Below, in pieces: positions 1 through 64,000 of a DNA stretch of 64,000 nt. The stretch's first letter is position 1. Each line of letters starts with the position of its first letter. Below the pieces are notes generated by a model. The model saw only the letters and a program-made list of their open reading frames with translations, did no database searches and had not been told where the DNA came from. The position numbers and the translations under genes are program-made. The DNA comes from Nakazawaea peltata (taxonomy: Eukaryota > Ascomycota > Pichiomycetes > Alaninales > Pachysolenaceae). The stretch is taken from contig BCGQ01000010.1 of the NCBI GenBank assembly GCA_001599355.1, forward strand, positions 124,001 to 188,000, in the 5' to 3' direction.

Positions 1-1
1 T

Positions 2-1666
2 ATGTCATTGATTGTACAATTGACTTCCACCAAGAATATCACCCTGACCATCTCTCCATTGTCAGGATTACTCTACTTTATCAATCCTACTCCGTTATTA
101 AGTGATCTTCTTACAGGGCTCAATCACACTTTGGCAACGGACTTTGATAACCTCCCACATCTGTTACTTTCTGTGATCCTCAAGACCAATTTTGCATTAT
201 TAGATTCTCTCATGAAGGCCACCGATTGGGTCCAAAACACTATTATTGTTTCTGACACATCTAAGATCTTGGCTACAAAGCCTAATGACTCTTTACAATC
301 TTTACAATACTATAGACGTAAAGATTGGCCTCAAGGATGGTTCCTTATTTCGTGTCTCCAAGTTGATTCGACCCTGCTGCCTGTCAAATTCCGTTGGTTT
401 GTTCTGAGAATCAAATTGTATCTCGGAACTTGGTCCGTTAGATGGTGTGAGGAGTTGGATACTACCAACAACACCGAAAATATGCATGAATTATTAAAGG
501 ATTTGGCAGTTCATCTGAGATCCAGACTCTTATCACAATTAATCACCGAAGATTTGGAGAACAATAACGCCATCCTTAAGGTCTTTGATAATGAACTTCC
601 TGCTATCTCATTCCTCCAAGATGAGAAAGAAGATTCAGATGGTCCTACACTTCTCATCAAAAACTCCAGTATCTTTAAGATCCCTAATAGTCATGAGAAT
701 TTGATAGTCAAGATTGCTTTGAATAATTCAAGCAGTTTGAAGATTTGTATCATTGGAAAATTGAAGAATTTCAAGATCAATGAGCTTCATGAAGAGTTGA
801 CTAAAGAAACTGAGATGTCAGTGTTGGATTATGATCCCGAGTCGAATGTTTTCCAAGTGAAATCCGTCATTGATGACACTGTAATCACCACGTCTGAATT
901 GACAGCTGCATCTATTATTCTGACCTCGGCTACGGCAACCTCCACGACCACTAATGGCACTGGGAATGGCCATTCTGCTTCTGCATCCGTTTCTGGAACT
1001 CCAATGGTTGTAGTAATGAACGGGAACTCTTCTAAAATGGATATAAAGAGCAATTTGCTCAGCTCCTCAGTCGAATTGTTAAGCAGATTTTCGCTGTTAT
1101 TGAACGTTTTAGACGTTTTGTCCAAAGAGAATATCACAATAATATCGAATAGTTTGACCACAATCAAGTTTATGTACGATACTTCTAGTGCATCTTTGAA
1201 TTTAATCTCCAACGACGAAGTGTCCATCCAGTTTGATGAAGGCAATCCTCATAAATTGTTGAATATTCAGATTGCTCATTTCTTGAAAAGATTTGGGTTA
1301 CCGAAGACATTAAGAGTATTGAGATTATCCTCCCCCATCGTTTCTAAGCTTTCTCAACTGGTTAATGTGAATCCTCAATTGACTTTAATTACGCACGAAA
1401 TCAACTATTTCAAGCTTCTCTGCTCCAATGTTCTCGTTGACATACTCGTTGAGTATTCTAAGAAAACAGCTCTTATAAAGGTAGAGCTGATGCAACAAAA
1501 AGACCAGCAACTGCCAGCTCAAAGCTCAGAAAAGATCAACAAGTTCATAGAGCTGAATTATGCTAATGAAAAGTTTGCTAATCAAAATTTGTTCAAAGTT
1601 GATACCGATAATTTGGACTCGGTCATCGATAAGGTCACTCTGTTTGTAGTGGGTGAGTTTAAGTAG
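2..1666 (+). CDS. MED14: Mediator subunit 14 (Rgr1), C-terminal part
   Basis: An open frame runs in from the left edge and ends at a TAG. The first in-frame ATG lies at base 2, but 554 residues is only about half of a fungal Med14 (Rgr1 is roughly 1,080 residues), so the true start is almost certainly outside the window. Recognition rests on a Med14-like region near residues 95-150, with a YYRRKDWP segment followed by a Trp-rich stretch, and on the general alpha/beta make-up. Med14 is the backbone subunit joining the head, middle and tail of the Mediator complex, which links activators to RNA polymerase II in the nucleus. A Ser/Thr/Ala-rich low-complexity stretch near residues 300-335 resembles a linker. 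The family call is from memory of motifs, not from an alignment. Confidence 0.65.
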   Translation: MSLIVQLTSTKNITLTISPLSGLLYFINPTPLLSDLLTGLNHTLATDFDNLPHLLLSVILKTNFALLDSLMKATDWVQNTIIVSDTSKILATKPNDSLQSLQYYRRKDWPQGWFLISCLQVDSTLLPVKFRWFVLRIKLYLGTWSVRWCEELDTTNNTENMHELLKDLAVHLRSRLLSQLITEDLENNNAILKVFDNELPAISFLQDEKEDSDGPTLLIKNSSIFKIPNSHENLIVKIALNNSSSLKICIIGKLKNFKINELHEELTKETEMSVLDYDPESNVFQVKSVIDDTVITTSELTAASIILTSATATSTTTNGTGNGHSASASVSGTPMVVVMNGNSSKMDIKSNLLSSSVELLSRFSLLLNVLDVLSKENITIISNSLTTIKFMYDTSSASLNLISNDEVSIQFDEGNPHKLLNIQIAHFLKRFGLPKTLRVLRLSSPIVSKLSQLVNVNPQLTLITHEINYFKLLCSNVLVDILVEYSKKTALIKVELMQQKDQQLPAQSSEKINKFIELNYANEKFANQNLFKVDTDNLDSVIDKVTLFVVGEFK

Positions 1667-1712
1667 ATAGATGTATAAAAATGTACCATATAATCATGAA
1701 AGAGAGTAAGAA

Positions 1713-1738
1713 GGTAGGACAGTAGGACAGTAGGAGAG
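1713..1738. repeat. Short tandem repeat, 10-bp unit
   Basis: The unit AGTAGGAC(AG) is repeated about two and a half times just after the MED14 stop codon. It is short and noncoding, and may be slippage in a 3' UTR. Confidence 0.6.
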
Positions 1739-1846
1739 TGATATCGACTGGATATTCAATATTAACTAATAATGGCAGGTGAACAGCAACATTTGAATAC
1801 TGATGCTGCTCAGTTATTACGGTAATCTTAGGAAGATTTGTGGAAG

Positions 1847-1861
1847 AAAAAAAAAAGAAAA
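1847..1861 (-). terminator. RNA polymerase III terminator of tRNA-Val
   Basis: On the minus strand the tRNA is followed within a few bases by TTTT and then a run of ten T. Such T runs are the standard Pol III stop signal. Confidence 0.85.
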
Positions 1862-1863
1862 CT

Positions 1864-1937
1864 TGATTTCGCCCAGGATCGAACTGGGGACCTTCTGCGT
1901 GTTAAGCAGATGCCATGACCAACTAGACCACGAAACC
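1864..1937 (-). tRNA. tRNA-Val (anticodon AAC)
   Basis: The 74-nt gene is read on the minus strand and begins GGTTTCGTGG. The acceptor stem GGTTTCG pairs with CGAAATC, followed by an A discriminator base. The anticodon stem CTGC/GCAG encloses the loop TTAACAC, giving anticodon AAC, which reads GTT (and GTC after A34-to-I editing). The A box TGGTCTAGTTGG and the B box GTTCGATCC are both intact. The sequence is almost identical to the S. cerevisiae tRNA-Val(AAC) as I remember it. No intron and no encoded CCA, as expected for a eukaryotic nuclear tRNA. Confidence 0.96.
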
Positions 1938-2851
1938 AATCTTCGAGAGATTATTTTACCAATTTGTCCCAGTAGCTGAGAAGGACACACTCTAACCATA
2001 GATTGGTCGGGCACACGATCTGTCGGGCAAGACCATCCGGATAATTGCATGGTATAAATCGAACGATCATTTATCTCCGATAGATCAGCTTCAAGGATAA
2101 GGTGGGACACACTATTCTCAAATCACCCCCCTCTCCAAATCCCCCGTCAGTTACCCATTAACTTCCCCGAAATGAGATCATTTTCCACCTGCACTTAGAA
2201 TGGATATTCAGTCCGCCGAACAGTGCACTATTGTCTCGAGATCAGCTCAGCATTTTCCAAATTTAAAGTATAGCAAACCTTAACAGCCGCATATCGACTA
2301 ATGTCAACAAGCTCTGGCAGTACTAATAATAGGCTAATATGCATAAATAAAAAGCTTGGCTCTAGGCTGCACAGCAAATTCAGAAAATGCCAATGTTTCT
2401 GACACGAGCAAAAGCAGGTGGAGAATTCCAAGATAAGATAAGATAAGAGATGTGTGGGGAGCTCAAAGTACCTATGTATGGCAATTACAGTCGAGTTTAA
2501 CGTCAAAGTCTTGGCTTCTTATAAAAAACTATGCTTAAAATTGATCGGGTAACTGTGATGAAACCATGTCACAATTATACTGAGGAAGTTTAGCTGGAGT
2601 ATGTCAGTAAAACTCAATCTGCAATAATAACACGAGACATATTTCAAGGAGTGATCTTCGAATATCGGAATTAATGAACATTTTATCCTATCGTTATCGC
2701 GATATGACCTTACCTCGATCAGACGGTGGCTCGCTTATCTCTAGAATTCCTAGAACGGGGTCGGATTATGATATCTTTGGTATAAATGGCACTTGTTTGT
2801 CTGTTTAGATTCTTTGTAAATTCTGTATAGACTCAAAGAAATAAAATCAAA
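1938..2851. promoter_or_regulatory. Long upstream region of the MFS transporter with GATAAG sites
   Basis: This stretch of roughly 900 bases between the tRNA and the transporter holds no credible gene. Three overlapping GATAAG hexamers lie at 2432-2447 and a reverse-strand copy (CTTATC) at 2734-2739. GATAAG is the binding site of Gln3/Gat1-type GATA factors that mediate nitrogen catabolite control in yeasts. Inference: the transporter is regulated by nitrogen source. Confidence 0.5.
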
Positions 2852-4483
2852 ATGTCTAGTGAGAAGAAAGACGAAGTTGTGGTGGCAGTCGAGGAGAATG
2901 ACTCTCTTGCCGAAAAAGAAGAGGAAGTCCCAGACTACAAGTCTGTCAAACCAGTTTACCTTCCATTTAGTAAATGTAAAGAATTGTTCTTCACCAGGAA
3001 GGACCCTAACCCCCTTCCAGAAAGAAAGTTCTTCTTTTGGTACCCACCAGGACAAACTGCCTATGAGAAGAGATTGGTCTTCAAGATTGACTGTGCAATC
3101 ATGAGTTATGTTTGTCTCAGTTATTTCGTCAGATATTTGGATCTGCAAAACGTTTCGTCCCTGTACGTTTCTGGTATGAAAGAGGATTTACATATGGATG
3201 GAGGAGAAGACTATAATGTTGTCACTCAAATGTTCAGTGTTTCGTATGCTCTTGCTGGTCCATTCTCTAACTTGGCTTTGACTAAAGTTAAAGCTCATCA
3301 TTTGTTACCAGCTTTGGAACTTCTTTGGGGGTTGATGTGTTTGTTGGTTTACAGAGCCAAGAATTACCAAACAGTTGCAGGATTGAGATTTGTTCAAGGT
3401 CTTTGTGAAGGAGCTGCCTGGCCTCTGATTCATTATATCTTGGGTTCATGGTATACTCCAGATGAGTTAGCCAAGAGGACTTCTATTTTCATCGCTTCTG
3501 GTAGTGTCGGTACTATGCTTTCTGGATTAATTCAATCTGCTTTAAAGGCTACCATGGATGGTGTCGGAGGTTTAGCTGGTTGGAGATGGTTATTCATTAT
3601 CGATGCTCTTGTTACATTCCCAATTGCCTTTTATGGATTCTTCTTATTCCCAGATGTTCCTAATAATGCTACTGCAAGATTCTATCTTAGTGAGGAAGAC
3701 ATTGAGTACTGCAGAAATAGAGTCAAGGTTGCTGGTAAACACAGAGTTAACAAATTCGATTGGTCTATTCTTAGACGTGTCTTCACCAGTTATAATTGGT
3801 ATTTGTTCGTTTTTGCTTGGATCCTTTGGGGTTTTGGTGGTACACTTCTGGATTACTACAGTATTGTCTTGAAGTACTTAGGATACAATGTTTACGACAG
3901 AAACAATATTCCTTCTATTCAAAGAGGTGTCGCTATTGTATGTTGTATTATAAGTGGATTTGTTATTGATATGAGACGTAAGAGATGGGAGGTAGCCGTT
4001 GTTGCAACTCTTATCTGGATTGCCTCAATTTCTATCATTGTCGCATGGGACGTTCCAAGAGGAGCAATGATCTACGGTTACACAATGATGGCAATGTCAA
4101 GTGTTATGTCTCCATTAATTGTAGGCTGGGCTAACGAATTGTGTAAGGATGATGATCAAATCAGAGCCGTCACCATCGGTAGTTTGAACTTCGTTTCTGG
4201 ATTGTTGCAAGTTCCATACATTTTTGTCTTGTTCAACACCGACTACGGACCAAAGTTCACCATTGGTAACAGAGCTTGTTTAACCATTGTTACCATTCTT
4301 TTCTTCTATATCTTCTTGATTGTTCAATTTGACAGATATCAAAGAAGAAAGAGAGATTATATTCTGACTTTACCAACAGCAGGAGGTGAAGTTATTGTAG
4401 CTGAAGATGATGAATCCAGATCTGGGGAATCTAGATCTGAAGAATCAGAGGAACAAAGTTCTATGATTGCTAGTCGTAAGTAG
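2852..4483 (+). CDS. MFS transporter, anion:cation symporter (Fen2/Liz1 pantothenate-type)
   Basis: The 543-residue protein has a hydrophilic acidic N-terminus (about 75 residues), then around twelve hydrophobic segments, then a charged Ser/Glu-rich tail. Signature stretches are those of the Dal5/Fen2 branch: a YLD-x-QN-x-SS block followed by YVSGMKEDL (residues ~97-113), ILGSWYTPDELAKR, and GLAGWRWLFIIDA. Members are proton symporters for organic acids such as pantothenate, allantoate or biotin at the plasma membrane. Closest in my memory is FEN2, but the exact substrate is not determined. The CTG at codon 104 falls where Fen2 has Ala (NAYVSGM). A close second copy lies at 52412-54019. The start codon has an A-rich context (ATCAAAATG). 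Confidence 0.85.
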   Translation: MSSEKKDEVVVAVEENDSLAEKEEEVPDYKSVKPVYLPFSKCKELFFTRKDPNPLPERKFFFWYPPGQTAYEKRLVFKIDCAIMSYVCLSYFVRYLDLQNVSSLYVSGMKEDLHMDGGEDYNVVTQMFSVSYALAGPFSNLALTKVKAHHLLPALELLWGLMCLLVYRAKNYQTVAGLRFVQGLCEGAAWPLIHYILGSWYTPDELAKRTSIFIASGSVGTMLSGLIQSALKATMDGVGGLAGWRWLFIIDALVTFPIAFYGFFLFPDVPNNATARFYLSEEDIEYCRNRVKVAGKHRVNKFDWSILRRVFTSYNWYLFVFAWILWGFGGTLLDYYSIVLKYLGYNVYDRNNIPSIQRGVAIVCCIISGFVIDMRRKRWEVAVVATLIWIASISIIVAWDVPRGAMIYGYTMMAMSSVMSPLIVGWANELCKDDDQIRAVTIGSLNFVSGLLQVPYIFVLFNTDYGPKFTIGNRACLTIVTILFFYIFLIVQFDRYQRRKRDYILTLPTAGGEVIVAEDDESRSGESRSEESEEQSSMIASRK

Positions 4484-4734
4484 TTTGTATAAGAAAAGAT
4501 AAGCTGGACTTATATTAATTTGTAGTATGTAGACAACCCCCCAAAAAAGGGATACATCAGCATTTTACGAATGAACATAGCACTTTACAAATTATCTACC
4601 GTAATAGTCAAATGAGCAAGTTACGAATGTTCCTCAGCAAAAAATTAATCTCATCCCTCAGAGCAAAAATCTCAAATTAACCGCCCTTAAAAAGAGACCC
4701 AAAGCTGATAACGACGACCATCAGAAGCCATTCA

Positions 4735-6675
4735 ATGGACGGACGCAGCTTACTAGATACATCGTCACCATTCATGGTGAGAAACCATACCTATTTAGAA
4801 GAAAATGGCGTCCCAAGCGGTCTGGAACCGTCAATCTCGGACTCGACCTCGTCGAGCTTAGTTCATCAATTACAATACGAACTCTCCAACTTGAAGAACC
4901 AGATGCTGATGGATAAATTGGAGTCTGAAAAGAGTCTGGAGGGGTTTAAGAAGATGCTCAAAGAGCGTGATCAGGAAATTGAGACCTTGACTGGCAATGA
5001 ACAGTTCCTTTTTGAGAAGAATGAGGAGATGAAGAAGCAGATCTCCATGTTGAAGAGCGAACAATCCAAGATGTTGAAGGAACGGGACTCTGAGATCGCC
5101 AAGTTACGTCTATCGTCTACTATGAATCTGGATCAGCTGACCAGTTACAAATTTGAGGTCGATTCTTTGAAAAGTAAGGGTGAGATAGCTCGTCAGCAAT
5201 ATGAGACCCAGCTTGAGCGATATACCGAACATATTGAGAATTTGAAATTGGAATTACTGAAACAAATGGAACAAAATACTTCATTAATGGGTAAAGTGGC
5301 GGAATTGGAGTCTGTGACTTCGTCTAGACCCGGTTTTATGGACGCTGAAGCCACCAATCAAAATGACCTCGAGTTTTATAAGAACCAAATGAGCTCTCAG
5401 ACCGAAGAGATACTGATTCTTAATGAGAAAGTGACCAAATACGAACAGCAATGGACCAAATTCTCAACAAACAATGATTTGTTGGAGATTTTGAAAGAGG
5501 AAAGATCGATAACAATGAAGAAATTAGAGCATTTGAAACAGTTAGGATTGAAAAATCAACAATTGGAATTAGAAGTATCGAAATTAAGACATGAGAAGTT
5601 CAGATGGGATCTGGTGATGAAGGGATCTCAGAAAAGTCCATTACAATTCTTTAATGATATCAAGTTGGTGCAAATGGAAAACGAGCAATTGAAAGAGAAA
5701 TTGAAGAATTCTTCTTTAGAAGCTCAACAGCATTCTAAAGATATTCTTAGATTGTTAGAAGACCTGGACCATATCAAAGCTGAACGTGATAAGGTGAGAC
5801 AAGAATTAGTTGAATTCAAGCTGAAAGAAATTCAGAACAACCAACTGAAAGCACTTCTGGAGCAAGAAACCGAGTTTGCTAAATCTCAATTGGAATTTTC
5901 TAAGCTTGAGATTAATTGGTTGCTTGAAAAAAGCGAGGGCAGTCAAAAAATCGACCATTTACAGAAATTGGAGGCCAAATTAGATGACATTTCTAAACAA
6001 CATCTGCAACAATTGACTTTATTAAGAAATGAATCGAATCTGGCATGGGAGGCTCACAAATCTCTTCAAATGCCACAGGAAGAATCTCATAGTAAGAGAG
6101 TTCGTATTGACGGAAATAATGACCAATTACAAAATATGGAGTTGGAATTGAACAGAAAGAACAACACTATTGTAGTTTTGGAGGGAAATGTGAAAGAATT
6201 AGAGCTGAGAGTTGCGGAATTGGAGACCAAAAGCAAGCCAGAGACAGCGGAGGATGTCACAATTCCCGACCACAAGTTATCCCAACCACTTCATGATCGT
6301 CTTTTACTGGAACAACGTCATTTAGAAGACCAATTATTCGAAAGCCGTAAACAATTAGAGCTCTTGAAAGAAGAATTTGAGTTAAAAGTCTCAAAGTACA
6401 ACCAAATAGTCTTAAAATTGTTTGATTTTAAGGTGGATCTTCTTGGAGACGACAAAATCATCATTTACAATGACCAGATCAAAGTAGAGGGAAACATCAT
6501 TGAGACATCTAGTGGAGCATTTGAAATCAAACTTGGAGAGAAATTAGGAGATTCTTCCCCGTCAATCTCGGACGAAAAATACCATGAATTATATACCAAA
6601 TGGGTGCTAAACCAATCAGATATACCGTGCTTCATTGCCGAGTTGACTCTACAATCCAAAAGTACGAATAAATAA
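4735..6675 (+). CDS. MAD1: Spindle assembly checkpoint protein Mad1
   Basis: The 646-residue protein is almost entirely coiled coil from residue ~45 to ~565, followed by a compact C-terminal domain ending with a CFIAELTLQSK motif. That end matches the Mad1 C-terminal RWD-like fold (human: IPAFLSSLTLELF). A candidate Mad2-interaction motif lies at K442-S-L-Q-M-P447, compared with KVLHMSLNP in human Mad1. Mad1 sits at nuclear pores and unattached kinetochores and turns Mad2 into its closed form to block anaphase. Length is somewhat shorter than S. cerevisiae Mad1 (749). The gene is convergent with the next one, with only 22 bases between stop codons. Confidence 0.88.
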   Translation: MDGRSLLDTSSPFMVRNHTYLEENGVPSGLEPSISDSTSSSLVHQLQYELSNLKNQMLMDKLESEKSLEGFKKMLKERDQEIETLTGNEQFLFEKNEEMKKQISMLKSEQSKMLKERDSEIAKLRLSSTMNLDQLTSYKFEVDSLKSKGEIARQQYETQLERYTEHIENLKLELLKQMEQNTSLMGKVAELESVTSSRPGFMDAEATNQNDLEFYKNQMSSQTEEILILNEKVTKYEQQWTKFSTNNDLLEILKEERSITMKKLEHLKQLGLKNQQLELEVSKLRHEKFRWDLVMKGSQKSPLQFFNDIKLVQMENEQLKEKLKNSSLEAQQHSKDILRLLEDLDHIKAERDKVRQELVEFKLKEIQNNQLKALLEQETEFAKSQLEFSKLEINWLLEKSEGSQKIDHLQKLEAKLDDISKQHLQQLTLLRNESNLAWEAHKSLQMPQEESHSKRVRIDGNNDQLQNMELELNRKNNTIVVLEGNVKELELRVAELETKSKPETAEDVTIPDHKLSQPLHDRLLLEQRHLEDQLFESRKQLELLKEEFELKVSKYNQIVLKLFDFKVDLLGDDKIIIYNDQIKVEGNIIETSSGAFEIKLGEKLGDSSPSISDEKYHELYTKWVLNQSDIPCFIAELTLQSKSTNK

Positions 6676-6697
6676 TAGATTTTATAATAAATAATGA

Positions 6698-7285
6698 TCA
6701 TTTTTCACCAAATAACCAAACCAGCCATGAGTTCCGATCTCTCAGGATACGTTCTTCCTCTGAAAATACGCGAATGGAGTTATCCGGCAAGATTTCACCG
6801 GTCTGAGTTTTCCTCTCACCTCCCAAGACCAATCTACGGTACAATTCAATCGAGGGGAACAGGATCATCACCACCCCAGCAACGATCCATTGGATGGCTC
6901 TGCCTTTATTGAGGATTTCGGGAGGGACAGGGACCGGTTTGGAGGAGTATTTGGAGGAGGGCAGGAGACCTCGTCTCAAGATATTTCCGACTCCTTTGTC
7001 ATCATGAACGGTACTTCCGAAACCATTTAACTCTGCTGGACCTGTTCCATTGGCCATATTCTTCACCTTGTCATCGCTCAGGTTCTGCCCCACGTTAAAT
7101 CCTAACTTGGTCTGAGATCTAGGTATACCAAATCCAGTCACCAGTCCCAAATCAGCTCTTCCTTTCAATGGGAGCTTTTTCTGGCTCATCACTTTAGGTC
7201 TATTACAATTAGAAACAAAGGGACTATCAATTCCCAATGCCTTGATGTTGATCTGTCTTTCTGAATCGTCAAATTGTGGGGTCAT
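6698..7285 (-). CDS. Unknown protein with one membrane segment
   Basis: I do not recognise this 195-residue protein. The first ATG is at 7285 (MTPQFDD); reading further upstream would need a TTG start. Most of the N-terminal two thirds is polar and Gly/Lys-rich. A single hydrophobic segment near residues 130-150 (IVAGVVMILFPSIELY) is followed by basic residues and a charged tail ending in WLVWLFGEK. The layout suits a single-pass protein of the mitochondrial inner membrane or the ER, but this is inference. It is divergent from DIM1 and shares a 231-bp promoter with it that contains a CArG-like box, CCATAATAGG, at 7341-7350. Codon use resembles its neighbours, so it is probably a real gene. 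Confidence 0.6.
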   Translation of the reverse strand: MTPQFDDSERQINIKALGIDSPFVSNCNRPKVMSQKKLPLKGRADLGLVTGFGIPRSQTKLGFNVGQNLSDDKVKNMANGTGPAELNGFGSTVHDDKGVGNILRRGLLPSSKYSSKPVPVPPEILNKGRAIQWIVAGVVMILFPSIELYRRLVLGGERKTQTGEILPDNSIRVFSEEERILRDRNSWLVWLFGEK

Positions 7286-7340
7286 ATAAAGTAGTGCATG
7301 TAACACCAAACTCCCAATTCAGTATCCATCAATTAGACTT

Positions 7341-7350
7341 CCATAATAGG
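7341..7350. promoter_or_regulatory. CArG box (Mcm1-type site)
   Basis: CCATAATAGG fits CC(A/T)6GG exactly and is flanked by TT and AAAT, as in yeast Mcm1 sites. It lies between the divergent unknown gene and DIM1. Function is inferred from the motif only. Confidence 0.4.
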
Positions 7351-7438
7351 AAATTTAAAATTTTCATCTTGGTTTCCCAATCTGGAGATTCAAATTTTCA
7401 CAAAATTCCTCTATTAGGAAATTCAAATTTTTCGTATT

Positions 7439-7476
7439 AAAATTTTTTAAAGCTCTCATTTTTAACCTGCGATGAG
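7439..7476. promoter_or_regulatory. RRPE plus PAC element pair of DIM1
   Basis: AAAATTTTTT (7439-7448) and GCGATGAG (7469-7476) lie 40-80 bases before the DIM1 start. This pair, bound by Stb3 and by Dot6/Tod6 in S. cerevisiae, marks ribosome-biogenesis genes. It agrees with the function of DIM1. Confidence 0.65.
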
Positions 7477-7480
7477 ATGA

Positions 7481-8512
<1,032 letters not shown>

Positions 8513-8549
8513 ATAGAATCTACATAAATATTAATACTAAGTTTATTAC

Positions 8550-10442
8550 TTAACGTCTCTTTTGTTGAGGTTTACTGGTATCTTTCTCGATAACATCACT
8601 TACATTACCCAACTCTTCCATACTATCCTCGGCGATACGTACTTGGTCTCTTCTTTCCCACCATCTGTCCTCACAAATATCAAACAGTAACGATTTCAAG
8701 AGCTTAGCCCCCCTGGTATCCCTATTTTGAGAAATTGCCCATTCCAAGAATTCTCCTCCAGTTCTGACATAGAAGCTTCTTAATGATTCGAATGGTTTAG
8801 GATGAGGTAACCAAGGTCTAAGATCGGGAATTTCTGGCTCTGCTTCTTCAGGTTCTTCTTCCTCTTCTTCCTCTTCTTCCTCAGCGATCAATTTTCTGTC
8901 GGTTTCCTCATCTTCATCGTCGTCATCGTCGTCATCGTCTTCATCATCGTCGTCCTCATCTTCACTCTCAGCTTGCAGTTTCTCAAGTTCAGACAAATCT
9001 TCCCAAATAACTTTACACCCGTCCAATTTACTAAGATCTACAGCATAGAATGAGTCCAAATTGCACTCTTGCTCACCATTCTCCCAGACACCTCCATATA
9101 TATATAAGACATCGTCGAGGACAGTGGTGGCAGAGTTATAACGAGGATGAGGCATCTGGGTTCTCACTTCAAACACCTTCTTAGTCTCTTCCTCCTCCTC
9201 TTCTACGGCTACATTTGGTACAGTCTCTATATTTTCGGAATCATTGTCATCCAAGTTCAGTTTCAGCAAGATCGAGTTCAACAAATCTTCTAATTCCTTG
9301 TCTCTGGACTTATCTTTCCTCAGAGAAACAGCAGCAGTCTTGTTCTTCTTAGGATTTCTCAAAGTCTGTGCAAACCATCTATTGGTTTCGGCATTAAAAT
9401 TGAAAAGTGTGTTATAGAAGGTTGATTCTAAATTCTCTTCACTCTCATCGTAGTCATAAACACCCCCAAATAACACACCTCTTCCCTTATGATGAGCCAT
9501 AGAACATCCTACACGAGGGGAAGGTTGGAAACCTTGTTTTTTACGTCTTTCCCATCTAATTCCACCGAGATCACTCTTCATCTTCAAATTCCAACAGTCG
9601 TTCAATACTTTACCTTTTTGTAAACCTTTACCAGCCTTTACTTTGGTGTAACCACCCCAAATAAGAGCTCCCTCAGGTGTTGGAATCAACGAATGTCCAG
9701 ATCTCAGATCCGGTAAAGTGTGATTTCCAGGGAAGGTCACTTCATGCCACTTATATTCGGTCACATCAAATAACCAAACATCATTTAAGTAGGTAGTAGT
9801 AGTACCCAAGTCACGGAATCCTCCATGCATAATTACATAGTTCTTCCAGTATGTCATACGATGACCAGATCTCAGTAATGGACCCTTCTTATACTCTACT
9901 TTGGTCCATTCCTTAGTCTGACTATCTAAAATCCATGTGTCACCATAATGATAGAAGGTGGTTTGTTTAGGAGATGAGAATTCTCCACCAAACATCACCA
10001 AAATTCCACTAGGATGGTTACACATTTGGTGGGATGAACGTGGCAATGGAGAATTTTTAGAAGTGTATTGTCTCCAGCCATCATTGTCTACATTATATAC
10101 ATACAAATCATTGTAGAAATGGGCTAATCCAGTACTGGTAGTCGTCTCACCCCCAAACAATAATAATTCCTTCTTACCACCATTATTATTGGCTACAAGT
10201 GTGGAATTCATACGTCTAGGAGGACGCTCTACCGATTCTATGTTAATAGCCTCGAACAGAGCCTGCTCCTTCGCCAAATTCAGCAACATCTCATCGATAT
10301 CCACATCATCTTCGAACTCATCATCGCCTAATTTCTTACTGAGTTTCTTGTTCTTTTGTTCGCTTTTCTTCTCAGCTTTTTGCTTCTTCTCAGCCAGACG
10401 AGCCTTCTTGGCCTCCTTGCTCTTCTTATCCTTCTTAGCCAT
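8550..10442 (-). CDS. KEL3: Kelch-repeat protein Kel3
   Basis: The 630-residue protein starts with a Lys/Glu-rich basic segment (AKKDKKSKEAKK). Kelch blades follow between residues ~90 and ~470, marked by repeated GG doublets: FGGETT, FGGEFS, HGGFRD, WGGYTK, FGGVYD, YGGVWE. A very acidic stretch encoded by GAC/GAT repeats (minus strand of 8860-8960) precedes a conserved C-terminal domain. It is the orthologue of S. cerevisiae Kel3 and human KLHDC4; the exact role is not well known. I take the ATG at 10442 as start because two codons upstream is only a TTG. Downstream of DIM1 and upstream of KAR9, as in the S. cerevisiae region. Confidence 0.92.
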   Translation of the reverse strand: MAKKDKKSKEAKKARLAEKKQKAEKKSEQKNKKLSKKLGDDEFEDDVDIDEMLLNLAKEQALFEAINIESVERPPRRMNSTLVANNNGGKKELLLFGGETTTSTGLAHFYNDLYVYNVDNDGWRQYTSKNSPLPRSSHQMCNHPSGILVMFGGEFSSPKQTTFYHYGDTWILDSQTKEWTKVEYKKGPLLRSGHRMTYWKNYVIMHGGFRDLGTTTTYLNDVWLFDVTEYKWHEVTFPGNHTLPDLRSGHSLIPTPEGALIWGGYTKVKAGKGLQKGKVLNDCWNLKMKSDLGGIRWERRKKQGFQPSPRVGCSMAHHKGRGVLFGGVYDYDESEENLESTFYNTLFNFNAETNRWFAQTLRNPKKNKTAAVSLRKDKSRDKELEDLLNSILLKLNLDDNDSENIETVPNVAVEEEEEETKKVFEVRTQMPHPRYNSATTVLDDVLYIYGGVWENGEQECNLDSFYAVDLSKLDGCKVIWEDLSELEKLQAESEDEDDDDEDDDDDDDDEDEETDRKLIAEEEEEEEEEEPEEAEPEIPDLRPWLPHPKPFESLRSFYVRTGGEFLEWAISQNRDTRGAKLLKSLLFDICEDRWWERRDQVRIAEDSMEELGNVSDVIEKDTSKPQQKRR

Positions 10443-10797
10443 GGTCAATAGGGGGTTCCTAGCTCTCTAGTCAACTACCTCTTCAACTACAAGATGTTTG
10501 AAAATTTTTTAGGCAGGGTAACTTTTCACTAGCGAAAAAACCCTTCTTAACAGGAAAAAGGGGATACCTGCTAAGGAGGGAGGGGTAAGCATGGAGGGGT
10601 AAGGGGAATAGAAGCAGTTAGCGGAATGATGTGGTGCCGGAAGCAAGAATTACATGTCAGGTATATGGTAAGCAAGATAAGGATGCAGGCCAATTGTATA
10701 GGGCGAAGAAGGTTGGTGCTAAGGTTGGTGCTACAAGTGTATTCATTCGCTCATCGATGGTAGGGATACATGTTAATTATACAGGGTAGGGGAGAGA
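10443..10797. other. Intergenic region KEL3-KAR9
   Basis: This holds the KEL3 promoter and the KAR9 3' flank. An RRPE-like AAAATTTTTT lies near 10501-10510, about 60 bases before the KEL3 start. A G-rich plus strand follows (GGGAGGGAGGGG near 10577). No gene or RNA is seen. Confidence 0.5.
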
Positions 10798-12822
10798 TTA
10801 GAAGTAGTCATTGCGGGGCATTGATCTGCTCATTGAAGACTGGGGACGTCTGAGGTTGCGAGGATGCTCCATAAATGATGGTGCTTGGAATGTCAGTCCA
10901 TGGATAGTAGAACGATAATTCTTCTTAGCCCCATGAGATGACATCACATTTGTTATATTGCCTAGATTGGAACGAGTCCCCATTGAAGTTTGGGACCGGA
11001 GTGGTAATGGTTTAATATCTTTATCTGATTCAAAAGAGGAGTCAGAGATGATTGAGCAAGCCGAACATGACGATCGACTTGAACATGAAGAAATTGGTCT
11101 AGGAATATTAGAAGAAGGATGGGAATTCTCAAACCCATTCACCACTGTTGAGTTTGAGGATTTGGAGGGAAATCTCAGCTTAGGCATAGGAAGTCTAGAA
11201 ATCATTCTAGATTTCATTTTCTCTCTTTCTGATCTTATAAGTTCGGACTCTTGAATCTTTAGACTCTCTAAATCTGCTACTAAATTATTCATTATTTCAT
11301 CCTCTGTTTTTGAATCATCTTCTTTATCACTTTCCAGTAAAAGTCTATCGGTAATATTGGATTTGTTTTTCAATTCAGTGAGTGAATCTGGGTCAAGAGA
11401 TTGTCTTCCTTGTGATACTCTCAAAATGGACTCTGGAGTATTTTGAATGTAAATTGGTCTAATACCTAAAGAACTTGTGATGGAGTTACGTAATAATTTC
11501 TTTTTTATTGGGGAGACCAGTTCTGGCTTGAAATCCAATTTCTCCAGGGGTTTAGATCCTTGGATTTGGAGTCCGTTGTCATCTATTACTTGAACTTTCT
11601 TCACGTCCATCAATATTTGCTGCTTTTCCAGGTCTGTAAGATCTTTTGTACTTCCTTCTTTAGGTAATTTGGCCAATTTCGGCAGCAAAACCTTCCAATT
11701 GTCAATCAATTGCTCATAATTCGAGATAATTACTTCGGTTAATTGGAATTTATGCAATTTTCTAATATTCCCCATCATTGTAAGTGACTTATCTAAAATG
11801 GAGACCTTGAAATTTGTCTTACTATCAGCCACAGTAGCCGAGTCTACAGAATTTACATCAGTATTACTCAAATCACTACTACCTGAGACAACTTTCTCTA
11901 GATCTGTGTATACCCAAGTGGCCTCAGTGACCATCTTCTCAAAGATCTCTTGCCATTTGGAATCAAGCAACTCATCTTTCAAGCTGAGTAAATCTTTATT
12001 GAGGAATTTCATCTTCTCTTGTAGCAGATTGTACCTTGTTGATAAAGCATTGGATAAATCTGGGTAGAGCTCTTTGGCAGTGTGCTGGAAATTGTCCAAA
12101 GTGGCTGGAATAAATTCAAGAGACATCTTCAATGGTTTGACCCGGATATCCAAACTCTGATATTGCTGATAAAGTAACTCCTCATGGCTGTTACAAATAG
12201 GTAACTCTAACTTATTACTGGCCAATTTGTTAGTCAACCGAAGAAGGTCCCATTTCTGGAAATCGGCTCTAGAAGCTTTGTATGGAGTGGTCAATTTAGT
12301 TTCTTGAATCTTAAAAGACTCTTTAAGACATTCGTTCAGTTCCAGGTCAATCCCGCCCAACACTTGCTGGTCCAACTCATGGTACAGTACAGCTACATCG
12401 AGTCTCTTCTTGTACAAGATGACAAATTTCTTGATTTGAAGTGACAAGTCACCAACAATCTCGAAATTCTCCAAAACTTCTTCATATTTCTGCCCTTGGT
12501 CATCCACAGACTCTAAAAATACCAACAGTTGAGATATCACATCATCTACATGCTCTAAATTCTTAACAAGGTCCACAATTTCATTACGACCTTCGTATAT
12601 CCAACTCACTGAGTATTTGTCCTCTATGTCAGCTTCATCAATATCACCAAACACTTCCAACAACGATGCCAAATAATCACATACATCCTCTACAGTGTGG
12701 TCAATTTTCAATATATCGAAACCTTCCTCTGTCTCTTGGACCAGTTTCAATTTGACAAGCTCATGGAAGAATGAGAACTGTTTGCAAGACTTGAGAATAT
12801 CTGAAAGAAGGAGTGAAGCCAT
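10798..12822 (-). CDS. KAR9: Kar9, cortical spindle-positioning protein
   Basis: The 674-residue protein matches Kar9 in length (644 in S. cerevisiae), in its all-helical N-terminal two thirds (residues 1-~420, spectrin-like), and in its Ser/Pro/Arg-rich disordered C-terminus. An SxIP motif, S-N-I-P at 571-574, in a basic Ser-rich context is the expected docking site for EB1/Bim1. Kar9 links Bim1 on microtubule plus ends to the myosin Myo2, orienting the spindle toward the bud, and acts in nuclear congression during mating. The position between KEL3 and MDL2 repeats S. cerevisiae order. Two perfect Mcm1-type boxes lie upstream. Confidence 0.88.
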   Translation of the reverse strand: MASLLLSDILKSCKQFSFFHELVKLKLVQETEEGFDILKIDHTVEDVCDYLASLLEVFGDIDEADIEDKYSVSWIYEGRNEIVDLVKNLEHVDDVISQLLVFLESVDDQGQKYEEVLENFEIVGDLSLQIKKFVILYKKRLDVAVLYHELDQQVLGGIDLELNECLKESFKIQETKLTTPYKASRADFQKWDLLRLTNKLASNKLELPICNSHEELLYQQYQSLDIRVKPLKMSLEFIPATLDNFQHTAKELYPDLSNALSTRYNLLQEKMKFLNKDLLSLKDELLDSKWQEIFEKMVTEATWVYTDLEKVVSGSSDLSNTDVNSVDSATVADSKTNFKVSILDKSLTMMGNIRKLHKFQLTEVIISNYEQLIDNWKVLLPKLAKLPKEGSTKDLTDLEKQQILMDVKKVQVIDDNGLQIQGSKPLEKLDFKPELVSPIKKKLLRNSITSSLGIRPIYIQNTPESILRVSQGRQSLDPDSLTELKNKSNITDRLLLESDKEDDSKTEDEIMNNLVADLESLKIQESELIRSEREKMKSRMISRLPMPKLRFPSKSSNSTVVNGFENSHPSSNIPRPISSCSSRSSCSACSIISDSSFESDKDIKPLPLRSQTSMGTRSNLGNITNVMSSHGAKKNYRSTIHGLTFQAPSFMEHPRNLRRPQSSMSRSMPRNDYF

Positions 12823-12970
12823 CGTGGGGTTCTTGATCTTCTCTACTCACTGACTATCAATTGTAGTTTACTAAAGTTTCTTTACCTCTCTTCACAGGGG
12901 TTAAACACTTCAACTTTAGGCATCGCCCGAGGGATCTCAAAATGGTAAAAAAAGTATTATTTACATATTT

Positions 12971-13036
12971 CCTAATTAGGATATCAAATGAGCAGCATAT
13001 TACGAAATAAACGAGAGTACTAATACCCTAATTAGG
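12971..13036. promoter_or_regulatory. Two Mcm1-type palindromes upstream of KAR9
   Basis: CCTAATTAGG occurs at 12971-12980 and again at 13027-13036, 150-215 bases before the KAR9 start. Both are perfect CC(A/T)6GG palindromes; the first is preceded by TTT. Mcm1 acts in mating-type and cell-cycle gene control, which would fit KAR9. The factor is inferred from the motif. Confidence 0.5.
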
Positions 13037-13097
13037 CAATTGTGCCACAGTACACTACTATTCTAACTATAAATCATGGTATATTTGTCTATATGCA

Positions 13098-15488
13098 TTA
13101 GAGATGAGTTCTTGACTCTTCACGGATTTCACGATCTTCAATTCTTTCAGGTAAAGGTCTGTGTAAGGATTTGCGAACTTCATTGGCCAGATCCATTTCT
13201 GGAGCGAAATCTTGGGTGGAATTTTCATCAGATTTCAGATCGAAACTTTCTTCTTCTTGTTGTTCTTGATCATGTTGGTCATGCTCTTCTTCGTCGATCT
13301 CCTCTTTCTTATCTTTATTACTCTCTTCATTAAGAAGTCTGAATAAATGAGATTCTTGATTACTGTAAAGTTCCTTGAATTTACCATATTCAACCAACTT
13401 ACCATCATAACCCAAAACTAAAACGTAATCAGCTCTCTCAATAGTACTGAGTCTATGCAGAATCGAGATAGTGGTCATGCTATGATCACGCATCAATTGA
13501 TTAAGAGTATTATTGACCAGAGTCTCCGATTTAGAATCAAGCAGAGAAGTCAGTTCGTCCAAAATCAACACCAGAGGTTTCTTTAACAAAGCCCTCAGAA
13601 TAGCCACTCTCTGTTTCTGTCCTCCACTTAACAACGATCCTCTCAGTCCGATATAAGTGTCGTATCCATCAGGGAATCTATCGATGAACTCATGACAGTT
13701 CAGTTTCTTCAGAACTGCAACAATTTCTTCATCTGATACTTTGATATGACGAGGAATTCCATACTTGATATTCTCCTCAATTGTACCTGACATCAACACT
13801 GGTTCTTGTTGAACGATACCAATGATATTGGATCTCAACGAATGGACACTATAATTGGTGATATCTTCACCATCGATCAAGATCTTACCCAGTTGAGGGT
13901 TATAAAATCTCAATAACAATGACAGAATCGTAGATTTACCACGTCCAGAAGGTCCCACAATACACACATTGGACCCGCTCAGAATCTTGAAAGAAATCTC
14001 ATCAAATATCACATTGTTAGGTCTAGTTGGATACAGGAAAGTCACCTTATCGAATATTATCTCTCCGTTAGAATGCTTCAACTTTTCACCTACGGTCAAT
14101 TCGATACTGGAACGACGATCCAATAACTCGAATAATCTCGACAGAGCACCTGCACCTTTCATCAATTCAGAATAGAAATTGGCCAAACCAAATACAGCAC
14201 CTCCAGCATACTCTGTATATAACATGAACAGGGTCAAATCACCAATGGTCATCATTGAGGACATAACTAAATGTGTACCATACCCAAGAGTTAATAAAAA
14301 GGTGATATTACCTATCACACCAGTACTAGCGAAGAATGTGGCATTGGTAAGCAGCTCAGTGTACCCAATTTTATACACATTTCTGATTTGATTGTCATAT
14401 CTATGTAATTCCTTAGGCTGGGAGGTGAAACTTTGGATGGTCTTGATACTATTCAACTGTTCTTCAGCGATCTTAGTCAAGGAACCAGTAGCTTGCTGCA
14501 ATTTACGAGAAATCTGTCTAATCTTTCGTCCATAGACATATGATCCCCAGAGTAATGGAGGCAGAAACAGTAAGATCACCACAGTCAATTTCATAGAAAT
14601 CATCAGCATCATGGTTATACCTGTGACTCCTACAATAGTATGTTTAATTCCATCGGATAAATTCTGAGTGATCGAACGAGATACAACATAGGCATCTCCC
14701 GATAATCTGGAGATCAAATCACCCACCTTGTTAACATCATAGAATTCCATATCCTGTGAAAGAGTCTTCTTCATGATATTCAGTCTCAAACGCAGCACCA
14801 ACTTCTCTCCGAGTACTCTTAAAATGATAATTCTTCCAAATGTAGCGATGGTGGAAACGGTCAATAACGCAGCCATGATGGTCAAGAACGGCGTTAAACC
14901 GAACCCGAATAACTCGATATTCTCCAAAGAATCGAACCGCTTTGTCAGATCCAAGATCTCACCGGTGACTTTCGGAAGCAGCATCACAATTCCGGCACTG
15001 AGGAATAAAAGCAGAACCAGGATAGAGAAGATCCGCATGTCACGACGCGCCAATTTCAATAACCGCACAACTTCGCGCCATCCTGATTTCTGGATGTCTC
15101 CCGTGTTCAGCGAAAGTTTCAAAGGATGTGAAGCAAAACTGTCATCTTCCTCAGCATCAGATGAGGTCAGCTTGGATTTCTCTTTGGCCTTGGCTGACGG
15201 TGACGAGCTGAAATGACGAAGGGATAGCACCAGCTGTTGGGTCTGGGTAGGCGCTGTGTTTCTGAAGTGTATCGATGTGAGAAGAGCAGGTTTAGAGACC
15301 AAGAAAGGATGTGTATGAGGTGTAACGGCTCCGGTGAAACCACGGATCCCTCCGAGTGAGGGACGTGCCCATCCGACTAAGGGGCGTGCCCCTGGGTAGG
15401 TCTGAAGACCAGTGAGGAGACCCATGGCGGGCCTGTAACTGGTCTTCCCCAGCATATGGAAACTCAAGTATGCCCTTGAAATCGACAT
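13098..15488 (-). CDS. MDL2: Mitochondrial half-size ABC transporter Mdl2
   Basis: The 796-residue protein has an Arg/Ser/Ala-rich mitochondrial presequence (residues 1-~110), six membrane segments (~150-440), and an ABC domain (~490-725) with Walker A GPSGRGKST, signature LSGGQKQR and Walker B LVLILDE. The GRGKST form, the YTEY-x-GGAVFGL segment and the highly acidic Asp/Glu/Gln-rich tail match Mdl2 better than Mdl1. Mdl2 lies in the inner membrane; the Mdl1 relative exports peptides from the matrix. Four CTG codons fall at invariant alanines (residues 631, 646, 649, 677). Its neighbours KAR9 and ATP15 are the same as in S. cerevisiae. Confidence 0.93.
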   Translation of the reverse strand: MSISRAYLSFHMLGKTSYRPAMGLLTGLQTYPGARPLVGWARPSLGGIRGFTGAVTPHTHPFLVSKPALLTSIHFRNTAPTQTQQLVLSLRHFSSSPSAKAKEKSKLTSSDAEEDDSFASHPLKLSLNTGDIQKSGWREVVRLLKLARRDMRIFSILVLLLFLSAGIVMLLPKVTGEILDLTKRFDSLENIELFGFGLTPFLTIMAALLTVSTIATFGRIIILRVLGEKLVLRLRLNIMKKTLSQDMEFYDVNKVGDLISRLSGDAYVVSRSITQNLSDGIKHTIVGVTGITMMLMISMKLTVVILLFLPPLLWGSYVYGRKIRQISRKLQQATGSLTKIAEEQLNSIKTIQSFTSQPKELHRYDNQIRNVYKIGYTELLTNATFFASTGVIGNITFLLTLGYGTHLVMSSMMTIGDLTLFMLYTEYAGGAVFGLANFYSELMKGAGALSRLFELLDRRSSIELTVGEKLKHSNGEIIFDKVTFLYPTRPNNVIFDEISFKILSGSNVCIVGPSGRGKSTILSLLLRFYNPQLGKILIDGEDITNYSVHSLRSNIIGIVQQEPVLMSGTIEENIKYGIPRHIKVSDEEIVAVLKKLNCHEFIDRFPDGYDTYIGLRGSLLSGGQKQRVAILRALLKKPLVLILDELTSLLDSKSETLVNNTLNQLMRDHSMTTISILHRLSTIERADYVLVLGYDGKLVEYGKFKELYSNQESHLFRLLNEESNKDKKEEIDEEEHDQHDQEQQEEESFDLKSDENSTQDFAPEMDLANEVRKSLHRPLPERIEDREIREESRTHL

Positions 15489-16308
15489 TCCGAGTGTTCC
15501 TTATCTGTGTAGATCGTTTAAGACGTGGATTTGAGCCCTTTTAGCGCTGTAGAACGGACGAGATGTCGATTTTTTCTCGTAGATTCTGAGGAATTTTGTT
15601 GAGCGGGAGGGCAGGGGGCAGGAAAGAGAGGGGCAGGAATGGAAGAGGGGGAGACGTGGAGGGGAGAAGTGGAGGGGAGAAGTGGAGGGAAGAAGTAGAG
15701 GGAAGAAGTAGAGGGGGTGGATTGGAAGGTAGTTGGCAGTGTTTGGGTATCAGAAAGTAGATAGAAGTAGAATTCTGAAATTAGTGAATACGCCAATTGG
15801 CGAACAGCCACAGGTATCGATATCTCCATCTACTGATAACTCTTGTTAGTTTGTACACGACCTTATGAGTCAGGGGCACGATTTTCTTAGGGTGGGGAAG
15901 GGCCAGAAGAACAGAAGATTTTAGGAGGGGATTCTTTGAAGGGGGTGCGAAATCAGATCCACTCAAGGTGTGAGGACCGTCAAAGAGATACTAACCACCG
16001 AATATCACTATATCCAGCCACTTCCCAGTCACTCAACACCCTCCCCTTTGAATGAGTATCTCTCCATATTTATGATATTTGTACTGAGTACACGACTTTA
16101 GTATGAGTATTTTGATAAAATTTACACGACCTCCTGAAGTCCTCCTGAAGTCTCCACCACAACTGATCCAAAGAACAACATCACTATCACATTCTACTCT
16201 CACTCTACATCTCCAATTCTATCGAATATCTTTTCATAAAACATATACAGTAATCCTCCCCCATCAATGAGTTCAATAAATCACCGTAACTCTTCATCTA
16301 AGTACTGT
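15489..16308. other. Intergenic region MDL2-ATP15
   Basis: No gene is seen in 820 bases. The MDL2-proximal part is purine-rich and holds a 13-bp minisatellite (listed separately). GTACACGAC occurs at 15853 and 16088, with TTACACGAC at 16122. A direct repeat CCTCCTGAAGT is near 16131-16152. An isolated TACTAAC (15989-15995) has no matching splice donor. Confidence 0.5.
15656..15720. repeat. 13-bp minisatellite, five copies
   Basis: The unit GTGGAGGGGAGAA is repeated five times head to tail with one to three changes in later copies (GTAGAGGGAAGAA). The strand is all purine apart from the T of each unit. It lies 170-230 bases upstream of MDL2. Confidence 0.9.
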
Positions 16309-16621
16309 TTATTTAACCAATGGCTTGGCCTCTTCAGGAACACCATTCTTAATGACCTGAACTTGAGCTTCACTGAAATCTCTCTTCTCGGCCTTGATTC
16401 TCAAGTCCTCCTTCAAGGAGTTTCTGACAGTTCTGGCAGCAATAGCCATGTATTTGTTGAAGCTAATCATGTTAGTAATCCGTCATTTTATTACCGTGAG
16501 AATCTCGTATACTATAGGGGCCAATCGGAGTGAACACACCTCCTTCTCACTCCCGAAATCTCTCAATTCTCAATCCATCTCTCACTTACGAAAATCCAGC
16601 CTTTTGCCAAGTAGTAGACAT
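16309..16621 (-). CDS. ATP15: ATP synthase F1 epsilon subunit, spliced
   Basis: Coding parts are 16590-16621 and 16309-16462 on the minus strand, joined across a 127-base intron, giving 61 residues. The product begins MSTTWQKAGFSFNKY and continues AIAARTVRNSLKEDLR, which matches Atp15 (MSAWRKAGISYAAYLNVAAQAIRSSLK) in pattern and length (62 in S. cerevisiae). The subunit belongs to the central stalk of mitochondrial F1Fo ATP synthase. The second exon alone could be missed because it is short. Neighbouring MDL2 is also its neighbour in S. cerevisiae. It diverges from POL5. Confidence 0.95.
16463..16589 (-). other. Intron of ATP15
   Basis: Donor GTAAGT, branch site TACTAAC (reverse complement at 16471-16477) and acceptor TAG, 8 bases past the branch site. 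The 32-base first exon ends in phase 2. The reading frame across the junction gives the expected protein. Confidence 0.93.
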
Positions 16622-16852
16622 TTTATATGATCTTGTTTGATTCTAATATATCAATACCTATCGAGTATATTTTTACTATGACGAGTTGTGTTTGATAAAT
16701 TTTCACGAGGAAAATGGTGAATTTTCATTTGATGGTTAGTGACACGGGAATAAATTGGGCCGGGTGGCAGAAGTTTTCGACGTGCTGAAAAATAATAAAC
16801 TGCTCATCATTGTCCCTCTGACTTGTCAAGTTGTCTCTCCCTGCTGCGCAGG

Positions 16853-16881
16853 CTCATCGCTCCGCCCATAAAAAAATTTTC
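16853..16881. promoter_or_regulatory. PAC and RRPE elements of POL5
   Basis: CTCATCGC (reverse of GCGATGAG) at 16853-16860 and AAAAAAATTTTC at 16870-16881 lie 40-65 bases before the POL5 start. They are the usual pair at ribosome-biogenesis genes. Confidence 0.65.
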
Positions 16882-16918
16882 GCCCGAGGAACCTCCGCCC
16901 ATCGATGGTTAAACCATC

Positions 16919-18988
16919 ATGACTGTCAATAGAGATCACTACTACCTGTTGGCAAGTGACGAAGAAGCCAAGCGGATTGAGCTGCTGTCTCTCTTGTTAC
17001 AAGAATTGTTAGACCATGACGATTCCAAAGAATTTCAGTATGCTTTAGACCGTTTAGTCAAGGGACTTGCCTCATCCAGAGACTCAGCTAGAATTGGGTT
17101 CTCGACATGTCTCACTGAGTTGTTATCAATCTTGTTGAGTGACAAGGGATATACGCTGAATGACTTCTTGAAGGAGTTGGATTTCAAAATAACCGCCAAT
17201 ATCTCCAAAAATAACGGTAAAAACGAAAGAGCTATCTTATTTGGGCGTATTTTCGGGATTCAGCTGTTGTTGAACTGTTCATATGAGTTCCTGGTGGAGG
17301 ATTATAAGGAGATTTATACAAAATTGATTGAGATTTCACTTTCCAAATCATGGATTCGTGAAACCTGTTTCGTTACTATCGTTTCTAGTGTTCAAAGATT
17401 GTCGGAGACTGCTGAAGAGGCGGTTATTCCAGATTTGTTAGCTGCTGTTGAAGAATCTGGGTTGACTTCGACTTGTGAAGGGCTACTTTTACATCTTTCA
17501 GTGTCAGCTAAGTACATTTCTAGCCTCAATAACTCGCCTTGGAAAGATAATAACCCCCTTGCCAAAGGAAATTTACCAATGTTGGCCAAAATCTTGAAAG
17601 AATCTGCTAATAATGACCAACCTCTGCAACAGAAAGGTTCATGGCAACCTCGTATCCACAAAGTCTGGCCAGTTCTTTTAGTAAAGTTGTTACAAGAGGA
17701 CCAATCATCAACTACCACACTTAAATCGCCTAAAAAGAGATCTAAAAACCACCATCAGACCCCCTCTTCCACTATCACTTTCTCAGAATTCTGGAAACTG
17801 ATCATCGATGACCAATTCTTTGCTTCTAGTGCCTCTCCAGAGAGAAAATATTGGGGTTTTGAAGTGTTCCGTTTAGCTTGTAAACTTATCCCAGACCACA
17901 CCAAGGTCTCTGTAATTTTATCCCCAAATTTGATGCGTACTTTGATCAACCAATCTTCCAAAGCAGACCGCATGTTGAATAAAATCGCTAAATTGGTCTT
18001 GGAAGATATCATTCTTGTCTCTAGAAGAGATGTTTCACATCAAATCGCTATTTTAACCAAACTCTTAAAAGAAGAATCGATCAGCTTCGATTCCTTAACT
18101 AAATCCAAGACCTGCGAAACCATTATCCATAATAAAGATCTCAGATCAGTACTGGAATTACTTGAATTCTTTATTAATTGGTTCGGGGAGTTGGATGACT
18201 CTAAAAAGAAGCGTCTTATCTTGGACCAAATCGCCTCCGTAGTCAATATCAATAGAGATGATATCCAATTGGTATTACCTCTGTTCAAACTCTTGGTGAG
18301 AGTTGCATTTTTCAAGTCACGTGACCAAGAAGGGGGTGATTCCGAAATTAATATTTTATCTGAAGCTCTGCAACAAAAGCTTAAATCTCTTTTGACCACT
18401 TTTACGTCTAATCTCTCCCAAATAATCTCTCTCATTTCTGAGCTGGAGCAAGATAACTCTTTGAAATTGAATTTAGAGTTCGATGAGGAGTTGCTTCAAG
18501 TTAAAAATGAAGCCATAAGCACTTTAGATACTATTAAATTAGCTCAAGAAAAGAAACCTGAAGACAAGAAATTGACTTGCTTCGAAATCTTGTACTCCAT
18601 GACTATAATTCAGTTATATTCTGGGGATGAAGACTCGATTCTGTTAATTCCGGAGTTAAATGTGGCTTTTGAGAAGCAATTTGATGATTCTGAGGAGTCT
18701 ACAATTGAACTGAACTCGATTTTGATGGATATTTTATTGACGTATATCTCTGAGAAGTCGGCATTGATGAAGCAATTGAGCTTTGTATTATGGGAATTTT
18801 TAGTAGGTAGTGGAGGACTGGACATTGAAATGTTGGGGGAGATTTTGGTTACTAAGGAGAATAAAGAGGGGCAGAAAAAGTTGTTTAATACTGGGGATGA
18901 GGGGGAGGAAGGGCAAGAAGAGGGGCAAGAAGGGGGGCATATTCATGATGAGAATTGTGATCATGACGAAGATGAGGACGAAGATGAT

Positions 18989-19023
<35 letters not shown>

Positions 19024-19759
19024 AGATAACACAGACCTAGATAAAGTTGACCAAGAAACTAATCTGGCCCTCGCTAAAGCCCTCGGAATCCCAACTAATT
19101 CCGAAGAACTGAAAAATTCCGATTCCGACTCCGACTCCGACTCCGACTCCGATTCAATGTCCGACGACTCAATGTCCGATGAACAAATGATGGCCATCGA
19201 TTCCACCCTCTCCCTGATCTTCCAACAACGTCAGAACGCAGTTGAAGAAATCAAATCAAAGTCCGGTAACCAGCGTAAAATAGAAGTCCAGGACCTGCGC
19301 GAGATGATGATTTTCTTTAAGAACCGGGTGTTGGATTTGATTGAAAAATTCACCGAATTGCAGCCTAAATCTCCTAAAAATCTCCATTTCATTTTGCCAA
19401 TGTTACGTTTGATCGAGTTGACTACCGATAAAAATTTGGGGGAGAAGTGTCATAAGATCTTGAAGACAAAGGTTTGTAAGACTAAATTGGAGGATATCGA
19501 TCAGGAGGAATGTGAAAAGATGTTAAAAGAGATCCATATCGAAGCATCATCCTCATCGATTAAACTGCATTCTAATGCTTGTTCTCAATGTTCTCTCTTC
19601 GTAGCTAAGACCATGGTGAACAACAAACCCGAACTGACCAATCAGATCATCGATATCTATTCGGCCACCTTGAAAGAATGGACACAGAAGAAGGAAAACA
19701 AAATTACAAGTAACTTATTCTTCGATTTCATCAATTGGTTAAATTCCAAGAGGGAATAA
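16919..19759 (+). CDS. POL5: Pol5 (Mybbp1A family), rRNA synthesis factor
   Basis: The 946-residue protein belongs to the Pol5/MYBBP1A family: nucleolar helical-repeat proteins, formerly called DNA polymerase phi, that work in rDNA transcription and 60S assembly rather than replication. The N-terminal start (YLLASDEEAKR, then RLVKGLASSRDSARIGFSTCLTELL) matches the conserved Pol5 segment. A long acidic tract, Asp/Glu repeats at about residues 660-705 and an SDSDSD run at about 733-747, precedes the C-terminal helices, as in orthologues. The acidic tract is encoded by GAC/GAT and TCC-GAC repeats and is likely variable in length. The PAC/RRPE pair upstream agrees with the role. Confidence 0.92.
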
Positions 19760-19772
19760 TGTATATAATTAT

Positions 19773-20466
19773 TTAAAGAATCCTACTGAATGGATTTAAT
19801 CTGCTTATAAACCCACCAACTACTCCGTTGGCCAAGTCGTTCAGTTTACCGAATTTATCACATTTGGTGAACAGCATGGCGTTCAATGTAGTTAAAACGA
19901 TCAGAATCAACACCAAAATCAATGATAAAAATTCAAACTTCAAAACTGCCACTACTCCCAAAATGATCCAAAACAGGGGAGCTCCATATAAAAAGATCCA
20001 GAACACTTTGGAGTCAATTGGGTTGATATAACGACCAGGGTCCAGCGTTTCAAATACCCACACACTTTCGCCGATCTCATTTGTTTCGTTCCACCATCTC
20101 AATCCCACCATTAATCTACCACTTATATTCTTCACGTTCCAAAAGTCCAGCAGTAAAAGTAAGATCACACAGATGAACTCTAAGATGAAGTTGCTGGTGA
20201 ACAACAATCCGAGTAAATATACAAGTAATGAGCCAATTCTGAATCCGAGATAGAATAATAACAGCACGGGATGAGAAGATTCCGAAAGTCGTTGATATAA
20301 TGTTCTTACAATGGTGTTATTCTCGTTTCCGCCCGAGGCTCCGCCGGCTGTGGGTGTGTACAGGGTGCTCTGTAAAGTTAGTATTTGGATATCTCCGGAG
20401 AGACGGTCGTCATGGGGCTCAATTCGCCATTGAATTGTCTCTCAATTGATATATTCTACTTACCAT
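19773..20466 (-). CDS. TVP23: Golgi membrane protein Tvp23, spliced
   Basis: The first exon is just the ATG (20464-20466). After a 94-base intron, 19773-20369 encodes the rest, giving 199 residues. Four hydrophobic segments and the blocks HPV-x-LLFYLGFR, DFWNVKNISGRLMVGLRWW and INPIDSKVFW identify the TVP23/FAM18 family, found in late Golgi vesicles. S. cerevisiae Tvp23 has the same RLVQLRWW and NAIDSKLFW motifs. The CTG in HPV-CTG-LL sits where the human protein has Ala (HPLAS). It converges with POL5 with only 13 bases between stops. The precise function of the family is not known. Confidence 0.93.
20370..20463 (-). other. Intron of TVP23 after the start codon
   Basis: Donor GTAAGT directly follows the ATG. 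The branch site TACTAAC is the reverse of 20377-20383 and the acceptor is CAG. Without splicing no ATG precedes the conserved HPV-x-LL segment in frame, which decides the model. Confidence 0.9.
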
Positions 20467-20790
20467 CTTGCCTTCACGTTACTCTTAAACTTAACTAATT
20501 CAGTAGGGTGTCTTTTATTTTGTACCATGGGAATTACCTGAAGAGGAATTACCTAAAGAGGAATAATACTGGGAGAGGTAGGTAATAGATTACTGGGATA
20601 GGAATTACTTAATAAGGAAATATCAGGGGTCTGAAAAACGGGATTACTGTTGGTGTTATGATGTTTGGGACGGGTTGTTGGTTAGATGGTTAGTTGGTGT
20701 ACCGGTGGGAAGACCGGTTATTTATTTGGTTGGTAGGTCAGTTGTGGCCATTACTCCAAATCATTCAATCACTTCCTATTACTATATACA
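20467..20790. other. Intergenic region TVP23-PET100
   Basis: This contains the TVP23 promoter. GGAATTACCT-type repeats (near 20528-20565) and a run rich in GGTTGGT and TTGGTGT (20665-20740) are seen. No gene or RNA is recognised. Confidence 0.5.
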
Positions 20791-21135
20791 TTATTTACTC
20801 TCATCCAAATCAATACCCAACTCCTTAGCTCTCTCCTCTAATCTCTTTCTCTTCTCTAATTTAGCCAGTCTCATTCTAGCCAATTCCAGTTGGATTTCAT
20901 AAGGTTCCTTTGGAATTTTATTCAACGTATTAGGATCAGGCCAGAATCCAGGAACATTAAACTTCTTATCAGTGTCAATACCCACGTAATACATGATAGA
21001 AATTGGCGTCAATAAATAGAATGTGAACTGATAATGTTAGTACTTGATGTGCTGGATCTTAATTTCTCGATCACTTACCTTCAGTAACTCAAACTGTGAC
21101 CTCGTGAGGTTCAATCTTGGAAATTTAAAAGCCAT
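20791..21135 (-). CDS. PET100: Cytochrome c oxidase assembly factor Pet100, spliced
   Basis: Exons 21079-21135 and 20791-21027 join to give 98 residues starting MAFKFPRLNLTRSQFEL. After a short hydrophobic segment comes IMYYVGIDTDKKFNVPGFWP, then NKIPKEPYEI, which is nearly identical to the core of Pet100. The C-terminus is a Lys/Arg/Glu-rich helix. Pet100 is an inner-membrane chaperone needed for late assembly of complex IV. TVP23 and PET100 are also close neighbours in S. cerevisiae. It diverges from MYG1. Confidence 0.96.
21028..21078 (-). other. Intron of PET100
   Basis: 51 bases, donor GTAAGT, branch TACTAAC (reverse of 21036-21042), acceptor CAG. It splits the codons for ...ELAK and FTFYL between exons in phase 0. 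Confidence 0.93.
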
Positions 21136-21263
21136 AGTGTCTGTGTGTTATCTCTTTGACCTATCCCCTTCTTGCCCTTCATCTCTAAAAGAGCCTCTTT
21201 AAAAATTCTCCTACCGGACTCTGAATCCCTAAAGAAACTTTTGAGCCTTAGTACACGACTCTT

Positions 21264-21286
21264 CTCATCGCAGCGAAAAATTTTCA
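21264..21286. promoter_or_regulatory. PAC and RRPE elements between PET100 and MYG1
   Basis: CTCATCGC (21264-21271) and GAAAAATTTTCA (21275-21286) lie 55-77 bases before the MYG1 start. The pair suggests growth-linked control of MYG1, which has been tied to RNA processing. Confidence 0.55.
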
Positions 21287-21340
21287 CATACTAAGCGCGT
21301 GCCCCATAGTTAAGCTTCTTTTATATAGAGACCAGTTGAT

Positions 21341-22351
21341 ATGGAACCAGAATCAAAGAAGATCAAGTTGGAAATGTCAGAACTGAAGTTGATTTGTACT
21401 CATAGTGGATCCTTCCACGCAGATGAGCTGTTAGGTGTATACATGTTGCGTTTGTTGCCTGAATTCAAGGACGCCCAATTGGTGAGATCTAGAAAGCCAG
21501 AAGATTGGGAGCGTAGTGATATTGTGATCGATGTCAGTGGTCAATATGATCAAGTGAAGTATTTTGACCATCACCAGAGAGAGTTTGACACTACTTTTAG
21601 TGATGAGTACCAAACCAAGTTGTCAAGTGCCGGTTTGGTCTACAAACATTATGGTCATAAAGTCATCAGGCTGATCTTGCCAGAGTATGAGGGTAAGGAT
21701 GAAGAGGTTGAGATTTTGTACCAAAAGGTTTACAGAGAGTTCATTGAGAGTGTTGATGCCAATGATAATGGTGTTGCCAACTATCCAGCCGATATTAAAC
21801 CTAAATTCCACGACAAGAATTTCACTTTACTGTCGCTGGTTGCTCATTTGAATCCTGGCAGCTTCGAGTCCAGTACTGATCTGGATTTCGATGCTAAATT
21901 CTTGATCCTGAGTGATTTCATGGGTAAGATCTTTGTCAATTTGGTAGAAGGTTACGGACGTGATTGGTTACCACTGAAGAATCTTGTTGCTAAGCTGTTT
22001 GAGGAGAGATTCTCTGTTCATAAGAGTGGACTGATCGTTGTTTTCGACTCATTCTTGCCTTGGAAAGAACATTTATATGATTTGGAGAAGAAGAATGGTG
22101 TAGAAGGTCAAGTTTTATACGTTTTATTCCCAGATTCATCTGGAAATTGGAGAGTTTCTGCCGTTCCTGTGTCTGCTTCATCTTTCGACAGTAGAAAGAA
22201 GTTGCCTGAGCCATGGAGAGGTCTTCGTGATGATGCTTTGAGTGAGAAGGCTGGTGTTGAGGGGTGTATTTTCATCCATGCTGCTGGATTCATTGGAGGT
22301 GCCAAGACTAAGGAAGCCACATTGAAGTTAGCAGAACTTGCTGTTGAATAA
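21341..22351 (+). CDS. MYG1: Myg1-family exonuclease
   Basis: The 336-residue protein belongs to the MYG1/UPF0160 family of DHH-type enzymes. Human MYG1 is a 3'-5' RNA exonuclease in nucleolus and mitochondrion. Visible motifs are CTHSGSFHADE (residues ~19-29), VIDVSG-x-YD, the DHHQRE metal-binding block, QTKLSSAGLVY, PWKEHLYDLE and EPWRGLRDDALS. Codon 30 is CTG in HADE-CTG-LG, at the Ala of HCDEALA in the human protein. Full length, no intron. MYG1-BEM2-OXA1 order is that of S. cerevisiae YER156C-YER154W. Confidence 0.95.
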   Translation: MEPESKKIKLEMSELKLICTHSGSFHADELLGVYMLRLLPEFKDAQLVRSRKPEDWERSDIVIDVSGQYDQVKYFDHHQREFDTTFSDEYQTKLSSAGLVYKHYGHKVIRLILPEYEGKDEEVEILYQKVYREFIESVDANDNGVANYPADIKPKFHDKNFTLLSLVAHLNPGSFESSTDLDFDAKFLILSDFMGKIFVNLVEGYGRDWLPLKNLVAKLFEERFSVHKSGLIVVFDSFLPWKEHLYDLEKKNGVEGQVLYVLFPDSSGNWRVSAVPVSASSFDSRKKLPEPWRGLRDDALSEKAGVEGCIFIHAAGFIGGAKTKEATLKLAELAVE

Positions 22352-23649
22352 ACGTTGTATTATATAGATATTTATTAAAGGATTATTTATGGTTGAGTGT
22401 AGGAAGAGTGGACTGACATCAGTAACTGGGCCTGAATGTTGGATCTTGGGTCCTCAATATCGAATCTTGAATCATCGAATAATGGAACTATTGGAGGTAG
22501 GAGTATGGGTCATCTGTTTGATTTCCTAATATAGTAATTTATGTATATTACCGTATATGGAAATATTTTACTGTAGATTTAGTTAGTCAGACAAGTAGTC
22601 AAGGGGGTGTCAGCATTGAGATGAGTGACCAATTGATGTCAAAACACATCTAAATACCATGTTCAGATTGTGTTCTCCTCATATTCTGTTTATGTTTCAA
22701 CTTCACCCCTTGAAACCTGAAACCACAACGCAATCACAATTTGTACCTCAAATGATTGACGGGATCGTTAGATAAGGGCAAAAATATGTAAGGGCATGTG
22801 AGGGCACAGGCACAAAACGTTGAGATTCCCAGAAGGTACACTAGACTACACCACTACATTACATCACTACACCTCTACACTACACCACTACACAACGGTA
22901 CTACACCATACTCCTACGCCACTACATGAAACTACTACAATACCGCACTCCCACACCACTAAACCACTACACCCCTGCCAACTGCTCCCCCTCCCCTCTA
23001 ATAATTCTGACGCAATAGTGCGCATTGATTTTATGTAGTACGCAAGATGCACTAGGGCAGAGAATAAATCATATGCTAAATAGGGGCAATAAAGAGGGCG
23101 TGACAGGTAAATGTGACAGGTAAACGTGACAGAAACAATGTATTGAAATAGAAGGAGGGTGGAGTTCAGAAATGGTGTGGGGGTGAGGCTGAGCTGTGTA
23201 TGCTCTGAGCTGTGTATTTGGCGCCATTCCTGTCCATATCCCTGCCTCTCAATGTCCTTTCCTCTCAATAGTCCACTCAATATTCCACTCAATCCTCCCT
23301 CTCAATCCTTCCTCTCAATCATCCTCTATGCTCCATCTCTCCCTCTTAATTCTCCCTCCTAATTCTCCCTCTGCTCCCCTTCCTAGCTTTATCTCGTATC
23401 CCCTCAAGAAAAGAGGCGGATCAGTCCGGTTATCCCGGGGATCACGCCGCACAATACGCTACGTTTCCTTCTCTCCCGCACGTCTCAACTCAACTTATCC
23501 GGTTTCACCGGGGAATCTCCCCAACTGGGAAAAAAAAACTTTTTGCTCCCCTTTCGCTCACCCTTTTCTTCAACTCTCTTTGACAGGTGGTTCAAAAAGG
23601 AGCCTGATCTCACCAAACCCGTACCAATTGAGGTGGAAACCAACTCGAG
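22352..23649. other. Intergenic region MYG1-BEM2
   Basis: No gene is seen in 1.3 kb, the longest gap in the window. It includes the CACTAC-rich repeat (listed separately), a TTTCCTAATATAG Mcm1-like half-palindrome near 22523, CCTCTCAAT repeats near 23245-23320, and a pyrimidine-rich stretch before BEM2. Confidence 0.5.
22838..22976. repeat. Degenerate CACTACAC repeat
   Basis: About 140 bases are made mostly of CACTAC/ACCACTACA words in irregular order. The plus strand is nearly free of G. It looks like a decayed microsatellite or minisatellite in the far upstream region of BEM2. Confidence 0.7.
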
Positions 23650-26600
23650 ATGAAGAAGATCTGGCGCAAAGAGCAATCGCGCTCAAGTCGTCTGTCCATA
23701 GTGATTTCGCATCCCTCAACGCCACAACATTCCAGTGGCGTACCGCCTTCAGGAGCGATCCCAATCCATGATGTTAGCGCCGTTGGAGATCACGGTCAAA
23801 ACGGCCAAAGCGCGTCGCAAAAATCACGTCAGATGCCCATTGACTCTGTCCCGGGCTCCCCGGACTTGTCCATTCTCTCCAGAAGTGACACCACCCACCA
23901 TCTTCGCGCCAAACCAAGTAAATCCACCTTGAACTCGTCCAAAAACATGTCCCAGTTGGTCAAGCCTGACTGGGATTCCAAATTGATGAAAACTGGCTGG
24001 CTCAATAAGGCCAACTCAGAGTTCCAAGATGAGAGCCTTAGAATATACCGCGCCGAGTTGAAGGGCTCCCAGCTTTATTTATACAAACCACCCACCGATA
24101 TGTTCAATGTGAAATGTTTCAGGTACGCTACCGACCAGGAATTGAATGAGCCATTCCCTGAGGGGGACCCGTCATTGGTCCAGTCGTTCTCCACTCATAC
24201 TTTGCACGATGAGACCTCCACTTTGGCGTCATCTCGTCGGTATTTGGAGGATCAACAGACTTTGAATGATGATCAGATCTCGCTCAGATCGAAGAGATCG
24301 ATCCCGGTCTTGAGTCCCGATGACGACACTTCAATCTCCACTCTGTCGGTTCCTTCGTCTCCTTCTAGATCCAGACTGCAACTCCATCAGCCGGGTGTCT
24401 CATTGACTTACTACTCGGCCAAATATCCACACCCAAATCTTACTGTAGACCCGGTGACTCAGGCCATAATATCTGGAGATTTGGAGAGTATTTGTCATTC
24501 GATTCTTTTCAATACTTTCAGTGTTCCTTCAGGCTCTGAGTCCTCGGTAGTTGATAACGATAAGGTGTCTCGTCATTTGCTTTCATTGTTGCCGTTGTTT
24601 GGGGACATTTCGAGGTCGCTTCTTTATTTCAAGAAGTATTGTACTCTCTTTAGATCCGAGACGAGCTCGGGTTCGGCTTCGGGAGTCGATGAAGACCAAG
24701 TCGTCATCCCTCAGAAGACCATGCTCATCATGACTCATCGTCTTAAGCTCGCTATCACTTATATTGTAGGTAATTTCCGAGGAATGTTGTTGGAGGAATC
24801 CATTTCCAAATGTTTGAGTGATCTTTTACTGTCTCTTAGTACTCATATTGATTGCTCGGACTTATATGACGATGTGAATAAGACTCAGAATACTCTCCAA
24901 GCTTTATTGAACACACCTTCAGTTGCTCCAGACTCGATCGATCCACTGCTTCTGCCTGCATCGTTCCTCAAACTCGATTTACACGAACTTTCCCAAGCAA
25001 TCAACAGAATTAACCTCCGTTTCAATACCTTGTGGAATCCTCAATTGGATTGTTCGTTATTATTCGAAAGTATCCATGAGAGTTACTCGTATTTCCGCAA
25101 GAATCCGCTTGTATTCGACTCTGCTAAGAACCTCCATTACTTGGGTCGTTTATTGGTGTACCATTTGTTTTTGGACCCTCAACAGTCACGGAAATCTTCA
25201 AAGAGGGCCAAGATCATCACTAAATGGGTAGAATTAGGTTCTCATTTCGACAAGATCGGTGATATGGTGAGTTGGCTTCTGATCCTGACCGTAGTATGTT
25301 CAACTCCGGTCTTGAGATTGCAGAAGACCTGGGACCATGTCGATCCGGAAATCATCAAGACAATCTCCACAGATTGGGCTCCTGTAGTATTTGAATTAGA
25401 TAGAAGATCAATGGTGAGTGATTCGGGTCATCGTTCATCGTATCATGTGATTGCTCCTCAAGGTATTGGAGAATTGTATCCTAAGGAGAATGTGATTCCG
25501 TATTTCGGAGATTTATATGTCAAAGACACCGGAATAAGTCCTTCTTCCACCTCACTTTCCATTAAAACCAGTGAAAGAAAGGTCCAAAGAGTATTGGTAT
25601 CGTTGAATAGATGGAGTGAGTATGTGAATAAGGTTGAGAATTCGATTTCCCCTCCAAATAAGACCGAAATCGACTCCGAGTTCTCCCAGATTGAGACTCT
25701 CCTATATTCTTTACTTAATTACCATGTCGCAATGCCAGCATTGACAATTGATGCTGTTATGGAGAGTTCTTTGGGCGTTGAGCCATCGACTAATGGTATT
25801 TTCAACCAATACCACGACAACGCTAGATCTCCATTGTTCTTAGGATCATATCCATCGGTTGTTTTCCCATATACTTTACCAAAATACAAGGTTTATGATC
25901 AGAAGGTTCTTATGGGAGCTATTGGTAATGATAGCGAGGGGTCAGATGCTGCTGCTGCTGCTGCGACTACAGCTACTGCCTCGACAGCTGCGTCTACTAA
26001 CCTGTCTTCAAATGGGCCATCTAATTCAAAATCAGATCTCGCCAGACCGGGCCGTAATCAGCTTCTTAAAAGTGTTCGTGATATCTTCAATATCGACTCA
26101 AAAGATCTCCATGTTGGAGACTCCATAGTATTTAAGACAATGGTACCACTGGACAAAGCTTTCGGATATGGATCCGAAGCATCTCTCGAGACTTCGCCTG
26201 AAGATACTCCAACGAGTGTCAAACCTCGTTCAAGACCTTCGAGTGTCTTGTTCAGTGAGTCAGCTAACGTCAAAAGGTTCAGTAATTACTCTTCCAATTT
26301 AGAAGACTTCCAGAAACAAATCGTCAAAGATTTCAAGACCGACGATGAACAGGACTCTCTGGGTCCTGGAACTCCTGCTTTGACCCACGAAAGTGAGCTC
26401 AGTTCAACAGTTTCCAATGCCGAAAACGCCAGGAAGAAAATCGTTTGTGAGATGTTCACCAAGGCTGCGACTTTGGATCGTTTGATCGATTTGTTGATCT
26501 TGACGGCTAACATATTTGCGTCGGAGATTACTCACGATGATGTGGTTGTTTATTCGGGAGCTGCACCTGCTGGCAGTGCATCGTTCAAAATGGATAATGG

Positions 26601-29457
26601 AATCTACACAGTGACCTTCTTTGCTACTTACCGCAGTTTCTGTTCGACTTCCACTCTTTTACAAGGTCTTCTTAAGAGATTCAAAGGAGCAAAATCGGCA
26701 CTGGTGTCGATCTATAACCGTAGAAGACAAGTGGCTTCATTGCCAACGTCGGAAATCCCTCAAATAGGTGAGGATTATCCTAGTTGGGACCTGGATATCG
26801 ATGAGAAACACCCAGATTATGACAGAATCGTTTGGAAATACGTAGCTCAAATCCAAATCGGTATTTTAGAGCTGTTAATCTCCCTTGTCAAGGACCATTA
26901 TGACCATTTCATCGATAATTTGGATATCCGTAAACATTTCATCGAGATTTTGAAGCTGATCGACGACGAGGTCATCGTGGTATGGACTAAAGTGTTCTCG
27001 GATTTGGAAAGAGTCGCCTCAATGAATGAAGATGATCTGCTTGGACGTCAAATCACTGAATTACAGACGTATTACGACCAGATCCTCGTCTTGTACAAAA
27101 AGCTCCGTAAAATCTACATCAAGAAGAGTTATAAACCAGTGGAACAGCTGTTCAGAGCACCTTCTTTCACCTCGACTCTCACTGAAGTTCCGGTCAACAA
27201 GCAGCTCCCTCTTTCATCGGACATCAAGTCGATTGACAGCTTCATCAATGAGTTCGATGAGCTCGTGGCTATTCTTTTCAAGAGAATTTCGATCAACGAT
27301 TTGTTGCTGGTGTTTGAGATCATCGAGATCCAGCTGGGTAAAACCACTACTGGTCTTTTCAGCTACCTGATGCAACGATTAAACACTTCAGATGAGCAAT
27401 TAGTAGTCAGTGATGTGTTCGGATGGTTTGCCAGTTTGTTCGATGACAATCTCACCAATCCAAACAGTCCTGAGTATGTGGTGAACCGATTCCCAAGCAC
27501 AGTCAAGTCGATCATCCAGCTTTACTACAAACTCCGGACATATCTCGTACTGCAACTCACTGAACCTAACTTGGATCTCGAGACCAGAGTCGATAGAATG
27601 CGTTGTGTGCTCAAGATGTTGGTGTTGAGCCGTAAACGGATGGGCTCGGTCGATTTATTCTCAGAAATGGCCAACGACGGCACCGAGGTGTCACTGCATA
27701 TCCCTTCATTGATCGAATCCACACTTGTAAACTCGATCATCTCCCCAGAAAGTCGGTTATTCAAACGAGCATGGCAATTAACTGCCGAATCCTTTGCTGG
27801 TAAGTCGGTGGATGAGATCAAAAGTCTTGAGCTGTTGCTTCCTCAAGTTAAAATCGACTTTGAGTCTAAACTGAAAGACAATTTGACCCCATGTATCGGT
27901 TGGCTTTCGGAGAGACTCATTGAGATCGCATGTTACATCCCGAATATGTCGGTTTCCAACACCAAATTGATCAATTTCGACAAACGTAGATACGTATATA
28001 ACTGTATCTCCAACATCCTTGATCTCAAGGAACATCTGGAGGGAGAACTGATGACTCGGATCGAGAATTTCAAGTTCTTGTTGAAATTGAAAGATGATTC
28101 GTTGTGGGAATTCGGAGCTTTGAAACGTCTGCTGCAATTGGAGAATTCGGCCAACGGATCTTCGGCTGGTGGATCCCCAACCAGCGAACCGTTGACTGGT
28201 GTCTTATTCAGCGATTTACTCGAGGAGGAAAGGTACATTTTACGCAAGGAACATTCCAAAAGAGCTTTCTTACTTCGTCAAGAACAAGAAAGACGTAGCA
28301 CAATGCAAAGAGAGTACCAATCTCGAGCATCTGCCTCGACTTTGACTTCGTTGCTTCCTCATTCGGCTTCTTCGTCTACTCTCCGTTCATCCAGAAGACC
28401 TTCTAACTCGGACACTGTCTCGGTTGCTTCGCAAACTTCTCCACTGAAATCGTCTCGATTCAAATTCAACTTATTCAATAGAGGAAACACCAGATCGTTC
28501 ACATTTGGAGTTGGGGCCACTCCTGATCGAGTCATCCGTAATATTGATTTACCGGACCCGGAGATGTACTTGCATCTGAACCAACAGCAACCACAAGCTC
28601 TGCCTCATACCCAGCAGAAACCGGCCTTGGTTCTCAATTTGAATAAAATGACCATCTTCCCGATCTACCGTCTCCCTGGACTGTTCAAGATCGACGGTCC
28701 AAACGACACCGAGTACTTCTTCCAACTGCCTTCGGACGCCGAGAAAGAAGATTGGATCTACCAATTGAACTACTCCAAGAGACATTGGTTCTACTCGAAG
28801 AACTTGAACCAAAAGATGTCTCCAAACACCGTGTTTGGTGTCCCATTGGAGTTCATCTGTCTGAGGGATTCGAGTTTGATTCCTAACGTGATCGAGAAGT
28901 TCATCAGCGAGATCGAGGTCCGTGGTTTGGAAGAGATCGGAATCTACAGAAAGAGTGCCTCTCTTTCGGTCTTACAAATGTTACGTACCGAGATCGACAA
29001 GTACGGTGACTTCAATATGGAGAACCATTTGGTCTTTGATATCAATAATGTCACTGGATGTATCAAATCGTTCTTACGTGAATTACCAGACTCTTTGATC
29101 CCAGATGACTTGATCCCAGAGTTCGGTGAAGTCAGAGATATCAGTGTAGGACCTTCAGGTGCTTCATCCACTGACATCGATGAGAGTTTCCCTGTTAGAC
29201 TTGACCTCTACAAAGAGACTCTTCCTAAGTTACCTATTTGCAATTATCATCTCTTGAAAAGGTTGATTAGACATTTGAAGGTGGTGGATGAGTTCAGTAA
29301 ATTCAATAAGATGAACCTGTCCAACTTGTCTACGATCATTGGAGCTACATTTACGGAGCTGCTGAATCCTGAATTGACTAAGAAATACTTTGGATTGATG
29401 AATTTCATTTGTGAGGATATGATTAAACATTGTGATGAGATATTTGAGAGTGAATGA
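23650..29457 (+). CDS. BEM2: Rho GTPase-activating protein Bem2
   Basis: The 1,935-residue protein matches Bem2 (2,167 in S. cerevisiae) in its domain order. A disordered Ser-rich N-terminus leads to a RasGEF N-terminal-like module (FFATYRSFCSTS near residue 987) and a helical RasGEF-like region to about 1,480. A PH-like domain follows (~1,650-1,720), then a C-terminal RhoGAP domain (~1,735-1,930). The RhoGAP arginine finger is R1767 in GIYRKSAS. Bem2 stimulates GTP hydrolysis on Rho1 and Cdc42 and acts in bud emergence, cell-wall integrity and septin organisation. A GCT-repeat polyalanine run lies near residue 768. The start ATG (MKKIWRKEQ) resembles the Bem2 N-terminus. Confidence 0.92.
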   Translation: MKKIWRKEQSRSSRLSIVISHPSTPQHSSGVPPSGAIPIHDVSAVGDHGQNGQSASQKSRQMPIDSVPGSPDLSILSRSDTTHHLRAKPSKSTLNSSKNMSQLVKPDWDSKLMKTGWLNKANSEFQDESLRIYRAELKGSQLYLYKPPTDMFNVKCFRYATDQELNEPFPEGDPSLVQSFSTHTLHDETSTLASSRRYLEDQQTLNDDQISLRSKRSIPVLSPDDDTSISTLSVPSSPSRSRLQLHQPGVSLTYYSAKYPHPNLTVDPVTQAIISGDLESICHSILFNTFSVPSGSESSVVDNDKVSRHLLSLLPLFGDISRSLLYFKKYCTLFRSETSSGSASGVDEDQVVIPQKTMLIMTHRLKLAITYIVGNFRGMLLEESISKCLSDLLLSLSTHIDCSDLYDDVNKTQNTLQALLNTPSVAPDSIDPLLLPASFLKLDLHELSQAINRINLRFNTLWNPQLDCSLLFESIHESYSYFRKNPLVFDSAKNLHYLGRLLVYHLFLDPQQSRKSSKRAKIITKWVELGSHFDKIGDMVSWLLILTVVCSTPVLRLQKTWDHVDPEIIKTISTDWAPVVFELDRRSMVSDSGHRSSYHVIAPQGIGELYPKENVIPYFGDLYVKDTGISPSSTSLSIKTSERKVQRVLVSLNRWSEYVNKVENSISPPNKTEIDSEFSQIETLLYSLLNYHVAMPALTIDAVMESSLGVEPSTNGIFNQYHDNARSPLFLGSYPSVVFPYTLPKYKVYDQKVLMGAIGNDSEGSDAAAAAATTATASTAASTNLSSNGPSNSKSDLARPGRNQLLKSVRDIFNIDSKDLHVGDSIVFKTMVPLDKAFGYGSEASLETSPEDTPTSVKPRSRPSSVLFSESANVKRFSNYSSNLEDFQKQIVKDFKTDDEQDSLGPGTPALTHESELSSTVSNAENARKKIVCEMFTKAATLDRLIDLLILTANIFASEITHDDVVVYSGAAPAGSASFKMDNGIYTVTFFATYRSFCSTSTLLQGLLKRFKGAKSALVSIYNRRRQVASLPTSEIPQIGEDYPSWDLDIDEKHPDYDRIVWKYVAQIQIGILELLISLVKDHYDHFIDNLDIRKHFIEILKLIDDEVIVVWTKVFSDLERVASMNEDDLLGRQITELQTYYDQILVLYKKLRKIYIKKSYKPVEQLFRAPSFTSTLTEVPVNKQLPLSSDIKSIDSFINEFDELVAILFKRISINDLLLVFEIIEIQLGKTTTGLFSYLMQRLNTSDEQLVVSDVFGWFASLFDDNLTNPNSPEYVVNRFPSTVKSIIQLYYKLRTYLVLQLTEPNLDLETRVDRMRCVLKMLVLSRKRMGSVDLFSEMANDGTEVSLHIPSLIESTLVNSIISPESRLFKRAWQLTAESFAGKSVDEIKSLELLLPQVKIDFESKLKDNLTPCIGWLSERLIEIACYIPNMSVSNTKLINFDKRRYVYNCISNILDLKEHLEGELMTRIENFKFLLKLKDDSLWEFGALKRLLQLENSANGSSAGGSPTSEPLTGVLFSDLLEEERYILRKEHSKRAFLLRQEQERRSTMQREYQSRASASTLTSLLPHSASSSTLRSSRRPSNSDTVSVASQTSPLKSSRFKFNLFNRGNTRSFTFGVGATPDRVIRNIDLPDPEMYLHLNQQQPQALPHTQQKPALVLNLNKMTIFPIYRLPGLFKIDGPNDTEYFFQLPSDAEKEDWIYQLNYSKRHWFYSKNLNQKMSPNTVFGVPLEFICLRDSSLIPNVIEKFISEIEVRGLEEIGIYRKSASLSVLQMLRTEIDKYGDFNMENHLVFDINNVTGCIKSFLRELPDSLIPDDLIPEFGEVRDISVGPSGASSTDIDESFPVRLDLYKETLPKLPICNYHLLKRLIRHLKVVDEFSKFNKMNLSNLSTIIGATFTELLNPELTKKYFGLMNFICEDMIKHCDEIFESE

Positions 29458-29950
29458 CTGTATAGAATGTAATACACATATAGCACACCGACATACCTAC
29501 ACTTAGTAGTGATCTGTAAATATCCGCTATTGAAGCACCTTACTTGAGATTATTTCTAGAAGGCCTTTAACTCACATGATCATGCATCCTCTACCCTTCG
29601 TTAGAGTATAAACTTAATTAATATTATTTATGCACAATCTTAAGGTTTTGCCCCTTTAGCCCTCAGTTCTGCCCTTCCCTTATATTTACCCCTTTGGCTG
29701 TTTATCCTTCCTGATTCCTCGCACTTCAATTACCAAACCCCGAGAATCATATAAAAGGGGTTATCCCCCGGCATAATACGCTATACCTATTCGGGCCGGT
29801 CATATAAAAGGCCGAACCCCCTTATTTTCGCACCAATTTTTCAATATTTAAAACAACTGATCCTCACCAAATAATACTTCTACTATCTACTGATTAACAT
29901 CCTACTAATCTACACCCTCTAAACGTATATCCGTATATTCTATTTACATG
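29458..29950. promoter_or_regulatory. Intergenic region BEM2-OXA1 with plus-strand TATA boxes
   Basis: BEM2 and OXA1 end facing each other here, so no promoter is expected. Yet two TATAAAAGG boxes read on the plus strand (29750-29757 and 29803-29810), each preceded by TCA, in a GC-rich duplicated context. They are followed by an A/T- and C-rich stretch like a yeast 5' leader. No convincing ORF follows. They may drive an RNA antisense to OXA1. Confidence 0.35.
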
Positions 29951-31150
29951 TCACTTTCTACGTCTAATTATAGCCTTTGGAGGACCCAGTCTAGCTTGTT
30001 TAGCCAGCTCATGAGCATTGGTAACTTTTTCCATTTGCTTCAGCTTGGATTCACTGTTCTTCTTCAAGTTATCGGCCCAGTTGGTAAGAGACTCCTTGAA
30101 GCCTTCCTTCTTTGGAGCTTCACCAGGAACAGCGGTTCCAGGAGCTGGCAACAGAGATAATCCCAACATCTTTCTAGTAGATTTATTGGTGAACAACAGC
30201 ATTTGAAGAGCAGAGAATACAGCAGAGGTGGCCAAATAAACTGACACACCAGCTGATAATTGCATGGTGAAAGGAATAGAAGCAATTGGCATGAATACCA
30301 TGAACTTCTTGAACAGAGTAGGCATTGTTTGGTCACCATTTTCTCCTCCACGTCTGATCGAAATCAGATAAATCAGCAGCGATGTGATTGGCAAGATGGC
30401 ATATGGATCAGTGGCTACTAAGTCGGTGAACCAATAAGCACCTTGCTCGCTGAATCCATGAACTGGCAATAAACACATTTCTCTGATAGACATGAAGAGT
30501 CCAATAGAAGCTCCCATTTGAGCAATTGGAACCAACAGATATCTATGTTTGATACCATGTTTACGCATAACACCGAACATTTCTTGTTGCAGCAACTGCT
30601 TCTCCCTCATAGTCAACTCCGGGTTATTGATTTTACTCTTGACGGCGTCCAACTCTGGTTTCAGACGGGCGTTTCTAGCCATGTTCTCAGAGGTCTTAAT
30701 AGACAATGGGAAAAGTGCAAGTCTCACCAGCAAAGTGGTACAAATAATGGTCAACCACCATGGTAATCCAGTGTAAACATGAATGTACTCCATAGAATGC
30801 TCAAAAATACCCAAAAAGGAGTTACCAGGAAGTCCAACCGACTCCAAGTATCCAATAGAATCAGAAGTGAGTGGAGTGGCAGTAGAAGCCGCACTCAGCA
30901 GAGCCTCGGCAGCATCGAAAGATGGAAGTTGCGAAACAATCTCAGAACTGGCACTGGACACTTTCTCAGCAACCTCAGTACTCTCTTTAGCCACAGCACT
31001 ACTGTTAAATCTGACAAATGCCATCTTGTTACCGTTGACCCCGCGGGTTTGGGAAATTTTCATCAGTGAAATTGCCATTCTAGACGGCATTCTGGTGGAT
31101 GAAACACCCAAAATACCACTCTTTACAGAGCCTCCCACGATTCTCAACAT
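29951..31150 (-). CDS. OXA1: Mitochondrial inner-membrane insertase Oxa1
   Basis: The 399-residue protein has a basic/Ser presequence (~1-50) and a YidC/Oxa1 core with five hydrophobic segments (~125-320). It contains the block SMEYIHVYTGLPWWLTII and the cytosolic-type loop MREKQLLQQEMFGVMRKHGIK. A basic C-terminal tail (~345-399) binds mitoribosomes in this family. Oxa1 inserts mitochondrially made proteins such as Cox2 into the inner membrane. Neighbours BEM2 and a divergent mitochondrial gene repeat the S. cerevisiae arrangement. Confidence 0.96.
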   Translation of the reverse strand: MLRIVGGSVKSGILGVSSTRMPSRMAISLMKISQTRGVNGNKMAFVRFNSSAVAKESTEVAEKVSSASSEIVSQLPSFDAAEALLSAASTATPLTSDSIGYLESVGLPGNSFLGIFEHSMEYIHVYTGLPWWLTIICTTLLVRLALFPLSIKTSENMARNARLKPELDAVKSKINNPELTMREKQLLQQEMFGVMRKHGIKHRYLLVPIAQMGASIGLFMSIREMCLLPVHGFSEQGAYWFTDLVATDPYAILPITSLLIYLISIRRGGENGDQTMPTLFKKFMVFMPIASIPFTMQLSAGVSVYLATSAVFSALQMLLFTNKSTRKMLGLSLLPAPGTAVPGEAPKKEGFKESLTNWADNLKKNSESKLKQMEKVTNAHELAKQARLGPPKAIIRRRK

Positions 31151-31413
31151 CTTCTAACCTTTCAAATCCCGTAAATACAAAGATATCAGTGACTGATCAG
31201 CTCGAGATTCAACTGTCGAACCTCTAACCTCTCTGCTCCTCGCAATTTTTTCAACCACGACCAACAAACATCATAACACCAAATGAATTTTTTTTCCGCT
31301 CTCGAACATCGTAACACCAATCCCAGGCGCATCGTGACACCATCCGAAATTTTTTCAGCCTAAAGACGATGGTGATGGGGTGATAACGGTGATGTACATA
31401 GGCCGCGGATGGG

Positions 31414-32967
31414 ATGATCATATTTAGAAGAGGGTATAATAGTTTGCTTGCACGCCCGCTTTATAGGGGTAGTACGGAGAAGCATGTGATGTTGAAATCG
31501 AGTGAGTTACTTCGGATCTTGAAGAGCAGTAAAGCGGAAGGAGCCGCTGAAGGGCCAGAAGCCAGTGGTATTGTATTGAAGTTACAGGAGCAAGATGTGG
31601 AAGACATGACTGTTATGATGGAGAGATTACCAGAGGCTGACTCTGGGCTCCATGTCGAGCTCTCCAAGAACATTTTATCCTCCAAATTCTATGGTATTTC
31701 AACTCAGTTATTTCTGTTACTTTTGAGTATTTATGAGAAGGATTCTACAAACGATGGACTACACGCGTTGATAAGTCATATCAGGTCAGACGAGGTTAAT
31801 GTTGATCTCTCTAACAGAGTAAGATTCTACGATATTTGGGGTAGTAAGTCTACTAAGCTGGACAGATCAAAATTCTGGGCTCACATTGACGAGAACAAGA
31901 AGAACTCGTTCCTCCTCAATTTGATGATTCAGACTCATCTCATGGACTCAGAACATCGTAAAGCATATGATTTAATAGTTTCTAATGGGTCTAGGATGAT
32001 ATTAGACCGTTATACCGCTGAGTTATTGGTGTTTCAACTCCTCTACCATAAAGAAATATCCAAATGTTATCAGGTGATATCGATAATGAATTCTCAGGCA
32101 GAAAATCCGTTCAAAAATCAATTTTTACCTATATCCAATCTGCAATTGGGCCGTTTAATGTCACTTTCGGTCGATTACGGAGAACAACTTATCCTGAGAT
32201 CTCTCATAAATAAATACTGTATATACCAAAAGCTCCATTACATTGACCAAGGGACATTACTTTCATTTTTAAAATTGTGCCAGAGGACAGGAGATTACCA
32301 ACAATTTTTGAGAACCGTGCAGATCTTGAAAAACATTGACAACACAAGTTTCTTCTTCGATGACACTATCAGACGAGAATTGTCAATTCTTTATCAAGAG
32401 ATAAAATTCAAAAGTAACAAAAACGCAGATAAAATGGAGGAATTAATTGAAGAATTCAAAATCCAAATCAATGGATTGAGTGCATTCAATGACTTGAGTG
32501 CAGCCGATTTTCCTACCGTAGTACAAAGATTCCGTGAATCGTATCCATTAGACGATTCTCATCGTTTAGAAGCCGATTTAGATTCGATCTTATCCAAATC
32601 CACCGACAGAAATACTCTGGGAGCCATTTTATTCCTTAATATTGCACTCTCTCTGCTCTCAGATAAAGGTAAACCTGAGATTTTGCTCTCAATTCTCAAC
32701 AACATATCAAGCAAATTTGGATTAACTAATAACGACTCCATTTTTTACCTCGTTCACTCATACCATCAATCACATACTGTATATAAAAAGCCACTTCCGG
32801 CGAAATCGGCTAGATTTTTACTAGAGATGCTCTCGAAACCAAGAGACCCACAACTCGGGTCCAAAACTTACCGACTCCTGTTGAAAGTCTTACAAGGCCA
32901 CTACACACCATCACAATTACAGCCGCTCCTCCACAACTATCAACAGAGTCTCGCCCTTGTACAATAG
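31414..32967 (+). CDS. Probable mitochondrial helical-repeat protein in PET122 position
   Basis: I do not recognise the sequence itself. The 517-residue protein starts MIIFRRGYNSLLARPLYRGS, a typical basic mitochondrial presequence. The rest is helical, with no membrane segment or catalytic motif, resembling PPR-like translational activators. It diverges from OXA1; in S. cerevisiae the divergent neighbour of OXA1 is PET122, an activator of COX3 mRNA translation (254 residues). By position this could be a PET122 counterpart, but it is twice as long. I therefore leave the symbol empty. Codon use is like that of its neighbours. Confidence 0.6.
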   Translation: MIIFRRGYNSLLARPLYRGSTEKHVMLKSSELLRILKSSKAEGAAEGPEASGIVLKLQEQDVEDMTVMMERLPEADSGLHVELSKNILSSKFYGISTQLFLLLLSIYEKDSTNDGLHALISHIRSDEVNVDLSNRVRFYDIWGSKSTKLDRSKFWAHIDENKKNSFLLNLMIQTHLMDSEHRKAYDLIVSNGSRMILDRYTAELLVFQLLYHKEISKCYQVISIMNSQAENPFKNQFLPISNLQLGRLMSLSVDYGEQLILRSLINKYCIYQKLHYIDQGTLLSFLKLCQRTGDYQQFLRTVQILKNIDNTSFFFDDTIRRELSILYQEIKFKSNKNADKMEELIEEFKIQINGLSAFNDLSAADFPTVVQRFRESYPLDDSHRLEADLDSILSKSTDRNTLGAILFLNIALSLLSDKGKPEILLSILNNISSKFGLTNNDSIFYLVHSYHQSHTVYKKPLPAKSARFLLEMLSKPRDPQLGSKTYRLLLKVLQGHYTPSQLQPLLHNYQQSLALVQ

Positions 32968-33009
32968 AATAAATAATTTACACTTTATAACCCCCCAAGA
33001 TCGGGATTT

Positions 33010-33019
33010 CCTAATTAGG
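33010..33019. promoter_or_regulatory. Mcm1-type palindrome upstream of RHB1
   Basis: CCTAATTAGG, preceded by TTT, lies 162 bases before the RHB1 start and 43 bases after the previous stop. A perfect CC(A/T)6GG box; function inferred. Confidence 0.45.
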
Positions 33020-33180
33020 CAATGGCGTAGCAGAGAAGTCCGGATTCGGCGAATCATATGGTCGTGTGCACTACTCTAATTATGCCGTATCAGGAAATCA
33101 CCCGTAACCGCCCACAAAGAGGCCACTTTTTAGAACAGAAATCATAGTGGAAGAAGTTGGAGTTGAGAGAGTGGGTCAAG

Positions 33181-33732
33181 ATGTCAAGAGCTAGGAAGTT
33201 GGCAGTTGTAGGCTCTAGAGCCGTAGGAAAGTCATCGATGACTGTTCAATATGTGGAAGCACATTTCGTCGAGTCGTACTACCCCACGATCGAAAACCAA
33301 TTCAGCAAGACAATCAACTTCAAGAACAAGGACTTTGCTATTGAGATTTTGGACACTGCAGGACAGGATGAGTTCTCTATTATGAACCAGAAGCATTTGA
33401 TTGGAGTCCACGGGTACATCATGGTGTATTCGATCACTTCTCGGAGCTCGTTCGAGTTGCTCCGTGTCATTCGCGATAAGATCATCGACAGCACTGGAAA
33501 CGAGCTGATTCCGATGATCATCGTGGGCAATAAGAAGGATCTTGAGCTGCAGAGGCAGGTGACTCAGCTGGAAGGTGCTCTGTTGGCTAAGGAATTCAAC
33601 TGTAGTTTTGTTGAGACCTCTCTGAGACAGAACACCAACGTTGATCGCCTGTTTGAGGGCTTAATTCAAGAGATTGAGAAGATTCAGAACCCCGGGGGTA
33701 GTAAAGAGGAAGAGAAATGCATAATAATGTGA
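33181..33732 (+). CDS. RHB1: Rheb-type small GTPase
   Basis: The 183-residue Ras-superfamily GTPase starts MSRARKLAVVGSRAVGKSS. The first ATG is at 33181; the longer frame would need TTG. The P-loop G11-S-R-A-V-G-K-S has Arg at position 13, the Rheb hallmark where Ras has Gly. Other motifs are DTAGQDEFS, NKKD and a C-terminal CaaX box C-I-I-M for prenylation. Yeast Rhb1 affects arginine/lysine uptake and canavanine sensitivity; in many fungi it acts toward TORC1. A CTG in EGA-CTG-LAKEF aligns with Ala in human Rheb (EGKALAES). Confidence 0.94.
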   Translation: MSRARKLAVVGSRAVGKSSMTVQYVEAHFVESYYPTIENQFSKTINFKNKDFAIEILDTAGQDEFSIMNQKHLIGVHGYIMVYSITSRSSFELLRVIRDKIIDSTGNELIPMIIVGNKKDLELQRQVTQLEGALLAKEFNCSFVETSLRQNTNVDRLFEGLIQEIEKIQNPGGSKEEEKCIIM

Positions 33733-33812
33733 GTTATAGATGGGAATACAACCATAATTTACGATACAATGTAGACTACGATGTGAATTCTTGTAGAAAT
33801 ATCGAATTGTAT

Positions 33813-35003
33813 TCAGAAGATGAACTTCAAATTGGTGTCGATTGGATGAGAGGCACTTAATTGAGGTTTTTGGGTATACTTACCACTTAAGACCGATCTC
33901 ATGTTCTGTAATAAAGTAAGATACGATTGGTTACTGTTAGTAGACATCACCTTGATGAAACTATAACTCATAGCACCAGTAGAGACACCATTTTCCTTCA
34001 GATCAGCAGAAGTTTGGTCATCTTTACAACCGGAAATCATCACTACATCGGCTGGAGATGTCTTTGTTCTCTTTGTTTGAGCCATAGCTTGCTCATTTGG
34101 ACCTCCACTCGAAACCAATTGGAACAAACTGGTCAGTTTAGAGATCACCGATCCCATATCTCCTCTCATGTAAGAAGTGACGGCTCCCAATAAACCTTCT
34201 CCGGCTTCTTCCAACATGTTTGGTTCCTTTAATACACCCTTAGTCGAGTACATGTAAGGCAAATCCATGACGGAACCAGAATGACACGAATCAAATAAGG
34301 CTGTCAATCTGACACCAGGTTGCAAAGGAGCAACAAGACGCAGATGAATCTCATCATCAACGATATGACCCAGGGTTTCAAAGTCCAATGGGTAGATAAC
34401 TTCGTCATTTCCATCATATTCATCACCGTCTAAGTCTTTAGTCTGACCTCCGTGACCAGAATAATGGAAAAACAACGCGTCGTTAGGTTGCAGGTCCTTG
34501 ACTAACCACTGCATAGCATCGATGATGTTCTGTCTGAAAGGAACGGCTCTAGAGTTGGTGTTCAGGTCGGTCAAGATCACCATATTCTCCTTGGTGTAAC
34601 CACAGTACTGCTGTAAGTAGTTGGCCACATTATTGACATCGTTAATACATCCGTTCAATTGGTTATTGGTTCCAATATAATTGATTCCAATCAACAACAG
34701 CTTTCTCTTACCAGTACAGTTGGAGTATTGATAATTGTAGCCGTTGACACCGAAAGATTGAGGTTGAGTTGAAGGAGCTTGTAAATTTGAGCCTCCGGAA
34801 CGAATATCTCCACTCAGCCCTTGGTTGTTGTCATAATATTGCTGGAAATTGGACTGTGATTGAACCTGCTGTTGGAACTGTTGATTCGACCAACCTGGTG
34901 GGGGTCCAGCTGGAGGACGAGAAGCATATTCTTGTTGCAGATGGCCATAGGTAACACGGCCTGCTCCTGGGAATCCTGGTGGTGGTCCTGGTGGTCTTGA
35001 CAT
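33813..35003 (-). CDS. MCA1: Type I metacaspase
   Basis: The 396-residue protein has a Pro/Gln/Gly-rich prodomain (1-~95) and a caspase-like domain starting RKLLLIGINY. The catalytic dyad is visible as H184 in HYSGHGG and C240 in DSCHSGS. Metacaspases are Ca2+-dependent cysteine proteases cutting after Arg/Lys. Yeast Mca1 (Yca1) acts in protein quality control and stress-induced death. Length is close to the S. cerevisiae protein (432). It converges with RHB1 with 80 bases between stops. Confidence 0.97.
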   Translation of the reverse strand: MSRPPGPPPGFPGAGRVTYGHLQQEYASRPPAGPPPGWSNQQFQQQVQSQSNFQQYYDNNQGLSGDIRSGGSNLQAPSTQPQSFGVNGYNYQYSNCTGKRKLLLIGINYIGTNNQLNGCINDVNNVANYLQQYCGYTKENMVILTDLNTNSRAVPFRQNIIDAMQWLVKDLQPNDALFFHYSGHGGQTKDLDGDEYDGNDEVIYPLDFETLGHIVDDEIHLRLVAPLQPGVRLTALFDSCHSGSVMDLPYMYSTKGVLKEPNMLEEAGEGLLGAVTSYMRGDMGSVISKLTSLFQLVSSGGPNEQAMAQTKRTKTSPADVVMISGCKDDQTSADLKENGVSTGAMSYSFIKVMSTNSNQSYLTLLQNMRSVLSGKYTQKPQLSASHPIDTNLKFIF

Positions 35004-35604
35004 GATTAATTGTACTGGTTGGTATTGGTGTGTTGGTCCTGGTTAAGCGCCGTTTCCGTCAAATTGCAGTCGAATTTCAGCTGACTGCGCCAGGGGGGTA
35101 ATGGCGTATACAGCCCTTAAGATACTGTTTTGGGAAATTTTGAAATTTAAATGCCGGGGAAAACGCCCTTATTTTTCTTAATTTGGAAATTTGCGTTTGA
35201 TAGAATCCCGATCACGTGACCAAATTGAACAATCTCTGAATTGACAAGCACGACTAGATTGATCAATCAAAATGGATATTATTGTATGTTGATCCTTTCT
35301 GCAGCTCTCAGCAACTTTTGAACCCCCCACCACGCCTCCTCATCGTTTTCAATACCCCTGTCCACCGAGGTAACGGCGGTCCCAGTTGCCCTGTCAAAAT
35401 CCCTCTGCCATTTTTCACCCATTTTTCAACGTGCAAATAGGCCAGATAGGCGTTTTATCGTTATCGGCTAAAGTCCAAAATAGGGGTTAGATAGCAGATC
35501 TCTTCGGGGTTTATTATGAATTGAGACCCTTTTTTCAGTTTTTATTTATATATAGCCAGATAATAATCCCTCAGAGCTTTATAGTTCCAAAAGAAAACCA
35601 AAAA
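35004..35604. promoter_or_regulatory. Divergent promoter MCA1 / FAD oxidoreductase
   Basis: No gene is supported in 600 bases. Seen are ATCACGTGACC (35212-35222), which contains the CACGTG E-box used by Cbf1/Pho4-type factors, and a TATATATAG stretch near 35549. A short ATG reading into GTATGT at 35272 is discussed under rejected items. Confidence 0.45.
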
Positions 35605-36978
35605 ATGTCCTCCAAATACCTCCCAGTTGAGAACCCAACTACCCCATTCTGGCACTCAGAGCCAAGTGATATTCACAATCACCGTTCCACTGAACAATTG
35701 CCTACCGAGACCGATATCGTCATTGTCGGAAGTGGTTACAGTGGTACTTCGACCCTGTACTATTTGTTGAAGAACAACCACAATGCCCCAAAAATCTTGA
35801 TGTTGGAAGCCAGATCGGTCTGCTCTGGAGCTACCGGTAGAAATGGTGGTCATATCAAACCTGATGTCTACAGATCTTACTTGGGTCATGTTGAACAACT
35901 TGGACAAAGAGAAGCTGCCGATATCATCAACTTTGAAAATTCCCATATCAATCTGATCGCCCAATTGGTCAAAGAAGAAAACATCGATTGTGATCTTACC
36001 TTGACCAGAGCCTGTGACTTTGATTTGGTCGATGAACAATTGCAAAAGAGCATTGCTGGTTTCAATGCTGTTCACCAAAACCCTTACGTCAAGAACAAGG
36101 AGCTCATTCAAATGCACACCGGTGACTATGCCAAGACTCTTACCAAGAACCCATTGGTTAACCAATGTATCAGTTTCCCAGCTGGTTCAGTCTGGCCTTA
36201 TAAATTGATCACTGGATTGTTGAAGAAGTTGTTGCCATTGGGTTTGAATTTGCAAACCAACACTCCTGTTCTCGAAACTAAGAAACTCGCCGATGGAAGA
36301 TTCCTCGTCAAAACTGCTCGTGGAAACGTCATCTGTAAGAAATTGGTCTTAGCTACCAATGCTTACACCAAGGCCATTGCTCCAGAGTTCGACGGTAAGA
36401 TCACTCCTATCAAAGGTACTTGCTCTCATATCAAGAGCAGAGATCCTAAGAAATTACCTCCAAATTTGATCCACTCTTATGGTATCAGATTTGAAGGTTA
36501 CCAAATCGACTACTTGATCAACAGACCTGATGGGTCGATTGTCGTCGGAGGTGCTAAGAAGCACATCTTCCCTTACCCAGAGACCTTCATCAACACTGTA
36601 GATGACTCGTTCATCATCAAGAACACCGACAAGTATTTCGAGAACTACATGCAAAACCACTTCTACACTTGGAAGGACTTCCCTACCGAGGTTGACTATG
36701 TTTGGGCAGGTATTTTGGGATACTCCAATGATGCTCTTCCATTTGTAGGTGAATCTACTGTAGAAGAGAACAAGTATGTCATTGCTGGTTTCCATGGTCA
36801 TGGTATGCCTCGTGTTTTACTTTGTGCTAAGGCTCTTGCTGAATGTATTAAAGATGGAAGCAGTATTGCTTCTAAGGACATTCCTGAGAGTTTCAAGTTG
36901 ACCAAGAAGAGAATGGAGAACAACGATAATTCTCTGTTGTTGGCTACTGTTGCTGCTGGTAAGACTGCCAAACTTTAA
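35605..36978 (+). CDS. FAD-dependent amine/amino-acid oxidoreductase (DAO family)
   Basis: The 457-residue protein has an FAD-binding motif G42-S-G-Y-S-G47 in IVIVGSGYSG, then a second conserved FAD-family block SGATGRNGGHIKPD. A C-terminal AGFHGHGMPR segment is typical of the DAO fold. It resembles fungal glycine/D-amino-acid oxidase-like enzymes, including gamma-glutamylputrescine oxidases; the substrate is unknown. I choose the ATG at 35605 (CCAAAAAATG); the frame stays open 28 codons upstream, but that part is hydrophobic and UTR-like. Strong codon bias (TTG, AAG, GGT) suggests good expression. The C-terminal KL is not a clear peroxisome signal. Confidence 0.85.
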   Translation: MSSKYLPVENPTTPFWHSEPSDIHNHRSTEQLPTETDIVIVGSGYSGTSTLYYLLKNNHNAPKILMLEARSVCSGATGRNGGHIKPDVYRSYLGHVEQLGQREAADIINFENSHINLIAQLVKEENIDCDLTLTRACDFDLVDEQLQKSIAGFNAVHQNPYVKNKELIQMHTGDYAKTLTKNPLVNQCISFPAGSVWPYKLITGLLKKLLPLGLNLQTNTPVLETKKLADGRFLVKTARGNVICKKLVLATNAYTKAIAPEFDGKITPIKGTCSHIKSRDPKKLPPNLIHSYGIRFEGYQIDYLINRPDGSIVVGGAKKHIFPYPETFINTVDDSFIIKNTDKYFENYMQNHFYTWKDFPTEVDYVWAGILGYSNDALPFVGESTVEENKYVIAGFHGHGMPRVLLCAKALAECIKDGSSIASKDIPESFKLTKKRMENNDNSLLLATVAAGKTAKL

Positions 36979-37125
36979 ATTGATTTCTTATTTAGATTAA
37001 CTACGTATATTTTAATACTTAATACTTTTATTGATTCATATTATGTAGATCCCGGTGGAATAAGATCCCGGTGGTCTGAAATTGATATCTGGCCCTGACG
37101 GATCCTGCCCTGCTCCCGGATGACC

Positions 37126-37776
37126 TCACTTCTTCTCGTCATTGTGAGAGATCTCAATTCTTTGGTAATTGCTCTCTTCAGTTTCGAGCTTTGGTGCCTC
37201 TAATTTCAAGACACCATTCTCAAAAGTGGCCTTGATATTATCACCATCGATCCTATTTGGTAAAGTGATTCTTCTTTCGAAGGAACCGTATGAACGTTCA
37301 ATATGATGACCCTCAGATTTCTCCTTGTCATCAGATTGGATTAATGATGGGATCTCACCTTTAATTACCAACTCATTATCATTCTTGTTGAAGTCAATGA
37401 TGATATTGTCTTTGGAAGCTCCTGGAATCGAGACATGTAAATCATATCCCTTCTCATTAGTGACAATATCAACAGGAGGAACAATATCACTATCACCAAA
37501 ACCTAATAACGAGTTGGAGAAGAATGGATCATTGTTAAACCATGGTCTCAATCTTCTTGAGCCGGCCTCATTACCAGAAAGAGTAACCTGCTTATTTTCT
37601 TTATTGGAAGTAGCAGAGTTACCGGCACCTTGACTATTTCCAACCAATCTGTTATTTTGTGAGGCCAATCTCCTGTCAGGTCTTAAATGACTGAGCAAGG
37701 TATTGAATTGGTTGACTTCTTCATTGATATTATCGAAGAAGTTCCAGAATGGATCATTGTAGAATAACGAAGACAT
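37126..37776 (-). CDS. Small heat-shock protein (Hsp26/Hsp20 family)
   Basis: The 216-residue protein starts MSSLFYNDPFWNFFDNI, then has a polar Asn/Gly-rich stretch and an alpha-crystallin domain (about residues 95-200). The hallmark A-T-F-E-N-G-V-L-K-L is near the end, with a late I-E-I motif of the type that docks oligomers. It is closest to S. cerevisiae Hsp26, an ATP-independent holdase chaperone. The ATG at 37776 is used; the upstream extension needs TTG. A TATAAAAG box lies at 37898-37905 and a GAA-AT-TTC heat-shock unit at 37980-37987 on the promoter side. Confidence 0.92.
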   Translation of the reverse strand: MSSLFYNDPFWNFFDNINEEVNQFNTLLSHLRPDRRLASQNNRLVGNSQGAGNSATSNKENKQVTLSGNEAGSRRLRPWFNNDPFFSNSLLGFGDSDIVPPVDIVTNEKGYDLHVSIPGASKDNIIIDFNKNDNELVIKGEIPSLIQSDDKEKSEGHHIERSYGSFERRITLPNRIDGDNIKATFENGVLKLEAPKLETEESNYQRIEISHNDEKK

Positions 37777-38652
37777 TGCTAATAACTTTGTAGGATTCAA
37801 TTTGACTTAACTAGTATGCTTTGATTTGTGTTTGCTAATGAATTTGCTATTGAATTTCTCTGGTGAATTAGGGGATGCAATAGGATCACGTCAGCTTCTT
37901 TTATATTGTTTAGGATGTGAGTAAAATTTGGATGTAGAATTCTTTCGAATTACATGCCTAGTCTAGATTCAGGTCTCTCGAAATTTCTATCAAGCACTCA
38001 ACTCATCTTCCATATCACCGCCACCTTGTTCTCCTCCCTTCCCCTTCTCCACACCCCCAATTTAGTATGGAAAATTTATGGGGAATTTTCTGGAGATTAC
38101 TAGAAAAATTCCTAATTAGGAAGTAATTTATTGAATATTGGTGAATAATTGCCTATTTAGGAAGTGATAATTATCGAGATTAGTATGAGATTTCCTAATT
38201 GGGAAATGTATGGTAATTAAATAAGGTTTGAGTAGCAACTGATCAGGGGTGGAAGGGGGTATTCAGGAGATGTCTGTACAGGGTAGGTCTGGAGAGCTGG
38301 GCTGCTAGAGAACTACTAGAGAGCAGAACATACAGTGATACACAGTGTAATTTCTATGAATTTCGACGGATTTCTGTTGGCTCCATTTAATAAATTTGTC
38401 CAGTAATTTGTTGACTATGGCGTGATTTTATGATCGGAGTTGGTAGGACTGGCTTGGTCTAGTGTTCGCACCACAATGATCTCATGTTACGTGTGCTGAC
38501 TATCGGTGCGTATGGAGCTTGGAAATATTGCAGATTTCTCAATTTCTTGTATCTTCTCTACATTAAAGAGGGAGTAGTTTACCTTAACTTCCCCAGATCA
38601 TCTACACCTATCATAATCAACTTTTATTATACAACAATCTAAAAGTATCTAA
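37777..38652. promoter_or_regulatory. Upstream region of the small HSP with Mcm1-type cluster
   Basis: No gene is seen in 876 bases. Near the small HSP gene are a TATAAAAG box (minus strand, 37898-37905) and a GAA-AT-TTC unit (37980-37987). Further out are three CC(A/T)6GG-type palindromes: CCTAATTAGG at 38111-38120, CCTATTTAGG at 38152-38161 and CCTAATTGGG at 38194-38203. The far end is the 3' flank of RPD3. Confidence 0.5.
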
Positions 38653-40201
38653 CTACAGTTTCTCAGAATCAGCTGGAGTATCAACCTCCATAGCTGCATC
38701 AGTCTCCAGAGCATTTGGGACCTTAGAAATTGGAACTTGATTCAGTCTTCTCTCCAATCTAGCCTTAATATCCTCATCTTCATTCTTCGAGTTGATTCCT
38801 TCCAGTTCATGATCATTGTCATAGAATTCATTGTCTGGAACAATGATATTGTCTCTAGCATACTGGGAACCACCTTGGGTCTCTTTGGCCAGCTCAGTAT
38901 CTTCTTCCTCATCACCAAAGTCTTCCATATCTGGGGGAACTTGATTCATTTGAACTGAAGGTGTATGACGAGTATTCTCCAAGTTCTGGAACACTTGGGT
39001 CAAAATCTTATCCAAATATTCTGGCGAGTTGGCGTTGTGCATGTTCGAAGGTCTTACATCCAACTTGTAATCTGGTCCATAGTACTCATAATAATCATTG
39101 TATGGAAGTTCCAGATCCAATAAAGTGTTATTCAACAATCCAGTCTCATAAGTCCAAGTTCTAGAGACATTTCTCATAGTATAACCACCTCCTCCAAGTA
39201 CCATTAATGGGATATTTAACGACTTGACAAAGTTAACACAGTTAGCATGGCCACGCATAGACAAATTAAAGCATCCTAATCTGTCTCCACTCAAAGAATC
39301 TCCTCCACATTGTAAAACAATAGCAGAAGGTTGGTACCAATCGACAATTCTTTGAATAACAGGCTCGAAAATAGATTTATAACTAGCATCATCAATACCA
39401 TCTCTCAATGGAATGTTGACCGAATGGTATTTACCCTTACCAACACCGATATCACGTAATTCTCCAGTACCAGGGAAGAACTCTCCATACTTGTGGAACG
39501 AGGCACACATGACTCTGTCAGTAGTGTAAAACAGTTCCTCAACTCCATCTCCATGGTGCACATCGATATCAATATACAACACTCTTGGATGATATCTCAA
39601 TAACTCGATGATACCCAAGACGATATCATTCAAATAACAGAATCCAGACAGTTCCGATTTCTTAGCATGATGTAAACCTCCAGCATAATTGATTGCAATA
39701 TCACATTTGCCTCTGTTCAATCTGGCGGCACCTTCCATGGATCCACCTCCAGAAATACTACAAAACTCGTACAACCCATCGAAAACAGGACAATCATCTC
39801 CGACGTTGAACTTGACCTGCTCTTTCTGGAACAAATCCAAATTGTCCGGTGTCACTCTAGCAAGGAAATCGACGTATTCATCGGTATGGAACTGGCACAT
39901 CTCCTGTTTGGTGGCGGGTTTAGCACGGTAAATCTCCATCTTCTGATACAATCCATAGTTCATGATCAAAGAGTGCGCCATTCTTATACGATGAGGTTTC
40001 ATTGGGTGCCCGGTACCATACGAATAGTTCCCAACATCGGAATCATAAAAGTAAGCAACGCCTAAAAGAGGTTAGTATGAAGGTGGTGGGGGAACGTGGT
40101 GGGGGAAAGGCGGTAACCGCGGTAATCCATCGATGTTACTTACGCTTCTTCTCGTTTGGTTTGACTGTGAGAGGGTCAAACGGCTTCAATTGAAAGGTCA
40201 T
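38653..40201 (-). CDS. RPD3: Class I histone deacetylase Rpd3, spliced
   Basis: Exons 40144-40201 and 38653-40061 join into 488 residues. The start is [20 protein letters not shown], followed by [19 protein letters not shown]. The tandem His H150-H151 (GGLHHAKKS) and zinc ligands D186 and H188 ([10 protein letters not shown]), plus [11 protein letters not shown], match Rpd3 residue for residue. Rpd3 is the Zn-dependent catalytic subunit of the Rpd3L and Rpd3S corepressors in the nucleus. Two CTG codons (SE-CTG-SGF and VEE-CTG-FYTT) sit at alanines of S. cerevisiae Rpd3. The acidic C-terminal tail varies in the family. Translation from the internal MKPHRIR would lose the domain start, so the splice model is needed. 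Confidence 0.97.
40062..40143 (-). other. Intron of RPD3
   Basis: 82 bases, donor GTAAGT, branch TACTAAC (reverse of 40071-40077), acceptor TAG. The junction splits an Arg codon and restores the conserved KR-VAYFYD segment. Confidence 0.95.
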
Positions 40202-40625
40202 GATGACAGCGGTCTATTGGTTGAAGTGATTGGAAGTGATGGGAAGTGACTTTAATGGAAGAAAATTGAGGGAGAATTTTTAGGGCAGGATAAATCGGAG
40301 CAAATTATGGAAAAGTAGGAAATTTAGGGCAAACAGGGCAAACAGGGCAAATCGGGGCAAAACTAGTCTCTCTCTTTAGGAAAATTCTACTGGCACTATA
40401 TTTTCTTAATTTGCCCTTCTCACTACATACTATAGGTTGGTATATTTTCTTAATTTGCCTTGCTCACTACATACTTTAGGTTGGTATATTTTCTTTATTT
40501 GCCCACTATACAAATGCAATCCTTGCCCTTGGTCTCATAGTGTCCCTACAGTCTACCTAAACGACCATGTCTGCCATTCCAGACAAATATCATTTATTAA
40601 CACTATATCACCCATGCTTTATTTT
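40202..40625. other. Intergenic region RPD3-PFA3
   Basis: RPD3 promoter and PFA3 3' flank. Repeats dominate: AGGGCAAAC-like units at about 40325-40365 and a 44-bp tandem repeat at 40397-40510. No gene is seen. Confidence 0.55.
40397..40510. repeat. 44-bp tandem repeat, 2.6 copies
   Basis: Two full copies of a 44-base unit (40397-40440 and 40441-40484) that begins TATATTTTCTTAATTTGCC and ends TAGGTTGG are followed by 26 bases of a third copy. Copies differ at only a few positions. Confidence 0.92.
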
Positions 40626-41708
40626 TCACACACTCTGTCCATACCTCGTCCCTCTAATGGCCTCCTCCTCATTCAACAGCTCCTCTTGTGCCCTTTTCTG
40701 TTGGGCACGATAATTCACCAATTGATCATGTAACTGCTGTTGAATACGGGCATTCTCCACCAATTTCGCATAGACTTCCTCGTTCACCTCATAGTTCAAC
40801 CCATTTTTATAACTCAAGTCTCTTTCTACATCAAATGCCAACTTTACAGGCAAACACCATTCCTTCCAATTCTGCCCCATCACTGACCTCCAATTCAGAC
40901 GCCAACCGAGATCAAAAATGTTGCCAATGGTCTCGGAGTTAGGAGTTGATGAGTATTTAGACAGGCTCGCACTCAGTCCACGATATCTTTGCATATCATA
41001 CGACTCAATAGTAGTCGTATTCTTCATCAATTGCCAGATGGTGAACCCATCAAATACTCCAACACTAAACAGCACAGTCAACCCCAAAATGAATAAAAAC
41101 AAGTAGCTCAACGAGAAGTAAGACTCTAAATACTCATCATTGGTGAAAAATTGGTACATCACATCGACAGACAGCAGCGTCCCCACCAATCCATACACAA
41201 AAGTATACGTCAAAAACTGAACAAAATACCTATGGTTTTTGAACCCAATACATGTGGCAAACCAGGGGCAATGATGATCCATACGCAAGATACACCTGTT
41301 GCATGATGAACAGTGATGACAACGATCAGGTTTCCATACTTTACATTTGTTACAAAACCTGAAATCCCCGTTATTCTTCACTGTGATGCTCTTACTTTGT
41401 AAATAAAGTGGAGGTTGGAGAGGTAATTGGTCTGATGCGAGCCGGAGATCGGCGAAATCCAAGGGAGATCCAGCTCCAATCGCCACCACAAGGAAATATG
41501 AGTATAAACCTAGCACCAGTAACGTTACCGATACCACCGACACCATCAATCCCACAGCGCCTCCAAAACACGTAGGCAGAAGATCAAACGCCAAAACGTA
41601 CACGCTCCAAAGGTATAAGACAGAGCATAACAGTTTCGGGAAAGTGGACAGAATGACGCAACACACCGAGTGTATGTGTCGCAAGATACTGTTGGAGCTC
41701 AGAGACAT
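40626..41708 (-). CDS. PFA3: DHHC palmitoyltransferase Pfa3
   Basis: The 360-residue protein has four membrane segments with the cysteine-rich DHHC domain between the second and third. The block KVWKPDRCHHCSSCNRC is followed by the active D144-H-H-C147. Segments GSPLDF, TTIE and ENIFDLG-like NIFDLGWR match Pfa3. Pfa3 S-acylates the vacuolar fusion protein Vac8 at the vacuole membrane. It lies next to RPD3, as S. cerevisiae YNL326C lies close to YNL330C. Confidence 0.93.
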   Translation of the reverse strand: MSLSSNSILRHIHSVCCVILSTFPKLLCSVLYLWSVYVLAFDLLPTCFGGAVGLMVSVVSVTLLVLGLYSYFLVVAIGAGSPLDFADLRLASDQLPLQPPLYLQSKSITVKNNGDFRFCNKCKVWKPDRCHHCSSCNRCILRMDHHCPWFATCIGFKNHRYFVQFLTYTFVYGLVGTLLSVDVMYQFFTNDEYLESYFSLSYLFLFILGLTVLFSVGVFDGFTIWQLMKNTTTIESYDMQRYRGLSASLSKYSSTPNSETIGNIFDLGWRLNWRSVMGQNWKEWCLPVKLAFDVERDLSYKNGLNYEVNEEVYAKLVENARIQQQLHDQLVNYRAQQKRAQEELLNEEEAIRGTRYGQSV

Positions 41709-42134
41709 TGTTTCTTGTATGTTCAGGGGGTTTGGTATGGTGTTGCCATCTGTTTACATTTGTGGGCGGAGAGTAGCGCAGAGGGAAGCGCAGAGGGAAG
41801 CGAAAGGAGAGGCGGAGTGATGGGCGGAGCAGAAAAGGAAAATTGAGTGAAATTTGAGCAGAGGTGGTTTTCAGGGATTGATTTTGCTTGGACTCTGCGC
41901 AGGATTGCCTGCGCAATTCTCTGCCCCTTCTCTGCCAATTCTCTGATCGATCTCCGCCTAGACTCCGCCCATTCCCCACCTAAGCTATCTCCGGCATCAC
42001 CCCCAAAATCACCCCCAATTTCAAATAAAAACATCCTACTAATCATACAATTCTACAACATACTAAGATAAATAATATTTATTATAAACTACTGTCTATC
42101 ATGACGTCCTAATGTAGTCTCTCTAAGGTACTCC
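41709..42134. other. Intergenic region PFA3-IQG1
   Basis: PFA3 promoter and IQG1 3' flank. A short repeat of AGCGCAGAGGGA (41775-41798, plus a partial third copy) and CTCCGCC/TCTCTGCC words near 41915-41970 are seen. No gene is recognised. Confidence 0.5.
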
Positions 42135-45100
42135 CTACTTCTTATCGTAAAATTTACGGAACACAAACGCAATCAAAGCATTTGTGTCAAACTTAGCAAC
42201 ACCCTGGAACATCGAAATCTCTTTCTCATTCGCATATTGAGCATACAAAAGTTGATCCAAAGTAATCTTCTCGTAGGCACCTCCCATTACACTCAATCCC
42301 TTACGCATTTCAAATTGGAAAACACCAACCTTATCACAAGAGAAGGAGAAATCCAATTTAGGCACCTTGGACGACCCACTCAGACTCAACTCATATTCAA
42401 TTAATGTCATTCCATTTACCTCCAACAAAATCCCGTTATCATAAAGGTACTTTGCAGAATATTTGAACGATCCAAATTCGGGAAGACGGCCGTTCTTTTT
42501 CAATTCACGTTGGTAAAAGAATTGTCTAGAGAATATGTTTGACCAGAAGTGTTTTTTGCGAGAAGATGAAGACGAATGTAAAGACAGAATCAGAGCCTCA
42601 ATCTCGTGGTTATAATTGTTCAATTGATCGTTTAAATCACGTTGCTTCTGTTTTAATTTAACCAAAATAGCAGAAAGCTTCTCATATTCTCTCTTGGCCT
42701 TGATCCTATGAGAATGTTTATTCTTAATATCATTTGTGATTTCATTCAACAAACGCTGGAATCCGTCTTGTCTGGTGACTTCTCCCATGCTCTCGAGTTG
42801 TAACAACTTTTCAAGTGTAAGTTGCTTCAATTCACGATATGTCAAATTCTTTTGGTCAATGAACAGACCACTATATGGTTTGTCTTCGGGTCTTTTTTGG
42901 GTTACGATATTTCTATACAGTTTCTCATGCTCCGGTTCGATATGGCTGACCAACAAATCAACCAAATTCTCTCCATCTTGCACTTGAATCACGTACAATA
43001 TACATCTCTTAACCTCCAAGAACAAGGTCCGCAGCTCAATTGACATGTCCGTGTCGCCGTCATCGTTCACTGGAACTAACTCGAACTGTACGTTCTCCAA
43101 ATAACGGAACCCATGGTCAGGCATTGCGTTCAAATTGGCTACAAGTTCTCTCAAAATATCGGACCTCGAAGGCAGCAACGTATCAATCTCCTTCGATACC
43201 ATGTATTGCAAGGCGGTACAATCCCTTGCCGTCATTCCTAATGATGGTTTGATATCAGAGGCAATATCATCATATAAACTCATATCATAAATGAGATCAA
43301 TATCCTTGACGTCGATCAATTTCTTCAAGACTCTACGAACTAACTCTACACTTTGCTCAATATACTCGTTCAAAGGTTGGAGATAGACGTTTTTAGCCCC
43401 GAAAGCACGCATCGAGACCAATTGGAATAAAACCTTGGAGATCTCACCTAAGTTTTTACGGATTTTAGACCTGTCTCTCTCGCTAGTAGCAGCCACTACA
43501 ATATTATAATTCTCGGGCCTCAACAAAACCGGTAAGAAGTAATGTTTCATGAAGATCTTTCCTACAACAGCCAAGTGGAATCTCTCACTCTCCTTCTTGA
43601 AGCGGTCACAGCTATGTTTGTAGAGTTCTGAGCATAAAACCCGGATATGAATTGGGAGCTTAGGGATCAGCAGCTCCACACTTAAAAGCATATCATTCGA
43701 TACTTCTCTCAAATTTCCCAAATTCTCTACGAACTGATCTCTTGTTTCTGGGTCTCTGATCAGCTGTTGGGCCGAGACATCGCTTGGTTTCAGCGAAGGT
43801 CTCTGTGATTTACGTTCTTCTTTCTCAATAACAGATCTATAGATCAGAAGAGGGTGAGATTCGCAATCCAATTCCTCATCTATCATGATCAGTTCTACGT
43901 TACTAGCAAACAACTCCTTCAACAGGGTTCTCTGCTCTACCAAATTGTTGAAATTAGCAAGTAACAACTCCCAAATGGTGTCGTTCGATTTCAAGTCATT
44001 TTTGGCCCAGCTTTTGTATTCTTCTAATGACTCAAGCAGATCAATCTGACTGAACATCGATTCCAATACTAACTTCACTACAAGATACTCCTCTCTGGAC
44101 TTCAGTTTCTGATTTTCCTGGTGTAAAGAGTAACCAAACAACTTCAAAACGAAATCCTCGATATTCTCAGGTAACCCAACATCGTACTTCAAGTTATGTT
44201 TCTCAATGATGCCAAATAACCTAATAAAGTATTGAGGACGAGTCTGTAAGAGGTAGAAGACTTTGGCAAATGTGTCGATTCTCTCACGAAGCTGCTTAGG
44301 GTACGATTTGGAAGCCGATTCTACTGCTTCCGTTTTACTATTGGTAGATCTAGACATTCTGTTGGTGGAGGCTGCAAGCTCATCAATGGTGATCTTATTC
44401 TTGGTCAATTGTTCGATTTTCAAGTCTAACATCTCCAATTCTTCCTCCTCCTTCAAGATATTCTTATTCAGCTTCTTGATGGAGTCTTTGACTTTAGCGA
44501 GATTGATCTCTTGGTCGAAATCTAACTCGCTGTCGTTTAACAAACCAATAAATTTCTTCACCAGAGGTAACGGTGGGTCTGAAAGTGTAGTCAACAATTT
44601 ATACAGGTCACCTTGCCTCTTAGTTTTGATGAAATTCTGGATCTTGATGACCTTTTGCAAGTTCTGTGGTTTATTATAATAAATCCACTTCTCGTCGAGT
44701 AGCTTACGGTAGTTTTGAGCTCTGACAATCGACTGTAAAGCGGATATCTCCTCATAATGTTCCTCAATATCGTCAAGCAAGGAATCCTGTTGGAAACGAG
44801 CCAAAACCCCCCTGAAACAAGACTGAATGGCAATGATAGAATTGGTACTACGGATTAATTCTCTCTTCTGTGACTTCAAGTGGGATCTGACAAGGGCCCC
44901 TCTGGCAATAGCACTGAACTGTCCAAGGATCGGATCTTCATCATAAAGAGTATCCAAAACGTAATTCAAGCGGGAACGAGATAATCCACCACGAATAATC
45001 AGTTGCATTTCACAAATTGAGTCCCCGCTACGATTTAATGTCTTATTTACCAGATTATATAACAATCTTACCTTGTTTCCACGGATTCTTGACTGAATCT

Positions 45101-47024
45101 GGACCGTAGCTTCATCGGCAGAGTACACTCTACTCATAGACTTCTTGGTAACCCTCTCAAATAATGCCTTCCTCAGGATAGCTTGTAATTTGACCACAGA
45201 AGGGGTGATTTTTTCGATCAGACCAATCTCCAATGAGGTCTGCTCCTTGGTCAGTTTGTATCTGATGTTACTCTGAAGTTTAATTATGGTATTAGTAGCA
45301 TTTAACAACTCTTTGCGAACTTTTTGAGCTCTATGTCTCAGCATTGAGCCACGAATCATCGATTGTAACGATATAATCTCCGATTTGTGGAAAAGTAAAG
45401 TACTGTTTTGGTCAAATAAGGTATCTTTATCGAGTCTTCTCGTGAAAAATACATTGTTGTCTCTGTCGTTGGTTCGTTGTCTTGCTAAACGTCCTCTAAT
45501 TCTCGATTGTAAGTCTGTAATTTGGTCTTTAGCTGTCTTCATCATGAATTTGTCTACGAACATCTGATATCTAAAGATAGACCCTCTTGAAATCGCTTGT
45601 AAATTGATAATAGTCTCCAAATAAAGAGCTATCTCTTCTCCATAATGTTCTCCAGTCGGAGTGATCGACCTGTACATTTTTTTAGGACGTGAGGTCGACA
45701 AAGACAAGGTATTGTAATCTTCTTCAATCAAGGAAGCATATTTCTTATGAATATCAGCAAGTTCTTCGTCAATTGACTCGTTATCAGAGTAAACATTGAA
45801 AGAAATGTCGGTTGTGGTATATTTTTCACGGCTAAATGTTGGAATATCGTCAATTGAATCGGTATCTGACTTCAGATCCTCATCAGAGTCAAACATATCA
45901 TCAGAAAGATCTGATCTTTGGGGCTCCGAAGGTCCTGAGAACCTAGTAGAACGTACAGCGACTTCTTCCTCTTCCTCATCATCTTCAATAGTTCCTAAAT
46001 CATCGAAATTATCAAAGTTAGGGATCTTCAAGCCACGAATACTGGACTCAGCCTTCGAGATATTACTCTGATCAAACTCAATCTCCTCATGTCCTATAGA
46101 TGGCATCAGCTTACACTTGCCCTGGATAGCTAATAAGTACAGTAAAGCATGGAGACAGAAGATAACTTTAGGGAAATTCTTCAAGTCGTACAAATCGGTC
46201 AATTCAAACCTGTAATCGGTGGGCAAATTGAACAGTTCAAGCATCTGGAAGAAATAATTGATATTTTCGGTATATTTGAATTGGAAACCCGACTTAGAAC
46301 GGTAATCGACTTGGGCTGAGGTCCCATAGTAGATCTTTTTAACAGCTGAAGGGCAGAATTTCTGAGTCAATTCAGCAAGAATAATACCATTACGAAGATA
46401 ACTAGCGAAATCTACAACAATATCGGTCTCTTCAACCGACGAATCTGAGTTCATCTTGACATTCAACGTCTTCTCCAACCATCTCTTGGTCTCGGCAATC
46501 CTACAAAGGTATTCATGAGTATTCAGAGACTTTCTACCGTTGTCAATGGTGGCATTGGACCTTGGCTGGGATTTCTTACTGCTCATCATTTTGGATTCGA
46601 TACTCTTCAACTTATTCAAATTCTTCATGGAGGGAGATTGAGACATCCCACTGACAATTCTATTCAATGCTTGACGGTCATTACGCTGAGATTCTGTAGT
46701 TCTTGGCTTCTGATAGCTCAATTGAGGGACCGCTGACGTTGTGACAGGTTCCCTCATGACGGCGCTAATTCCCATTTTAGTAGGGGATTTAGTGAGAGCG
46801 CCGTTAGTTTTGGCTGAGGTTTCCTTGGCTTTTATCAATCGACGTACAGGTGACATGTTCTCTTCTTGTTCGGAATCGACCATTTGTGGCTTTCCACGAG
46901 TTGGTGATGAGTCGTTCCCTCTGACGCTGTTGTGTTTTGATGAAGGTCTGAGAGGGACAGGGCTTTCTGAGCCGCCAAGGGCTTCTAAATACCTGGAAGT
47001 GATACTTTTTGAAGGACTGGTCAT
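42135..47024 (-). CDS. IQG1: IQGAP-family actomyosin ring protein Iqg1
   Basis: The 1,629-residue protein has the full IQGAP order. A Ser/Arg-rich N-terminus is followed by a calponin-homology domain (~172-305). About ten IQ-like motifs (~470-840) follow, for example IISLQSMIRGSMLRHR and TVQIQSRIRGNKVR, which bind calmodulin or the light chain Mlc1. A RasGAP-related domain (~970-1,330) lacks GAP activity in this family, and the RasGAP C-terminal region ends the protein. Iqg1 recruits actin to the septin/myosin ring for cytokinesis. Length is close to the S. cerevisiae protein (1,495). Multiple SP/TP sites at the N-terminus suggest Cdk control, as known for the family. Confidence 0.96.
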   Translation of the reverse strand: MTSPSKSITSRYLEALGGSESPVPLRPSSKHNSVRGNDSSPTRGKPQMVDSEQEENMSPVRRLIKAKETSAKTNGALTKSPTKMGISAVMREPVTTSAVPQLSYQKPRTTESQRNDRQALNRIVSGMSQSPSMKNLNKLKSIESKMMSSKKSQPRSNATIDNGRKSLNTHEYLCRIAETKRWLEKTLNVKMNSDSSVEETDIVVDFASYLRNGIILAELTQKFCPSAVKKIYYGTSAQVDYRSKSGFQFKYTENINYFFQMLELFNLPTDYRFELTDLYDLKNFPKVIFCLHALLYLLAIQGKCKLMPSIGHEEIEFDQSNISKAESSIRGLKIPNFDNFDDLGTIEDDEEEEEVAVRSTRFSGPSEPQRSDLSDDMFDSDEDLKSDTDSIDDIPTFSREKYTTTDISFNVYSDNESIDEELADIHKKYASLIEEDYNTLSLSTSRPKKMYRSITPTGEHYGEEIALYLETIINLQAISRGSIFRYQMFVDKFMMKTAKDQITDLQSRIRGRLARQRTNDRDNNVFFTRRLDKDTLFDQNSTLLFHKSEIISLQSMIRGSMLRHRAQKVRKELLNATNTIIKLQSNIRYKLTKEQTSLEIGLIEKITPSVVKLQAILRKALFERVTKKSMSRVYSADEATVQIQSRIRGNKVRLLYNLVNKTLNRSGDSICEMQLIIRGGLSRSRLNYVLDTLYDEDPILGQFSAIARGALVRSHLKSQKRELIRSTNSIIAIQSCFRGVLARFQQDSLLDDIEEHYEEISALQSIVRAQNYRKLLDEKWIYYNKPQNLQKVIKIQNFIKTKRQGDLYKLLTTLSDPPLPLVKKFIGLLNDSELDFDQEINLAKVKDSIKKLNKNILKEEEELEMLDLKIEQLTKNKITIDELAASTNRMSRSTNSKTEAVESASKSYPKQLRERIDTFAKVFYLLQTRPQYFIRLFGIIEKHNLKYDVGLPENIEDFVLKLFGYSLHQENQKLKSREEYLVVKLVLESMFSQIDLLESLEEYKSWAKNDLKSNDTIWELLLANFNNLVEQRTLLKELFASNVELIMIDEELDCESHPLLIYRSVIEKEERKSQRPSLKPSDVSAQQLIRDPETRDQFVENLGNLREVSNDMLLSVELLIPKLPIHIRVLCSELYKHSCDRFKKESERFHLAVVGKIFMKHYFLPVLLRPENYNIVVAATSERDRSKIRKNLGEISKVLFQLVSMRAFGAKNVYLQPLNEYIEQSVELVRRVLKKLIDVKDIDLIYDMSLYDDIASDIKPSLGMTARDCTALQYMVSKEIDTLLPSRSDILRELVANLNAMPDHGFRYLENVQFELVPVNDDGDTDMSIELRTLFLEVKRCILYVIQVQDGENLVDLLVSHIEPEHEKLYRNIVTQKRPEDKPYSGLFIDQKNLTYRELKQLTLEKLLQLESMGEVTRQDGFQRLLNEITNDIKNKHSHRIKAKREYEKLSAILVKLKQKQRDLNDQLNNYNHEIEALILSLHSSSSSRKKHFWSNIFSRQFFYQRELKKNGRLPEFGSFKYSAKYLYDNGILLEVNGMTLIEYELSLSGSSKVPKLDFSFSCDKVGVFQFEMRKGLSVMGGAYEKITLDQLLYAQYANEKEISMFQGVAKFDTNALIAFVFRKFYDKK

Positions 47025-47402
47025 GATTGGTAGTGTTATTATGATCCAATAAGCTTCGAAATGGGTAAATTCTTCACCTATTTGTCCTCCAATGTCAACT
47101 GATTTCCACTAAATTGGAGTGAATTTTCGATCTTGATTTTTTTTTTTGTAAACAAAGGGGTGATGTAAACAAATTTCCCGATTTGGGTAAAGTACTTAAG
47201 GGGTGGGCAGGGCCTGGGTGGAGGAGATGGGCAGGGAGGCAGGGAGGCAGGGAGCAGAGAGAACAGGGGGCGGCCAGGGACACTGAAGCAGGGAAGAGAA
47301 GGGGAGAGGGATAGGGGTGGACTTTGAAGTGGGGGGAGAGAAGGAGTAGGGAGAAAAGCAGGCTAGGGAAAGCTACCTACAAATACCAACGTCATAAATA
47401 CC
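47025..47402. other. G-rich intergenic region upstream of IQG1
   Basis: IQG1 promoter region of 378 bases. Two G-quadruplex-capable tracts (47200-47218 and 47229-47252) and a 10-T run near 47139 are present. GGCAGGGA is repeated about three times. No ORF or RNA gene is supported. Confidence 0.5.
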
Positions 47403-47651
47403 TTAATTACACATAGAAATCCGAACACAAAGATCTAAATACTCTTGATGAGGTGAATCCATTAAATCTCGCACCTTCGGTACCGTCGCTATAGATTGAC
47501 CATTCAATTTGGAGATGACACTTTTTCTTAGTACGGAATTTGGTAATTTCTGAGCAAGTTGATCATGAAGGGATTGAGTGGAGGCAAGCGGATCAATATT
47601 GAGAGAGATATTATCTAGCCCTGGGATTGTTTGTAGGAAGATAGTTACCAT
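47403..47651 (-). CDS. Small ubiquitin-like-fold ORF, Sde2 N-terminus-like
   Basis: The 82-residue ORF reads MVTIFLQTIPGLDNISLNID, then a helix-like LHDQLAQKLPNSVLRKSVIS, and ends YLDLCVRISMCN. The strand-helix pattern recalls the N-terminal ubiquitin-like domain of Sde2, where a Leu-rich last strand is followed by a GGKGG processing site. That Gly-Gly is absent here and the frame stops. The frame stays open 51 more codons upstream to another ATG (47804), but that part is basic and unlike a domain. No intron signal leads to a continuation in the 380 bases downstream. Real gene, fragment or chance ORF cannot be told apart. Confidence 0.35.
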   Translation of the reverse strand: MVTIFLQTIPGLDNISLNIDPLASTQSLHDQLAQKLPNSVLRKSVISKLNGQSIATVPKVRDLMDSPHQEYLDLCVRISMCN

Positions 47652-47804
47652 AGTGGAGAGTATTAGAGATCGGTAGATTATCGAGTAACTTATCGGGGGA
47701 TTCTCAGTAGTTCTTATTTTCCGTGTTCTTCTTAGCTGTTTAGTGTCTTGGTGTATCTTTCTGGTTCTCCCCTGTTTCTGCCTCTGCTTATCTCTACCTC
47801 TCAT

Positions 47805-48484
47805 TAAACTATATATAATATAAATCGATCTAAATGTACTTCAACAGAAATAATACTGATATATCTGAGCACTTTATCAATATATAATTCTACAATACCT
47901 TTAAGAATTTCCTCTAACGATTTCTCCAATTTTCATCACTTTCGCTCACTTTAGTGTTGTAGTAGTGCGTTCATTCCCATTTCCTATTTAAGTAAATTAC
48001 ATTTTCCATCTAGAACATTCCATTGATCGATGCGTTGCGCGTGTCAGAACAGTGCTTTGCGCAGTATGGGAAATTCAGGAAACGATTCTAAAGGGCAGAA
48101 GAGAGGAATTGATGGGTGGATAACTGACAGACCACCGATTGATACCGCATTTTCTTTCATCCAGACACTTTACCTCTTAAATCTTCCTCCCCTCCGCACT
48201 TCCGTCTTCCCTCAATCCCATCCCAATCAACAACCCCCCACCTCCTCCTCCCTCCCTTCCTCCACCTCTCTCCTTTTCCCTCTCCTTTTCCCTCTCTTTC
48301 TCTCCATCCATCCCTCCCCCTCGCCCCCAAAGAACCCCAAAGAACTTTCTAGCGCACTAACGAAAAATTTTCCCCCAAAATGGACGAATTTTCATATAAA
48401 TTAAACACCTTCTCTTTGATCAACCGACTCGATTCATCAATTGAATTAATTATCAGTTAGTCATTACACCACTCAACTCTCAAA
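47805..48484 (+). promoter_or_regulatory. HSP82 promoter with heat-shock elements and TATA box
   Basis: Candidate heat-shock elements are GAA-CA-TTC at 48013-48020 and a gapped GAA-n7-GAA-CT-TTC at 48332-48349. A TATAAAT box is at 48395-48401, 84 bases before the start. A long C/T-rich tract (about 48185-48330), common before highly expressed yeast genes, lies between. The minus side may hold the leader of the small ubiquitin-like ORF. Confidence 0.6.
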
Positions 48485-50590
48485 ATGTCCACGAAAGCTG
48501 AATCATTTGAGTTCCAAGCTGAGATCTCTCAGTTGATGTCCTTGTTCATCAACACCGTCTATTCTAACAAGGAGATTTTCTTGAGAGAATTGATCTCTAA
48601 CGCCTCTGATGCCTTGGACAAAATCAGATACGAGGCCTTATCCGATGCTTCTAAATTGGAATCCGAGCCAGAATTGTTCATCAGAATCACTCCAAAGCCA
48701 GACCAAAAAGTCTTGGAGATTAGAGATTCCGGTATTGGTATGACCAAGGCCGATTTGATCAACAATTTGGGTACTATTGCTAAGTCTGGTACTAAGCTGT
48801 TCATGGAGGCCTTGAGCGCCGGTGCCGATGTTTCTATGATCGGTCAATTCGGTGTCGGTTTCTACTCTCTTTTCTTGGTCGCTGACCATGTTCAAGTCAT
48901 TTCCAAGCACAACGATGACGAGCAATACATTTGGGAGTCCAACGCCGGTGGTAAGTTCACCGTCACCTTGGATGAGACCAACGAGAAAATCGGTAGAGGT
49001 ACTATCTTGAGATTGTTCTTGAAGGAGGATCAATTGGAGTACTTGGAAGAGAAGAGAATCAAGGAAGTTGTCAAGCGTCACTCCGAGTTCGTCTCTTACC
49101 CAATTCAATTGGTTGTCACCAAGGAAGTTGAAAGAGAAGTCCCAGTAGAGGAAGAGGAGAAGACCGAAGAAGAAGATGACAAGAACCCAAAGATTGAAGA
49201 GGTCAAGGAAGATGGTGAAGAAGAGAAGGAGAAGACCAAGAAGATCAAGGAAAATGTCACCGAGACCGAGGAGTTGAACAAGACCAAGCCATTATGGACC
49301 AGAAACCCAACCGATGTCACCCAAGAGGAGTACAATGCCTTCTACAAGTCCATTTCTAACGACTGGGAAGACCCATTGGCTGTCAAGCACTTCTCCGTTG
49401 AAGGTCAATTAGAGTTCAAGGCTATCTTGTTCATTCCAAAGAGAGCTCCATTCGACTTGTTCGAGAGCAAGAAGAAGAAGAACAACATCAAGTTGTACGT
49501 CCGTCGTGTCTTCATCACCGACGAGGCCGAAGAATTGATCCCAGAATGGTTAAGCTTCGTCAAGGGTGTTGTCGACAGTGAAGACTTGCCATTGAACTTG
49601 TCCAGAGAGATGTTGCAACAAAACAAGATCTTGAAGGTTATCAGAAAGAACATTGTCAAGAAGGTTATTGAGACTTTCAACGAAATTGCCGAGGACCAAG
49701 AGCAATTCGACAAGTTCTACACTGCCTTCTCCAAGAACCTTAAGTTGGGTATCCACGAGGACTCTTCCAACAGATCTGCTTTGGCCAAGTTGTTGAGATA
49801 CAACTCCACCAAGTCCGCCGAAGAGTTGACCTCTTTGTCTGACTACGTCACTAGAATGCCAGAGCACCAAAAGAACATCTACTACATCACCGGTGAATCT
49901 ATCAAGGCCGTTGAACAATCTCCATTCTTGGATGCCTTGAAGGCTAAGAACTTCGAGGTCTTGTTCCTTGTTGACCCAATCGATGAGTACGCTATGACTC
50001 AATTGAAGGAATTCGAGGACAAGAAGTTGGTTGACATCACCAAGGACTTCGAGTTGGAGGAAACCGACGAAGAGAAGGAACAAAGAGAGAAGGAAGTTGC
50101 CGAATTCGAGCCATTGACTAAGGCCTTGAAGGATATCCTTGGTGACCTGGTTGAGAAGGTTGTTGTCTCCCACAAGTTGGTTGATGCTCCAGCTGCTATC
50201 AGAACCGGTCAATTCGGTTGGTCTGCCAACATGGAGAGAATCATGAAGGCTCAAGCTTTGAGAGACACCACCATGTCCTCTTACATGGCTTCTAAGAAGA
50301 CCTTCGAGATCTCTCCAAGATCTCCAATCATCAGAGAATTGAAGAAGAAGGTTGAGAGCGAGGGTGCCGAAGACAGAACCGTCAAGGATTTGACCACTTT
50401 GTTGTACGACACCGCTTTGTTGACCTCCGGTTTCACTTTGGATGAGCCAACTTCTTTCGCTACCAGAATCAACAGATTGATCTCTTTGGGATTGAACATT
50501 GATGAGGAAGAGGAAGCTGCTGCCGCTCCTGAGGCTGAAAAGGCCGACGATGAGGCTGTTGTCGAATCTGCCATGGAGGAAGTCGATTAA
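48485..50590 (+). CDS. HSP82: Cytosolic Hsp90 chaperone
   Basis: The 701-residue protein is collinear with S. cerevisiae Hsp82 (709). It has the N-terminal ATPase domain ([31 protein letters not shown]), a charged linker of Glu/Lys (~215-260), the middle domain with the catalytic-loop Arg region ([13 protein letters not shown]), and the C-terminal dimer domain ending MEEVD for TPR co-chaperones. Codon use is strongly biased to TTG, AAG, GTC and GGT, as for abundant proteins. CTG is rare: codon 105 is CTG in TK-CTG-FMEAL, where Hsp82 has Ala. The gene converges with CIN2, as in S. cerevisiae. Confidence 0.99.
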
Positions 50591-50646
50591 GAAGTTTAAT
50601 GAAATTCTTTTTGTCTATAGTATTATATTTTATTATACATAATCAT

Positions 50647-51547
50647 CTATAATTCTAATATGCTTTTTGTGTTGTTTTGAATAAAAAACGGTGTAGTGAA
50701 GAGTTGATTTGAAGATGGGTTGGTAATGAGAGTATAGTTTGAGTTGGTGTTCTTGTTTGGATTTTGGAAATCATCGACTTCTAGAGATGCTGTAGGAGAT
50801 GCAATGTTCAAAGAATGACTTTTTTCAATCACCATACGTTTCACGGTTTCAGTTGTAGTTATCACTGGCCATATATTGAGAGATGAGCATTGGTTTATTC
50901 TTAATTGTAATGATGAGCAAGCAATTTCACAGTCTCGCACGTCTTCTAAGAAGATCGAAGTGCTGGCCGAAAGAAGAAGCCTTGAGTTAGTACATCCTTT
51001 GATATGAATGGACTGATGTCCCTGATTTATAGCGATAATTGTGGAGTTCTTCACCTCAGTAACATAAATGACAGCCTTAGTAGGTAATATGTAGTGGTCC
51101 TCGTCAATGATATGAGACACGTCCGGAGTCTTCACCTCAGAAGGATCTGCATTGGGTAACGAAAATGAGGTTGTTTTCCTTGCCCCGCGCAAGCTGATAC
51201 TTGAGCCTGAAGCTCGACCTTTAAATGCAAATCTTTTAGTACCGGCCTTGATCGAGGACTTTTTCACCTCAATGCTAGAGACTAGCAGATCAATGCATTC
51301 AGTATAATACTTCAGATCATACGATGGTAAAGATTCTTCGGCAGGAGCCAACACGGTCAGTGCCAACTCTTGCACGCGTGCCCTGATCTCATTCAACGTT
51401 ACCGTGTCATTTGGCTCCAGCAGTCCTATGGCAAGCTCGATTTCTAATGTCGAAGTTAGTATGGATTCCTGCGCAAACTTCCAAAAGCAGCCACTTACTC
51501 TCTTTCTCCTCATTGAACCATCGGTATGTCTCTTTCGAACTGCTCAT
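50647..51547 (-). CDS. CIN2: Tubulin-folding cofactor C (Cin2), spliced
   Basis: Exons 51499-51547 and 50647-51443 join into 281 residues starting MSSSKETYRWFNEEKEKIEL. That matches the tubulin-binding-cofactor C N-terminal helix (FNEEKEKIE). A C-terminal TBCC beta-helix domain (~125-260) has repeated short strands such as STIIAINQGHQSIHIKGC and CEIACSSLQLRINQC. TBCC acts as GAP for beta-tubulin in the cofactor D/E complex or for Arl2/Cin4. The arginine-finger region QLRINQC differs slightly from the usual QxRxH. IQG1, CIN2 and HSP82 are adjacent in S. cerevisiae too. Confidence 0.88.
51444..51498 (-). other. Intron of CIN2
   Basis: 55 bases, donor GTAAGT, branch TACTAAC (reverse of 51455-51461), acceptor TAG. 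The junction codon is AAA (Lys), completing KEKIEL. Confidence 0.92.
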
Positions 51548-52411
51548 CCTTATCTCCTGCTCAAATCGTCCCAGATTGAGTCTGCCCTTGTCTCCTAATC
51601 TTTTTTTGTACGCGGCGCGCTCAAGGGCACAAAAGCCGAAAAAACAAGCAAACCAATGCGCTGAAATATAACTAAAATTTGGCTGCACAACAGAAAAAAC
51701 AGAGATAGGGGGAAAAACCAAGAAAAAAGAGGGATTTGACAGAGGATTCAAAGCTTAATCTGCGGGACGTTATCTGGGCAGCGATGATTAAAGGAGGGGA
51801 GGAGATAATGCCCAGAATTAATGAAGCCGGGCAAGTCTTGGAATATTATTGTTTTGAGCCTAAGGGATCAAACAAGATTCTTGGCAATTACTCCATAGGT
51901 TATCTGAATCTGAAGCTTACTATATTTGATATCTATTTATTGACTATCTATTTATCGACTTTCTCTTATTCTTGCTCCCCTATTCTCCCCATCTGTATAA
52001 TCTAACTCTATCTAACCTTATTTTCGATTTTCTGCTTCCCTCCATCAAAATTTCCCTCGGTTCGCACCTTCAATTTCCCGGAATTTTCTCCCTTTTTTCG
52101 GTTTTAAAAAGGCTGCCTTTACCTGCATTGATCCCCCACGAAAGCTTATCAATTTTAAGAAATTTGATTTCATTCAGATTTAGTTTTCCTTATCTTGCTG
52201 TACCGAATGTAAAAATGTGATTTTCGTCTCATTGTGCATTGCAAGACAGTGCAACATTGAGTTAGGCATGACGTTATCTTATCAATGTGTAACCCCCATG
52301 AATTTGAAGGATCGGCTAACTTTCATCGAGGGGTTACAATTTTAAAAATCTATATTTAAATTGATAAACCCCCTTCTCTCCAGAGACTTTATTATTCACT
52401 TAACCTCAAAA
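51548..52411 (+). promoter_or_regulatory. Upstream region of the second MFS transporter with GATAAG sites
   Basis: No credible gene lies in these 864 bases; the longest plus frame starts at a TTG and looks random. Reverse GATAAG sites (CTTATC) are at 52145-52150, 52189-52194 and within TTATCTTATC at 52274-52283. The arrangement parallels the GATAAG cluster of the first transporter copy. Confidence 0.5.
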
Positions 52412-54019
52412 ATGTCTAAAAAAGAAGGTAACATCATCGTCCAGGAGGAGGAGATCGATATCGATAACGACTCCTTCACCAAGGAACTTGACACCTCCCA
52501 AAATAGAAAGGTTGTCTATTTACCTTTCAGTAAATGTAAGGAATTGTTCTTCTCGAACAAAAACCCAAAGTCCAAACCAAAGAAAGATTTCTTCTTTTGG
52601 TACCCTCCAGGGCAGTCTTCTTATGAGAAGAAGTTGGTTTTCAAGATTGACTGTGCTATCATGAGTTATGTTTGTCTCAGTTATTTCGTTAGATATTTGG
52701 ATCTGCAAAACGTTTCCTCCCTGTATGTTTCCGGTATGAAGGAAGATTTGCATATGACTGGTGGTCAAGACTACAATGTTGTTACTCAATGTTTCAGTAT
52801 TGCCTATGCTCTTGCTGGTCCTTTCACCACTTTGTTGTTGACCAAAGTTAAAGCCCATTATTTGTTGCCAGCAATGGAGCTTCTTTGGGGTTTGATGTGT
52901 TTGATGGTCTACAAAGCTGAGAATTATCAAACTGTAGCTGGTTTACGGTTTGTTCAAGGTCTTTGTGAAGGTTGTGCTTGGCCTCTGATTCATTATACTT
53001 TGGGTTCTTGGTACACTCCAGAAGAATTGGCCAAGAGAACTTCCATTTATACTGCCAGCGGTAGTGTTGGTACTATGCTTTCTGGTTTCATTCAATCTGC
53101 TTTGAAGAAAAATATGGATGGTGTTGGAGGTTTGGCTGGTTGGAGATGGTTGTTTGTCATCGACGCTATTGTCACCTTCCCGATTGCCATCTACGGTTTC
53201 TTCCTCTTCCCAGATGTTCCAAATAATGCCACTCCAAGATTCTTCCTCTCTGAGGAAGATATTCAATACTGTAGAAACAGAGTTAAAGTTGCTGGTAAAC
53301 ATAGAGTCAACAAGTTTGATTGGTCTATCCTCAAACGTGTCTTCACCAGTTACAATTGGTACTTATTTGTTGTTCTGTGGATCTTATGGACCAATACCGG
53401 AAGTGAAATGGATTATTTCAGTATTGTTTTGGAAGATTTGGGTTACAATGTCTATGAGAGAAATAATATTCCAACGTCTACTAAGGGTGTCTCCATTGTT
53501 AGTTGTGTTTTGAGTGGTTTCCTTATTGATATTAGACGAAAAAGATGGGAAGTGGCAGTATTGGCGATGAGTATTTGGATCATTGGTCTTTCATTGGTGT
53601 TCCTGTGGGATGTTCCTCGGTGGGCTCTTATTCTCGGATATTGTTTGCAAGCGATGACCAGTGTCATGTCACCTTTGATTGTTGGTTGGTGTAATGAGTT
53701 GAGTAAGGACGATGATCAAATGAGAGCTGTTACCATTGGAAGTTTGAACTTCGTAGCCGGATTAATCAATGTTGGTTATGTCTTTGGATTATTCAACACC
53801 AATTGGGGTCCACGTTTCTATCTTGGTAACAGAGCTGGTTTAATCATGGGTATTGTTTTGTTTTTGTACATGTTTGTTATTCTTCACTTTGACAGATATC
53901 AAAACAGAAAGAGAGATTATATCGAAGAGATGGAAGAAGAAGGAGATGAAGAATCTCATATGGGTTCTTCTTCATCTGTTGAAGAGGTAATTGTTGAGCC
54001 AAAAACTGTTACTAAATAA
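52412..54019 (+). CDS. MFS transporter, second Fen2/Liz1-type copy
   Basis: The 535-residue protein is a close paralogue of the transporter at 2852-4483, sharing PFSKCKELFF, FWYPPGQ, the segment from KIDCAIMSY through YVSGMKEDL, and most of the later membrane segments. The N- and C-terminal tails differ. I use the ATG at 52412 (CTCAAAAATG); an in-frame ATG 17 codons upstream has a poor context and no match in the paralogue. Both copies are probably proton-coupled plasma-membrane carriers for an organic acid such as pantothenate. A stretch of DNA near 52621-52740 is over 90 percent identical to the first copy, including silent sites. Confidence 0.85.
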   Translation: MSKKEGNIIVQEEEIDIDNDSFTKELDTSQNRKVVYLPFSKCKELFFSNKNPKSKPKKDFFFWYPPGQSSYEKKLVFKIDCAIMSYVCLSYFVRYLDLQNVSSLYVSGMKEDLHMTGGQDYNVVTQCFSIAYALAGPFTTLLLTKVKAHYLLPAMELLWGLMCLMVYKAENYQTVAGLRFVQGLCEGCAWPLIHYTLGSWYTPEELAKRTSIYTASGSVGTMLSGFIQSALKKNMDGVGGLAGWRWLFVIDAIVTFPIAIYGFFLFPDVPNNATPRFFLSEEDIQYCRNRVKVAGKHRVNKFDWSILKRVFTSYNWYLFVVLWILWTNTGSEMDYFSIVLEDLGYNVYERNNIPTSTKGVSIVSCVLSGFLIDIRRKRWEVAVLAMSIWIIGLSLVFLWDVPRWALILGYCLQAMTSVMSPLIVGWCNELSKDDDQMRAVTIGSLNFVAGLINVGYVFGLFNTNWGPRFYLGNRAGLIMGIVLFLYMFVILHFDRYQNRKRDYIEEMEEEGDEESHMGSSSSVEEVIVEPKTVTK

Positions 54020-54367
54020 GTGATTTAGAGTAATTTTTAGTTATTATCTATATCATATTTCGCGTAGTCTTTAATATTAATCCATAAGTAATGTAATTGT
54101 ACTCTAAATCCAATCCCATCTAATCACCTGCCCTCTGGTTCACCCTTACCCTCTCCATGGTTACCCCTCTCCATGGTTACCTCTCTCTCTTTCAATGTAT
54201 CCCCTTCCTGCAGGTATCAGATGGACTATTTCCTATTTGGGACATAGATGGGGCTTGGGGTAAACAAAAGTAGTGCACCAACACCCAATTTTCACCCTCC
54301 CTCTTATTGCCTTCATAGGTCAAACCGCCATCAGGTAGCTCAATAAACATCAAGACAACTAGACAAG
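54020..54367. other. Intergenic region transporter-RING gene
   Basis: Promoter of the RING-CH gene. CCCTCTCCATGGTTAC is directly repeated at 54149-54180. No gene or RNA is seen. Confidence 0.5.
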
Positions 54368-55855
54368 ATGCATTACACACCAAAAGAGGATGACAGATGT
54401 TGGATCTGTCTTGGAGAGCCAGGTGATATTCCTCTTATAAGTGGCCAAACCGAATCCGATGAGTGGATTAAACCTTGTAGTTGTTCATTAGTTGCTCATA
54501 GAAAGTGTTTAATCAGTTGGATCTTGGATACTTCGAGGGAGAAAAGACTGCAAATCCTGGAAGCCATTCAACAAGTGAGATTTGAAAATCAACAAGATGC
54601 TCTGGCTCCACAACCACCACTGGAACCTCGAGGTATTTCGTTGAATTTATTCAATACAATTGGAATAAATATCCGAACAGATAATGATAATACTCCCAGA
54701 CCACCAAGACCATTGAGCACAGTATTATCGCCTTCTTTACAGGCACTGTTCAATAGGGATTTCTGTGTCAAATGTCCTCAATGTTCAGACTACATTTATA
54801 TGAGTAGAAAGGAGGATTGGTTACTTAATTGGATTGAAAAGCTGAAATCATTCCTTGCTACTGGAACTAAAACTCTTTTATACACGTCGATGGCCAGTAC
54901 AGCTGTTCTGTCGATCATAACACTGATATTGGCCGCTTTGAGTGGAACAGGTATGCAAATATTCAATGTGATATGTCCTCAAAGTGTCCAAATGAGTTTA
55001 CTTCATATCAATGCCAGAGACGTCTCTGATCTGTTACGTAAGAATTTATTAGGAGGTCGGTTCTTCTCATTTATGTCTTTATTACCTATTTATATGATCA
55101 GTTTCAGACAGTCTCCGTTACGAACCCTGAATTTCACCGAATTTTTCATCCAAATGTTCCCAATGTTACTCTTCGATGATATGTCAACGTATGCCACATC
55201 CCCATATGCCAAAGTTGGTGTTATGATGTTGAATTTCTCAAGGTTCCTGTATAGTTTGGTGTTCAGACTCACTTTGAATAGAGTCCACTACAGATTCGTC
55301 AAGAATACTCAACCTCATTTCATCGAAGATCATTTCTCCCCTGAAGAATTAAGTCAAATCCAACGTGAGAACGAAGAAGAACAAGAAATCAACGAACAAG
55401 AAAGAAAATCCCGTAAAAATACCCCAAATTTGGGCTTCTGGAGACGTTTATTCACCTATTTACTTCGCAGAGATAACTCCAAACTAAGAGATTTGAAACT
55501 GAGTAGATTGAGACGTGAAATCGATAGTTGTCTCAGACATGATTATAGTAAAGTTTTGGTGCCAAGTTCCGGTTGGTTCAAGGTCTTCTCTGCTATGATG
55601 TGGCCAGTACTTGGCGAACGTATAAGTACATTATTATTACTGAGATGGCCATATTTGTTGCGTATGATCAACAAATACGTTAGAACTCCCGATGAGGCTA
55701 CTTTTGTTCGTAACTTGTTAGGCTGTTGCTGTGTCTTAGTGATTGAAGACTTGGTGATATTGTACCTACTGTGGAGGAAGTCACGTGACCTCAATAATAT
55801 GAGATTTGTAGAGCATGGGACAGATGAATGGAAACGGAATATGGGTATCTTATGA
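54368..55855 (+). CDS. RING-CH (MARCH-like) membrane E3 ubiquitin ligase
   Basis: The 495-residue protein starts with a RING-variant pattern: R-C-W-I-C (Cys 11 and 14), P-C-S-C, H-R-K-C, and a final C-P-Q-C at about residue 139. The last Cys pair is separated by some 80 residues of Pro/Asn-rich insertion, which is unusual. Four or so hydrophobic segments follow (~170-195, ~230-250, ~265-315, ~455-475), and the C-terminal half is basic. RING-CH proteins ubiquitinate membrane proteins at the ER, mitochondria or endosomes. It is not Doa10/Ssm4, which is far larger. I know no S. cerevisiae orthologue. Confidence 0.7.
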   Translation: MHYTPKEDDRCWICLGEPGDIPLISGQTESDEWIKPCSCSLVAHRKCLISWILDTSREKRLQILEAIQQVRFENQQDALAPQPPLEPRGISLNLFNTIGINIRTDNDNTPRPPRPLSTVLSPSLQALFNRDFCVKCPQCSDYIYMSRKEDWLLNWIEKLKSFLATGTKTLLYTSMASTAVLSIITLILAALSGTGMQIFNVICPQSVQMSLLHINARDVSDLLRKNLLGGRFFSFMSLLPIYMISFRQSPLRTLNFTEFFIQMFPMLLFDDMSTYATSPYAKVGVMMLNFSRFLYSLVFRLTLNRVHYRFVKNTQPHFIEDHFSPEELSQIQRENEEEQEINEQERKSRKNTPNLGFWRRLFTYLLRRDNSKLRDLKLSRLRREIDSCLRHDYSKVLVPSSGWFKVFSAMMWPVLGERISTLLLLRWPYLLRMINKYVRTPDEATFVRNLLGCCCVLVIEDLVILYLLWRKSRDLNNMRFVEHGTDEWKRNMGIL

Positions 55856-55930
55856 GGGCATCTCATGAAGAGGGTCTACGAAAGTAAATAAATGAAAAAA
55901 ACGTGGTGATTAATGTATATGTGTAGGTTA

Positions 55931-56821
55931 TTACATCTTCTTTCTCCTTCCGATATGGGCTTGGAAACCGGTCTTGATGGAACTGACGGATCTGGTGGAA
56001 CCACAAGCTTTACAAACGATGAAATGTAATCTGTTGGCACTTTCTCTCTTCAATTCTGTGTTCATGGACTTACAGGTCTTACAAGTGACGTACTCGATGA
56101 CATACTTTCTCAAGACGGTCTCGATTTGTTTAGGTTGGAATCTACCCTTGATGATCAATCTCTTTTGTCCATCGATGGAACCGGAAGTACCCAATTCTGC
56201 GAATAAATATTGAATCAAATGCTCTGGGGATCTTTGTAATACTTGGGAAATCTCTTGTACATTAGCAAACATGGTTCTCTTGGCACCTTCTCTCTGCACA
56301 GCTGGAGGTGGAATACGGAATTTAGGACCCGATCTATCACCGGCCAACTCTGGGTTATTCTCCTTCAAAATTCTGAAGAAACGTGATAATAACAGTGAAT
56401 AAGACATAATGGTATTCTCAGCTTGTGCACTTGGAGCTGGAGAAGATCCAGTCTCGCCACTAGGCTCTGGGGTACCAGACCCGGCTTCGTCTCCTTCTTC
56501 CAATACACCGGCTTTCTCCAACTGTTTTTCAAAGTCATCAACTACTGTAGGTGTAGCACTCTTCTTCTTCTTCTTTTTCTTCAACTTCAACTCATCCAAT
56601 GAGTCTGTCAAGTCATCAACTGGTTCCAGACTTCCCTCTGCTGAAACAGCGCTAGTGCTCTTCTTCTTTTTCTTCTTCAATCCACTGAACATATCGTCGA
56701 TCTCTCCAGCTCCACTAGCTGCCTCCTCTGATCCGGCCTCAACCACCTTCTTCTTCTTCTTTTTCTTCAAAGTTGGATCAAAGCCCAAATCTTCCACTGT
56801 AGCTTCCTTAACGTCACTCAT
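55931..56821 (-). CDS. SUI3: Translation initiation factor eIF2 beta
   Basis: The 296-residue protein has three polylysine blocks in its N-terminal half (KKKKKKK near 16, 50 and 80), which bind eIF5 and eIF2B-epsilon. The conserved core begins at [13 protein letters not shown]-terminal C4 zinc finger follows: C-K-T-C, then C-K-A-C (residues ~243-270). It is the beta subunit of the ternary complex delivering initiator tRNA to the 40S subunit. Length matches Sui3 (285). It lies near HSP82, CIN2 and YAR1, as in S. cerevisiae. Confidence 0.97.
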
Positions 56822-57177
56822 CTTGTTAGTTTAGACTACCTTATTTGATCCTCCAACTGCTCTTCATCGCCGCCCAAATTCGACTTTGAAAAGTCGCCAA
56901 AGAAAAAAAGGTTGAAAATTTTTAACTTCCTAATTGGGAATTGGGGAGATGTGCACGACCAGGCATCGCAGGCCAGGTATCTGAACAGTTATGTCTCACT
57001 GTCTACTCATCCAATTGTGTCAGTTCATACTACTTGTGTCTACTTGTGTGTGCTTACACTGTTCACAACTGCCAATGCTCCCCCACTGTGCTACTCCGCT
57101 GTGCTTCCTCCCTGTGCTTACTATTACTTGGTGTTACGATGTTACGATGTTACTTATCATCAATATGCATTATAAAT
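56822..57177. promoter_or_regulatory. SUI3 promoter region
   Basis: RRPE-like GAAAATTTTTAA near 56914-56925 and a Mcm1-type CCTAATTGGG at 56929-56938 lie about 95-115 bases before the SUI3 start. TGTTACGAT is repeated near 57123-57145. No gene is supported. Confidence 0.5.
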
Positions 57178-57774
57178 CTATATTTGTAATTTGTCAGTTT
57201 GCAGTTGCAATTGTTCTTGGTCCAGTACATCTTTCTCAAGTTGCTTGGCCTCAGCAGTGACCGCCTCAATCTCAGTACCTTCTTTGACAGAATACTTGAA
57301 TTCTTCTCCCTCTTCCTCATCTCCATCTTCAGCTTCTACGACATCTCCACCGAATCTCTTAAGGAAATAGGTCTCGGCTTCCTCTTTATTGTTATTTTCA
57401 GCTTCAAAGATGGCATCATGATCAGCCTTGTTCTTAAGGAAAGCATCAGCCCCAGCATCACATAAAATCTTGATCGAATCAACATGTCCATTCAATGCAG
57501 CCCAGTGAAGAGGGGTGTTTCCAGAGTCATTCTGTTTGTTGACTAGCACTTTAGCATCTTCTTTCGAGATTAATGACAAAAGATACTCTAAAACTTCACT
57601 GTGTCCATTGGCGGCGGCCATGTGAAGTGGTGTAGACAATGAATATTCATCCACTATCTCAGTCACAAGAAGCTGAGCATCTATCACTTTAAAGGTCTCT
57701 TTTAAAGAGTCCAAATCGCCAGCTCTGGCGTCATAAATAATATCGTCAATTTGCTCTTCAGTCAAAACGCCCAT
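57178..57774 (-). CDS. YAR1: Ankyrin-repeat chaperone Yar1
   Basis: The 198-residue protein has two clear ankyrin repeats: STPLHMAAANGHSEVLEYLL and GNTPLHWAALNGHVDSIKIL, followed by DAGADAF. An acidic C-terminal tail follows. It matches Yar1 (200 residues), the dedicated chaperone that shields ribosomal protein Rps3 (uS3) on its way to the nucleus. It shares a 230-bp divergent promoter with RTP1. Confidence 0.93.
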   Translation of the reverse strand: MGVLTEEQIDDIIYDARAGDLDSLKETFKVIDAQLLVTEIVDEYSLSTPLHMAAANGHSEVLEYLLSLISKEDAKVLVNKQNDSGNTPLHWAALNGHVDSIKILCDAGADAFLKNKADHDAIFEAENNNKEEAETYFLKRFGGDVVEAEDGDEEEGEEFKYSVKEGTEIEAVTAEAKQLEKDVLDQEQLQLQTDKLQI

Positions 57775-57874
57775 TTTTCTTATCTAATATCAACTCTCAA
57801 GGATTTCTATTCCATACACAGTCTCTATTTCAACTCCTTCCTCCTCTTCAAAGCTCTGAGAGGCTCACAGAGCT

Positions 57875-57896
57875 AAAAAAAATTTTCTTCTCATCG
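57875..57896. promoter_or_regulatory. RRPE and PAC-like elements between YAR1 and RTP1
   Basis: AAAAAAAATTTTC (57875-57887) and CTCATCG (57890-57896, one base short of PAC) lie about 100-120 bases from each start. The site could serve both divergent genes; YAR1 is a ribosome-biogenesis gene. Confidence 0.55.
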
Positions 57897-58004
57897 GCTT
57901 TGCTATTTCCCGATTGGGGTTTGGGTGAAATATGCACGACCTGAATCTGAGATGGAGATAAAAGTGGCAGTTGGATCGATGAGAATTAGGAGCGGTTGAG
58001 GTAG

Positions 58005-61000
58005 ATGAGTGGGATTAACAAGAAGATGGGTTCTGAGGGTGCTGGAGAAACAGCTCAGCTGTTGAAACAGAAGCTTTTGCGGCCACAAGTGAGGGGTACC
58101 AAGCCCCTTGATAAGGCGTTTGAAGAAATAGAGTCGTTCCTCGAGGAGATGAGAACTCCAGTGGCGGAAAAGAAGGAGAAACAGGAACCTGAAGGAGGTT
58201 CTGGTCAGACCATTGAAGGTGATGAGACTCAAGAGGAGTTAAATGAGGTGGAAGATCTCAGAAAAGCCTTGGGTTTCCTCAAAAAAATACTGCAATTGTC
58301 CAATGAAGCTAAGGCTCGCTCCTCTAACAAAGACTTGATCACTATTTCGTTGCCTGATATGAAGACTTTCGGGGATTTGTTAAATTATATCATCTTAAAA
58401 GGGTTCTACAGACTGCTCCCTAAAGGAGTAGGCGTCCCATTGGAACGTAGAAATTTGAACAATAGTAATAGGGGTGGTGTTGGTTCACATATTAAAGATA
58501 AATCTCAAGGATTTAGAAAAAGTAAGATCATCCGTTTCCACTCGACACAAATGGTACTTGAATTACTTGTAAACTCGTTAGTTGAAGTCTTTGAGCTTGA
58601 AGGAGATCTGAAACTGTTGTTAATGAGAGGTTCTGGTTTCACTGACTTACTTGTAGGGTCCATTTGTCTTCTGATGAGTCCGGATTTTGCTCATGACAAG
58701 ACTAAGCAGCAGACCTATGCTGCTCTTGTCACTAAAATAGAGTCTTTCAGTTCTACGTATGAACTTTTCAGTTTCTACACCCTTCTCTTACAACCCTATT
58801 CTGTAGGGTGGTTAAAAATGTTCCTGTCGAGAAGACTATCGTTACTCACTGTAGAGAGATCTAACGGAGTCATGTCTTTGATTGAATTTGTGGTAGGAAT
58901 GAGAGAAGATGAGGATATAAATATCGAGAAAGTAGACCATGTCAGTAGGATTTTGATCAGTAAACCACAAGCTATGGACTCTGTATCTTATTTCTCCAAT
59001 ATTGGAGAACAACTCTACCAAATTTTGGTCTTCATCAATAGACCTCTGATGACCACAATAGCCACACATATTATCGAGTCTATTTTCGAGAGAAACCAAA
59101 ATATAATAGTAGATTTTGTATTTAAAAGAATCTGGCATTACTGGGGTTTGTCTGAGAGTTCTAAATATGACAAGACTTCCGACATCTTGGTCTCTGAGAA
59201 GGATCTCAACAATGCTTTCAATGTTGTTCTTTCTCTCACAAAGAAATCATCTCCCGAGTTAATTGAGGCTTTGTTTAATGACGAGCTTCTTTTGAGTCTC
59301 TGGAGTTACTTATTATTCAACAAAAGACTGGCAAGAGAAGTAGGCCCTGTAAAAGATGTCCTTATCTCATACTTCACCATCACCAACAAATTAGAATCGC
59401 TTGATCTTTTGGTGAGAAATTTATTATCTATAGATTCAGAGACTTGGAAATTTGGTATTGGCTCCAATGCTCTTGTAGAGATTCGTAGTAAAGATGAAAC
59501 GTATTCTGAGCTTTCCAATGAAGATTTCTTCAAATTATTGGAATTGGGAGTCGAATGTTTTATTGATCTTTTAAAAGATATCGATGACGATCTTTTGAGG
59601 AAAGAGTTTGCCATAATATTGAAGAGATGGTTAAAGGTCAGTAATGTAGATATTGAGCAGTTAACTGCTGATCATGAAAACCCGTATTTGCTTTTGATAG
59701 ATCTTAAACTTCTCGAACTGATTGTTCTGAGTTATAAAGAAGCATTGTCAAAGTCACCGGACGATATGTTGACTGTGGTGAAGACGGTGTTGTTAAGTCA
59801 CGAAAAGGTCATTGGCCAAACATCTGGTAGTAACAGACAAGCTCTTCTGTCTGAGTCTATTGTAAAATATGAACAAGACGAAGAAGCGGACTCTGATGAC
59901 GAAGATGATGATGCTGTTCTGTTCGAAGAGATGTCGGAGTCTCTCAAAGTTGTATTAGAATTACTTTCTGCAATTTTAAGTGAGACCAGGACGGATGAGT
60001 TATCTCAAACATCCATTCAGTTACTTCGTGATATCTCGAAACCGTTGAAAACTTTTGGAGAGAAGGGAAATAATAGAGCTGCTGGTTCGTTGCATGAAAG
60101 AATCGAAAGGCTTCTCGTAGGTGATGAAAATGGTAATATAGGATTATCTGAGGAAGAAGTTGCTAAAAGAGCAGACCAAAATACTCTTGCCAGAGCCATA
60201 ACCTCGTTGAACGATCCGTTGGTCCCTATTAGAGCTCATGGATTGTACCTTTTACGAGAGTTGATTGCTAAGAAATCAAAAGTGATTTCTCTTGATTTTG
60301 CTGTTGATTTGCATTTGGTTCAATTGAAAGATCCTGAGCCATATATTTACTTGAATGCTATAAAGGGTTTAGACCTGTTAATCTGGTCTGATAAGACTCA
60401 TACGTTGCCTATTTTATTGACTATCTACGGAGGAACTGATGAAACCAAAAAGTACACCTTGGATGAAAGGCTTCGTGTGGGAGAAGTTTTATTAAGATAC
60501 ATTACAAATTCTAATGATACGTTAGGAGATGAAGTTGCTAGGACTCTGTTGGGAATAATCAGGGTTGATAAAGACTCTTCAGTTGAACGAGCTGATACTG
60601 CTCCTTCCACTTCAGAAGAACCTCTGACTAATAACACCTTGAGAATGTCCCTGATGTCTCTTTTAGGTATGTGCTGTAGAACGAATCCTGTCAGTTTAGT
60701 AAGTATTTTACTGGACTGTTTCGATTGCGTTTTAGGAATCCTCCAATTAGAAACCCAAAAGGAAGAACTGGTCATGAGAAGATCTGCTGTTGTACTTGTT
60801 AATGACTTAATAACCGGCCCTGGGGGGTTAGAAAGTGTCCCTCAATCTTACGGAAAGAAATGTTACATTACTCTTAAATATATACTGGAAACTGATAATG
60901 ATGTCCTCGTGCGTGATCAACTGAAGACAGTCCTCGAAACAATCTCGGAATTAATCAGAGAGAAGTTTGAACCAGCCACCGATGAACGGTTCCTGCATCT

Positions 61001-61010
61001 AAGAATTTAA
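58005..61010 (+). CDS. RTP1: Rtp1 (Tango6/TMCO7 family), RNA polymerase II import factor
   Basis: The 1,001-residue protein is a HEAT-like helical-repeat protein. The conserved C-terminal domain (about 700-990) includes LNDPLVPIRAHGLYLLRELI and LKDPEPYIYLNAIKGLD, a hallmark of Rtp1. A short acidic insertion lies near residue 630. In S. cerevisiae (981 residues), Rtp1 helps the nuclear import and assembly of RNA polymerase II subunits in the cytoplasm. It diverges from YAR1. Confidence 0.9.
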   Translation: MSGINKKMGSEGAGETAQLLKQKLLRPQVRGTKPLDKAFEEIESFLEEMRTPVAEKKEKQEPEGGSGQTIEGDETQEELNEVEDLRKALGFLKKILQLSNEAKARSSNKDLITISLPDMKTFGDLLNYIILKGFYRLLPKGVGVPLERRNLNNSNRGGVGSHIKDKSQGFRKSKIIRFHSTQMVLELLVNSLVEVFELEGDLKLLLMRGSGFTDLLVGSICLLMSPDFAHDKTKQQTYAALVTKIESFSSTYELFSFYTLLLQPYSVGWLKMFLSRRLSLLTVERSNGVMSLIEFVVGMREDEDINIEKVDHVSRILISKPQAMDSVSYFSNIGEQLYQILVFINRPLMTTIATHIIESIFERNQNIIVDFVFKRIWHYWGLSESSKYDKTSDILVSEKDLNNAFNVVLSLTKKSSPELIEALFNDELLLSLWSYLLFNKRLAREVGPVKDVLISYFTITNKLESLDLLVRNLLSIDSETWKFGIGSNALVEIRSKDETYSELSNEDFFKLLELGVECFIDLLKDIDDDLLRKEFAIILKRWLKVSNVDIEQLTADHENPYLLLIDLKLLELIVLSYKEALSKSPDDMLTVVKTVLLSHEKVIGQTSGSNRQALLSESIVKYEQDEEADSDDEDDDAVLFEEMSESLKVVLELLSAILSETRTDELSQTSIQLLRDISKPLKTFGEKGNNRAAGSLHERIERLLVGDENGNIGLSEEEVAKRADQNTLARAITSLNDPLVPIRAHGLYLLRELIAKKSKVISLDFAVDLHLVQLKDPEPYIYLNAIKGLDLLIWSDKTHTLPILLTIYGGTDETKKYTLDERLRVGEVLLRYITNSNDTLGDEVARTLLGIIRVDKDSSVERADTAPSTSEEPLTNNTLRMSLMSLLGMCCRTNPVSLVSILLDCFDCVLGILQLETQKEELVMRRSAVVLVNDLITGPGGLESVPQSYGKKCYITLKYILETDNDVLVRDQLKTVLETISELIREKFEPATDERFLHLRI

Positions 61011-61087
61011 AAAAATACCCCCTTTTTTTGGTGTCATGATGTAGTGAGTAGAAAAAAATATGTGAGAGCGAAATACGAAGAAATATG

Positions 61088-61185
61088 TGACTCAGGATCC
61101 AAAATCGGAGTCAAACTTCATTTTTCATAATAAATTAGTCTGCGTCGAACTAATTTTAAGAAGAAAAAAGACCCCAGAAGAGTCA
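61088..61185. promoter_or_regulatory. Three Gcn4-type sites upstream of SER1
   Basis: TGACTCA at 61088-61094 is a perfect Gcn4 site. GAGTCA, the reverse of TGACTC, occurs at 61108-61113 and 61180-61185. The distance to the SER1 start is 28-125 bases. This fits general amino-acid control of serine synthesis; the 3'-most copy may lie in the leader. Confidence 0.7.
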
Positions 61186-61212
61186 TCTTCATATAGAACT
61201 AAAAACGAGAAA

Positions 61213-62379
61213 ATGGACAGAGAACTCCCACATTACTTTGGAGCTGGACCAGCTTTATTGCCAACTGAGGTCTTGCAGCAGGCTGCTGCCGACATGATCA
61301 ACTTCTCCAACATCGGATTGGGTGTTGGAGAGATCTCCCATAGATCGAAGCCAGCTATCGAGGTCATCGACAAGACTAAAGCTCATATGAAGGAATTGTT
61401 GAATATTCCAGACAACTATGAGGTATTTTTCTTGCAAGGTGGAGGAACTACCGGTTTCTCCTCTATTGCCACTAACTTGGCTGCTAACTTTGTCAAGAGA
61501 ACTGGTAAGGCTGGTAAGGCTGGATATGTCATCACTGGTTCTTGGTCTAAAAAGCTGTACGAAGAGGCTGATAGATTGGACTGTAATGCCGAGGTTATTA
61601 TTGACCTGAAAAAAGTCAACGGTAAATTCGGTGGAATCCCTGAGACCAGTCTGTGGGCTTCTGATTTCGACGCCTCCAATACCAGTTACATCTACTACTG
61701 TGACAATGAGACAGTGAATGGTGTCGAATTCAGAGAAGAGTTCCCATTCGAGAAGTACGAAGGTATTCCAATTGTTGCTGATATGTCTTCTAACTTCTTG
61801 TCGAAGAAATTGGACGTCTCCAAGTTCGGTTGTATCATGGCTGGTGCTCAAAAGAACGTTGGATTGGCCGGTATCACTGTGTATATTATCAGAAAGGACT
61901 TGATCGAGCAACCTACCGATGCCGAGATCAAACTGGCCGGATTACCTCTCTCACCAATCCTGTTCCATTATCCTACTGTTATCTCCAACAACTCTGCCTA
62001 CAACACTATTCCAATTTTCACTGTTCATATCATTGATTTAGTATTGACCAGACTCATTGCCAAGGGCGGTATGCTGAAACAAGAGGAGATCAACAACAAA
62101 AAGGCTCAAATTTTGTACGAGGCCATCGACAAGTACCCTGAATTATACGTTCAGCCAGTTGATAAGAGCTGTAGATCTCAAATGAACGTTGTTTTCACCA
62201 TCAATGGAGAGGGCAACGAAGCCAAGTTCTTGAAAGAAGCTGAGTCCAAGTACAAGTTGACTGGATTAAAGGGTCACAGATCCGTCGGTGGTATGAGAGC
62301 TTCGATCTATAACGCTGTTGAGTTAGAGAGTGTCGAATTGTTAGTTAAATTCATTAATGAATTTGCAGCTTCTGCCTAA
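61213..62379 (+). CDS. SER1: Phosphoserine aminotransferase
   Basis: The 388-residue PLP enzyme converts 3-phosphohydroxypyruvate plus glutamate to phosphoserine, the second step of serine synthesis from glycolysis. The start MDRELPHYFGAGPA is that of the family; a frame extension upstream begins only with GTG. The PLP lysine is K214 in MAGAQKNVGLAG. Other conserved blocks are FLQGGGTTGFS, GSWSKK, YPTVISNNSAYNTIPIF and GLKGHRSVGG. CTG codons fall at alanines, for example PI-CTG-FHYP at codon 250. Length matches Ser1 (395). Confidence 0.97.
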   Translation: MDRELPHYFGAGPALLPTEVLQQAAADMINFSNIGLGVGEISHRSKPAIEVIDKTKAHMKELLNIPDNYEVFFLQGGGTTGFSSIATNLAANFVKRTGKAGKAGYVITGSWSKKLYEEADRLDCNAEVIIDLKKVNGKFGGIPETSLWASDFDASNTSYIYYCDNETVNGVEFREEFPFEKYEGIPIVADMSSNFLSKKLDVSKFGCIMAGAQKNVGLAGITVYIIRKDLIEQPTDAEIKLAGLPLSPILFHYPTVISNNSAYNTIPIFTVHIIDLVLTRLIAKGGMLKQEEINNKKAQILYEAIDKYPELYVQPVDKSCRSQMNVVFTINGEGNEAKFLKEAESKYKLTGLKGHRSVGGMRASIYNAVELESVELLVKFINEFAASA

Positions 62380-62704
62380 ATTAATAGACATTTTTTCTTA
62401 CAAATATATAAATATAATTTAAGTTCAATTAGAATTTTTTACAGTATTTTACAAAGCCCTTCCCTCAAAGCCCTCCCCGCACCTACTATGATCGAGTAGT
62501 CTTCCCCTCACATCACCTTCTCTGTCCGTCTCCCTCGCCCCTTTACGCATCGTCTATTCTTGTGCCCCTTTTTCATATCGCCTGCGCATCTGCGCATCGC
62601 CTGTCGCGTAATCTACGCGTTAAAGCTTGTGGAGGCGAAAAAGACAGGGACAGGCATTGACAGTGATTACACTGACAGCTACGATACAGTGAGAGCCTCA
62701 CACA
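62380..62704. promoter_or_regulatory. MEC3 promoter with MluI cell-cycle box
   Basis: ACGCGT (MCB, the MBF site) is at 62615-62620, 85 bases before the MEC3 start. CGCATC/TGCGCATCGCC words surround it (62580-62605). MCBs drive G1/S expression of replication and repair genes. No other gene is seen. Confidence 0.55.
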
Positions 62705-63660
62705 ATGAAGTTAAAGCTCTCGACTTCTCATACAGACGCATTGAAAAGTATGTATTACGTTGGTAGTTATCACGTTGTCTATCCATTTACTAACACTCAT
62801 CAGATGCCCTTGGGGTCGCCCTCTCTTTAAGAAAGTTCTGTGTCTTGAGATTCACCGAATCTCATTTACATGTTGTCTCGCTGTCTTTGAATGAACCACA
62901 AGTATGGTCGAAACTATCGAAGGAGCTGTTTGACGTTTACGAGGTGGAGTCTATTCGTGACAATATAATACTGTTAGAGATCAATGTTGAACCCTTATTC
63001 CAACTGTTAAAGAACTACGAGAGAGCCAATTCAGACGAGTTATCCATTAGATTACAAAGAAAAGCATCCAATGGCTCGGGAGGTACCAAATCGAAGCTGC
63101 TTCTGACCTTGGCTGTGTTCTACAATGAACATCTAAGTGCTACTTCTACTGTTCTGCATACATTCAGAATCCCAATTAGATTATTGAAGAAAGAAAGTGA
63201 CGAGAGAATTATTGAACCCTCATTAGTTAATGTTGATTTATTGATGACTTTACGAAGAGATATTGTTCCTTTATTCAGAAGGATTGATAGATATAAAAAG
63301 ACCTCTAATATATTGAATATATCCGCGTCGAGGGATGGATATCTTGGGTTCACAATCCAAGAAGAACTCCGATCTGTGACGATATCATGGCGAGCCAAAT
63401 TAGAACTGCAAATCCTTGATAATTCCCAGACTCAATCACAAAACGTTTCTCAACCTTCCGTGGATCCCTCTCAACCTGTCAATGTTCTGGTTCAATTGAA
63501 AGATTGGAGATTAGGTCTGAGGTTATGTGAGTTAAGTGATAAAGTTACTCTTTTCATGGGACAGAATGAGCTGCTAGTGTTACATTGCAATCTTGACGAT
63601 GTGTCACCTTGTGAAGTGGTTTACTTCATTAGTAGTGTGAATAGATACGAAGAGATTTAA
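62705..63660 (+). CDS. MEC3: Checkpoint clamp subunit Mec3/Hus1, spliced
   Basis: Exons 62705-62747 and 62804-63660 join into 299 residues: MKLKLSTSHTDALK then NALGVALSLRKFCVLRF. The start matches Mec3 (MKLKL, and later SLRKTAILRF). The C-terminal VQLKDWRLGLRLCEL and VLHCNLDD...VVYFISS match its IRCKDWKVCSKL and VFHCSLD...IIYYIA ends. Hus1/Mec3 folds like PCNA and forms the 9-1-1 clamp with Rad17 and Ddc1, which is loaded at damaged DNA to activate Mec1. The S. cerevisiae protein is longer (474) because of inserts; this size is nearer Hus1. Without the intron the protein lacks its first ~27 residues. Confidence 0.9.
62748..62803 (+). other. Intron of MEC3
   Basis: 56 bases, donor GTATGT, branch TACTAAC at 62789-62795, acceptor CAG 8 bases after it. 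The split codon becomes AAT (Asn). Confidence 0.93.
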
Positions 63661-63866
63661 CGAATAGATCTGATTAGACATATTTAACGCCTCCTGGCAT
63701 TAAATAGAACTAACCAAAACTGTATATTATGATATGGGGCCAGATAATTACAATTACACCAGAAGATGCAATCGTACTCAAAAGCCGGCCCTTCACTTTA
63801 AAAGGTCTTGATTTGGCCCGTTACCTTATTGAGATAGATCTCGAAGGCATCCAGCTCAAGATCTGG

Positions 63867-64000
63867 TCATAGAAGGACCAGACCGAGCGAGGCAAAGGGC
63901 AATGATTCGTTGAGGACGAATTTGAGATTTAATTCAGAGGTGATATCGCTGCTTACAGGCAGGTTCAAACGGTGCAAAAAGATGAACTCAATCAAGAGTC
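63867..64000 (-). CDS. Possible C-terminal end of a gene leaving the window
   Basis: A minus-strand frame is open from the right edge for 43 codons to a TGA, reading LLIEFIFLHRLN...KFVLNESLPFASLG...VLL. It looks like ordinary coding sequence but is not recognised. Against it, the plus strand of the same stretch has a 47-codon ORF (63729-63872, MIWGQIITITPEDA), and the minus frame stays open again for 22 codons after the TGA. Only the sequence beyond the edge can decide. Confidence 0.3.
   Translation of the reverse strand, partial: LLIEFIFLHRLNLPVSSDITSELNLKFVLNESLPFASLGLVLL

Follow-up and report, generated by a model that had tools for sequence, protein, structure and literature searches.

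CTG codons in a 64-kb window of budding-yeast DNA behave as alanine codons in alignments and protein profiles

Introduction

Sense-to-sense changes of nuclear genetic codes are very rare. Until 2016, the reassignment of CUG to serine was the sole such change known in eukaryotes, and it was then joined by the reassignment of CUG to alanine (PMC5951914). A published sampling of 52 yeasts (PMC5951914) has a single alanine clade made up of Pachysolen, Nakazawaea and Peterozyma, the same three genera that are given for the alanine clade in the entry for NCBI table 26. The clade has a novel tRNA with a CAG anticodon, derived from a tRNA-Ala gene; in the CUG-Ser codes of Serinales and Ascoideales the same codon was captured by an anticodon-shifted tRNA whose synthetase is blind to the anticodon (PMC5951914). 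A CUN codon is likewise read as alanine in Ashbya mitochondria, according to the title of a work cited in PMC5499181, though there the codons are CUU and CUA and the genes mitochondrial, whereas the present case concerns nuclear genes and CUG only. In a remark on code-changed clades in general, not on the alanine clade in particular, CUG is described as relatively rare and located at poorly aligning sites (PMC5951914). The genes of the Nakazawaea ambrosiae genome were predicted with Saccharomyces cerevisiae settings (PMC10106607), and the terms "CUG", "codon" and "genetic code" did not turn up in a search of that paper's main text.

Here, we analyze a 64,000-nucleotide stretch of DNA (referred to as the window), for which a first-pass annotation had claimed, on the basis of seven codons, that CUG stands for alanine and not for leucine or serine. 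Since the code of the window coincides with published NCBI table 26, the reassignment itself is already known. As in Pachysolen, Nakazawaea and Peterozyma, CTG is alanine-like and CTT, TTA and TTG stay leucine; the amino acid differs from that of the Serinales and Ascoideales codes, being alanine and not serine.

Results

All seven codons cited in the first-pass annotation read back as CTG, including transporter codon 104, which is CTG in both paralogues. Five of the seven were set against homologues with solved structures. Codon 105 (48797..48799) of HSP82/HSC82 (Hsp90; 48485..50590, plus strand, 701 amino acids, two CTG codons) faces alanine in yeast Hsc82 as well as in human HSP90-beta, and codon 170 (8024..8026) of the rRNA dimethyltransferase gene DIM1 (7517..8512, plus strand, three CTG codons) faces alanine in yeast, human and Plasmodium. 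The claimed alanine was also found in human MYG1 opposite codon 30 (21428..21430) of the MYG1 exonuclease gene (21341..22351, plus strand, ten CTG codons) and in human Rheb opposite codon 134 (33580..33582) of the Rheb-like GTPase gene RHB1 (33181..33732, plus strand, six CTG codons). At codon 250 (61960..61962) of the phosphoserine aminotransferase gene SER1 (61213..62379, plus strand, six CTG codons), the claim held for the yeast enzyme, which has alanine, and did not extend to the plant and human enzymes, which have methionine and valine, respectively. Transporter codon 104 and the HPV-CTG codon of TVP23 (20262..20264, minus strand) were assessed by whole-domain Pfam scores only. Since the seven codons had been hand-picked out of more than 300 CTG codons in the window (314 in 28 ORFs, TVP23 not being one of them), an unselected count of all covered CTG sites was made.

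Every CTG in nine window genes was masked as X, the translations were aligned to 17 homologues with solved structures, and 20 possible meanings of the codon were scored. Alanine ranked first, ahead of second-ranked serine by 52.9 bits and of leucine by 111.3 bits over 128 rows, which are not independent, some sites being common to several homologues. The same method, applied as a control, recovered the standard amino acid for 49 of the 50 other codons with at least eight rows; TTA, TTG and CTT scored as leucine. CTC scored as isoleucine by 2.8 bits, with 20 rows from ten sites only; methionine, phenylalanine, valine, isoleucine, leucine and a few other residues stood opposite these sites, one of which was a conserved leucine. 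CTC presumably means leucine at variable hydrophobic sites, the data being too few to be sure. There were no CTA rows.

When a single homologue was used per site, the 73 covered CTG sites faced alanine 28 times, leucine and serine 4 times each and other residues 37 times, and alanine led serine by 29.0 bits and leucine by 64.5 bits. Alanine remained at the top with any single gene removed, was top in eight of the nine genes individually and was top in 1977 of 2000 bootstraps, with neither leucine nor serine leading in any; HSP82 by itself, with two sites, placed glutamine slightly above alanine. In 20,000 random draws of 73 sites, the maximum number of alanines was 5 for sites of other leucine codons and 16 for sites of serine codons. 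Judged against these draws, the alanine signal in the aligned CTG sites is far beyond chance. Leucine stood opposite other leucine codons at 194 of 291 sites, as against 4 of 73 for CTG (p = 7e-23), a share similar to that found opposite GCN codons (7 of 198, p = 0.49). Serine stood opposite true serine codons at 128 of 257 sites, as against, again, 4 of 73. Alanine was less frequent opposite CTG than opposite GCN (28/73 versus 112/198, p = 0.009), a deficit that became non-significant upon stratification by gene (odds ratio 0.69, p = 0.31). In the 18 CTG columns where all of at least two homologues agreed, the shared residue was alanine in 12, lysine in 2, aspartate in 2, phenylalanine in 1 and isoleucine in 1, and never leucine or serine. 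Among columns that have alanine in all compared homologues and hold either CTG or GCN in the window, CTG accounts for 12 of 51.

In the mitochondrial ABC transporter (Mdl1/ABCB10-like; 13098..15488, minus strand, 31 CTG codons), seven CTG codons face alanine in both homologues used. These include codons 631 (13596..13598), 646 (13551..13553) and 649 (13542..13544); with CTG read as alanine at these three positions, SGGQKQRVAIARAL and LDEATSALD are restored. Alanine was also found opposite DIM1 codon 88 (7778..7780) in the yeast, human and Plasmodium structures, opposite RHB1 codon 148 (33622..33624) in human Rheb, and opposite codons 118 (39649..39651) and 157 (39532..39534) of the histone deacetylase gene RPD3 (38653..40002, minus strand, eight CTG codons, four of them covered by a homologue) in yeast Rpd3. 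Codons 102 (34698..34700) and 171 (34491..34493) of the metacaspase gene MCA1 (33813..35003, minus strand, nine CTG codons) face alanine in two fungal structures. Human MYG1 covers nine of the ten CTG codons of its homologue, with alanine opposite four, serine opposite one and leucine opposite none; bacterial MYG1 relatives, sought as an independent alignment, were not found. Other residues face DIM1 codon 292 (Glu, Asp, Lys), RPD3 codons 297 and 371 (Lys and Glu in yeast Rpd3), HSP82 codon 555 (Gln and Lys) and SER1 codon 147 (Leu in the yeast enzyme, Glu in the plant and Thr in the human one), and MCA1 codon 290 faces leucine in yeast. In the OXA1 insertase gene (29951..31150, minus strand), whose 16 CTG codons are weakly conserved, 14 sites aligned to the first homologue gave three alanines, two leucines and one serine.

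A comparison internal to the window is offered by two MFS transporter genes, copy 1 (2852..4483) and copy 2 (52412..54019), both on the plus strand, whose products, with X in place of every CTG, share 385 of 531 aligned residues. CTG codons 322 (53375..53377) and 398 (53603..53605) of copy 2 correspond to GCT (3815..3817) and GCA (4043..4045) in copy 1. As can be seen from all four CTG codons that differ between the paralogues, the partners are GCT, GCA, ATG and GAA.

Pfam scores were compared for 29 domains from 20 genes with CTG read as alanine, leucine or serine (codes 26, 1 and 12); where families overlapped along a stretch, only the better match entered the sum, and the KEL, SUI3, HSP20 and ANK genes, unscored under codes 1 and 12, lay outside the comparison. 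The summed score for alanine exceeded that for leucine by 120.9 bits and that for serine by 66.9 bits, and TVP23 and Hus1 add a further 12.3 and 12.1 bits. POL5 (16919..19759, plus strand, 21 CTG codons) scored 575.5 with alanine, 566.7 with serine and 551.4 with leucine against DNA_pol_phi; the TVP23 stop-to-stop frame (19773..20441, minus strand, nine CTG codons) scored 182.0, 175.2 and 173.6 against DUF846. For MFS_1 in transporter copies 1 and 2, the scores were 120.8 and 146.3 with alanine, 120.4 and 143.4 with leucine, and 118.1 and 145.4 with serine. Serine came out top in seven of the 29 domains by small margins, as expected because it is close to alanine. Leucine was top in three, namely OXA1 (2.6 bits over alanine), DHHC (1.2 bits) and KAR9 (8.5 bits), and a few of the left-out families favored it as well, for instance AAA_16 in the ABC transporter (24.1 versus 20.8) and MFS_1_like in transporter copy 2 (28.0 versus 25.4). 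KAR9 (10798..12822, minus strand, 13 CTG codons) is the greatest exception, the whole protein scoring 174.3 with leucine, 165.8 with alanine and 165.7 with serine. As a site-by-site leucine signal this preference was rejected, since it disappeared when the protein was scored in pieces: two matching fragments gave 90.0 and 76.7 with alanine, 90.9 and 75.6 with leucine, and 87.8 and 77.4 with serine (sums of 166.7, 166.5 and 165.2), and a third fragment had no KAR9 match. ORF1 and ORF13 had no Pfam matches under code 26 or 1, and ORF3 and ORF4 had none under code 26.

Taken as alanine, CTG would make up 29.7% of the alanine codons in the 28 ORFs. Reading it as leucine raises the leucine content of the window to 12.0% and cuts alanine to 4.6%; with alanine, the values are 10.0% and 6.6%. 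CTG is little used in HSP82 (2 of 49) and HSP20 (0 of 7), and over the 28 ORFs its share of alanine codons was uncorrelated with the TTG share of leucine codons, a proxy for expression (Spearman −0.16, p = 0.41).

In the 64-kb window, ARAGORN predicted tRNA-Val(AAC) (1863..1938, minus strand) as the sole tRNA and none with a CAG anticodon; the tRNA-Val was absent among Rfam matches at the gathering score. By extension from the published clade, CUG would be read by a tRNA-Ala with its anticodon shifted to CAG, which AlaRS would charge because this enzyme is blind to the anticodon. The ancestral tRNA-Leu(CAG) would have been lost or become idle.

Discussion

The masked alignments, the Pfam scores under three codes and the paralogue pair agree with the first-pass claim that CUG is alanine. 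Under the standard code (NCBI table 1), CUG would be leucine and the alanine matches a product of chance or cherry-picking. The OXA1, DHHC and KAR9 domains and a few of the left-out families lean that way; the calibrated alignment test refutes leucine, the full count of covered sites rules out chance or selection by the first-pass annotation, and we assign this reading a negligible probability. A serine code (NCBI table 12, Serinales/Ascoideales) finds some footing in the second rank of serine in the masked alignments and its seven top-scoring domains; the alignments, the site counts and the Pfam sums weigh against it, and it is exceedingly improbable.

One could also imagine a code in transition, in which CUG is mostly alanine with a real share of leucine or serine. 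Such ambiguity would fit the alanine deficit relative to GCN sites seen before stratification, and PMC8645108 mentions one study with 10% leucine at CUG in P. tannophilus and another with more than 99% alanine. Against it stand the loss of the deficit within genes, a leucine share at CTG equal to that at GCN and the agreeing columns free of leucine and serine; a misreading of a few percent would be invisible to alignments, and a real share of leucine or serine is very unlikely. That CUG-Ala arose here by a second leucine-to-alanine event, in a yeast outside Pachysolenaceae, is less likely still, given the single alanine clade among the sampled yeasts and a window GC content of 41.0%, near the 42.3% of N. 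ambrosiae.

We are left with alanine as the meaning of CUG: CTG codons here behave as alanine codons, as far as alignments and profiles can tell. The window, whose gene content is of the budding-yeast type (KAR9, snR36, DNA_pol_phi), is almost certainly nuclear budding-yeast DNA using NCBI table 26, most likely from Alaninales/Pachysolenaceae, with a GC content nearer to Nakazawaea than to Pachysolen. The source guessed in the first-pass annotation (Pachysolen, Nakazawaea, Peterozyma or some relative of theirs) agrees with the known reach of the alanine clade, and the GC content is suggestive of it.

CTG looks commoner and better placed in this window than the general remark in PMC5951914 implies. 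It is quite possible, though we hold this only tentatively, that CUG is a mainstream alanine codon in this yeast, making up about 30% of alanine codons and occupying invariant sites of essential genes. Annotation under the standard code would turn about one third of the alanines here into false leucines, which would hit the ABC-transporter signature, the Walker B/D-loop region, DIM1 and RPD3. Heavy use of CTG at conserved alanine sites could help to test whether a reassigned codon returns to full use after fixation of the new tRNA.

CTG codons face alanine in conserved genes

Each CTG codon was masked as X, nine genes (HSP82, DIM1, SER1, MYG1, RHB1, an ABC transporter gene, RPD3, MCA1 and OXA1) were globally aligned to 17 PDB homologues, and the amino acid best accounting for the residues facing CTG was chosen with BLOSUM62-derived probabilities. 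Over 128 rows (one row being one homologue residue facing a codon), the scores were +49.9 bits for Ala, -3.0 for Ser, -26.5 for Gln and -61.4 for Leu. The control took in the other sense codons with at least 8 rows, ten sense codons below that number being left unjudged, and the standard amino acid was recovered for 49 of 50; the sole miss was CTC, assigned to Ile by 2.8 bits on 20 rows. When locally conserved rows alone were used, Ala was ahead by 31.1 bits (59 rows), and 47 of 48 control codons were correct, ATA being assigned to Met by 0.6 bits. With only the first homologue (73 codon sites), Ala led Ser by 29.0 bits and Leu by 64.5, stayed on top after any single one of the nine genes was dropped, and came first in 1977 of 2000 bootstraps, the remainder going to Gln (15), Glu (7) and Lys (1).

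The first homologue had Ala at 28 of these 73 sites, Ser and Leu at 4 each and other residues at 37. Other Leu codons faced Leu at 194/291 sites, the ordinary Ala codons (GCN) faced Ala at 112/198 and Leu at 7/198, and Ser codons faced Ser at 128/257 and Ala at 26/257. The Leu share at CTG thus differed from that at other Leu codons (p 7e-23) but not from that at Ala codons (p 0.49). Where at least two homologues agreed (18 CTG columns), the residue was Ala in 12, Lys and Asp in 2 each, and Phe and Ile in 1 each. The ABC transporter is the clearest case: NCBI table 26 (CUG as Ala) gives SGGQKQRVAIARAL and LDEATSALD, matching its homologues, whereas under the standard code the two stretches become AILRAL and LDELTSLLD. 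The placement of CTG at Ala positions in several genes between 2852 and 62379, reported in the first-pass annotation, is real.

CTC and CTA occur 173 and 24 times in the window, and 10 and 0 times among the 3515 aligned codons of the conserved genes. The ten CTC sites, few as they are, lie opposite Ile, Phe and Met more than Leu; CTC probably encodes Leu at variable sites.

Pfam scores and a pair of paralogues

Genes were also translated with CTG as Ala, Leu or Ser and scored against Pfam; the comparison covers 29 domains in 20 genes, with a single family kept for each stretch. Ala was better than Leu in 25 domains and worse in 4 (sum +120.9), and better than Ser in 18, worse in 8 and tied in 3 (sum +66.9). 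The strictly best meaning was Ala in 15 domains, Ser in 7 and Leu in 3. The biggest exception, KAR9 (Leu +8.5), disappeared once the protein was scored in pieces. Scored apart from this set, TVP23 (182.0/173.6/175.2 for Ala/Leu/Ser) and a Hus1-like checkpoint clamp protein (176.0/172.1/170.7) were both highest with Ala. The latter, at 62794..63660 (+), lies outside the span of the first-pass annotation; it is a stop-to-stop frame whose start codon is not settled, and its 176.0 bits were obtained under table 26.

Two MFS transporter genes at 2852..4483 (+) and 52412..54019 (+), 48 kb apart, are identical at 385 of 531 aligned residues and are a dispersed duplication. They provide a database-free internal test, though a small one: three CTG codons common to both copies are uninformative, and the four present in one copy only are paired with GCT, GCA, ATG and GAA; two of these partners encode Ala, and none encodes Leu or Ser. 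Judged on sequence, the reading of CUG as Ala in this window, rather than Leu or Ser, is correct.

CTG usage

Read with table 26, the window has 28 ORFs that reach 150 aa, and CTG accounts for 19.5 per thousand of their sense codons (314/16094). Counting CTG as Ala instead of Leu brings the Ala share to 6.6% (otherwise 4.6%) and the Leu share to 10.0% (otherwise 12.0%); CTG then makes up 29.7% of Ala codons, with 2/49 in HSP82 and 0/7 in HSP20. No depletion relative to GCN was seen in PDB-alignable parts (73/314 vs 198/744, p 0.28). Within these parts, conservation around CTG is lower than around GCN (mean local identity 0.45 vs 0.58), which mostly reflects the weaker conservation of CTG-rich genes; after stratification by gene, CTG and GCN did not differ significantly in Ala share (OR 0.69, p 0.31). 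CTG avoidance is described for Serinales and Ascoideales in PMC11540330, and in the code-changed clades, as outlined in PMC5951914, CUG is relatively rare and tends to poorly aligning regions; in contrast, CTG in the window is neither rare nor limited to such regions. Since the literature, as far as it was covered, yielded no CTG figures for Alaninales alone, we do not claim this abundance as new.

Gene content

The 64-kb window carries budding-yeast genes for Hsp90, Dim1, Ser1, MYG1, Rheb, an Mdl1/ABCB10-like ABC transporter, Rpd3, a metacaspase, Oxa1, DNA_pol_phi, KAR9, an IQGAP and a RhoGAP/RasGEF-domain protein, among others; names not taken from a matched family or PDB entry are our labels. 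The RhoGAP/RasGEF-domain protein (23650..29457, +), which from its domain order we take to be BEM2, has its RasGEF match (514-627) ahead of RasGEF_N (938-1099), the opposite of the usual order. An 81-aa stop-to-stop frame at 20791..21036 (-) matches Pet100 (29.2 bits) from profile position 10, and the protein N-terminus may lie in a different exon. A frame at 47403..47840 (-) weakly matches the ubiquitin-like N-terminus of the splicing factor Sde2 (25.5 bits, slightly below the 26.4 cut-off) and stops shortly after the match; it is possibly a first exon. The sole Rfam match at gathering score is the H/ACA snoRNA snR36 (63730..63902, -; RF01242, 83.5 bits). The window has no N and 41.0% GC. GC content in Pachysolen tannophilus is near 30%. 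In GC content the window is near the N. ambrosiae genome (42.3% GC, 13.2 Mb; PMC10106607, Table 2), which would make Nakazawaea the most probable genus of origin.

Decoding and relation to known codes

ARAGORN found a single tRNA in the window, tRNA-Val(AAC) at 1863..1938, which was absent from the Rfam matches, and hence no tRNA with a CAG anticodon. According to PMC5951914, Ala-clade yeasts decode CUG with a new CAG-anticodon tRNA derived from a tRNA-Ala gene, AlaRS and SerRS requiring no particular anticodon bases. As the driver, that paper suggests that tRNA-Leu(CAG) was selected against, perhaps through a killer-plasmid toxin, while PMC8645108 favours loss of tRNA-Leu(CAG) followed by codon capture; the window does not discriminate between the two.

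The phenomenon itself is already known. The CUG-Ala code was reportedly discovered in the 2016 papers of Muhlhausen and Riley. In NCBI taxonomy, the order Alaninales consists of the single family Pachysolenaceae with the genera Nakazawaea, Peterozyma and Pachysolen, the three given for the Ala clade in PMC5951914. For N. ambrosiae, gene prediction in PMC10106607 used S. cerevisiae settings, and the terms CUG, codon and genetic code, searched for in the main text of that paper, do not occur there; the N. ambrosiae protein set may have Leu in place of Ala at CUG.
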